Below are positions 1 through 34,338 of a stretch of 34,338 bases of DNA, piece after piece (position 1 is the first letter of the stretch; each line of letters begins with the position of its first letter). Below the pieces are notes generated by a model that was given only the letters and a program-made list of their open reading frames with translations, searched no databases and was not told the DNA's origin. Both the position numbers and the translations under genes were made by a program. The DNA is from Pseudomonadota bacterium (GTDB lineage Bacteria; Pseudomonadota; Gammaproteobacteria; Pseudomonadales; Azotimanducaceae). The stretch is taken from assembly GCA_022571415.1 (NCBI GenBank), contig JACZXW010000018.1:1-34338 (forward strand). The letters are read 5' to 3'.

Positions 1-226
1 ATTGCACACAAAATTGACCCTGTATTTGCAGGATAGTTTGACCCATATTGCTCGCCGCTAAAATTGATTTGCCTTAGGCTACTTTAGTTGATACTGGGTC
101 AAACTTTGATGCAAAGATATCCTAAAATTGGCTCAATATTCGATGCAATTCAACATTTAGGGGATCAAGATGCTGTCGTGATCACTTATTTCAATCAGAT
201 ATCAGTGACCGGTTACCTGCTTCCAT

Positions 227-508
227 ATGTACTACGGTCCTGAATACTTAAGCGAGGTGTTGGTATCGTGGGCAAGAGATAAAAATATATTGATTCAATA
301 CATTCAACCAGGCAAACCACAGCAAAACGCCTACATTGAAAGATACAACCGAACCGTGCGTCATGAATGGCTGGATCAACATCTGTTTGAATCTATAGAT
401 CATGCCAGGGAGACCGCAACAGAGTGGTTATGGCGTTACAACAACGAACGGCCTAATATGGGAAACGGAGGATTTACCCCAATACAGAAACTAGAGCAAG
501 CAGCGTAA
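227..508 (+). pseudogene. IS3-family transposase OrfB, C-terminal fragment
   Basis: The 93 residues are the C-terminal third of an IS3-type DDE integrase core. The motif PGKPQQNAYIERYNRTVRHE carries the catalytic Glu, and the NNERPN segment follows, as in the family. The usual DNGPE block is degraded to YYGPE, so the second catalytic Asp is lost, and the frame closes at a stop (206-208) just upstream. The first two thirds of OrfB (normally about 270-290 residues) are missing. The 3' untranslated end runs into the IS end at about 550. This is a dead fragment. Confidence 0.85.
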
Positions 509-545
509 AACTGCCTACTTCTGAGAACCATTATTAATGGGAGGA

Positions 546-770
546 TTACCCCATGATCTGTTGTCTTTCTGTGTCCGTTAGCTTATTCGCCGGATCCGGT
601 CGATTAGCCGAAGGGCGCTGATCTTCTGCAATGACATCACCCAAAGTCCAGCGCTGTAGTGTCCTGATTGAAATACCCAACTCCCTACACGCAGCACTCT
701 TTCTGGCACCGCTGCTTATCGCTTCATTGATCAATGCCACGTTTTTATGCCGCTCTGAGCAGGAGGTCAA
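546..770 (-). pseudogene. IS3-family transposase OrfB, N-terminal fragment
   Basis: Seventy-four residues match the N-terminal HTH part of IS3-family OrfB proteins (GISIRTLQRW, then a DxRPxANRPxPANKLT segment). Translation would start at a TTG overlapping the orfA stop codon (TTGA), a coupled arrangement typical of IS3 orfA/orfB pairs. The reading frame is real from 770 to about 551 and is then cut by the end of another IS3 element, so the last codons and the stop belong to the inserted sequence. The whole DDE core is absent. Confidence 0.8.
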
Positions 771-1255
771 TCGTCCTCGTTTTCGTCCCAGAGGGCATTC
801 AGCTTTTTTCTGAGCACCAACAATGCTGCTGTTTCAGCCAACGCCTTGTCTTTACGCCGAAGTTCACGTTCGAGCTCTTTAATGCGTTTCTTGTCGGCCT
901 TTGATTGCTCGCTAATCTGATTCTGCTTTTTCTTTGTCATATTTCCTTGTATGCAAGATAGCTTCCAAAGTTGTACCTGTTCAGGATAGAGACCCTTGTT
1001 ACGACAGTATTCACCCAGTTCATTTTCAGAGAGAATCGCGGTCTCCAGGACAACCCCAAACTTTTCTTCACAAGACCATTTGTCTGGAATCCCTTGCGCT
1101 GTCAACTCACTACCGGCGACAGGATATTTAACCTGCCAGGAATACAGAGTTGAAAACGCGACATTCTCCTGTTTTGCAAAGTCTCGGAGCGAAAGCTCAC
1201 TACAAGACAGCCTTCGTACCATTGCCTGTTTAAATTCAACTGATTGTCTAATCAC
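767..1255 (-). CDS. IS3-family transposase OrfA
   Basis: 162-residue OrfA-type protein that would bind the IS ends. The N-terminal half has HTH-like segments (LSLRDFAKQENVAFSTLYSW and a second around residues 70-95). The C-terminal 50 residues form a charged heptad-like coiled coil ending ALLVLRKKLNALW, the usual OrfA tail preceding OrfB. The start is a GTG at 1255. It is longer than the common 90-100-residue OrfA but similar to long OrfA variants. It appears intact, but its OrfB partner is truncated, so the element cannot transpose by itself. Confidence 0.8.
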   Translation of the reverse strand: MIRQSVEFKQAMVRRLSCSELSLRDFAKQENVAFSTLYSWQVKYPVAGSELTAQGIPDKWSCEEKFGVVLETAILSENELGEYCRNKGLYPEQVQLWKLSCIQGNMTKKKQNQISEQSKADKKRIKELERELRRKDKALAETAALLVLRKKLNALWDENEDD

Positions 1256-1476
1256 AACAAATCCATGCCGCCCTGTCTGTAACTATTTGAGGCGACAACT
1301 ATCCTGACAGAGGGGGGATCGGCTTCAACCAGAATCGGTGATCAGGTTCACCGGAGCATGCAATTCCTGCGGGTTTGATCCAAATCAAATTTTCATTCCA
1401 TCGTTTACGGTAAAATCAGCCGCTTTCCCTGAGGAAGATCCTTTGCAAACGGCTATAGAAAAACCATTGGACAACA

Positions 1477-2157
1477 ATGGGTGCGACCGGGGTCGTAAAC
1501 CACACGAAATTACTTGATGTGGACCAAGTAGACTTACCCGGCCCACTTAGAGTGGCTACATTGCAGATTCAGTATCCGTTACGTACTAAGCGTAAAAAAC
1601 AAAATCATACTAACCTCATGGTCGCTGCTATCGATCTCTTCGACAGCAAAGGCTACGAAGAAACCACGCTCGAATCCATAGCAAAGAAAGCTGGACTACA
1701 CGTGCAAACACTCTACCTGCATTTTCCCTCCAAAGTTGAATTAGCGACTGCAATCTGGCATGACCGCCTATTGGATTTCGAATCGTTTTTTACCGCTCGG
1801 GAGTGCGATGCTTTAAACGCCTGGCGCAACTGGGTCGAACAAAATGCCTTGGAACTGACCCTAAAGAGTAATACATACAAAAATACCGGTTTCTGGAAGA
1901 TTCCGATCATATCCAGTTCAACGCAGCAATTTTCGCATCGCTACCAAGAAGTGCTTACAGAGGGGATTGCCCAAGATATGCTTGCAGAAGTCGCTCGCGA
2001 ACCGCTTCCCATGTTAATCGCCACTATGCTATTAGCTGGTAACGAGCAAGCTGTGCGGAATTGGACGAATACGGGCAGCAAGACTGACCTAGCAACGGTG
2101 TTGTTAAATGTAATCGACACGGTCAGGGACCAGTTCCAACACCTGTTTGCCAACTAA
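1477..2157 (+). CDS. TetR/AcrR-family transcriptional regulator (paralog 1)
   Basis: TetR-type repressor: N-terminal DNA-binding HTH and a C-terminal ligand-binding helical domain. The HTH lies around residues 45-90 (MVAAIDLFDSKGYEETTLES, then KAGLHVQTLYLHFPSK). The recognition-helix segment GLHVQTLY is identical in the two other TetR proteins of this window (3282 and 9521), and all three share the ARECDAL.AWR.W motif after the HTH, so they are paralogs. The first 28 residues have no counterpart in the other two and the ATG lacks a clear Shine-Dalgarno; a TTG at 1561 would give a protein that lines up better. It is convergent with the alpha/beta hydrolase. The ligand is unknown; a hydrophobic substrate of the neighbouring oxygenases is a guess. 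Confidence 0.88.
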   Translation: MGATGVVNHTKLLDVDQVDLPGPLRVATLQIQYPLRTKRKKQNHTNLMVAAIDLFDSKGYEETTLESIAKKAGLHVQTLYLHFPSKVELATAIWHDRLLDFESFFTARECDALNAWRNWVEQNALELTLKSNTYKNTGFWKIPIISSSTQQFSHRYQEVLTEGIAQDMLAEVAREPLPMLIATMLLAGNEQAVRNWTNTGSKTDLATVLLNVIDTVRDQFQHLFAN

Positions 2158-2188
2158 AGACCAATGCTTGATGGCGCACAAAATGGTT

Positions 2189-3064
2189 TCAGTTCTGAAG
2201 GTGTTCTACAAACCATGCCCTCGCCATTTTGGCACTCTCCTTGTAGTTTTTATCGTAGACATCGTAGTGGGTTCCTGGGAAAACGTGATACTTGACAATA
2301 GTGGTTTCCGGTATGGCTTTTTTTGCAGCTAAGCCCGAATTCTCGCACCCACCATATTCCTCTTCTTGCTGGTCGATGATAAGTGTCGGTACCTTGATAT
2401 TGCGAGCGCTAACACGAGGAAGATAGCGCCACATGGTCCTGAAATCACCGGTCCCCTTGAGCGAGTCCGGCATACCATCAGGTCTTGGGACTATTTCCAC
2501 CTCACCTCGGGCCATTGCGCTCGCAATCTTCTGTCCTTCGGCTGGTATTTCAGCGAAGCCTCTCTCATCTGGTGCTGAACCCATGCCAGGAACCTGGCTA
2601 ACGACCGCCTTGATACGTGGGTCTGTACCAGCAATATAGATCACATGACCACCACCATAGCTTGATCCCCACAAACCGATCTTGTCGGCGTTTACCATTG
2701 GCGCTTCTGCGAGATAATCAAGTACATTGTGAATGTCACGATTCTGATCGAGGGGATCAACAACATCTCTCACAGGTTTTGCCCTAATTGTCATGAATCC
2801 TTCGTCGTCAACGGCTGGTTGTTTCTCCATCGTAATGAGCCTGGCATCACTTTCATACCAACCACGATAGTCGAAAGTCAGGCATACGAAACCAGCCTCA
2901 CAAAAAAAGGGTGCATAAGTTGCACTCAGGTGTGATTTTGGACCTGCCCAACCGTGACACAATAATATCGCGGGCCCGGTTTTTCCCGCAGCAAGATTGT
3001 CTGGAACGAACAGATCAGCTGCAATTCTGGTGCCTTCACTCCAAATGGTTATTTCTTTCTTCAT
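2189..3064 (-). CDS. Alpha/beta hydrolase (dienelactone hydrolase/X-Pro-peptidase-like)
   Basis: 291-residue cytoplasmic alpha/beta-hydrolase with no signal peptide. The oxyanion-region motif CHGWAG is at residues 36-41, the nucleophile elbow GSSYG at 133-137 (Ser135), a candidate acid Asp231 lies in PTLIIDQ, and the catalytic His266 is in PGTHYD. The fold matches uncharacterised hydrolases usually annotated as alpha/beta hydrolase or dienelactone-hydrolase-like; the substrate could be an ester or lactone. The start ATG has GGGAGCC about 11 bases upstream. It is divergent from TetR paralog 2, with a perfect palindrome between them, suggesting direct regulation by that repressor. Acting on a lactone made by the Baeyer-Villiger enzyme at 5874 would be chemically sensible but is inference. 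Confidence 0.85.
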   Translation of the reverse strand: MKKEITIWSEGTRIAADLFVPDNLAAGKTGPAILLCHGWAGPKSHLSATYAPFFCEAGFVCLTFDYRGWYESDARLITMEKQPAVDDEGFMTIRAKPVRDVVDPLDQNRDIHNVLDYLAEAPMVNADKIGLWGSSYGGGHVIYIAGTDPRIKAVVSQVPGMGSAPDERGFAEIPAEGQKIASAMARGEVEIVPRPDGMPDSLKGTGDFRTMWRYLPRVSARNIKVPTLIIDQQEEEYGGCENSGLAAKKAIPETTIVKYHVFPGTHYDVYDKNYKESAKMARAWFVEHLQN

Positions 3065-3160
3065 AATACAGGGCTCCCATGAAAACGCTGGTTAGAATTT
3101 CCATTCTTTGGATTCCGATGTCCTTCATGATACGACAAAGTAATGTAAAAAAGTCGAGAA

Positions 3161-3175
3161 TTCGTGAGTCACGAA
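3161..3175. promoter_or_regulatory. Perfect 15-bp palindrome in divergent promoter region (candidate TetR operator)
   Basis: TTCGTGAGTCACGAA has perfect 7-bp arms around one central base. It sits between the divergent starts of the hydrolase (3064) and TetR paralog 2 (3282), the usual place for an autoregulatory TetR operator. It is flanked by two near-identical decamers, CGAGAATTCG (3155-3164) and CGAGAATCCG (3177-3186). Function is inferred from position and symmetry only. Confidence 0.55.
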
Positions 3176-3281
3176 CACGAGAATCCGCAATAAGACACAA
3201 AAAAATTATGCTGGGTTTCGCTATCTCATTTCCACACACGCACACTGAATTCGGCTCGTAAAGTCATGGAAAGTGAATATC

Positions 3282-3917
3282 ATGTTCCCCATGAAAATCC
3301 GATATCCAAAACGTGAACAACGCAAAGAACAAAGCAGTACCGCCCTCATTGGTGCCGCTATCGACCTGTTTGCTAATCGGGGATACGAGGAAACTACCCT
3401 CGAATCCGTAGCAGACAAAGCAGGCCTCCATGTGCAGACTCTATACCGACACTTTCCCACCAAATCTGACCTCTCCCAAGCAATTTCTCATGAGGGCCTT
3501 ATGAAGTTCGAAGAGTATTATCGCGCTCGAGAGTGCGACGCTCTAACCGCATGGCGAGACTGGATCAAATTACGTGCAAGAGCCGTAAAGAAACGCGGTG
3601 CTGCCGAATACAGCCAGGAGATCATCAATCTCTGGTCATATCCGACAACACATACCAGTAAACTGAAAATTTCGTATCGCTACGAAGAGGTCCTCGCAGA
3701 AGGCATAGCCGAGGATATGAACATCGATGTAAATCGTGATCCGCTCCCTCTGCTGATTGCCTGCATGCTTTGGGGTGGTAACCTGCATGCAGTCCAGGAC
3801 TGGGCCAATTCGGGTGGCAAGACAGACCTGGAAAAGGTGACGCTAAGAGTAGTTGATACGGTCAGAGATCAGTTCCAACATTTGCTATCCGGTTCAAAGC
3901 GACATCAATCTCGATGA
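3282..3917 (+). CDS. TetR/AcrR-family transcriptional regulator (paralog 2)
   Basis: 211-residue TetR repressor. The HTH occupies about residues 20-65 (IDLFANRGYEETTLESVADK, GLHVQTLYRHFPTK). The C-terminal domain keeps the paralog signature ARECDALTAWRDW and ends DTVRDQFQHL as in paralog 1. The ATG at 3282 is preferred because GGAAAG lies 8 bases upstream; a GTG at 3273 and an ATG at 3291 are also in frame. It is transcribed divergently from the alpha/beta hydrolase across the palindrome at 3161-3175 and probably represses both. The next gene downstream is PhyH 1, which has its own promoter. Confidence 0.88.
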   Translation: MFPMKIRYPKREQRKEQSSTALIGAAIDLFANRGYEETTLESVADKAGLHVQTLYRHFPTKSDLSQAISHEGLMKFEEYYRARECDALTAWRDWIKLRARAVKKRGAAEYSQEIINLWSYPTTHTSKLKISYRYEEVLAEGIAEDMNIDVNRDPLPLLIACMLWGGNLHAVQDWANSGGKTDLEKVTLRVVDTVRDQFQHLLSGSKRHQSR

Positions 3918-4123
3918 CGAACGAACACACCGGTTAGAAGCTACCCGCCAGGATCAAAGCCGGGGTTGCGGTGCGAACGAGAGACGATACGCAATGATGA
4001 TCGGGAGCGTCTCCAGTGATCAACCCGATCTGTACCATACCAACGAAAGTAATCACTAGGTGCTTGCGCACTTATTTTCTCAACGCATTACTTTTTTTCA
4101 CCAACACTTGTTATGTGGATGCA

Positions 4124-4151
4124 GTCACATTAAAATATAGTCAACTATACT
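4124..4151 (+). promoter_or_regulatory. Promoter and dyad operator of PhyH 1
   Basis: TATAGTCAACTATA (4136-4149) is a dyad with 6-bp perfect arms. A plausible promoter is GTCACA (4124-4129), 16-bp spacer, TATACT (4146-4151), so the right arm of the dyad overlaps the -10 box and a bound repressor would block RNA polymerase. Transcription would start about 14 bases before the PhyH 1 ATG. The 27 bases 4130-4156 recur with two mismatches, on the opposite strand, upstream of the flavin monooxygenase. It is one of six such sites in the window. Confidence 0.6.
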
Positions 4152-4171
4152 GATATTGAGAAACACCATTA

Positions 4172-5041
4172 ATGACCGACACCAGCCAAGCTCTCCCCGA
4201 AGTTCTTGAGGATCCATCTATCACGCGCCAGCCTTTTGAATTGTCCGCCGAACTCGCCATCCGCGTTGAGGACTTGGGACTTCAGGCAAACTTCGATCAA
4301 ATACGTGATGAGGGATATACGATCATCGAAAACATCGCGACTGAAGAATTTACGGCTCGGCTGCGGGAAACATGTATACAGCTCGCGCAGGAGACTGAAG
4401 GCAGCGCCAAGGGTCATTCAGCCTCACTTCTTTTGGGTCGCGATCCAATATTCGAAGAAGTCGTGCTAAATCCAAAGATCCGGGCACTGGTCGAAGTCAT
4501 GTGCGGGCAAGGCGCGTTACTATCGCAGTTGATTTCTTCCATCCGACCCAAAGGTGCTCCCGCGATCCCCCTGCACGCCGATCAGAACTGGACACCAGCG
4601 CCATTCCCAGTGCACAACCAGCTACTGACGATGTGCTGGACTATGGAGAACTACACTTTTGCCGGTGGCTGCACCAAAGTGATTCCGAAATCCCACCTGC
4701 ATCGCCGCCATCCCGACAAACAAGAAATGGAGCATCAATCGGGTGCCATTCCAACGCAATGCTCTGCGAGCTCCATCGTCTGCTGGGACGGCTCGACCTG
4801 GCACGCCAACTATCCGCGCGACCTTGAAGGCGACCGCGTCGTCCTACACATCACGTTTAGTAGGCTTGCGTTGCGTACGGTGGAAAACTACGACCACCTA
4901 GATGAAAGTTGGCTCGAAGGTAAACCAAAAGAACTCAGGCAGATGCTCGGTCGAGAGGACTTCCTTGGTTCGACAACGATTGCTCGCGGTAGCGCCGACT
5001 ACACGAAGATCCCGAACACCTTCGCCTGGGCGAAGACATGA
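4172..5041 (+). CDS. PhyH-family Fe(II)/2-oxoglutarate dioxygenase (PhyH 1)
   Basis: 289-residue member of the phytanoyl-CoA dioxygenase (PhyH) superfamily: cupin-fold hydroxylases using Fe(II), O2 and 2-oxoglutarate. The iron facial triad is visible as H135-x-D137 (PLHADQNW) and distal H211 (STWHANYPR); Arg222 is a candidate 2-oxoglutarate ligand. The N-terminal helix and the DEGYTIIEN strand match the other PhyH proteins in this window. It is the most divergent copy after the distal His and lacks the YFARP-like segment of PhyH 2 and 5. Its stop overlaps the start of the SCP2-like gene by 4 bp (ATGA), so the two are translationally coupled. Promoter and candidate operator lie immediately upstream. 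The substrate is unknown. Confidence 0.88.
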   Translation: MTDTSQALPEVLEDPSITRQPFELSAELAIRVEDLGLQANFDQIRDEGYTIIENIATEEFTARLRETCIQLAQETEGSAKGHSASLLLGRDPIFEEVVLNPKIRALVEVMCGQGALLSQLISSIRPKGAPAIPLHADQNWTPAPFPVHNQLLTMCWTMENYTFAGGCTKVIPKSHLHRRHPDKQEMEHQSGAIPTQCSASSIVCWDGSTWHANYPRDLEGDRVVLHITFSRLALRTVENYDHLDESWLEGKPKELRQMLGREDFLGSTTIARGSADYTKIPNTFAWAKT

Positions 5042-5460
5042 CTGACGAGGAGGCGAAGGTCGCCTTCGCGAGCCCGGAGTGGATAGATATTGCTCGAACT
5101 GCACTCGAAGAGCTAGTGGCAGCGCATGGTGAAACCGACAAGTCTTTCTCGGTCTGCGAAGTATTCACCGACGCACCTGCTGATCTGACCGGTGCGGACA
5201 CCACTACTGTCGCCTGGCATTTCCGCATTGTGGGCAAGACTGTCACTGTCGGCGAAGGTGAGATCAGCGATGCGGATATGCCTGTACGCGCCGACTACCA
5301 GACAATACTACCGATTGCCCGGCTCGTTTATACGCCAGAGTTGATCGCCCAAAGACAACAAAACGCGTCTCAGGTCGAGGAAGAATCCACCATTGATCGA
5401 TCGAACATGCCGACTTACCTGGTAGAACTCCATAACCGCATGGCTGTGATAACGAAGTAA
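5038..5460 (+). CDS. SCP2-like (sterol-carrier-type) small protein, copy a
   Basis: 140-residue soluble protein without signal peptide or membrane segment. It is homologous to the product of 12418-12852: both share an EVFTDAP/ERFTDAP motif, then W-H-(F/I)-R-I, a GK..VG.G.I.DAD segment and ADY.T.LP.AR. The GxxxVxxGxxxDADxxxxADY stretch resembles the SCP2 lipid/sterol-carrier fold, so a role binding a hydrophobic substrate or acyl-CoA is suggested; the family assignment is tentative. The start codon overlaps the PhyH 1 stop (ATGA). Both copies follow a PhyH gene, so the pair probably works together. Confidence 0.7.
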   Translation: MTDEEAKVAFASPEWIDIARTALEELVAAHGETDKSFSVCEVFTDAPADLTGADTTTVAWHFRIVGKTVTVGEGEISDADMPVRADYQTILPIARLVYTPELIAQRQQNASQVEEESTIDRSNMPTYLVELHNRMAVITK

Positions 5461-5542
5461 AGAAGTCGCGGCCGTGCGATACCGCTCTTAAGGTGCCTGC
5501 TTTAAATCAGAGTCTTAGTATTCAGAAGACTTCGCTCGGCGA

Positions 5543-5759
5543 TGAGAGGTGGCCCCGTTTCTTTGAACAGTCTTTTCGATTCTATAAGTGGGTTCACGCC
5601 TCATCGGTTTATGCGACACCTTCTGCAGCAGCGAGTTAAAGTATGTTTGATCCGGTGTCTTCCGACCCAGACTCGAATGTGGTCGGGGCATCAACGATGC
5701 CTCAATTGGAGGCGCTTATCCACTTAGCGAACTGTTCAGATCTTTGGGGCCACCTCTCA
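5543..5759 (-). mobile_element. Internally deleted IS3-family relic with intact terminal inverted repeats
   Basis: A perfect 14-bp inverted repeat, TGAGAGGTGGCCCC, occurs at 5543-5556 and, inverted, at 5746-5759. The similarity extends inward, with TGAACAGT appearing on both sides. Between the ends lies only about 190 bp: the extreme 5' end of an IS3-type element joined to the last codons of its orfB, read on the minus strand. The element is thus a deletion derivative (MITE-like) that keeps both ends but no transposase. No target-site duplication is apparent. It separates the PhyH 1/SCP2 pair from the flavin monooxygenase. Confidence 0.65.
5544..5691 (-). pseudogene. IS3-family OrfB C-terminal fragment
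   Basis: The minus strand encodes RPHSSLGRKTPDQTYF followed by about 30 residues, the characteristic C-terminus of IS3-family OrfB transposases (R-P-H-S-S-L-G-x-x-T-P). It is joined directly to 5'-end DNA of the same element, so at least 80 per cent of the coding region is gone. Out of frame debris only. Confidence 0.7.
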
Positions 5760-5873
5760 GACTCAACAGGCAAAGTTATCCAAGCGACATGGCTACCTTG
5801 TTAAAGGATGACCAACTCGTCGAAGTAGATAGTAGCGCCAGGACCATTCGGAAAATCGAAGATCAGAAACCAC

Positions 5874-7685
5874 TTAATCAATTTCCAATCCCGCCAGTGA
5901 CCCTTCATCACGCCATTCTCTCAACACTTCAAAAAAGGCTTCAGAACCGGCGCCGTAGTTAGTATTTTGCAAGGATCTCTCTGCAGGCTTACCCTCATAG
6001 TTGTAATAACCAGGCGTGCAATCGGCGAGAAACTTCTGATTCTTGCGTGCCAGCTTGATAATTGTCGCAACCCAAGCCGTCTCGGCAGTCTCACTTGTTT
6101 CGACAACGCGTTGATTGGCGTCCAGGCAATGTTTGATGATGTAAGTAAGGTGCTTGCTTTGCTCATTCAGCGCATGTGGATAATTTGCGGTAAAACCGGT
6201 TTGCACGTGCCCCATCATAAAGCAGTTAGGGAAACCACGGCTATGCATACCGTGAAAAGTTTCGGCTCCATCCGCCCATTTCTCAGTCAGGCTGAGGTTG
6301 TCGCGACCGTAGATCTCGTAACCACACCGACGTGAATAGTCGGTGCCGACCTCAAACCCGGTAGCGAAAATGATGCAATCCAGTTCGTATTCCTTGCCAT
6401 TGGCAACAACGCCTTTTTCGGTAATGCGATCAACGCCCTGGCCCTGCGTATCCACCAACGTCACATTGGGGCGATTAAAGGTTGGCAGATAGTCATCGTG
6501 GAAGCAGGGCCGTTTGCAAAACTGCCGGTAATAGGGTTTTAAGAATTCAGCAGTAGCGTCATCCTCGACGACTTCATCCGCACGCGCCCTGATTGATTCC
6601 ATTTTCTGGAAATCCGCGATTTCCATCTTATGGCTCAAAGCTTCGCGAGACAGATCCGGTTCGCCTTCGTGCCGGATGATGAGCAGAAGATTGCGAATGA
6701 TCTCAGTCCAGCCGTCATTGACAAGATCTTCTTTTGCAAAACCACCCGAGACAAGGATGTTGAAATTATCCATTCGGTTCTGGTGCCATCCCGCCTCGAG
6801 ACCTTGTATCCACTCGGGATCTGTTGGTTTATCATTCCTCTCATCAATTGACGACGGCGTTCGTTGAAACACAAAGAGTTGCTTAGCTGAATCTCCAAGA
6901 TGAGGTACACATTGCACCGCCGTGGCACCGGTACCGATGATGCCAACACGTTTATCTTTGAGACCAGTCAAATTGCCGTGAGCGCTACCACCCGTATAGT
7001 TATAATCCCAACGGCTGGTGTGAAATATGTGACCCTTGTAGCTATCGATTCCCGAAATGCCGGGTAACTTGGGCCGATTGAGTGGTCCGTTTGACATGAC
7101 GACGAATCGGGCTTTCATCGCATCGCCTCGATTGGTGGAGATGGTCCAGCGGTCGATCGAATCATCCCAGCGCATCTCCGTGACTTCGGTTTGCAGGCAG
7201 ACGTCATCGTAGAGGTTGTACTTTCTTGCAATCTGTTGACTGTAGTCGAGAATATCCGCGCCCTCGATGTACTTCTTCTTGGGTACATAGCCCAGTTCTT
7301 CCAGGAGCGGCAAATAGATATAGGATTCAATATCACAGGCAGCGCCCGGGTAGCGGTTCCAGTACCAGGTACCACCAAAGTCGCCACCTTTTTCAATCAT
7401 GCGAATGTTTTGTACACCCGCCTCGCGTAGCCGGGCTCCAGCGAGCAGGCCGCCAAAACCACCGCCGATGATGACAATATCCACCTCGTCCATCAGCACA
7501 TCGCGCTCAATCTTTGCGTCTAAGTATGGATCGTCAATGTAGTGTGCGAAGTCGCCTTTAACTTCCACATATTGTGCATTGCCATCCTCCCTGATGCGCT
7601 TGTCTCGTTCAATCCTGTATTTCTCGCGCAGTTCATGGGGATCAAATCCCAAATCGAGATCTACTGAGATTTCAGCTAATTCCAT
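5874..7685 (-). CDS. Type I Baeyer-Villiger-type flavin-containing monooxygenase
   Basis: 603-residue FAD/NADPH monooxygenase that would insert oxygen next to a ketone to give an ester or lactone. The FAD Rossmann motif GGGFGG is at residues 74-79, the GGTWYWNRYPGAACDIES segment typical of BVMOs at about 104-121, the type I BVMO fingerprint YKGHIFHTSRWD at 216-227 and the NADPH Rossmann motif GTGATA at 251-256. An ATGFEVGTDY segment near the C-terminal third is also typical. About 65 residues precede the FAD motif, longer than cyclohexanone monooxygenase, as in steroid or large-ketone BVMOs. AAGG lies about 9 bases before the ATG. The dyad operator at 7840-7853 lies 155 bp upstream. The exact substrate is not readable from sequence. 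Confidence 0.92.
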   Translation of the reverse strand: MELAEISVDLDLGFDPHELREKYRIERDKRIREDGNAQYVEVKGDFAHYIDDPYLDAKIERDVLMDEVDIVIIGGGFGGLLAGARLREAGVQNIRMIEKGGDFGGTWYWNRYPGAACDIESYIYLPLLEELGYVPKKKYIEGADILDYSQQIARKYNLYDDVCLQTEVTEMRWDDSIDRWTISTNRGDAMKARFVVMSNGPLNRPKLPGISGIDSYKGHIFHTSRWDYNYTGGSAHGNLTGLKDKRVGIIGTGATAVQCVPHLGDSAKQLFVFQRTPSSIDERNDKPTDPEWIQGLEAGWHQNRMDNFNILVSGGFAKEDLVNDGWTEIIRNLLLIIRHEGEPDLSREALSHKMEIADFQKMESIRARADEVVEDDATAEFLKPYYRQFCKRPCFHDDYLPTFNRPNVTLVDTQGQGVDRITEKGVVANGKEYELDCIIFATGFEVGTDYSRRCGYEIYGRDNLSLTEKWADGAETFHGMHSRGFPNCFMMGHVQTGFTANYPHALNEQSKHLTYIIKHCLDANQRVVETSETAETAWVATIIKLARKNQKFLADCTPGYYNYEGKPAERSLQNTNYGAGSEAFFEVLREWRDEGSLAGLEID

Positions 7686-7837
7686 GGTTGTGCCTTATTG
7701 TCGATTTCGTTTCTTGATTGTAAAAAGGTGGTAAGGGAGACACGATCGATGAGATCAGAGGTTAACTCAAAAGGCAGACCTCCGGTCAGGGTTGAGTCGA
7801 ATCGTGCTTCGCTAGCTTCTCTCTCTATCTGGATATC

Positions 7838-7859
7838 AGTATAGTTAACTACATTTTAA
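7838..7859 (-). promoter_or_regulatory. Promoter and dyad operator of the flavin monooxygenase
   Basis: TATAGTTAACTACA (7840-7853; TGTAGTTAACTATA on the minus strand) is a dyad with one arm mismatch. On the minus strand a TATACT -10 box (plus 7838-7843) overlaps the arm. Positions 7833-7859 match 4130-4156 upstream of PhyH 1 at 25 of 27 bases. The leader to the monooxygenase ATG would be about 145 bases. Confidence 0.6.
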
Positions 7860-8113
7860 GGTGCCGCTATCTACATAACAAGCGCTATCGCCGATGGGTC
7901 CGAAGCCACTGCTAAACGTTTGGAAATCTTGCCGAGATTAGAGAAATCCGGAACATACGAAATCCTCAGAAAACGAAGAACAACTAGAAAGTGAAACCAA
8001 CTCCTTTTTATAAGAGAAAGGGCAGCAAGAAAGTGTACTAGGGAACCTCTGATTAAGAGGATATTTTCGTCAGAACTGTTCTTCAAGAGAAGGAAGAGGC
8101 GCACACAGAAAAC

Positions 8114-8138
8114 TTGTTAACATGCTGTAAGTTAACAA
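8114..8138. repeat. Inverted repeat TTGTTAAC-N9-GTTAACAA
   Basis: Two perfect 8-bp arms, TTGTTAAC (8114-8121) and GTTAACAA (8131-8138), separated by nine bases, lie in the 855-bp gap between the flavin monooxygenase and PhyH 2. No T-tract or GC-rich stem suggests a terminator, so a protein-binding site is more likely. The rest of this gap (7860-8400) holds no recognisable gene. A weak TATAGT half-site is at 8241. Confidence 0.35.
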
Positions 8139-8403
8139 ATTTTTGAGTACGGGCCTGACGCGGTTATGGCGGAAATAGTGGTGCGGCATACCGACCTTAA
8201 TCAGACGTTCTTTAGGTCTTTTCAACGCTTGTGGCATATATATAGTAGAATAGATAAAGATAGCTAGTTACCAGAAAGTCTGTAGATCAGTAGCTTAAGA
8301 CTTCTGCTATTTTTACAGCAAACACCATTGGCCTGGGATTGAGTTAGAATCTTGGTAAAAGAGGGCACGAAAATGCGATTAGAGCGGACCTGACCTCGTG
8401 AAG

Positions 8404-8493
8404 ATGATGAAGTACATGAGCCCCGAAGCGAAAAAGCGTATTGCAGCGCGTATGGCACACGCGGCAGAAGACAAGTCAGCTGCTGCTGGCTAA
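8404..8493 (+). CDS. Small ORF upstream of PhyH 2 (29 residues)
   Basis: An ATG at 8404 opens a 29-residue frame, KYMSPEAKKRIAARMAHAAE followed by an Ala-rich tail, ending 47 bases before the PhyH 2 start. A GTG at 8398 is also in frame. It would be a basic amphipathic helix. There is no strong Shine-Dalgarno, and no family is recognised; it could equally be the C-terminal remnant of a lost gene. Confidence 0.25.
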   Translation: MMKYMSPEAKKRIAARMAHAAEDKSAAAG

Positions 8494-8540
8494 TTCTCGT
8501 TCCGGATCGCGGTAATTACCACAATCAAGAGAGGAAAAAA

Positions 8541-9455
8541 ATGGACACGAGCACTTCAGATCTCGATAATATTTTTGAGGAGATCAAACGACTCGACTTG
8601 ATGCAGAACTTTGCCGAGCTTGAGGCATACGGATATACCGTAATAGAGAATTTACTGCCTCAGGCCACCTTGGAGACTGCTCGCGAGCAGATACTCAAGA
8701 TCGCTGCGAAGCAAACGGGACGTGAACCGGATCTCAAGACTGGCAAGGAGCATCCAGACTGGCGGTTAATCCCGTACCTGATGGGTCGGCATTCTATCTT
8801 CCAAGAAATCCTGCTAAACGAGAAAACACTGGCCTTGATCACTTATTTGTTGGGTTATAGTTGCAACCTTTCCAGCATGACCTGCCACTTTAAGGGTCCC
8901 GGCGAGGCTGGCGTGCTTCCCTTGCATTGTGATACAGGCATGCCTGCACCACTACCTCCTTATTCGAATGTCGCCAATGTGAATTTTGCAATGGTTGATT
9001 ATACGAAAGAAGGTGGCTGTTTGGCGGTGGTACCAGAGAGTCACAAGTTTTCCCGGAACCCGCGACCTAATGAAATGGCGCTCACTGGAGACAATGCTAA
9101 TCCCATGGCAATACCCATTGAGGTGCCCGCAGGATCAGCCGTCATCTGGCACGGTAATTTATGGCATGGCTCCTATCCGCGTACAATTCCTGGCTTGCGT
9201 TTGAATCTGGCGGTTTATTTTGCCCGCCCCTGGTGGCGTCTCCAGGAACGTTACGGTGATTCGCTACCCGCTGAGGTGATCGAACGGCACGGTAACAATC
9301 CTCGCTTTCGTCAACTCGCTAATCTCAACGAGACCATGGGGTGGCAGGAGGAAGGTCCTTCATTTCTCAATCTTAAAGATGGTGGTGCCAACATTAATGC
9401 GGAAAATATTGCCCGGCGAATGCGGGCATTAAATGGGAGTGGTTGGCACGCTTAG
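8541..9455 (+). CDS. PhyH-family Fe(II)/2-oxoglutarate dioxygenase (PhyH 2)
   Basis: 304-residue PhyH-type hydroxylase. The iron ligands are H129-C-D131 (PLHCDTGM) and H209 (NLWHGSYPR), with Arg220 (PGLRLNLAVYFARP) as the likely 2-oxoglutarate ligand. The VVPESHKFSR loop between them is characteristic. It is closest by eye to PhyH 5 (shared CHFKGPGE.GV.PLH, VYFAR, and the VIERHGN/VLKRHSN tail). AGAGGA lies just before the ATG. TetR paralog 3 follows after 65 bp on the same strand and may be cotranscribed. Unlike PhyH 1, 3, 4 and 7, it has no clear TATAGY-NN-RCTATA dyad upstream, only a weak half-match at 8241-8254. Confidence 0.9.
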   Translation: MDTSTSDLDNIFEEIKRLDLMQNFAELEAYGYTVIENLLPQATLETAREQILKIAAKQTGREPDLKTGKEHPDWRLIPYLMGRHSIFQEILLNEKTLALITYLLGYSCNLSSMTCHFKGPGEAGVLPLHCDTGMPAPLPPYSNVANVNFAMVDYTKEGGCLAVVPESHKFSRNPRPNEMALTGDNANPMAIPIEVPAGSAVIWHGNLWHGSYPRTIPGLRLNLAVYFARPWWRLQERYGDSLPAEVIERHGNNPRFRQLANLNETMGWQEEGPSFLNLKDGGANINAENIARRMRALNGSGWHA

Positions 9456-9520
9456 GGTGCCACTATAGTAATTGTTTCTTTATTATCAGCAATTCGAAAA
9501 ACTGGGAGTGAATTAATACA

Positions 9521-10141
9521 ATGAATGCCAGGACAGCTCAGTACCCCTTGCGTGAGAAGCGCAAAAAACAAAATCGTACAGGCCTCATGGTCGCTGCGAT
9601 TGATCTCTTCGCAGAAAAAGGTTATGCAGAAACCACCCTTGAGGCGATAGCAGCCAAAGCCGGGCTACACGTGCAGACGCTTTACAAGCACTTTCCCGCC
9701 AAAGCCAATTTGGTTGAAGAGATCTGGCATGAAAGCTTGTCAAGATTCGAAGTGTTTTTTGCCTCCCGGGAGTGCGATGCATTAAGTGCCTGGCGCAACT
9801 GGATCGAACAAAATGCCTTGGAACTGACGCGAGAGGGCGATTCCGAATACCGGAGAAGACGAAACAGTTTTATGGAAATTTCATTCGTATCCAACGCGAC
9901 GCTGCAGTACTGGTATCGCTACCAGGAAGTACTTGCAGAAGGGATTGCTCTAGATATGGGTATCGACGTCGCCCATGATCCGCTGCCCACTTTGATTGCC
10001 TGTATGCTGTGGGGTGGTAACGATAACGCCGCTCGAAACTGGGCCAATTCGGGTACCAAAGACGATCTGGTCAAAGTGTTGTTAAAAGTCGTCGATACAG
10101 TCATAGACGAGTTTCAACATCGATTAAGCCCTCAAGGGTGA
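9521..10141 (+). CDS. TetR/AcrR-family transcriptional regulator (paralog 3)
   Basis: 206-residue TetR repressor, paralogous to those at 1477 and 3282. The HTH is near residues 20-65 (IDLFAEKGYAETTLEAIAAK, GLHVQTLYKHFPAK) and the SRECDALSAWRNWIEQNALE segment is shared almost word for word with paralog 1. The C-terminal core (YRYQEVLAEGIALDM, ACMLWGGN) is shared with paralog 2. GGGAG lies upstream of the ATG. It follows PhyH 2 closely, so it may be coexpressed with it. Its recognition helix is identical to that of the other two, so the three may bind the same operator. Confidence 0.9.
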   Translation: MNARTAQYPLREKRKKQNRTGLMVAAIDLFAEKGYAETTLEAIAAKAGLHVQTLYKHFPAKANLVEEIWHESLSRFEVFFASRECDALSAWRNWIEQNALELTREGDSEYRRRRNSFMEISFVSNATLQYWYRYQEVLAEGIALDMGIDVAHDPLPTLIACMLWGGNDNAARNWANSGTKDDLVKVLLKVVDTVIDEFQHRLSPQG

Positions 10142-10311
10142 CGTTCTAGCCTGACAACCATTGAGAGCGAATCCACTCACCATTGGATTTGCCAATTCAT
10201 TATATTCATCAACATGGCAATTCAAGCCGAGTGTACTTTTCCGTATTTAGCAGAGTGCCAACCTGGTTCGAAAGTGAGATGACCAGCGTTGCCCAAATAT
10301 AAGCATCCCAG

Positions 10312-11284
10312 ATGAGTGACATTTCAAGGACAACCGAACCCAGGCAGCTGTCCGTAATCACGATGTTGTCTTACGGCATCGGCGAAGCGGCAGGCGCATG
10401 CAAAAACATCGCGTGGGGCGTTTTGCTGCTTTTCTATTACCAACAGGTTGTCGGCGTTGAAGCCGCTCTCGTTGGATTGGCGATCGCGATGTCAGTGGTG
10501 GTCGCATACGGCCTCATCACCGCATCTACTTCCCAACGGTTGAGGGCGTATACGACCCCGGCTTCCTAAATCCCGATGGCTATTCGGCAATGGGCCGGAC
10601 CTTTGCCGTGGCCATGGTCGTCGCCATTCTCCTATGCATCGCTGGTACTCGAAAGGAAATCCCTTACCTTCGGCAAACGCAGAAGCGTACGAAATTGAAG
10701 CTCACTACACTCTTTACTGAGATTTTTGCGGTTTTAAAAAACAGCTCATTTCGTGCCGTGTTTTTCGGTCTGCTAACAGGTTCACTAGTCGGCGGAGTGG
10801 GGTCAGCGTTTACAGCCCCATCTGCTTGCGGCTAATGGAAATATCCTGGTTCCCGGACAACGATTCCGATTGAATTCTACCTATTTTTCTTGCAGCCTCC
10901 ACGGTTGGGGCACTGGCGGCCCCCATTATCGGAGCGACGGCGAATTCGATGCTGGCGGACATCGCTGACGAGCATGAACTCGATACTGGCATCCGGCGCG
11001 AAGGTGTTTTGTACTCGGTGCGTGCCTTCACTGCGAAAGCAACCACTGCTTTCGGCACACTTTTCGGCGGCATACTATTAAGCGTGATTGACTTTCCGGT
11101 GAACGCAACCCGTGGTTCGGTCCCTGACGAGACCCTCTGGTACCCAGGCCTCATTGCTGGTCCGGCGACTTCGATCTTTTCTCTTGCGGCGCTTGGTTTC
11201 TACTTTAGATATCGAATCAATTACCAGCGTCACCGCGAGATCATTGCCAAGCTTGAGCAACGCAGACAACAATCAGTTAGATAA
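10312..11284 (+). pseudogene. Decayed GPH/MFS sugar-type cation symporter
   Basis: Fragments of a glycoside-pentoside-hexuronide symporter (MFS_2) are spread over three frames. The first transmembrane region (SYGIGEAAGACKNIAWGVLL) is open from 10312 to 10569. A middle piece (YFPTVEGVYDPGFLNPDGYS onward) is in another frame from about 10525. The C-terminal piece (FLAASTVGALAAPIIG to the end) is in a third frame from about 10890 to 11284. The expected length is about 450 residues but only about 300 codons remain, so transmembrane helices are deleted around 10525 and 10830 and the frame is broken. The position between TetR paralog 3 and PhyH 3 suggests it was once the inner-membrane importer of the cluster. 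Confidence 0.75.
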
Positions 11285-11385
11285 TTTGTCACCGAAACTC
11301 TCAATGACAAGCTGGTGCAATCGTTGGATTGCTCAGCGAGTGTCCTGCGATAACACTACTACTTAATACTATCCTCCTATATTTT

Positions 11386-11401
11386 TATAGCCTAGTATAC
11401 A
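11386..11401 (+). promoter_or_regulatory. Dyad operator and -10 of PhyH 3
   Basis: TATAGCCTAGTATA (11386-11399) fits the TATAGY-NN-RCTATA dyad with one deviation in the right arm. TATACA at 11396-11401 is a plausible -10 overlapping that arm. It lies 46 bases before the PhyH 3 ATG. No strong -35 is visible. Confidence 0.5.
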
Positions 11402-11445
11402 AAATAAGTGCTAGCATGATTGTCTAAATTCAAGGGGATGGGACA

Positions 11446-12378
11446 ATGGCTATCGATCGCTATTTGCTGGCCAAAGAGTTGAATGCGCTGCGTGAGTTAG
11501 CGCTAAAAAAATGGGCCGAGGACCCGCTGCCGGTCGGTCGAGCCGCCATCGAACGCTTGAAGACAGAAATTGATGCACACGACCTTCAGCAAAACATTAC
11601 AGAACTAGAAACCGACGGTTATACCATTCTGCCACCCGGCAAAGCTGCTCATATAGACCTGATAGAGCGCATCAAACAAGCCATGCTGCGCATTATGGCA
11701 ACCACACGCAGCGATGTGATGGGTGCGTCATCCGGTTTGGGATCGACGCTTTTTCATATGCTACCCGAGGATCCGGTGTTCGAGGAAGCTCTAATGGCGC
11801 CCGCACCACTGACACTCCTCAGCTACATCCTCGGCTACCGGGCCAAGCTCAGTCAATGTACAGGGTTGATCAAAAATAGCGATGCACCTGCGCTACCACT
11901 GCACGCCGATCACAGCGGTAAGTTTCCGGCACCCTGGAGCAGGCTGTCTAACTATTCGGTGGTGACCTGGGTACTTACAGACTATACCCGTGAAAACGGA
12001 GCTTTGTGTGTCTGGCCGGGTAGCCACCGTTTCAGTCGACCGGTTCCACCCGATCTGATCATGGCTCATGATCACGAAGAAATCAGGGTAGTTGAAGTAC
12101 CGGCCGGTTCGGTGATCATCTGGCACGGCAGCCTGTGGCATGGCGCCGTGCCGCGTACTGCCGAAGGCCAGCGCATGGCATTAGTGTTGCCGCACGTACG
12201 CGACCCGATCCAACCGCAGGAGATCTTCTGGGCGTCGACAACGCCCGAGATGATTGAGCGTAATCAATCGCGGTTCTGCACCTTGATGGGGCTGACTTCG
12301 GCGGGACCCTGGATGCAGGATGGACCCAACCCGGCAAGACTGGCGATGGGCCCAACAACGGGTTCGCAGTTCGAGTAG
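11446..12378 (+). CDS. PhyH-family Fe(II)/2-oxoglutarate dioxygenase (PhyH 3)
   Basis: 310-residue PhyH-type hydroxylase. The iron triad is H153-A-D155 (PLHADHSG) and H232 (SLWHGAVPR); Arg243 is a likely 2-oxoglutarate ligand. About 40 additional residues precede the conserved LETDGYTILPP strand. The W.LTDYTRENGAL segment is shared with PhyH 4, 6 and 7. The ATG at 11446 has AAGGGGATGGGA upstream. The second SCP2-like gene follows after 39 bases on the same strand, recreating the PhyH 1/SCP2 pair, and a dyad operator precedes the gene. Confidence 0.9.
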   Translation: MAIDRYLLAKELNALRELALKKWAEDPLPVGRAAIERLKTEIDAHDLQQNITELETDGYTILPPGKAAHIDLIERIKQAMLRIMATTRSDVMGASSGLGSTLFHMLPEDPVFEEALMAPAPLTLLSYILGYRAKLSQCTGLIKNSDAPALPLHADHSGKFPAPWSRLSNYSVVTWVLTDYTRENGALCVWPGSHRFSRPVPPDLIMAHDHEEIRVVEVPAGSVIIWHGSLWHGAVPRTAEGQRMALVLPHVRDPIQPQEIFWASTTPEMIERNQSRFCTLMGLTSAGPWMQDGPNPARLAMGPTTGSQFE

Positions 12379-12417
12379 CTGATGTTTTTTTGTTTAATGT
12401 AAATCTGGAGGACGACC

Positions 12418-12852
12418 ATGGATAAATTCGAATTCTGTAGCGAAGCTTGGGTCGGCATCGCACGGGACTATATCGAGACTCAATGTGCGGCCAATGATAT
12501 CTCCGACATACGTCTCTCCTTCTGTGAACGTTTTACCGACGCGCCACCAGAGCTTGCCACCGAAGACAACAATGTCACAGGTTGGCATATTCGTATAAAG
12601 GACGGCAAGCTGGAGGTTGGCCATGGTGTGATTGTTGATGCGGATCTCACAATTACGGCAGACTACGCAACGGTTTTACCGCTAGCTCGCACGGTTTTCG
12701 AAGGTAATGCAGCAGCTGCGGCCGAGGCAGCCAAGATAGTCGCAGCTGCAATGGCTGCAGGAAAAATGTCAAGAGATGGAGACGAAACCGCCATGTCGAA
12801 GGCAACCTTTCTCGCCGGTATGCACGACGTACTCGCAAAACGTACCCTGTAG
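12418..12852 (+). CDS. SCP2-like (sterol-carrier-type) small protein, copy b
   Basis: 144-residue soluble protein homologous to the 5038-5460 product. The shared blocks are ERFTDAP, the W-H-I-R-I strand, DGKLEVGHG, DADLTITADY and LPLARTVF. The central half resembles the SCP2 lipid/sterol carrier fold; the C-terminal part is Ala-rich and helical (EAAKIVAAAMAAGKM). A strong Shine-Dalgarno (GGAGG) lies upstream. It is downstream of PhyH 3 in an apparent two-gene operon. A role in presenting or binding a hydrophobic substrate for the oxygenase is inferred. Confidence 0.7.
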   Translation: MDKFEFCSEAWVGIARDYIETQCAANDISDIRLSFCERFTDAPPELATEDNNVTGWHIRIKDGKLEVGHGVIVDADLTITADYATVLPLARTVFEGNAAAAAEAAKIVAAAMAAGKMSRDGDETAMSKATFLAGMHDVLAKRTL

Positions 12853-12896
12853 GTAAAACGACGTTTTATCTGTGGCACAAAAAGTGCCACACCTAC
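12849..12896. terminator. Hairpin cluster between convergent genes
   Basis: TGTGGCAC-AAAAA-GTGCCACA (12871-12891) has a perfect 8-bp stem. Next to it TAAAACGACGTTTTA (12854-12868) is a perfect 15-bp palindrome, and GTAGGT (12849) pairs with ACCTAC (12891-12896) as an outer arm. It lies between the convergent SCP2-like gene and PhyH 4, the expected place for a bidirectional terminator, but there is no T-tract. A REP-like or protein-binding role is the alternative. Confidence 0.4.
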
Positions 12897-12970
12897 CGTT
12901 GCCATCGGGGGAAATAGCTTGGCGGTATGAATGGAGTGGCACTTACTTCGCTAAAAAACGACCTACTATT

Positions 12971-13894
12971 TCAAATTGCAGCGGTGAGTTGCGGCACGGC
13001 TTGGGTCTGAACCTCATACGGGAATTTATCGTCAAAGCCCAGTAGTTCACGCATCATCTCGGGATTGTCACAGTCCTCCCAGGGCTCGTCGCGCATCGTA
13101 AACTTCAAGTTTTCCTGCGGTAACGTCGATACATGCCGGTAGTAGCTGACACAGTTGAGTCGCAAACCGGGGGTCAACTTCGGATAAGCACCATGCCATG
13201 TCGACCCGACAAAAATAAGGACGGAACCTCTAGGCGCCTCCGCGGCTACAGCCTGTTTGGCTGCAGCCGGCTGGGCAGGATGCGCGTTTAACTTGTGTGA
13301 ACCTGGCACATAGGCAAGGGCTCCATCTTCCTTGGTATAGTCTGTCAAGCACCAGGTTGCATTTGCTGTCATTGCAGTGTGTCCCCACGGCAATGGGTTG
13401 GCGCCTTGATCGCAGTGTAAGCCTAGGTATTTGCCATACCCATAATCACCCTGCCATTTTACAAATGAATTGGTGCTGCTGAGGCGTCGAGCTTTACCTC
13501 CTAGAACAGAAATCGGTCCCATTGCATGGTCGATCAACGCATCTACCACAGGATTGACTGCCAGGTCGCGGAAACAACGATCAAGTTGTAACAATTGCTG
13601 GATAAGCATTTGCGTAGGTAATGGCGGCTCGTTTTCATCACGGAGTTGGCTTCGGGTCCCTTCTGGCCAGGTAAGTTCTCCTTTGGGACCCTCTTTAATA
13701 CTGATTGGGCATCCACCCGTCATCTCGGTAAAACGCTTCAGCAATACTTCTGTGCAGCGGTCCAGAACCTTATCGGTCACCCCAGTGACCTCCGGCGGCA
13801 CAATGGTGATGCCATCCGTTTCAAGCTCTAAAGTGTACTGTTCGAGACCAAGTGTTTTGATCTCTTTACTTAATTTAGTAGCGGCAGTTTGCAC
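12971..13894 (-). CDS. PhyH-family Fe(II)/2-oxoglutarate dioxygenase (PhyH 4)
   Basis: PhyH-type hydroxylase of 307 residues from the GTG at 13894. This start has GGAGAG five to six bases upstream and a sensible leader from the -10 box. An in-frame ATG at 13921 would sit at the predicted transcription start. Counted from that ATG, the iron triad is H169-C-D171 (GLHCDQGA) and H243 (TWHGAYPK), with Arg254 as the 2-oxoglutarate candidate. The LTDYTKEDGALAYVPGSHK core is well conserved. It carries an insert of roughly 30 residues before the active site, around the GPKGELTWPEGTRSQLRDEN region. The dyad operator is at 13933-13946. It converges on the PhyH 3/SCP2 pair. Confidence 0.88.
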   Translation of the reverse strand: MQTAATKLSKEIKTLGLEQYTLELETDGITIVPPEVTGVTDKVLDRCTEVLLKRFTEMTGGCPISIKEGPKGELTWPEGTRSQLRDENEPPLPTQMLIQQLLQLDRCFRDLAVNPVVDALIDHAMGPISVLGGKARRLSSTNSFVKWQGDYGYGKYLGLHCDQGANPLPWGHTAMTANATWCLTDYTKEDGALAYVPGSHKLNAHPAQPAAAKQAVAAEAPRGSVLIFVGSTWHGAYPKLTPGLRLNCVSYYRHVSTLPQENLKFTMRDEPWEDCDNPEMMRELLGFDDKFPYEVQTQAVPQLTAAI

Positions 13895-13929
13895 GGATAC
13901 TCTCCAGATTAAAACTAGCATTCAACATT

Positions 13930-13946
13930 TAATATAGCATACTATA
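13930..13946 (-). promoter_or_regulatory. Dyad operator and -10 of PhyH 4
   Basis: TATAGCATACTATA (13933-13946) reads TATAGTATGCTATA on the minus strand. The minus-strand -10 TATATT (plus 13930-13935) overlaps the dyad arm, and TTACAT about 17 bases upstream is an acceptable -35. The predicted start of transcription near 13922 supports the downstream GTG start for PhyH 4. Confidence 0.55.
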
Positions 13947-14413
13947 TTTAGATATGTAACAACGATAAGTTCCGAAGTTGAAGTCGTTAAGTCCAGTCAT
14001 TCTAGGGAACGCTTAAACCCTACATATCTCATCGTTGCACCTTTTCCAATTAGTTAGCTATATATTTCAAGAATTTATTCCGGAACAGTTTGCATGTTGC
14101 CCGCCCAGTTTTCTGGATACTGGTCCTGAGTTTTCAGTCTCTGGTGGCAAATGTAAGTCGTTAGGGTTAGTCGCAAAACATCGGCCTTTTCGGGAAGCCG
14201 TGCCAAACGTTGCCGTTAAAAAAGATCTTCGAAACAGCAGGTGCATCCAAGGCGATGGCCTTGTCTCCACCTTCCTTCTGCCTGGGAAATCAACACAATT
14301 TATGGAACTGGTTACTTTTTCTCCTCTACCATAACGTCCTCCTATCTGTTCGATCATGGAAAACAAAGCTATGGCACACGTGCTCCTGTTCATATCTAAC
14401 ATATTTCCAAAGG
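13947..14413. other. Intergenic region without a recognised gene
   Basis: About 470 bases between the PhyH 4 promoter and the end of the TonB receptor gene. A 111-residue minus-strand frame (14067-14402) is open but shows no domain, a composition unlike the neighbours and no Shine-Dalgarno. I see no RNA gene or clear terminator here; it is probably debris. Confidence 0.4.
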
Positions 14414-16843
14414 CTATTGCCCCGGCGAGTAACTAAACTCAATGCCAACAGTACGCGGTCGTCCAAAGCGGTAACCGACTGCATTAAATTCGTAGACAAT
14501 CACGTCATCGAACGCGTTACGAACATAGGCAGCAACCATCCAGCCATTTCGTCGCCCAGTTAGTTTCAAATCTACCTTCGTGTAGGAAGGTGAGACTCGT
14601 TCGTTGTTCGAATCTGCAAATTGATCATCGACATAAGTCGCGTTTACAGAGAAAGTCGAGCTCCAATCGCTAATGGGAAAGTTCCAATTGAAAGAGACAT
14701 AGCCGCTTGTCTTCGGCGCTTTACCCAGGCGATTGCCCGGATCCACACCAACACCACCATAACGCCCAGAGACGCCGCCACTGCCAATCTCCGCTTTCCA
14801 GTTGTTGTCGCCACCAAAATTCAAGCGCATGGAGTCATTCAGCAAAATGGCGACTTCAATTTCGATACCCTGACTTTGGGCATCACCACTGTTGATGGAG
14901 AAGGAATAACCTAGCGGGCTCACGCCGGTAAAGACCCCATCAATCACATCCGTCACGGTAACGAGCACATCTTCCCAATCCATGTTGTAGATCGAGCTGG
15001 TAAGCTGAACACGACCATTAAGCAGTGTCGCTTTCAGTCCAACCTCATAGTTAAGCACTTGATCGCCGTCAGTTATCCGCTGATCTACCAACCGGTTATA
15101 GTGCTCAAGCGCTGCGGGATCGGTGTCCTTCAAGAGTTCCAGCCCGGCAACCCGGGCTGACAGACCTGTATTGATAATACCGGGGCGATATCCCTGGGCG
15201 TAAGTGAAGTAAGTCATCAAATCGTCATTAGGACGCCAGGTCAGGGTGACTTTTGGGGAGACTATATCGTCGTCAGTGCTGAGTGAATCGATTAGATTCG
15301 AACGCGAGTTGGACAAGGGCTGCGCCAGATCAAGATCGTAACTCGTGTCAGCCAGGCGTAGACCGACAAGCAGTTCCCACTGTTCATTGAAGCGGTAACT
15401 CACCTCACCATAGACAGCTGTTTCTTCATAGTCGTTGAACGCCCGGGATCCGCCAATGATGCCAGTGATGAGGTTAACAGCAGCTTCCTGTGTGGCTGCG
15501 GGTGTGCCTTCCTGGAAAAAGTACTGTAACCAGCACGTAGCACCGGTCGCGGCATAGGCAGCACTGCCGCCACCCGCACAACTGGTATGCTTGCCAGTGA
15601 TTGAAGTGTCGTCCTTGTAGTAGGCTCCTAACGTCCATTGCCAGGAACTGTCGGGGTTGTTCGACACCAAACGAAACTCTTGAATCTTTCGTTCTACATC
15701 TCGGCGGAAAGCCCCGTCACCGCCCAGACCCGCCAACCCAAACGCGCCGCCGAAAGCAGCGACCAGTCCGCCAGAAAAACGGGGTGAGGTTTCTTCTGCG
15801 TGTCTTGACAGTCGATCAAAATAGGACGACGAAGAGGTAAAGGTTGCCCAGGGCAGTTCCCAATCGACCGAGAAGTTGTAGACAATATGCTCGTCGCTAC
15901 TATCGTAAGTGAAGTCGGGGTGTGCCAGATGGGTGACGTATGGATCCCGATGATTAAACTGATCGGTGTCTTTGCCGTCGCAGGTTTCGCCCGGCAAGTC
16001 GTAGCTTGGTATTTGCCCGTTAGGATCTGAGAGGTTTGCTTCCGTATAGCAATGGAACGCAAGACCCGGCGCGCCGAATTCAGAATCACTATAGTTGACC
16101 ATGGCGGCCAAGCTCAGGTTATCGTTAACGTCCCATGCCATTTTGATGCGGAAAGCATCTTCTTCTTCCCAGTTGATGTCATCCTCACCCCGCGGCAACG
16201 ATGCATCCATAAAGCCGGTACGATCTCGACGATTACCAACAATTCGAACTGCAAAGCTATTGTTGAACAATGGGATGTTGAGCATGAAATCTGTGTTGTA
16301 GGACAAGCCGTCGGATTCACTGTTCTGTTCGACAGCCACCTTTATCTTCCAATCGAACGCACTTGGATCTGGATTCTTGGTGATGTATCGAATTGCACCC
16401 CCCATGTTGCCTTCGCCATACAAAGTGCCTTGCGGCCCCCTCAATACCTCGACACGTTGCAGGTCAGTAGTCGAACCGAGCACTTGAGTCAGGACGCCTG
16501 TACTGCTGGTGATTGGAACGTTGTCCATGTAGACGCCAACCACCGCCTGACCACCTGCCGGAGGGGTGAGGCCGCGAATAGTAATCGTGTTGTAGGTTGC
16601 CGAGTTGCTCCCGTAGGACATACCCGGAATGACCTGATAGAGGGTTTGGATGTTCTCGATACCTTTGGTTTCGAGTTCCAAAGCGGTAACCGCAGTTATT
16701 GCTATGGGTACATCCATCAGCTTGACGTCGCGGTACGTGGCGCTGACGATAATTTCCTCCATCCGCGGTTCGTCTTTGGCGGCAATCGGAAATACGCTGG
16801 ATATTGATATAGAGAGAACAACGATTACGGATAGTCTTTTCAT
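14414..16843 (-). CDS. TonB-dependent outer-membrane receptor (intact copy)
   Basis: 809-residue TonB-dependent transporter that would import a ligand across the outer membrane using TonB energy. It has a signal peptide (MKRLSVIVVLSISISSVFPI, cleavage near AAK), a TonB-box-like EEIIVSATY, a plug domain (about residues 40-155, with TIRGLTPPAGGQAVVGVYMD and VEVLRGPQGTLYGEGNMGGA), then a 22-strand-type beta-barrel up to RPRTVGIEFSYSPGQ. AAAGGAG precedes the ATG. The family resembles sphingomonad-like receptors for small hydrophobic or carbohydrate ligands rather than classic siderophore receptors, but the ligand cannot be read. A dyad operator at 16967-16980 links it to the PhyH genes. The receptor at 22040-24446 is a decayed paralog. 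Confidence 0.93.
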   Translation of the reverse strand: MKRLSVIVVLSISISSVFPIAAKDEPRMEEIIVSATYRDVKLMDVPIAITAVTALELETKGIENIQTLYQVIPGMSYGSNSATYNTITIRGLTPPAGGQAVVGVYMDNVPITSSTGVLTQVLGSTTDLQRVEVLRGPQGTLYGEGNMGGAIRYITKNPDPSAFDWKIKVAVEQNSESDGLSYNTDFMLNIPLFNNSFAVRIVGNRRDRTGFMDASLPRGEDDINWEEEDAFRIKMAWDVNDNLSLAAMVNYSDSEFGAPGLAFHCYTEANLSDPNGQIPSYDLPGETCDGKDTDQFNHRDPYVTHLAHPDFTYDSSDEHIVYNFSVDWELPWATFTSSSSYFDRLSRHAEETSPRFSGGLVAAFGGAFGLAGLGGDGAFRRDVERKIQEFRLVSNNPDSSWQWTLGAYYKDDTSITGKHTSCAGGGSAAYAATGATCWLQYFFQEGTPAATQEAAVNLITGIIGGSRAFNDYEETAVYGEVSYRFNEQWELLVGLRLADTSYDLDLAQPLSNSRSNLIDSLSTDDDIVSPKVTLTWRPNDDLMTYFTYAQGYRPGIINTGLSARVAGLELLKDTDPAALEHYNRLVDQRITDGDQVLNYEVGLKATLLNGRVQLTSSIYNMDWEDVLVTVTDVIDGVFTGVSPLGYSFSINSGDAQSQGIEIEVAILLNDSMRLNFGGDNNWKAEIGSGGVSGRYGGVGVDPGNRLGKAPKTSGYVSFNWNFPISDWSSTFSVNATYVDDQFADSNNERVSPSYTKVDLKLTGRRNGWMVAAYVRNAFDDVIVYEFNAVGYRFGRPRTVGIEFSYSPGQ

Positions 16844-16966
16844 TGGATTTCTCCTTTCGACTTTTATATTTTTATAAACTCACGATACTTAAATGTGGGA
16901 AATGTGGGTTCGTTGTAATTGCTTGGTTTGTTTGTAGCCCACTATTCGGTTCGCCTCTAAATTAAA

Positions 16967-16980
16967 CATAGTACGCTATA
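16967..16980 (-). promoter_or_regulatory. Dyad operator upstream of the TonB receptor
   Basis: CATAGTACGCTATA reads TATAGCGTACTATG on the minus strand, matching the shared dyad with one arm mismatch. A TATGTT -10 overlaps its end, giving a leader of about 115 bases to the receptor ATG. No strong -35 is visible. Confidence 0.5.
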
Positions 16981-17634
16981 TTCGTAATACAGACTACAAC
17001 TAACTTGTGATATAAGCAACCTTGCCTTGAGTTCATGCACACTTGACTGGGGTCTTAAAGTTTGGAGCAAGGAGGATGGAGAACAAGCTGAACGTCATAC
17101 CGGTGCAAAGATTATCTAACTGATCAGGCGGAAACAGACCACTTTACTTTCCCGATGAATCAAGCTGCAACAGTTAATAAATTGGCGATGAGTATCGGTG
17201 AGTCGACATTTTTACAGTCACCAACGACTCGCCGGAAGTCCTGGAAGTCGAGCGAACATTCGGGCGCTCATTCGGGTTCAACCAGCTTATCAAGTCCGAT
17301 AGTTGCTCATGTGACTTTTCTAAATAAAATTTCAATGTTCCATGCAGCCATTGTAACGCGTCACCTCGCAGGTCAGACGCGTTAATCATCAGTGCCTCTT
17401 TTCGAGCACCCTGTGGGCGAGTGCAAAACAATTTAAAACCATTGTTTCCTCCGGATGCCCAATCCTGGGTGTGGATCCCTTGAAAACCATTGCTTATAAG
17501 CTAACGGCGCTGTAGCCAACTGTGCTGTCTAACTATTTACCAATTTTGTTAGATGCGAACAAGAGTTACCAGTAGCACTAAAACCGCCGACATCTGAAGT
17601 GGGAATTTTCAGGGTCCGGCTTCGCGTACCTTGG
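16981..17634. other. Intergenic region without a recognised gene
   Basis: About 650 bases between the receptor promoter and the end of the SDR gene. A minus-strand frame at 17174-17431 contains a plausible-looking stretch (RGDALQWLHGTLKFYLEK) but no recognised domain or Shine-Dalgarno. AAGGAGG at 17070 is followed only by a 13-codon frame. It is probably a decayed gene or IS scar. Confidence 0.35.
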
Positions 17635-18414
17635 TCATCGCGGACATTGTCCGTCGTCAACCTTGATGACTGTGCCTGTCACGCATTCCGAAGAGGGAGA
17701 GACGAGAAACAACAAGGTACTGTCCATTTGCGCAGGATCACAGATTCGCTTGCGCGGAAATGCCTGGCTGATGTCACCGATTCGTTGAAGCATGCCATCC
17801 ATCATCTCGGAAGAGAACGCCCCCGGTGCAATGCAATTGACGTTAATGTTGAACCGAGCCCATTCAGCTGCAAATGCTTCCGTCATACGGACAATGCCCA
17901 TTTTTGTGGTGGAGTAGAGAGCAGCAGCGGAATGCCCTGTGGTGTTAAATGCAGCCATGGAAGAGATGTTAACCATACGCCCAGGGAGTTTTTGGTCTAT
18001 CAGTCGCCTGGCTACCTCACAGGATAAAATCCAAGGACCCACCAGGTTGGTGTCAAAAACGTTATCGATTAATTCATCGGACATCTTGACAGCCCGTTGT
18101 GCATCCGGGATGCCAGCGTTGTTGACTAGGATGGTAACGGTGCCGAAAAAGTTTTCGGCTTTCTTCAGGGTCGAGCGAATACTGTTCCGGTCCGTCATAT
18201 CAATGTGGATGGGTTCGCAAATTCCACCATCGGCACGAATCTCATCGGCAAGGGATTCAAGCTTTTCGACTCTCCTTCCGGTAAGGATGACCTTGGCGCC
18301 GCACTTGGCCAATACCTGTGCGAATCGTTTGCCCAGTCCGGAAGTGGTTCCCGTCACTAGCGCTACCTGATCAGACAAATCGAGGGAGAAATTAGGTGTG
18401 GCGAAATCGGTCAT
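17635..18414 (-). CDS. Short-chain dehydrogenase/reductase (SDR)
   Basis: 259-residue classical SDR, an NAD(P)-dependent alcohol/ketone oxidoreductase. From the ATG at 18414 the cofactor motif TGTTSGLG is at 21-28, NNAG at 98-101, the catalytic Tyr167 and Lys171 (YSTTK) with Ser151/152, and the PG motif follows in NCIAPGAF. A TTG at 18432 would add six residues. The product could make the ketone used by the Baeyer-Villiger enzyme or oxidise a hydroxyl introduced by a PhyH enzyme; both are inferences. It is the last gene of the minus-strand run PhyH 7-6-5-SDR, but 209 bases separate it from PhyH 5, so it may have its own promoter. Confidence 0.92.
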   Translation of the reverse strand: MTDFATPNFSLDLSDQVALVTGTTSGLGKRFAQVLAKCGAKVILTGRRVEKLESLADEIRADGGICEPIHIDMTDRNSIRSTLKKAENFFGTVTILVNNAGIPDAQRAVKMSDELIDNVFDTNLVGPWILSCEVARRLIDQKLPGRMVNISSMAAFNTTGHSAAALYSTTKMGIVRMTEAFAAEWARFNINVNCIAPGAFSSEMMDGMLQRIGDISQAFPRKRICDPAQMDSTLLFLVSPSSECVTGTVIKVDDGQCPR

Positions 18415-18623
18415 ATGAGTAATCCAACGCAAACGCGCATTATTGGTGAGTCATGAATTAAAAACCATCTTTACTGAAGTTTTTAGGGTCAGGATGTATA
18501 AACTAACGATTTACTTCCATTAGTTCTGGAGACATTCGGTTGAACTTCACCGGTGTTAACAATTATTAAACAATATGGGCGTATTATGGCTGATTGACCA
18601 CTCCGACACCGTTACAGGCAGAC

Positions 18624-19514
18624 TCAGTCGTATAGACCCCGTGGCGCTTTAGCCATCATTTCGAAATCGGGTCCTTCATGCTGCCAGCCATAAGCCTGGT
18701 TGCCCGCCAACAATCTTTTGAACCTCTCATCGTTAGAGTGTCGCTTCAGCACCTCCTCGGGGACCACACCTTTATGTCGCTCCTGGGTCACCACATTATG
18801 CCGGGCGAAGTACACCGCGAGATTCATCCGGATGCCCGGTATCTGCCGGGGAAACGAGCCATGCCAGGTGCCGCCGTGCCACACCACCGCATCGCCGGGA
18901 GTCAGATCCATGGACACTGCAGACGGATTGCATTGCTCCCCGGTTAAACTCATTTCAGGCAGAGTGGGCTGGCGCGCGAGTTTGTGGCTCCTCGGAACCA
19001 TGGCCAGTGCACCGGCTTCGCGACTATAGGGTGTCAGTGCATAGTTCGCATTGGCAACCATAGAATACACCGGGTGGGGGGCTGGTCCGGCGGTGTCGCT
19101 GTGTAAGGGAATCACACCACCTTCGCCCGGTCCCTTGAAGTGACAGCCAATGCTCGACAGCAAACAGCTCTCGCCGAGCAGGTAAGTGATGAGCGCCAGT
19201 GGTTTCTCCTCCATCAGGATCTGCTCGAAGACTTCGTCCTCATAAAGCATGTAGTGCAAATAGGTCATTCCTTCGAAGTCGTCAGTGGTGGCAGTGTCCA
19301 GATCAATCCGTTTCCCGGTATTTTTTTCGACCCGATTCAGGAGGGCGTTTTTGGCCCGTTCGATTCGATCCTCGGACAGGACTCCCCTAATGGTTGTATA
19401 ACCAGTCGTTTCGAGTTCAATCAGGTTATCTTTCAAACCTAATTCGTCGATCTTGCTTAGCGTGCGGCTCAGGGCTTGTTCATCAGGTGATTGGGTGATT
19501 GGTGCTTCAGACAT
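18624..19514 (-). CDS. PhyH-family Fe(II)/2-oxoglutarate dioxygenase (PhyH 5)
   Basis: 296-residue PhyH-type hydroxylase. The iron triad is H138-S-D140 (PLHSDTAG) and H218 (TWHGSFPR), with Arg229 (PGIRMNLAVYFAR) as the 2-oxoglutarate candidate. It resembles PhyH 2 most by eye (CHFKGPGEGGVIPLH, NPSAVSM...GDAVVWHGGTWHG). AAGGAG lies just before the ATG. It follows PhyH 6 with a 51-bp gap on the same strand, forming an apparent operon PhyH 7-6-5. The substrate is unknown. Confidence 0.9.
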   Translation of the reverse strand: MSEAPITQSPDEQALSRTLSKIDELGLKDNLIELETTGYTTIRGVLSEDRIERAKNALLNRVEKNTGKRIDLDTATTDDFEGMTYLHYMLYEDEVFEQILMEEKPLALITYLLGESCLLSSIGCHFKGPGEGGVIPLHSDTAGPAPHPVYSMVANANYALTPYSREAGALAMVPRSHKLARQPTLPEMSLTGEQCNPSAVSMDLTPGDAVVWHGGTWHGSFPRQIPGIRMNLAVYFARHNVVTQERHKGVVPEEVLKRHSNDERFKRLLAGNQAYGWQHEGPDFEMMAKAPRGLYD

Positions 19515-19565
19515 TTCGAACTCCTTGGGATATTGACATGATCTTTTCTAATGAGGAACCTTCCA

Positions 19566-20564
19566 TTATTCTGCTTCTGCAGTACGTACCTTGTAGTTGA
19601 AACCGCGTTTGTAATCCGGTCCTTCTTTACCCCATCCCTGGACGTCGTCTGCGCCGAGAATGCGCGCAAAACGCGCGCTCCTGCGTGCCAGCATTTCATC
19701 AGGGACCGCGTACTGATAGCGCTCTTGGGTCTTGAGCATCTTATGGCAGTGATAGCTGGTCAGATTGAGGCGGATGCCAGGAGTCGTGCGGCGAAAAGCG
19801 CCGTGCCAGGTACCACCCTGCCAGAGGATTAAAGAGCCGGTTTCCGCTTCAACCGGTACTGCGTCGTCGATACCTTCGCCAGGAAGTGGTTGGCGAGCCA
19901 GGCGATGCGATCCCGGCACTACCGCGAGCGCACCATTTTCCTCCGTGTATGGCGTCAGCACCAGCGCCGAGTTGCACACCAGGTTGTAGCCTAACGGAAT
20001 AACACCTTCTGGCGAACCAGGCGAGTCGCTGTGCAGACCGAGGGTTAGCTTCTCGTCCATATCCTCATTATACCAACGCACGAATGCAACCATGCTGGAG
20101 AGTTGGCCATGACCACGCATCATGTGATCGATCATTGCCCCCAGGACGGGATTTTCCAGCCACTCCTCAAAGACTTCGTCTTCGAACAACAGATAGAACA
20201 GCAAATAGGCATCGCCATTGGTGACCTCGGTGGTGTATTTGCCGGGATTGCCTGGTTTTTCCAGCTGGTGGGAAACGCCGGTGCGTTCTTCGGCGACCCG
20301 TAATATCGTCTGCGTCACCCGTTCAATGAATTCAGGTGGCGCAACGCGTTTCGGTGGGATAACGGTGTAGCCTTTAACATCCAGCTCGAGCGCATAGCTC
20401 TGCAGATCCAAAGCGGCGATCCGTTCCTCGATGTTAGATACGGGTTGTTTGCGTAATTTGGACATCGCACCGCGAGCTGCTTTTCTTTGTTCGTAAATCA
20501 CCTTTAGCTGATCTCGAGTCAGTGCGACATCTGGTTTGGCTTTTCTAATGGATTGTTCTGTCAT
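19566..20564 (-). CDS. PhyH-family Fe(II)/2-oxoglutarate dioxygenase (PhyH 6)
   Basis: 332-residue PhyH-type hydroxylase from the ATG at 20564, chosen because CGGAG lies seven to nine bases upstream; a TTG at 20603 would add 13 residues. From the ATG, the iron triad is H178-S-D180 (LGLHSDSPG) and H254 (TWHGAFRR), with Arg265 as the 2-oxoglutarate candidate. About 50 basic N-terminal residues precede the conserved LELDVKGYTVIPP strand. The VLTPYTEENGALAVVPGSHR core is well conserved. It is the middle gene of the PhyH 7-6-5 run, 114 bases after PhyH 7. Confidence 0.9.
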   Translation of the reverse strand: MTEQSIRKAKPDVALTRDQLKVIYEQRKAARGAMSKLRKQPVSNIEERIAALDLQSYALELDVKGYTVIPPKRVAPPEFIERVTQTILRVAEERTGVSHQLEKPGNPGKYTTEVTNGDAYLLFYLLFEDEVFEEWLENPVLGAMIDHMMRGHGQLSSMVAFVRWYNEDMDEKLTLGLHSDSPGSPEGVIPLGYNLVCNSALVLTPYTEENGALAVVPGSHRLARQPLPGEGIDDAVPVEAETGSLILWQGGTWHGAFRRTTPGIRLNLTSYHCHKMLKTQERYQYAVPDEMLARRSARFARILGADDVQGWGKEGPDYKRGFNYKVRTAEAE

Positions 20565-20678
20565 GCTGAGTTCTCCGTATAAAAATGATTGTATTTCTGC
20601 CAACCAAACCCATCAACTGAAGCCTTCTCCGCCGCGGGTCTCGGCGATGTGATGCGCTCGGTTCGCGCGCCAGAGTGG

Positions 20679-21719
20679 TTACGCCTGATTTTCCTTGTTG
20701 GATGTTGCTGACACCTGGCCTTTATACATGTCCGGAAAGGACGTCTTCTTTTTACTCATCCGCTCCTTGGTCATCTCCCCGGTCTTGGCATCGTACAGAT
20801 GATAGTCACCCTCCTCCGGAACCTGCAACTTGTCCCCTGCCGGTTCCGTGTCGAACAGACTCAGGTAGCCTTGCGGTGCCTGCATCGTTTTCGCGTAATT
20901 CGGTGTTTTACCCCAGGGCATTGCATTGTACACGTTCATTAAGCGTGCAAACCGCAGCGGATTACGTGCCAATGCCTCAGTCGTTACGGTTTGCCGATAA
21001 GCCTCCTGGGTTTGCATATGCGGGCGGTTGAACATGCCTAAAATCATCAGGCGCAGGCCATCGGTCTTTTTCGGATAAGAACCGTGCCACGTGTGGTCGC
21101 CCCAAATGACCATAGACCCTGCCGGTGCCTCGATGGCTTGCGCGTTATCCGCCCAGTATTCTGCTTCTTCTGATGAAGGCAAGCGCCGCCAACGATGACT
21201 GCCCGGCACGAACGAAAGGCCACCATCTTCTTTCGAATAATCGGTGAGCAGATAGTTGAAGTTGGCACCGTAGGTTTCCACCGCCATGGTCGGCATGTCG
21301 AACTGCGACCAGTCTGCATGCACGGCAGTGCGGGATTCCCCTTTGCCCTTGATCCAGGCATTGCACAGGCTGAGCACGCAATTTGTGCCCACCAGCCACT
21401 GAATCAAGCCCAGGGCAGCAGGATGCAACACCAGTTTTTCAAAAATGAGATCATCCCAAAGCACAAAACGGAGTAGTTCCTGGCCATCGGAAAAAACTTC
21501 TTCCAGGTCATCAACCACACATTGCTTACGCTCACAGGCGATACGCAGCACCGCTTCACGTGCGGCGTCATGTTGTTCCTGCGGACCCACCTTTTCCGGT
21601 GGCAGCACCGTGAAGCCGAACGCTTCCAGTTCGGTAAGATGTTCCAGCAGGTCCAACTGTTTGAGTTCGCGATACAACGCCGGTGTATGTTTAGCCGAAG
21701 GCCAATCTTCGATTTTCAT
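20679..21719 (-). CDS. PhyH-family Fe(II)/2-oxoglutarate dioxygenase (PhyH 7)
   Basis: 346-residue PhyH-type hydroxylase, the first gene of the PhyH 7-6-5 run. The iron triad is H134-A-D136 (AVHADWSQ) and H212 (TWHGSYPK); Arg223 is the 2-oxoglutarate candidate. A charged C-terminal extension (about 60 residues after the MPWGKTPNY segment) is absent from the other paralogs and may be a partner-binding or regulatory tail. AGGAG precedes the ATG. The dyad operator at 21848-21861 lies 129 bases upstream and is shared with the divergent TonB receptor pseudogene. Confidence 0.9.
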   Translation of the reverse strand: MKIEDWPSAKHTPALYRELKQLDLLEHLTELEAFGFTVLPPEKVGPQEQHDAAREAVLRIACERKQCVVDDLEEVFSDGQELLRFVLWDDLIFEKLVLHPAALGLIQWLVGTNCVLSLCNAWIKGKGESRTAVHADWSQFDMPTMAVETYGANFNYLLTDYSKEDGGLSFVPGSHRWRRLPSSEEAEYWADNAQAIEAPAGSMVIWGDHTWHGSYPKKTDGLRLMILGMFNRPHMQTQEAYRQTVTTEALARNPLRFARLMNVYNAMPWGKTPNYAKTMQAPQGYLSLFDTEPAGDKLQVPEEGDYHLYDAKTGEMTKERMSKKKTSFPDMYKGQVSATSNKENQA

Positions 21720-21845
21720 GTGAATCTCCTTTCTGACCTGGGGGTGTTCACCCGGTGCTGTATGGATTGTGAGAAAGCCAACCCGCTGCCGTCAGATCCC
21801 ACCCAAGGCATCCCCTGCGGTGCATCGTTAGTGGCTGTCTCTATC

Positions 21846-21882
21846 AATATAGTTTGCTATACATTTATGCTTAGATTATAGT
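21846..21882. promoter_or_regulatory. Divergent promoter region with shared dyad operator (PhyH 7 / TonB receptor)
   Basis: TATAGTTTGCTATA (21848-21861) is the sixth copy of the dyad. On the minus strand a TATATT -10 (plus 21846-21851), followed by TGATAG as at PhyH 1, serves PhyH 7. On the plus strand TTGCTA (21854-21859), a 17-bp spacer and TATAGT (21877-21882) form a promoter for the receptor pseudogene. One bound protein could block both directions. Confidence 0.55.
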
Positions 21883-22039
21883 TACATAGTGTTTTATAGT
21901 ACAGCTCATTATTTTCCCTGCGATAGGCGAGGCTATGAAAACGGTGCGACATGGGGAGCTTTGAGTGTCGGGAGCGAGTGTCTGAACAAACCAACCCTTG
22001 GAGTACCGCAACGAGGTTAGAAGGAAGAGGAAAAAGATC

Positions 22040-24446
22040 ATGAAAAACCCTGTAACGTTCCTAGCAATCGCGATACTCGCCCTACCCGTTTTCGCTGAAG
22101 AGGATGGTGATCGCAAAGATATTGAAGAGATCATCATCACAGCGACCTACCGCGATACCCGATTGATGGACACACCCTTAACGATCTCGGCGGTGACCGC
22201 CGAAGACATCACGCTCAAGGGCATTGAGGATATTCAGACCCTGTACCAATCCATTCCCGGTTTGTCCTATCGGACCAATTCGCAGACCTACAACACATTA
22301 TCGGTAAGGGGCCTGACACCGCCCGCCGGCGGCGGCGCCGCGATGGTCGGCGTCTACATGGACAACCTGCCCATGACAGACAGTAATTCCGGCGGGCTTT
22401 CTCAGACCCTGGGCGCATTGTTTGACATGGAAAGGGTCGAGGTTTTGAAAGGGCCACAAGGCACCCTGTATGGCGAAGGCAACATGGGTGGTTCTATTCG
22501 CTATATTACCAACAAGCCTGATACCAGTGGTCTCGACTATGTCATACAGACAAGCGTGGAGAACATGAGTGATTCCGATGACTTGTCTTACCGGGTTGAT
22601 GCCATGGTTAATATTCCCCTTGGTGAAAACTTGGCGTTACGGTTGGTCGGATATCGCCGGGATCGCGCCGGCATCATTGATCAGGTTGCGCCTCGCAATC
22701 GAGACGACGTCGATACCTTTGAGGAAAACGGCTACCGTGCCAGCCTCACCTGGTATCTAACCGACACCTTCGAGATGACGGCGATGATCAATGTGATAAA
22801 CGGTGAGTATGGCGGACCTGGCCTGGGGTTCCATTGCTTCTCGGAATCGACACCCTCAGATCCCAACGGTCAAGTACACGTGTATGACCTTCCGGGAACG
22901 ATTTGCGCCGGGCAGGCAGACCAGTTCGACGATCGTGATCCCTACGAGACCCATCTCGGCCATCGAACGTATCAGAGCGGCGGTTATGATGATCAGTCCA
23001 TGTACAATCTCGGTTTCGAATGGGAATTACCATTTGCCAATCTGATTTCCTCCTCGTCCTACTTCGATCGTGAAACGGACTGGTCCGAAGAGACCAGTCC
23101 CCGCTTTTCAGGTGCCGTGATCGGCTTTGTCAACAACTTTTTTGTTTCGGCCAACTGACGGTCTGTGGGGGAGATAAGCTGGCGACTCTGGCGGTGACGG
23201 TGCTTTCTTTCGCGGAAGCGAGCGGTTTGTGCAGGAATTCCGTTTGATATCCAACAATGCAGATAGCCCATGGCAGTGGACGGTCGGGGCCTACTACAAG
23301 GATGACGAATCGCAAGGTGGTCATCACAAAGGTTGCTACAATGGCGGGTCACCGGTCTATGACACAATCAACACACACTGCTGGCTGCAATATGGCTTTT
23401 TTGATGGCGTGTCTATTGCCGACCAGGGAGAGATTATCCAATGGCTGAACGGACTGATTCCCGGTAACACCAACTATCGAACCTTTGGCGAGAAGTCTGT
23501 TTACGGAGAAGTCAGTTACCGCATCAACGATCAGTGGGAGATTCTGGTCGGGTTTCGTGCTGCAGAAGTGGAATATGAACTTGACGTCGCCCAGCCTGGC
23601 GTCGATACCCGATCGAATCCGGTCAACTCATTGTCCGTCACAACTGATACTAGCTCACCCAAGTTGACCTTGACCTGGCGACCCATTAAAAACTGGATGA
23701 TTTATGCCACCTATTCCCAGGGCTTTCGACCCGGCATCGTCAACACCGGGCTAGCCGGGAAAGTAGCCGAACTGGATGCGGTAAGAGCCAGTGATCCCGC
23801 CTCTGAAGCCCATTACCAGCGCGTTTTAGGCAATCAAACCGTGGACGGTGATGAGGTGGTTAACTACGAACTCGGCATCAAGGCCACCATACTCGACGGT
23901 CAGATAAGCTTTGTGGGCGCTCTCTACCACATCGACTGGGACGACACCATCATCAGCGTGAATGAGGCGATCACCGATGTGGTTGGGGTCAATCCATTGG
24001 AATACAGCTATGCCATTAACAGTGGCACAGCCGAGAGCGAGGGACTGGAACTGGAAATCCGCTACGCCATCACTCCCGATCTTCTCCTTACCATAGGGGG
24101 AGATCGTAGCTGGACGGCAGAAATCGGCAGCGGCGGTGAGGGTAGATATGGCGGCGTTGCCATTCAACCCGGCAATCGCCTTGCCAATGCACCCAAGTAC
24201 AGTGCCTATGGCTCTCTTGCCTACGATTTTGAACTGTTCGGTCTGGACGCCATGGCACGAGTAGACACTTACGTGATTGCCAAATCATGGAATACGGCCA
24301 ATAATGAAAGACCTGCGCCGTCTTATCAGACCGTGGACCTCAAGCTGCTGGTAAATATAGATAAATGGCGGGTTCCCGCCTACATCCGTAACGTCGGTGA
24401 TGAGGTGATCGTGTACGAGTTCAACCAGTCAAAGGCTATATCCTGA
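22040..24446 (+). pseudogene. TonB-dependent outer-membrane receptor, frameshifted copy
   Basis: Paralog of the intact receptor at 14414. It has an ATG at 22040 with AGGAAGAGG upstream, a signal peptide ending LALPVFA, the TonB-box-like EEIIITATY, and the plug (VEVLKGPQGTLYGEGNMGGS). The frame stops at 23158 inside the barrel. Homology resumes in a different frame at about 23178 (SGGDGAFFRGSERFVQEFRL) and runs to 24446. No single indel bridges the two frames because of stops at 23156 and 23175, so at least two changes are needed around the T6 run near 23140 and the G5 run at 23167. The C-terminus is also shifted: EFNQSKAIS then stop, while GYILRNK in another frame matches GYRFGRP of the intact copy. 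Sequencing error in homopolymers cannot be excluded. Confidence 0.8.
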
Positions 24447-24525
24447 GGAACAAAACTTTGCGTGGAGCATAACTGGAAAGTAAGAAAAGCGGAGCATTGG
24501 CAACAAGGAACCAGGAGAATCAACC

Positions 24526-24906
24526 ATGACTGATACCAGCAAACCAGCATACTTGATTGTTTGCGGCACCGTCCTCGGTGGCGAAGTCGATCCGGAGTAC
24601 GGGAAACGGGCAGCAGCGGTGGCCATGAAGGCTGGCCTCAAACCCATCGCCGGTGGCCAGGTCGGCAGTGATCAGGTCAAGGTACTCGAAGGTGAACTAC
24701 CGTCCGGTACTTCAATTCTCGCCATCGAGCAGTTTCCATCGATGCAGGCACTGAATGAGTTCTATTATTCCGATGAGTACCAAAGTGCCATTCCGTTTCG
24801 CCGCGGTGCGATGAAAATGAACTTCATCGCAGCGGTAGACGGCATTTCAGAAGCAGAGCTGGAAGCCAGGCTGCAGGCGGCCACTGCAGCAGACAACAAT
24901 GATTGA
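24526..24906 (+). CDS. DUF1330-family protein
   Basis: 126-residue cytoplasmic protein of the DUF1330 family, a dimeric ferredoxin-like alpha/beta barrel of unknown function. Visible hallmarks are the first strand PAYLIVCGTV, a GGQVG segment, the IEQFPSMQALNEFYYSDEYQ helix region and the FIAAVDG strand. The C-terminal AELEARLQAA tail is a helical extension. CAGGAG precedes the ATG. It follows the receptor pseudogene by about 80 bp on the same strand and may have been in its operon. A truncated IS630 lies immediately downstream. Confidence 0.85.
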   Translation: MTDTSKPAYLIVCGTVLGGEVDPEYGKRAAAVAMKAGLKPIAGGQVGSDQVKVLEGELPSGTSILAIEQFPSMQALNEFYYSDEYQSAIPFRRGAMKMNFIAAVDGISEAELEARLQAATAADNND

Positions 24907-24969
24907 ACGCCATGCTCCACTCGTTGGGAACCATTTTTCAACTGGACCCGCTGCAAACCGGGCATATCA

Positions 24970-25950
24970 TTGGCGGCTGATCTTGCTTGCGCCGACGGCG
25001 AGCCAGGTAATGAGATTGCTGAACGAATGCGATTAAACAAAAATACAGTGGTCAAATGGCGTAAGCGCTACATCGAAAATGGTATCGAAGGGTTGCATGA
25101 TGAATTGCGGGCAGGACGACCACGAGAGCACAGCGATGAGCGCGTCGCGGAAGTCATCAATGCTGCGCTGCAAACAAAACCCACTAACAGTACACACTGG
25201 GCGGTACGGTCTATGGCAGGTCATACCGGGATCTCAAAGAGTACCGTTCAACGCTGGTTTCACTTGTTCGGTGTGCAACCGCACCGGCAACGTACCTTCA
25301 AGCTATCAACAGATCCGTTCTTCATTGGAAAAGTTCGCGATATTGTTGGCTTGTACCTTAACCCACCCGATCATGCGGTGGTGCTGTGTGTTGACGAAAA
25401 GACGCAAGTGCAGGCGCTTGACCGCACCCAACCTATGTTGCCAATGGGATTAGGCTATGTGCAAGGTGTGACACATGATGACATCAGGCACGGTACCACG
25501 ACATTATTTGCCACCCTCGACGTGGCGACTGGTCAGGTTTTGAGTCAATGTAAGAAACGTCACAGGCATCAGGAATGCCTCGTTTTTCTCCGCCACATTG
25601 ACAAGAATGTTCCCAAAGACTTGGACATACATCTCATCGTCGACAACTATGTGACCCACAAACACGCCAAAATCAAGTCATGGCTTGCAAAACGTTCCCG
25701 ATACATAATTCATTACACGCCAACTTATTCATCATGGCTTAATCAAGTAGAGCGATGGTTTGGAATCATTACTCAACAAGCGATACGCCGGGGTACTTTT
25801 TCCTCCGTCAAAAACTTAATCAAAAAGATCAATCAGTTTGTTGAAAACTATAATGCCAACACCAGTCCATTCGTCTGGACGGCGACGGCAGCATCGATAC
25901 TTGCTAAGGTTGAAAGGGTCTGCACAGTTATTTCTGGGACATCACACTAG
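24970..25950 (+). CDS. IS630-family transposase, 5'-truncated
   Basis: 326-residue IS630-type DDE transposase. The HTH at about 15-35 reads [20 protein letters not shown]. The catalytic Asp is in [19 protein letters not shown], the second Asp in [11 protein letters not shown] and the Glu in [12 protein letters not shown]. The first 30-35 family residues are missing or frameshifted: another frame upstream of 24980 reads RLILLA, as expected in the lost N-terminus. The first in-frame start overlaps that junction. The stop at 25948-25950 is one base before the yejB start codon, so the usual right inverted repeat is not visible. It is probably inactive. Confidence 0.88.
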
Positions 25951-25951
25951 C

Positions 25952-27040
25952 GTGACACGATATATCCTCAAACGTCTGCTGCTGATCGGGCCAACCCTGG
26001 TCGGCATCATCACGATGAACTTTTTTATCGTGCAACTGGCCCCAGGAGGACCGGTAGATCAAATGCTTGCGCAGATGACTGGCGAGGCCATGGCAGCCAC
26101 CTCCAGGATTGCTGGCGCCGCAGCAAATACGCCTGTGCCGCTGCAGGAACGGAGCACCCAGTTCCCGGGGGCCGAAGGCATCGATCCTGAGTTGATCGCC
26201 GCACTGGAAAAGCAATTCGGCTTCGATCGCCCGCTGCATGAACGCTACTTTCAAATGCTGTGGGACTATCTGCGCTTCGAACTAGGCGAGAGTTACTACC
26301 AGAATCGACCGGTTGTGGATTTGCTGGTCGAACGCTTTCCGGTGTCGATATCGCTCGGACTCTGGTCGATGCTGCTGAGCTACAGCATCGCAATCCCGCT
26401 CGGCGTCGCCAAGGCAGTGCGTGATGGTAGTCGTTTCGATGTCTGGACCAGCGCTGCGATTATCGTGGGCTACGCCACCCCGGGGTTTCTGTTTGCGGTA
26501 CTGCTGATTGTGCTGTTTGCCGGTGGCACATTTCTCGATTTGTTCCCGCTCAGGGGACTGGTGTCGCAAAATTTCAACGAGCTATCGCTGTTTGGCAAAA
26601 TCACCGACTACCTGTGGCATATAACGCTGCCGGTAATCTCCCTGACGATCGGCAGTTTTGCGACCTTAAGCATGCTCACCAAGAACGCTTTCCTCGAGGA
26701 ATTGAGCAAGCAGTTTGTGCTCACAGCGCGTTCCAAGGGACTCGATGAGCCGCGTGTTCTCTACGGGCACGTGTTCCGCAACGCTATGCTGATCGTGGTC
26801 GCCGGTTTTCCTGCCGCGCTGATCGGCGTGTTGTTTACCGGTGCACTGCTTGTCGAGGTGATCTTTTCTCTGGAGGGGCTGGGTTTGCTGGGTTTCGAGG
26901 CCACCCTCACCAGGGACTATCCAATCATGTTCGGCACGCTGTACATTTTCACCCTGGTGGGCCTGCTGCTGCATTTACTGGGTGACATCGTTTATACCCT
27001 CGTGGATCCCCGAATTGATTTTGAGACGCGGGAAGCGTAG
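25952..27040 (+). CDS. yejB: YejB-type peptide ABC transporter permease
   Basis: 362-residue inner-membrane permease of the YejABEF oligopeptide importer. The N-terminus ([30 protein letters not shown]) and the block [12 protein letters not shown]...[13 protein letters not shown] are diagnostic for YejB, and the length matches E. coli YejB (364). The EAA-type loop is [20 protein letters not shown], and it ends [10 protein letters not shown]. The start is a GTG at 25952, one base after the IS630 stop; the open frame extends upstream only by reading through the transposase gene. The Shine-Dalgarno is weak (GGA). yejE follows after 5 bp. Expression must come from the IS or upstream DNA. Confidence 0.95.
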
Positions 27041-27045
27041 GCCTG

Positions 27046-28089
27046 ATGACGCTGACACCTCTGACCCGACGGCGCCTGGCGAATTTTCGTGCCAACAAAC
27101 GTGGCTACTGGTCGCTCAAAATATTCCTGGTGCTGCTGGTGTTGAGTCTGTTTGCCGAGTTCATCGCCAACGACAAACCGCTGCTGCTCAGCTTTAAAGG
27201 TGAACTCTATATACCGGTATTGGTCAGCTATCCGGAAACCACATTCGGAGGCGTGCTATATTCGGAAGCCGACTATAGCGAGCCTGCCGTCAGGGAACTG
27301 ATCGAATCCGAGAGAGGTTGGATGCTCTGGCCACCGATCCCCTTCAGTTACTACACCATAGATCGGTACACCGGAGAACCGGCACCAGCGGCACCATCAT
27401 CTCGCCACTGGCTGGGTACTGATGATGTTGCCCGCGATGTTCTGGCACGAATCATCTACGGTTTTCGATTGTCGGTACTGTTCGGCATCGCACTTACGCT
27501 GTTCAGCTCATTGATTGGTGTAACTGTTGGTGCGGTGCAGGGCTTTTTCGGTGGCTGGGTCGATCTCATCGGCCAGCGACTGGTAGAAATCTGGGCGGGT
27601 ATGCCAGTGCTGTTCCTGCTGATCATTCTTGCCAGCCTGGCACAGCCCAACGTGTTCACCCTGCTCGGACTACTGCTGCTGTTTAGCTGGATGTCATTGG
27701 TGGGTGTGGTCAGAGCTGAATTTCTGCGCACCCGCAACTTCGAATATGTGCTGGCGTCACGTGCCCTGGGGGTGTCAAGCTTCGACATCATTCGTCAGGA
27801 CGTGCTGCCCAATGCCATGGTAGCGACCCTGACATTTTTACCTTTCATCCTGACGGGATCGATTACCACCCTCACGTCTCTCGATTTTCTCGGTTTCGGA
27901 CTACCGGCGGGGTCTCCCTCGCTGGGTGAACTGCTGGCCCAGGGCAAGGCCAATCTGCACGCCCCCTGGTTGGGGCTGTCCGGCTTCTTCGCGCTGCTCA
28001 TTATGCTGACCTTGTTGATCTTTATTGGAGAAGCGGTGCGCGATGCCTTCGATTCGCGTCGTTCGGTCACCAGTATGGATGCCTTTTGA
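27046..28089 (+). CDS. yejE: YejE-type peptide ABC transporter permease
   Basis: 347-residue second permease of the YejABEF importer, close to the E. coli length of 341. The N-terminal transmembrane helix (SLKIFLVLLVLSLFAEFIAN) is followed by the long YejE periplasmic loop with FGGVLYSEADY, WPPIPFSYYTID and HWLGTDDVARDVLARIIYGF, and by the BPD-type core with the EAA loop SRALGVSSFDIIRQDVLPNA. The start lies 5 bp after the yejB stop and the stop overlaps the upstream possible start of yejF, showing a tight operon. Confidence 0.95.
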   Translation: MTLTPLTRRRLANFRANKRGYWSLKIFLVLLVLSLFAEFIANDKPLLLSFKGELYIPVLVSYPETTFGGVLYSEADYSEPAVRELIESERGWMLWPPIPFSYYTIDRYTGEPAPAAPSSRHWLGTDDVARDVLARIIYGFRLSVLFGIALTLFSSLIGVTVGAVQGFFGGWVDLIGQRLVEIWAGMPVLFLLIILASLAQPNVFTLLGLLLLFSWMSLVGVVRAEFLRTRNFEYVLASRALGVSSFDIIRQDVLPNAMVATLTFLPFILTGSITTLTSLDFLGFGLPAGSPSLGELLAQGKANLHAPWLGLSGFFALLIMLTLLIFIGEAVRDAFDSRRSVTSMDAF

Positions 28090-28094
28090 ACATC

Positions 28095-29717
28095 ATGAGT
28101 GACCGGATTCTGGAAATCAAAAACCTCAGTGTGGCTTTTCACGGTAGTACCGTGGTGCGGGAGGTAGACTTCCACATTGATCGTGGTGAAACATTGGCTC
28201 TCGTGGGTGAGTCTGGTTCGGGCAAGTCGGTAACCGCGTTGTCAATTCCGCAACTGTTACCCTACCCGCAGGCGAGCCACCCCTCCGGATCCATCCTGTT
28301 GGATGGTATTGAGATGATCAGCGCGTCTAAAGCCACACTGCTCAAGATGCGCGGTAATCGGGTGAGCATGATTTTTCAGGAACCGATGACGTCTCTCAAT
28401 CCGCTGCACACCATTGAACGCCAGGTTGGCGAAGTGCTGTTCGTGCACCAGCGTCTTGGCGGAAATGCGGTACGCAAGCGAACCCTGGAACTCCTGGAAA
28501 TGGTCGGACTGCAGCGTGCCAGTGAACGACTCACAGCGTTTCCTCATGAACTGTCGGGCGGCCAGCGCCAACGCGTAATGATCGCGATGGCGCTCGCCAA
28601 CGAACCTGATCTGCTGATTGCAGATGAGCCGACCACGGCCCTCGACGTCATCATTCAGGCGCAGATATTAACGCTGCTGAAAGACCTGCAAAGCCGCATG
28701 AACATGGCGCTGTTATTGATTACTCATGATCTGGTGATGGTTCGAAGGATCGCTGATCGGGTGTGCGTGATGAATCAGGGTTGCATCGTCGAGACAGCAA
28801 TCACAAAAACGCTGTTTTCGGCACCTACTCACGTCTATACACGGACGCTTCTAAACGCACAACCCAAAGGCAATCCGGTGCGGATTAAGGGAGATTCGAA
28901 GCCACTGATGCAAGCAGACAAGGTATCGGTGTATTTTCAGCTTGGCAGCGGCTTTCTCGCCAGAAAACGCGTGCTCAAGGCCGTCGATGAGGTCTCCATG
29001 ACCATCCAAACCGGGCAGACGGTGGGCGTGGTAGGCGAATCTGGTTCGGGTAAAACCACGCTGGGGATGGCGCTGTTAAGACTGATCAGAAGTAAGGGCA
29101 AAATCGTTTTCGACGGGGTTGACATTCAGGGTTTGAACAACAAATCCCTGAAACCCTATCGCCATGATATGCAGATCGTCTTTCAGGATCCCTACGGCGC
29201 GCTGTCACCACGACGGTCCGTCAGACAGATCATTGAACAGGGGCTGCGTGTGCATGAGCCACACCTCGGCGATGATGAGTTGGCCACTCGTGTTGATGGC
29301 GCGCTTGAGGATGTCGGGCTCGATTCGACCGACAAGGACCGATATCCCCATGAATTTTCTGGTGGTCAGCGGCAGCGGATTGCGATAGCGCGCGCGATTA
29401 TCCTGCGCCCCCGTTTTATTGTGTTGGACGAACCCACTTCGGCACTGGACATGTCAGTGCAGGCCCAGGTGGTGGACCTGCTGCGTGATCTGCAAGCTCG
29501 TTATCAATTGTCATACCTGTTCATCAGTCACGACCTGAAAGTGGTGCGCGCACTGGCTGATGAACTTGTGGTCATGAAAGACGGCATTATCATTGAACAG
29601 GGCAGGGCTTCTGATATATTCGAGCGACCGGCAACTGAATACACCAGGGCACTGATTGCCGCGGCATTCGATCTGGAGGTGGTGAATAAGACGAGCGCGA
29701 ATGATGGTAAGAACTAG
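28095..29717 (+). CDS. yejF: YejF-type ABC transporter ATPase (double nucleotide-binding domain)
   Basis: 540-residue ATPase with two fused ABC domains, as in YejF. Counting from a TTG at 28086, the first domain has Walker A GESGSGKS at 41-48, Q-loop [10 protein letters not shown], signature LSGGQRQR and Walker B LLIADEP. The second has [27 protein letters not shown] and FIVLDEP. Both halves are complete. The ATG at 28095 is preferred; the TTG would overlap yejE by four bases. The last codons overlap the yejA start by 17 bp. Confidence 0.94.
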
Positions 29718-31548
29718 CACCCTGATACTACTGATTGCGGGCAGTTGCCTTGCGTTCGCTGAGTCAAGCCGTGAACCTGTCGAACACAAATGGCAGCACG
29801 GTCTGTCGTTCTTTGGCGAGTTCAAGTATCCGCCTGATTTCGAGCACTTCGATTACGTCAATCCCAATGCACCTAAGGGAGGCAGGTTGGTCCGCGCCAT
29901 CGGAGCAAGTTTTAACAGCTTCACACCATTCATTCCAAAGGGTATCCCTGCGCCCGGGGGTACTGTCATTGGACAGATGACGCTCTACGATTCGCTAATG
30001 TGGCCATCAGGTGACGAGATCGGTGTTTTTTACGGTAATCTGGCTGGACACATCGCCGTTTCAGATGATATGACACAGGTGCGAATGCGATTGCGGCCGG
30101 AAGCCCGCTGGCATGATGGGGTACCTGTCACCGCACGCGACGTAAAATTTACCTTCGAGCATATTCGCGACCATGCCTTTCCCGGTGTAAAGGCAGCCTA
30201 TCTGTCAATCAAGCAGGTCGATGTCGTTAGTGAGCGGGAGGTCCTGTTTACGTATCATTTCTCGGTGAATTTAAATTCCATGATGGCGTTGGGGAAGGTT
30301 GCCATATTGCCCGAGCACTACTGGCGGGAACGAGACATCAGTAAAACCACCATTGAACCACCACTTTCCAGCGGCCCTTATCGAATTGAAAAATTTGCGC
30401 TCGGTAAGTTCATTGAGTTCGAACGTGTCGCCGACTACTGGGGGAAGGATCTCGGTTTACATCGTGGTCGCCACAATATTGATCTGCTCAGGTTTGAAGT
30501 GTATCGGGATGCAACCGTTAGACGGGAGGCACTACGAAAGGGTCTGCTCGATTTTTCTCCGGAGCCAAGTGCCGCACAGTGGGTAATCGGGTACGGTCAG
30601 GACCAGGTCTCAGGCCTGCTGCTGCAGGAGAAGCATGAGTTCAGGCAGTACGTGGGCGTGCTTTCAGCGCTTGCTTTTAACCTGACACAGGCACGCTTCG
30701 GGGACGTGCGCGTCAGGGAGGCACTCACGCTGGCCTTTGATTTCGACTGGAAGAACAATGTGCTCGACTATGGTGCCTATGAAAAACCGCAAAGCTACTT
30801 TCATCGCACTTTTCTCGCCGCAACCGGCCTGCCTTCATATGATGAACTGAAATTGCTGGAACCCTTTCGAGCTCAGTTACCGGTGCGTGTATTTACGGAG
30901 CCACCATTCAACGCAAGTTCAGTCGCCAGGTTGAACAATCGCGACGCCCTGATCCGTGCCCAGACACTGCTGGAAGAATCCGGCTGGCATTTTCGTGATG
31001 GCGGACTAATCAACGATGACGGGGAAGCGTTTAAGATCGAGTTTCTGATTCCCGGACCAGTTCAGCAACGCACGCTACTGCCCTACATCGAACGTCTGAA
31101 ACGACTTGGCATCGATGGGCACATTCGGCTGGTTGAAGCTGCGCAATTTCTGAACCTGCGGCGTAATAACAAGAATGATGCGGTGTTCGGCAGTCTTGCC
31201 ATCTCCATGCCACCCAACCAGGAAGTGCCCGCCTATTTCAGCTCACGCAGTCGAGGTGTGGCGAACTTTGCCCGATTGAGTTCGCCGATTGTCGATGTGC
31301 TGATCGGGCATGTGCTGAGTGCGCGCAACCGGACCGAACTCATCGCCGCCAGCCAGGCACTGGACCGGGTCCTGTACTGGCAGTTTTATTTCATTCCCGT
31401 GCTGGTACTCGAACCACAGCGTGTGCTGGTGTGGAACAAGTTCGGCAAACCGGCTGTTCAATCACTCTATTATCCCGGCTTCCCCGACAACTGGTGGTGG
31501 GATACCGAAAAAGCCGCACGCGTCCTACAGGCACTGGAGCAAAGGTAA
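29701..31548 (+). CDS. yejA: YejA-type periplasmic peptide-binding protein
   Basis: 615-residue extracytoplasmic solute-binding protein (SBP family 5), close to E. coli YejA (604). The Sec signal peptide is [20 protein letters not shown] with cleavage before ESS; there is no lipobox Cys at the cleavage site, so it is periplasmic. HGLSFFGEFKYPPDFEHFDY is the YejA hallmark, and SGPYRIEKF and the C-terminal PDNWWWD are also typical. The gene is last here (yejB-E-F-A), whereas the E. coli order is A-B-E-F. The stop codon lies inside the first copy of a 49-bp tandem repeat. Confidence 0.95.
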   Translation: MMVRTSTLILLIAGSCLAFAESSREPVEHKWQHGLSFFGEFKYPPDFEHFDYVNPNAPKGGRLVRAIGASFNSFTPFIPKGIPAPGGTVIGQMTLYDSLMWPSGDEIGVFYGNLAGHIAVSDDMTQVRMRLRPEARWHDGVPVTARDVKFTFEHIRDHAFPGVKAAYLSIKQVDVVSEREVLFTYHFSVNLNSMMALGKVAILPEHYWRERDISKTTIEPPLSSGPYRIEKFALGKFIEFERVADYWGKDLGLHRGRHNIDLLRFEVYRDATVRREALRKGLLDFSPEPSAAQWVIGYGQDQVSGLLLQEKHEFRQYVGVLSALAFNLTQARFGDVRVREALTLAFDFDWKNNVLDYGAYEKPQSYFHRTFLAATGLPSYDELKLLEPFRAQLPVRVFTEPPFNASSVARLNNRDALIRAQTLLEESGWHFRDGGLINDDGEAFKIEFLIPGPVQQRTLLPYIERLKRLGIDGHIRLVEAAQFLNLRRNNKNDAVFGSLAISMPPNQEVPAYFSSRSRGVANFARLSSPIVDVLIGHVLSARNRTELIAASQALDRVLYWQFYFIPVLVLEPQRVLVWNKFGKPAVQSLYYPGFPDNWWWDTEKAARVLQALEQR

Positions 31549-31639
31549 TTTCAGGACACCCAGCATGTTCTGATCATTGTCATAATTGGTAAGGTAATTT
31601 CAGGACACCCAGCATGTTCTGATCATTGTCATAATTGGT
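31542..31639. repeat. Perfect tandem duplication, 2 x 49 bp
   Basis: 31542-31590 and 31591-31639 are identical 49-bp units starting AAGGTAATTTCAGGACACCC and ending TAATTGGT. The first unit covers the yejA stop codon; the second covers the stop of a minus-strand gene fragment. A recent slippage or recombination event is the simplest cause. Confidence 0.9.
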
Positions 31640-31772
31640 TGCGATCCAGCATCTCCTGGGTTACCGCCTCCTGAATGCGCTGCTGGGGTCTGGATAAAGG
31701 AACGGCAGCATGAATGCCACGGTCGGTATACTCATTGAGCACCAGCTTTTCGAAGATCTGGAGGAACCCCAG
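31629..31772 (-). pseudogene. C-terminal fragment of an unidentified protein
   Basis: A 47-codon minus-strand frame with protein-like composition (FLQIFEKLVLNEYTDRGIHA then QQRIQEAVTQEMLDRNQL) ends at a TGA inside the second tandem unit. It opens at a TAG with no start codon or Shine-Dalgarno. It looks like the tail of a deleted gene converging on yejA; I do not recognise the family. Confidence 0.35.
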
Positions 31773-32341
31773 CTATTCTATTCCCGATAAACATCACAAG
31801 ACTCCTCTCGGAATCAATCACTCATGAGTTTTATCGTAAAGACTTGAAGATTCGAAGAACCAGGTGTAGCCGTCTGCCGAATTACGACTGAAATGATGTT
31901 GATGCGGTCTTTATCCAACTCTGCCCAATGTCTTTGGCTATAGTCCTTGATCGCATGAATCGAACCTGTGCATGGCGAATTCGTAGTCGGGCTACGGCGT
32001 GGAATATATGCCTGCGGAGTTGACAAGCTAACACCTAGCAACAAAGAAATGTCAGTTTGGAAACGGCGTACAACTGTTACCTTTCTCTTGCATTAATCCC
32101 TTGCCCTACATCAAGATCACCATCTAAATTCCCTGGTCTTTCCCTTTTAGTTCCCTGATAAATTCACGTGAAAAAATAAAGATGTCTCCCGGAACATAAA
32201 GAATTCGCCACTGTCAGCGACCGATGTACAAAGGAACTCGATTAAATTAGAAAACTTCCCTGTATTTTCCCTAGTTAACAGGGAATTCGGAGACTGGTTA
32301 GCCCAAGACTGCCACCACCGCCATCCAGTCTCGGGTCCATA
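31773..32341. other. Gene-poor stretch before the IS481 element
   Basis: About 570 bases with only short frames. A 76-residue minus-strand frame at 31814-32044 (YIPRRSPTTN, AIKDYSQRHWAELDKDRINI) has no start context or recognised domain. The part 32100-32330 resembles non-coding sequence often seen beside integrated elements and contains several TTCCCTG repeats. No RNA gene or terminator is evident. Confidence 0.3.
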
Positions 32342-33631
32342 CCGGTCACATAGGTGACATTTCATCCGAAACGTCGGACCGCCGGGACATGGGTAACACT
32401 TTTGTTATAAAGGGATTCTCTGCCGGTTCAACTCGTCCCTCGTCCTCATCAAAGTAGCCTAGATCAATTTCCATAAAGGTAACAAGCCATATCTTGTCAG
32501 CAACCTCACGAATGCCTACTAATTGCCCGGCAAATGCTCGACTGAGGTTGATCTTTCGTTTACCTATGCAAATTCGACCACATTTTGTGATCCGTACCAC
32601 TCGATCATGCATCGGATAGTCCGGTTCTTCAGGCCGTTGGTAAACACGGGTGGACGGTGTATACACTTCACCTGGGTATTTCATTGCCAGAGCCTCATGA
32701 GGCCTGTCGTTGTTGAACTGTTCCTGGAATGCATCAAACCGGACCTGCTGTTGCAAGAAGTTGAATGAAGCTGGTTTTGTCGCCTCATTTTTCAAGGTGA
32801 GATGCATGCGTTCATGACGACCGTTCTGTTGAGGATTGCCGGGTTTGATGCGTTCAATTTCAATACCGAGACGCAGCCACCAAACTGAAAGGAGACTCAT
32901 GCCGAAGAACGCATTCGGTGAGGAAAACGGGATACCGTTATCAGTACGAATGGCGGCAGGTAATCCATATTCCTTGAACACTCGCTCAAATACATTAAAA
33001 GCAAATATTGCCTTGGTGGACTCCAGACTTTCACAGCCAAGCAGGTATCGCGAGCTGTAGTCAGTGATCGTTAGAGGATAGCAATACTGATGGTTACCTA
33101 GCATAAATTCACCTTTGTAATCAGCACACCAAAGACCATTAGGCTGCTGAGTATCTCTTAGAGTTGTTCCCTGGGCCTTGTAGCGCTTGCGTTTACGTCG
33201 TTTTACTAAGCCATGGCGGTCGAGAACAGCATGTACTGTACTCTTGGCAGGTGGCTTTATCATTGGATAGCGCCGGATCAACTTCTCTCGGATCTTAGGT
33301 GCGCCCCAACTAGGGCGTTCCTTTTTGATCTGAAGGATGGTTCTTTCAACTTGGAATGGGAGCCTATTGGCATGGTGATAAGGCCTTCGACTTCTATCTT
33401 GAAGCCCTTCGAGACCAATATCTTTATATCGATTGAAAATTTTATAGCCAGTTTTTCGAGAAATACCAAAATCTCGACAAACGACCGTCATCATTTCACC
33501 ATCAAGCAAACGAGCAACGAACTTGATACGTTCATCCATATGATTACACTCTTTCCAGGGCATTTGGTTTCTCCCAAATGCCTCAATGTGTAACCTATGT
33601 GCCCGGTGTAATCTGTAACCTATGTGCCAGG
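32342..33631 (-). mobile_element. IS481-family insertion sequence
   Basis: One transposase gene is bounded by inverted repeats. The plus strand at 32342-32359 reads CCGGTCACATAGGTGACA; the minus strand at 33589-33606 reads CCGGGCACATAGGTTACA (16 of 18 identical). A second copy of the right-hand repeat follows at 33614-33631, 25 bp further out. The exact outer ends and any target duplication are not clear. Confidence 0.7.
32346..33563 (-). CDS. IS481-family transposase
   Basis: 405-residue IS481-type DDE integrase. From the ATG at 33563 the protein begins MPWKECNHMDERIKFVARLL, the typical IS481 start, then the HTH (CRDFGISRKTGYKIFNRY), WGAPKIREKL, the catalytic Asp in LWCADYKGEF, the second Asp in AIRTDNG and the Glu in QQNGRHERMHLTLK. 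The C-terminal domain (VRITKCGRICIGKRKINLSR, LGYFD) is complete, ending within the inverted repeat. An upstream GTG at 33683 is in frame but extends through the terminal repeats and is unlikely. The gene looks intact and the element may be active. Confidence 0.93.
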   Translation of the reverse strand: MPWKECNHMDERIKFVARLLDGEMMTVVCRDFGISRKTGYKIFNRYKDIGLEGLQDRSRRPYHHANRLPFQVERTILQIKKERPSWGAPKIREKLIRRYPMIKPPAKSTVHAVLDRHGLVKRRKRKRYKAQGTTLRDTQQPNGLWCADYKGEFMLGNHQYCYPLTITDYSSRYLLGCESLESTKAIFAFNVFERVFKEYGLPAAIRTDNGIPFSSPNAFFGMSLLSVWWLRLGIEIERIKPGNPQQNGRHERMHLTLKNEATKPASFNFLQQQVRFDAFQEQFNNDRPHEALAMKYPGEVYTPSTRVYQRPEEPDYPMHDRVVRITKCGRICIGKRKINLSRAFAGQLVGIREVADKIWLVTFMEIDLGYFDEDEGRVEPAENPFITKVLPMSRRSDVSDEMSPM

Positions 33632-33683
33632 ATGTACACTTAACACAACCCTCGGTTTCTTGAGAATTGCCGCTATAGCCCAC

Positions 33684-34243
33684 GAGCTGCGGGCTGCATT
33701 GAAAGTAAAAAAGTCTCTAGCAGTCTCCTGTGGCTCGTATTGCGTCTAAATGCCCAATTAGTCTCCAATTCAGATTTCACGGTTCCTTAAGGCGAATTTA
33801 TAGACACTTTCGGACCTTGATCAGGCAATACTGGGATTCTATGGGGGCGATTGGAGAACAAGTAGCAGGTGGTATATTTATTCCTTCCTGGCATCCGCTT
33901 GAAGTCTCACTGAAAAAATCCAAGACCCGTAAATGCGATTGTGCTTCCTCGAGATTACACCGGTAGATCGCAGTACTACTTGCATTCACCTTCCGATGGC
34001 TGACGAGTCAAGGCAGATGCTGTCCGGATCGGACCATTAGGTTCAAACAGCAGTAAGTTACCATCTGAAGTGATTGAGAATTTTTCACTTGCAACACTTT
34101 GCGAACGCTTGAACAGTAGTGTCATGTTTCCTTCAGGCACATAGCGGGCTTTCTCTGATCCGAACTCCCAGTTTTCCTGCCCGCTTACGGTTGTGGTTTC
34201 AACTGATCGATGCAACATCTAACCTCTAGTAATACAGAGAAGG
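33684..34243. other. Region between IS481 and IS30 genes, one doubtful ORF
   Basis: No recognised gene. A minus-strand 80-residue frame at 33976-34218 (VSGQENWEFGSEKARYVPEG, then KFSITSDGNLLLFEPNG) has protein-like composition and could be a small protein or the remains of one, but I do not recognise a family, and no good Shine-Dalgarno is seen. The remainder holds short frames only. Confidence 0.3.
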
Positions 34244-34252
34244 ATGTTTGAA

Positions 34253-34338
34253 ATGAAACGACGACCGAGGATTATTTACAGCGAAGAACAAAAGACATTG
34301 ATGTGGGATCGTTGGCAAAAGGGCGATTCCTTACATAC
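34253..34338 (+). CDS. IS30-family transposase, N-terminal part (cut by window end)
   Basis: The 28 visible residues begin MKRRPRIIYSEEQKTLMWDR and continue WQKGDSLH, matching the N-terminal HTH region of IS30-family transposases. GAAGG lies nine bases before the ATG; an in-frame ATG at 34244 is also possible. The gene runs off the window, so intactness cannot be judged. Confidence 0.65.
   Translation, partial: MKRRPRIIYSEEQKTLMWDRWQKGDSLH

Follow-up and report, generated by a model that had tools for sequence, protein, structure and literature searches.

A 14-bp dyad as the predicted operator of an unnamed TetR subfamily in a proteobacterial oxygenase island

The proposed regulon

The 14-bp dyad TATAGT-N2-ACTATA occurs six times in the window, as we call the whole 34,338-bp stretch of DNA that was analysed, and it very probably serves as a landing site for TetR proteins, given that other bacteria carry it next to genes for such repressors. 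Judging from sequence, we consider it highly probable that the dyad is the operator of a single TetR subfamily—recognizable by the helix GLHVQTLYxHF, and including the window proteins TetR1, TetR2 and TetR3—that would govern TonB-dependent receptors, PhyH-family oxygenases, a Baeyer-Villiger-type flavin monooxygenase (BVMO) and associated genes. The positions of the sites, their enrichment in the island, their association with the TetR subfamily across genomes and the recurring kinds of target are all computed results.

If the sites work as we suppose, a TetR dimer would bind the dyad over or beside the promoter and block transcription, acting by repression rather than activation, until an imported compound or a pathway intermediate enters its ligand pocket and releases it. 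TonB receptors, PhyH-type oxygenases, BVMO, SDR and SCP2-like proteins would then be produced together.

The island and its sites

The six copies named in the original prediction are all present: those at 4136, 13933 and 21848 match TATAGYNNRCTATA exactly, and those at 7840, 11386 and 16967 differ from it by one mismatch each. All six are non-coding and lie no more than 200 bp upstream of a gene start, in a class of DNA that makes up 8.6% of the window, and the genes they precede had been correctly named. Operator 1 (TATAGTCAACTATA, 4136–4149) is 22 bp upstream of PhyH1 (4172–5041, plus strand; PF05721), an oxygenase of the PhyH (iron/2-oxoglutarate) family, which is paired with orf140 (5038–5460, plus). 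The HxD…H and R residues are invariant in all seven PhyH proteins of the window. Orf140 is SCP2-like; it has no Pfam match, and its best fold matches, weak ones (E 0.006), are sterol-carrier proteins. Operator 2 (TATAGTTAACTACA, 7840–7853) is 154 bp upstream of the BVMO gene (5874–7685, minus), and operator 3 (TATAGCCTAGTATA, 11386–11399) is 46 bp upstream of PhyH3 (11446–12378, plus), which is paired with orf144 (12418–12852, plus), a homologue of orf140 with 37% identity. Operator 4 (TATAGCATACTATA, 13933–13946) is 11 bp upstream of the longest ORF for PhyH4 (12971–13921, minus), the true start of which may sit further in. Operator 5 (CATAGTACGCTATA, 16967–16980) is 123 bp upstream of TonB-dependent receptor 1 (14414–16843, minus; PF00593 and PF07715). 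Operator 6 (TATAGTTTGCTATA, 21848–21861) lies between PhyH7, on the minus strand, and TonB-dependent receptor 2, on the plus strand (21998–24446, in two ORFs, 21998–23158 and 23229–24446). PhyH5, PhyH6 and PhyH7 (18624–21719, minus) form a run, PhyH7-6-5-SDR, the last gene of which encodes an SDR (17635–18432, minus); gene orientation suggests that the run is co-transcribed. Transposase genes are found near the ends of the island.

Dyads with at most one mismatch are absent at PhyH2-TetR3, at the abhydrolase and at the peptide transporter; PhyH2 has a two-mismatch dyad at 8241 with a matrix score (see below) of 10.0, not above shuffles. The genes for TetR1 (1567–2157, plus), TetR2 (3291–3917, plus) and TetR3 (9521–10141, plus, downstream of PhyH2) have no site of their own, the best match within 250 bp upstream having three to four mismatches.

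With up to two mismatches allowed, the window contains 11 dyads, against 1.82 expected (100 shuffles, largest count 5). The whole genome (2,558,498 bp) contains three exact matches, every one inside the window, and nine with at most one mismatch, six of which fall in this 1.3% of the genome; the dyad is thus not equally frequent elsewhere. Eight further PhyH genes outside the window are on contigs that carry none of the other three near-matches. We attribute other near-matches in the host genome to chance: C68 and C154 fall within coding sequences, C74 has an M23 peptidase gene on one side and a tyrosyl-tRNA synthetase-like gene on the other, and C1:402 precedes a HipA-like gene, the names of the genes around all four being judged by eye from ORF sequences.

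Could the sites be chance palindromes in AT-richer intergenic DNA? Non-coding DNA is indeed lower in GC than the whole (45.6% versus 50.6%), and if the window is searched blindly for palindromes with 5-bp arms, the dyad falls outside the leading group. With 6-bp arms the best count, five, goes to ATATAG-N4, a shifted register of the dyad, and the maximum among shuffles was three in 52 of 60 and four in 8 of 60. This is only modestly significant, and so the case for an operator rests on relatives, not on the window alone. Chance is nonetheless scarcely credible, contradicted as it is by independent genomes, and by the window and genome enrichment together with the TetR-upstream counts, matrix ranks, further sample and reversed-pattern control that are described below.

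The predicted operator in other genomes

Relatives were gathered as 39 TetR loci found by the protein patterns GLHVQTLY or ECDAL[SNT]AW, and were thus selected for the recognition helix, not for any DNA motif. Eight near-duplicates were dropped, leaving 31 loci for the blind palindrome and target-class counts. Among 4096 half-sites with nine spacers, searched in the 250 bp upstream of these 31 TetR genes without use of the window pattern, the top palindrome was TATAGT with a spacer of 2, present in 10 of 31 (up to two mismatches in 12), where the maxima in 15 shuffled sets were 4–5. This is the non-circular test. The window pattern itself, at up to two mismatches, precedes the TetR gene by no more than 300 bp at 14 of the 39 loci, compared with a mean of 1.8 loci over 180 orderings of the half-site letters, the top three of which are variants of the dyad; the other 25 relatives have no such site before the TetR gene. 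Across the 39 loci there are 4 exact dyads against 0 expected, 21 with at most one mismatch against 0.9, and 68 with at most two against 16.7.

A matrix made from the relatives' sites ranks the six window sites first to sixth among all window positions, in the order operators 1, 6, 2, 4, 3 and 5, a result that is partly circular since the matrix sites were picked at no more than one mismatch from the window pattern. Operator 5, the least secure of the six, scores 12.6, which does not reach the 16.8 attained by the best of 100 shuffled windows. A possible weak second site (TGTAGCCCACTATT, 16933–16946, two mismatches) lies 34 bp from it; its score, 8.4, is lower than the 10.3 that shuffles reach on average at their maximum. 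A pair of sites with the same spacing of 34 bp is likewise present at one relative locus, L084.

As a further sample, a search of 390 genomes yielded four new TetR homologues. Next to the TetR gene, three have a site with zero or one mismatch that faces an MFS gene in two cases and a PhyH gene in one; the fourth, with the helix ISIRTLLRHF, has no site within 300 bp. In all, the palindrome accompanies the subfamily in Gammaproteobacteria and Hyphomonadaceae, and in several clades of its tree. When genes of the 31 loci were scored for a site with at most one mismatch between −200 and +45, 10 of 28 TetR genes, 4 of 9 TonB genes and 3 of 12 PhyH genes had one, versus 9 of 294 unclassified genes; none was found at two BVMO-like, nine ABC-transporter and one orf140-like genes. 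By hand count, 11 of the 20 exact TRTAGYNNRCTAYA sites in four genomes lie ahead of a PhyH match by 400 bp at most, versus 0 of 13 for a reversed control pattern in the same genomes. All four exact sites of genome G065 (locus L076) are within 11.4 kb of a similar island, and the sole exact site of G073 sits between two divergent PhyH-like genes.

Not every occurrence fits so neatly. Summed over 17 genomes, exact sites show no excess over the reversed pattern (44 versus 55); an excess is present in G000 (6 versus 2) and G068 (9 versus 2). Some relatives' sites fall inside called ORFs (L118, L119, L120 and L126, for example), one pair (L086:2318/2330) is located where an SDR gene and a PhyH gene converge, between their 3′ ends, and some adjoin other genes (MerR/SGL in G068). 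The island's TetR subfamily was not found in four genomes of the same genus, and in the same-genus genomes G002 and G003 no exact site is beside island-type genes: one is inside a coding sequence (G002 C31), one is ahead of a bc1-complex gene (G003 C130), and one lies close to the end of a contig, past the final ORF listed there (G003 C156).

The original prediction of a regulon linking receptors, oxygenases and a BVMO is supported by these comparisons, since in independent genomes the palindrome goes with this TetR subfamily and with target genes of the same kinds; and the view that six promoter copies are unlikely to be accidental is borne out by the recurrence of the palindrome in those genomes and by its enrichment in the window relative to shuffles.

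Promoter elements around the sites

The right arm of the dyad was also predicted to form part of the −10 box in most cases. By eye, the right arm plus two bases does match TATAAT at no fewer than four of six positions in all seven directions, TATA being built into the dyad; yet a simple sigma-70 score puts the best −10 there for PhyH4 only, and this part of the prediction does not hold. Promoter predictions here are weak. At operator 2, a predicted promoter, TTGTTA-17-TAAAAT, adjoins the dyad exactly as at operator 1.

It is improbable, in our estimation, that the dyad is nothing but a symmetric −10 element, making strong or bidirectional promoters with no dedicated regulator. TATAGT, read on either strand, agrees with TATAAT at five of six positions, the sites overlap or adjoin predicted promoter elements in several directions, and one site lies between divergent genes, all of which would suit such an element. 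A general element should appear at many gene starts, however, and a bidirectional one at many unrelated promoters genome-wide, whereas two-thirds of the near-matches in this genome are in a single contig. Nor does the region have more promoter-like sites than it should (20, versus a mean of 18.4 in shuffles), the best 15 palindromes of the blind TetR-upstream search include none of TATAAT, and in the further sample the site tracks this TetR subfamily.

The TetR proteins

TetR1, TetR2 and TetR3, the candidate repressors, each have the TetR_N helix-turn-helix domain PF00440 (50.7–56.8 bits, cut-off 24). They share the recognition helix GLHVQTLYxHF—GLHVQTLY is read directly in TetR1—and their DNA-binding halves are 66–79% identical, with ligand domains that have diverged to 49–55%. 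The model of TetR3 has nine helices in an all-helical fold with a C-terminal ligand domain (mean pLDDT 87.8), and has 179 PDB matches at E ≤ 0.001, the best 50 of which we take, from title or known identity, to be TetR-family regulators. All NCBIfam matches shown for the three proteins are far below the curated cut-offs, and hence they belong to no named equivalog there.

Palindromes at the promoters of a regulator and its neighbors are the mark of a TetR operator, and such is the arrangement here, with the difference that the TetR genes of the window are themselves without a site. That difference, and the fact that binding by TetR is a prediction, leave some room for the sites to serve another regulator, encoded elsewhere, the TetR genes being mere frequent neighbors or targets. 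We think this unlikely: the palindrome goes with the subfamily across both bacterial groups and several clades, no site accompanies the homologue whose recognition helix has diverged (one case only), and three of the six TetR genes in the genome (E ≤ 1e-6) are in the window. With TetR as the preferred regulator, all three proteins may compete for, or heterodimerize on, the six operators, because none controls its own gene through a site. That they are paralogous sensors of this kind, by which several compounds converge on one portable island switch, is a speculation that we offer tentatively.

TetR-operator regulation is itself well known, and the surprise is therefore moderate. An unnamed TetR subfamily gains a predicted operator that can be used in searches, and the scattered PhyH/TonB/BVMO islands of largely uncultured proteobacteria might be turned into defined regulons, the shared operator indicating which receptors and oxygenases have a compound in common. 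Release of TetR from a known 14-bp site would also offer a handle for screening candidate substrates as ligands.

Comparison with known systems

TetR repressors of lipid and steroid catabolism typically control several operons with one repressor, and are relieved by a substrate or intermediate. FadR (Bacillus) and KstR (Mycobacterium) share the helix-turn-helix family of the island proteins, PF00440, and structures of both turn up among the PDB matches to the TetR3 model (FadR 3whc; KstR 3mnl and 5fmp). To our knowledge, neither KstR- nor FadR-type operators read TATAGT-N2-ACTATA, and the island proteins score 22.9–27.0 bits against the KstR equivalog NF033703, where the cut-off is 280. The best NCBIfam match of all three is MftR, the mycofactocin regulator (49.3, 51.2 and 56.2 bits), at scores well short of the 224.9-bit cut-off of TIGR03968, and two of the three have below-cut-off matches to the MftR C-terminal domain. 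The operator of MftR spans 27 bp and contains T-N2-GGCA-N5-TGCC-N2-A (PMC8728441), and its GGCA-N5-TGCC differs from the island dyad. No mycofactocin genes are among the named genes of the window.

AmtR (Corynebacterium) and NrdR boxes are AT-rich palindromes with CTAT/ATAG elements, as is the dyad. The AmtR halves run CTAT…ATAG, in the inverse order, and NrdR, which binds two boxes, does not belong to the TetR proteins. The titles and abstract openings listed from open-licence PMC papers include none on this operator or regulon, and literal operator strings were not found in that literature. A parallel in logic is PheR of Sphingobium: removal of this repressor reportedly raises catabolic genes along with TonB-dependent receptors (PMC13273656). 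PheR is described there as an IclR-family protein with a GCAACG core, and its likeness to the island is one of analogous logic only.

The dyad in the island and in its genome

The six copies of the 14-bp dyad TATAGT-N2-ACTATA on which the original prediction rested all lie in the window, at 4136, 7840, 11386, 13933, 16967 and 21848 (operators 1–6), and each occupies, as claimed, a gene-start region: non-coding DNA in the 200 bp preceding a gene start, which accounts for 8.6% of the window. With up to two mismatches, 11 matches occur where 1.82 are expected. Nor is the motif equally frequent elsewhere in this genome, G000: all three exact matches, and six of the nine with at most one mismatch, fall within the window. 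A binomial estimate of this concentration, made by hand, comes to ~5e-10, a biased figure because the motif was picked from this same window, and when repeated palindromes are sought in the window by itself, blind to the motif, the significance is only modest. Eight of the 15 PhyH-family oxygenase genes of G000 lie outside the window, and there is no other near-match on their contigs.

One part of the prediction found no support, namely that the right arm of the dyad usually forms the -10 box. A simple sigma-70 score favors the right arm for PhyH4 alone, and the predicted promoters of PhyH1 and the Baeyer-Villiger-type monooxygenase (BVMO) have another arrangement in common, in which TTGTTA-17-TAAAAT runs right up to the operator.

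The same palindrome upstream of related TetR genes

The candidate repressors of the window, TetR1, TetR2 and TetR3, are paralogues (55–62% identity) and are the only members of their subfamily found in G000 (E <= 1e-5), whose TetR genes number six at E <= 1e-6. At E <= 1e-20, the subfamily occurs in two of 57 other genomes—G020 and G012—and in none of four from the same genus, and it matches no NCBIfam equivalog above cut-off. One scan of a species-genome collection with protein patterns from the TetRs gave 39 further loci (L055–L093), among them loci from Halieaceae, Pseudomonadales, other gammaproteobacterial MAGs, and Hyphomonadaceae including Ponticaulis.

These loci contain four exact dyads against none expected, 21 with at most one mismatch against 0.9, and 68 with at most two against 16.7, the expectations coming from ten random sequences per locus. 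In 14 of the 39, the 300 bp ahead of the TetR gene include a dyad; the 180 arrangements of its half-site letters average 1.8. When the window motif was ignored, and all 4096 six-base half-sites with spacers of 0–8 were searched in the 250 bp preceding each of 31 non-redundant TetR genes, the top palindrome was again TATAGT with a spacer of 2 (10/31; 15 shuffled sets give 4–5). A matrix built from the relatives' 21 near-matches and applied to every window position ranks the six sites first to sixth, with scores from 21.6 to 12.6; the seventh position scores 11.2. Shuffled windows have top scores of 10.3 on average and 16.8 at most; by this measure alone, operators 3 (16.2) and 5 (12.6) are therefore the least certain.

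In a further sample, a 20-sequence TetR alignment was searched against 390 genomes of the order, G000 among them, scoring up to seven candidates per genome. Four more homologues emerged, in three genomes. In L166 and L167, TetR and an MFS gene diverge, and the dyad between them is exact in L166 (where it overlaps the opening codons of the MFS gene's longest reading frame) and has one mismatch in L167; L170 has a one-mismatch dyad between TetR and PhyH genes that diverge likewise. L168, with the recognition helix ISIRTLLRHF where the subfamily form is (L/V)H(V/L)QTL(Y/I)xHF, has no dyad within 300 bp of its TetR gene. Genes that by eye resemble AMP-dependent acyl-CoA ligases occur near TetR in L166, L167 and L168, and GST-like genes, also named by eye, in two of these. 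In a tree of 37 TetRs, the upstream dyad appears in 14 rows across several clades and needs eight changes, a number equally low in 12 of 500 label shuffles; the dyad is thus old or repeatedly kept, yet often absent.

Putative targets in other genomes

Dyads lie between TetR and a divergent TonB receptor gene in L057 (where the called receptor ORF overlaps them), L060, L065 and L084; in L071, L088, L082 and L085 the gene across the dyad from TetR is for an esterase, an amidohydrolase or an MFS protein. Ahead of TetR in L065 the dyad occurs three times at 18-bp intervals, twice with two mismatches. In L076, dyads separate TonB from PhyH, and a homologue of the SCP2-like orf140 from PhyH. L086 has one between TonB and SDR and, with two mismatches, one between PhyH and TetR; a further pair there (2318, 2330) is flanked by the 3' ends of an SDR and a PhyH gene that converge, and so is not at a gene start. 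Counted by class over 31 loci (at most one mismatch, -200 to +45 of the gene), dyads accompany TetR 10/28, TonB 4/9, PhyH 3/12, SDR 1/8, abhydrolase-like 1/2, solute-binding 1/3 and unclassified genes 9/294, and none of the BVMO-like (0/2), other ABC-transporter (0/9) or orf140-like (0/1) genes.

Exact sites of the form TRTAGYNNRCTAYA stand within 400 bp upstream of a PhyH match in 11 of 20 cases by hand count (G000 3/6, G065 3/4, G068 4/9, G073 1/1), against 0/13 for the reversed pattern in the same four genomes. G073 and G020 are apparently one genome, a 7,509-bp contig being common to both. The PhyH family is strikingly expanded in three of these genomes: the 3.7 Mb of G068, the source of L084 and L086, hold 73 matches at E <= 1e-6, G065 has 41 and G073 29. 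A nested dyad pair, TATAGCATACTATTATAGTATGCTATA, lies at L052:9284-9310 (G003:C130) upstream of what by eye is a Rieske/bc1-type gene; G003 is a same-genus genome with no detected subfamily member.

Gene content and proposed regulation

The window is one entire contig of 34,338 bp in an assembly of 2.56 Mb and 159 contigs. It encodes seven PhyH-family oxygenases and one BVMO, together with an SDR, an alpha/beta hydrolase, two small SCP2-like genes, the three TetRs, two TonB-dependent receptors and a peptide-type ABC transporter; transposase genes lie close to both ends, and another between DUF1330 and the ABC transporter. All seven PhyH proteins retain in alignment the H-x-D...H and R positions at which iron and 2-oxoglutarate are expected to bind. 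The BVMO (5874-7685) is near pentalenolactone D synthase (PtlE), scoring 850 bits against an NCBIfam cut-off of 1100; its nearest PDB match is 5mq6. The joint occurrence of BVMO, PhyH oxygenases, SDR and SCP2-like carriers, the last identified by weak fold matches, suggests a hydrophobic cyclic substrate, a terpenoid or steroid for example.

Two genes look incomplete. The C-terminal remnant of an MFS_2 transporter at 10949-11284 has a full-length counterpart in G020 (L050:4511-5977), adjoining a related TetR-PhyH pair, and the island's copy looks decayed. TonB receptor 2 (21998-24446) is read as two ORFs whose frames differ (23158/23229); the gene is either broken or misassembled. Two perfect tandem copies of a 49-bp unit lie at 31542-31639, at the end of the solute-binding protein gene.

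Most likely, a TetR dimer bound to the dyad would overlap the promoter or lie just beyond it, and act as a repressor. A ligand entering via the TonB receptors, or the product of its oxidation, would then release the repressor and turn on uptake and oxidation genes together. With operons inferred from orientation and spacing, the six operators are predicted to cover PhyH1-orf140, BVMO, PhyH3-orf144, PhyH4, TonB1, and the divergent pair PhyH7-6-5-SDR / TonB2-DUF1330. No convincing dyad accompanies PhyH2-TetR3, TetR1, TetR2, the hydrolase or the ABC transporter in the window, and the repressors would therefore not control themselves through it. On the boldest reading, since the three have identical recognition helices and diverged ligand domains, they may sense different compounds at common operators.

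We found no description of this subfamily's operator among the best matches in the open-licence literature. Computational support for the predicted regulon is good, and as a kind it joins the TetR-operator regulons already known.
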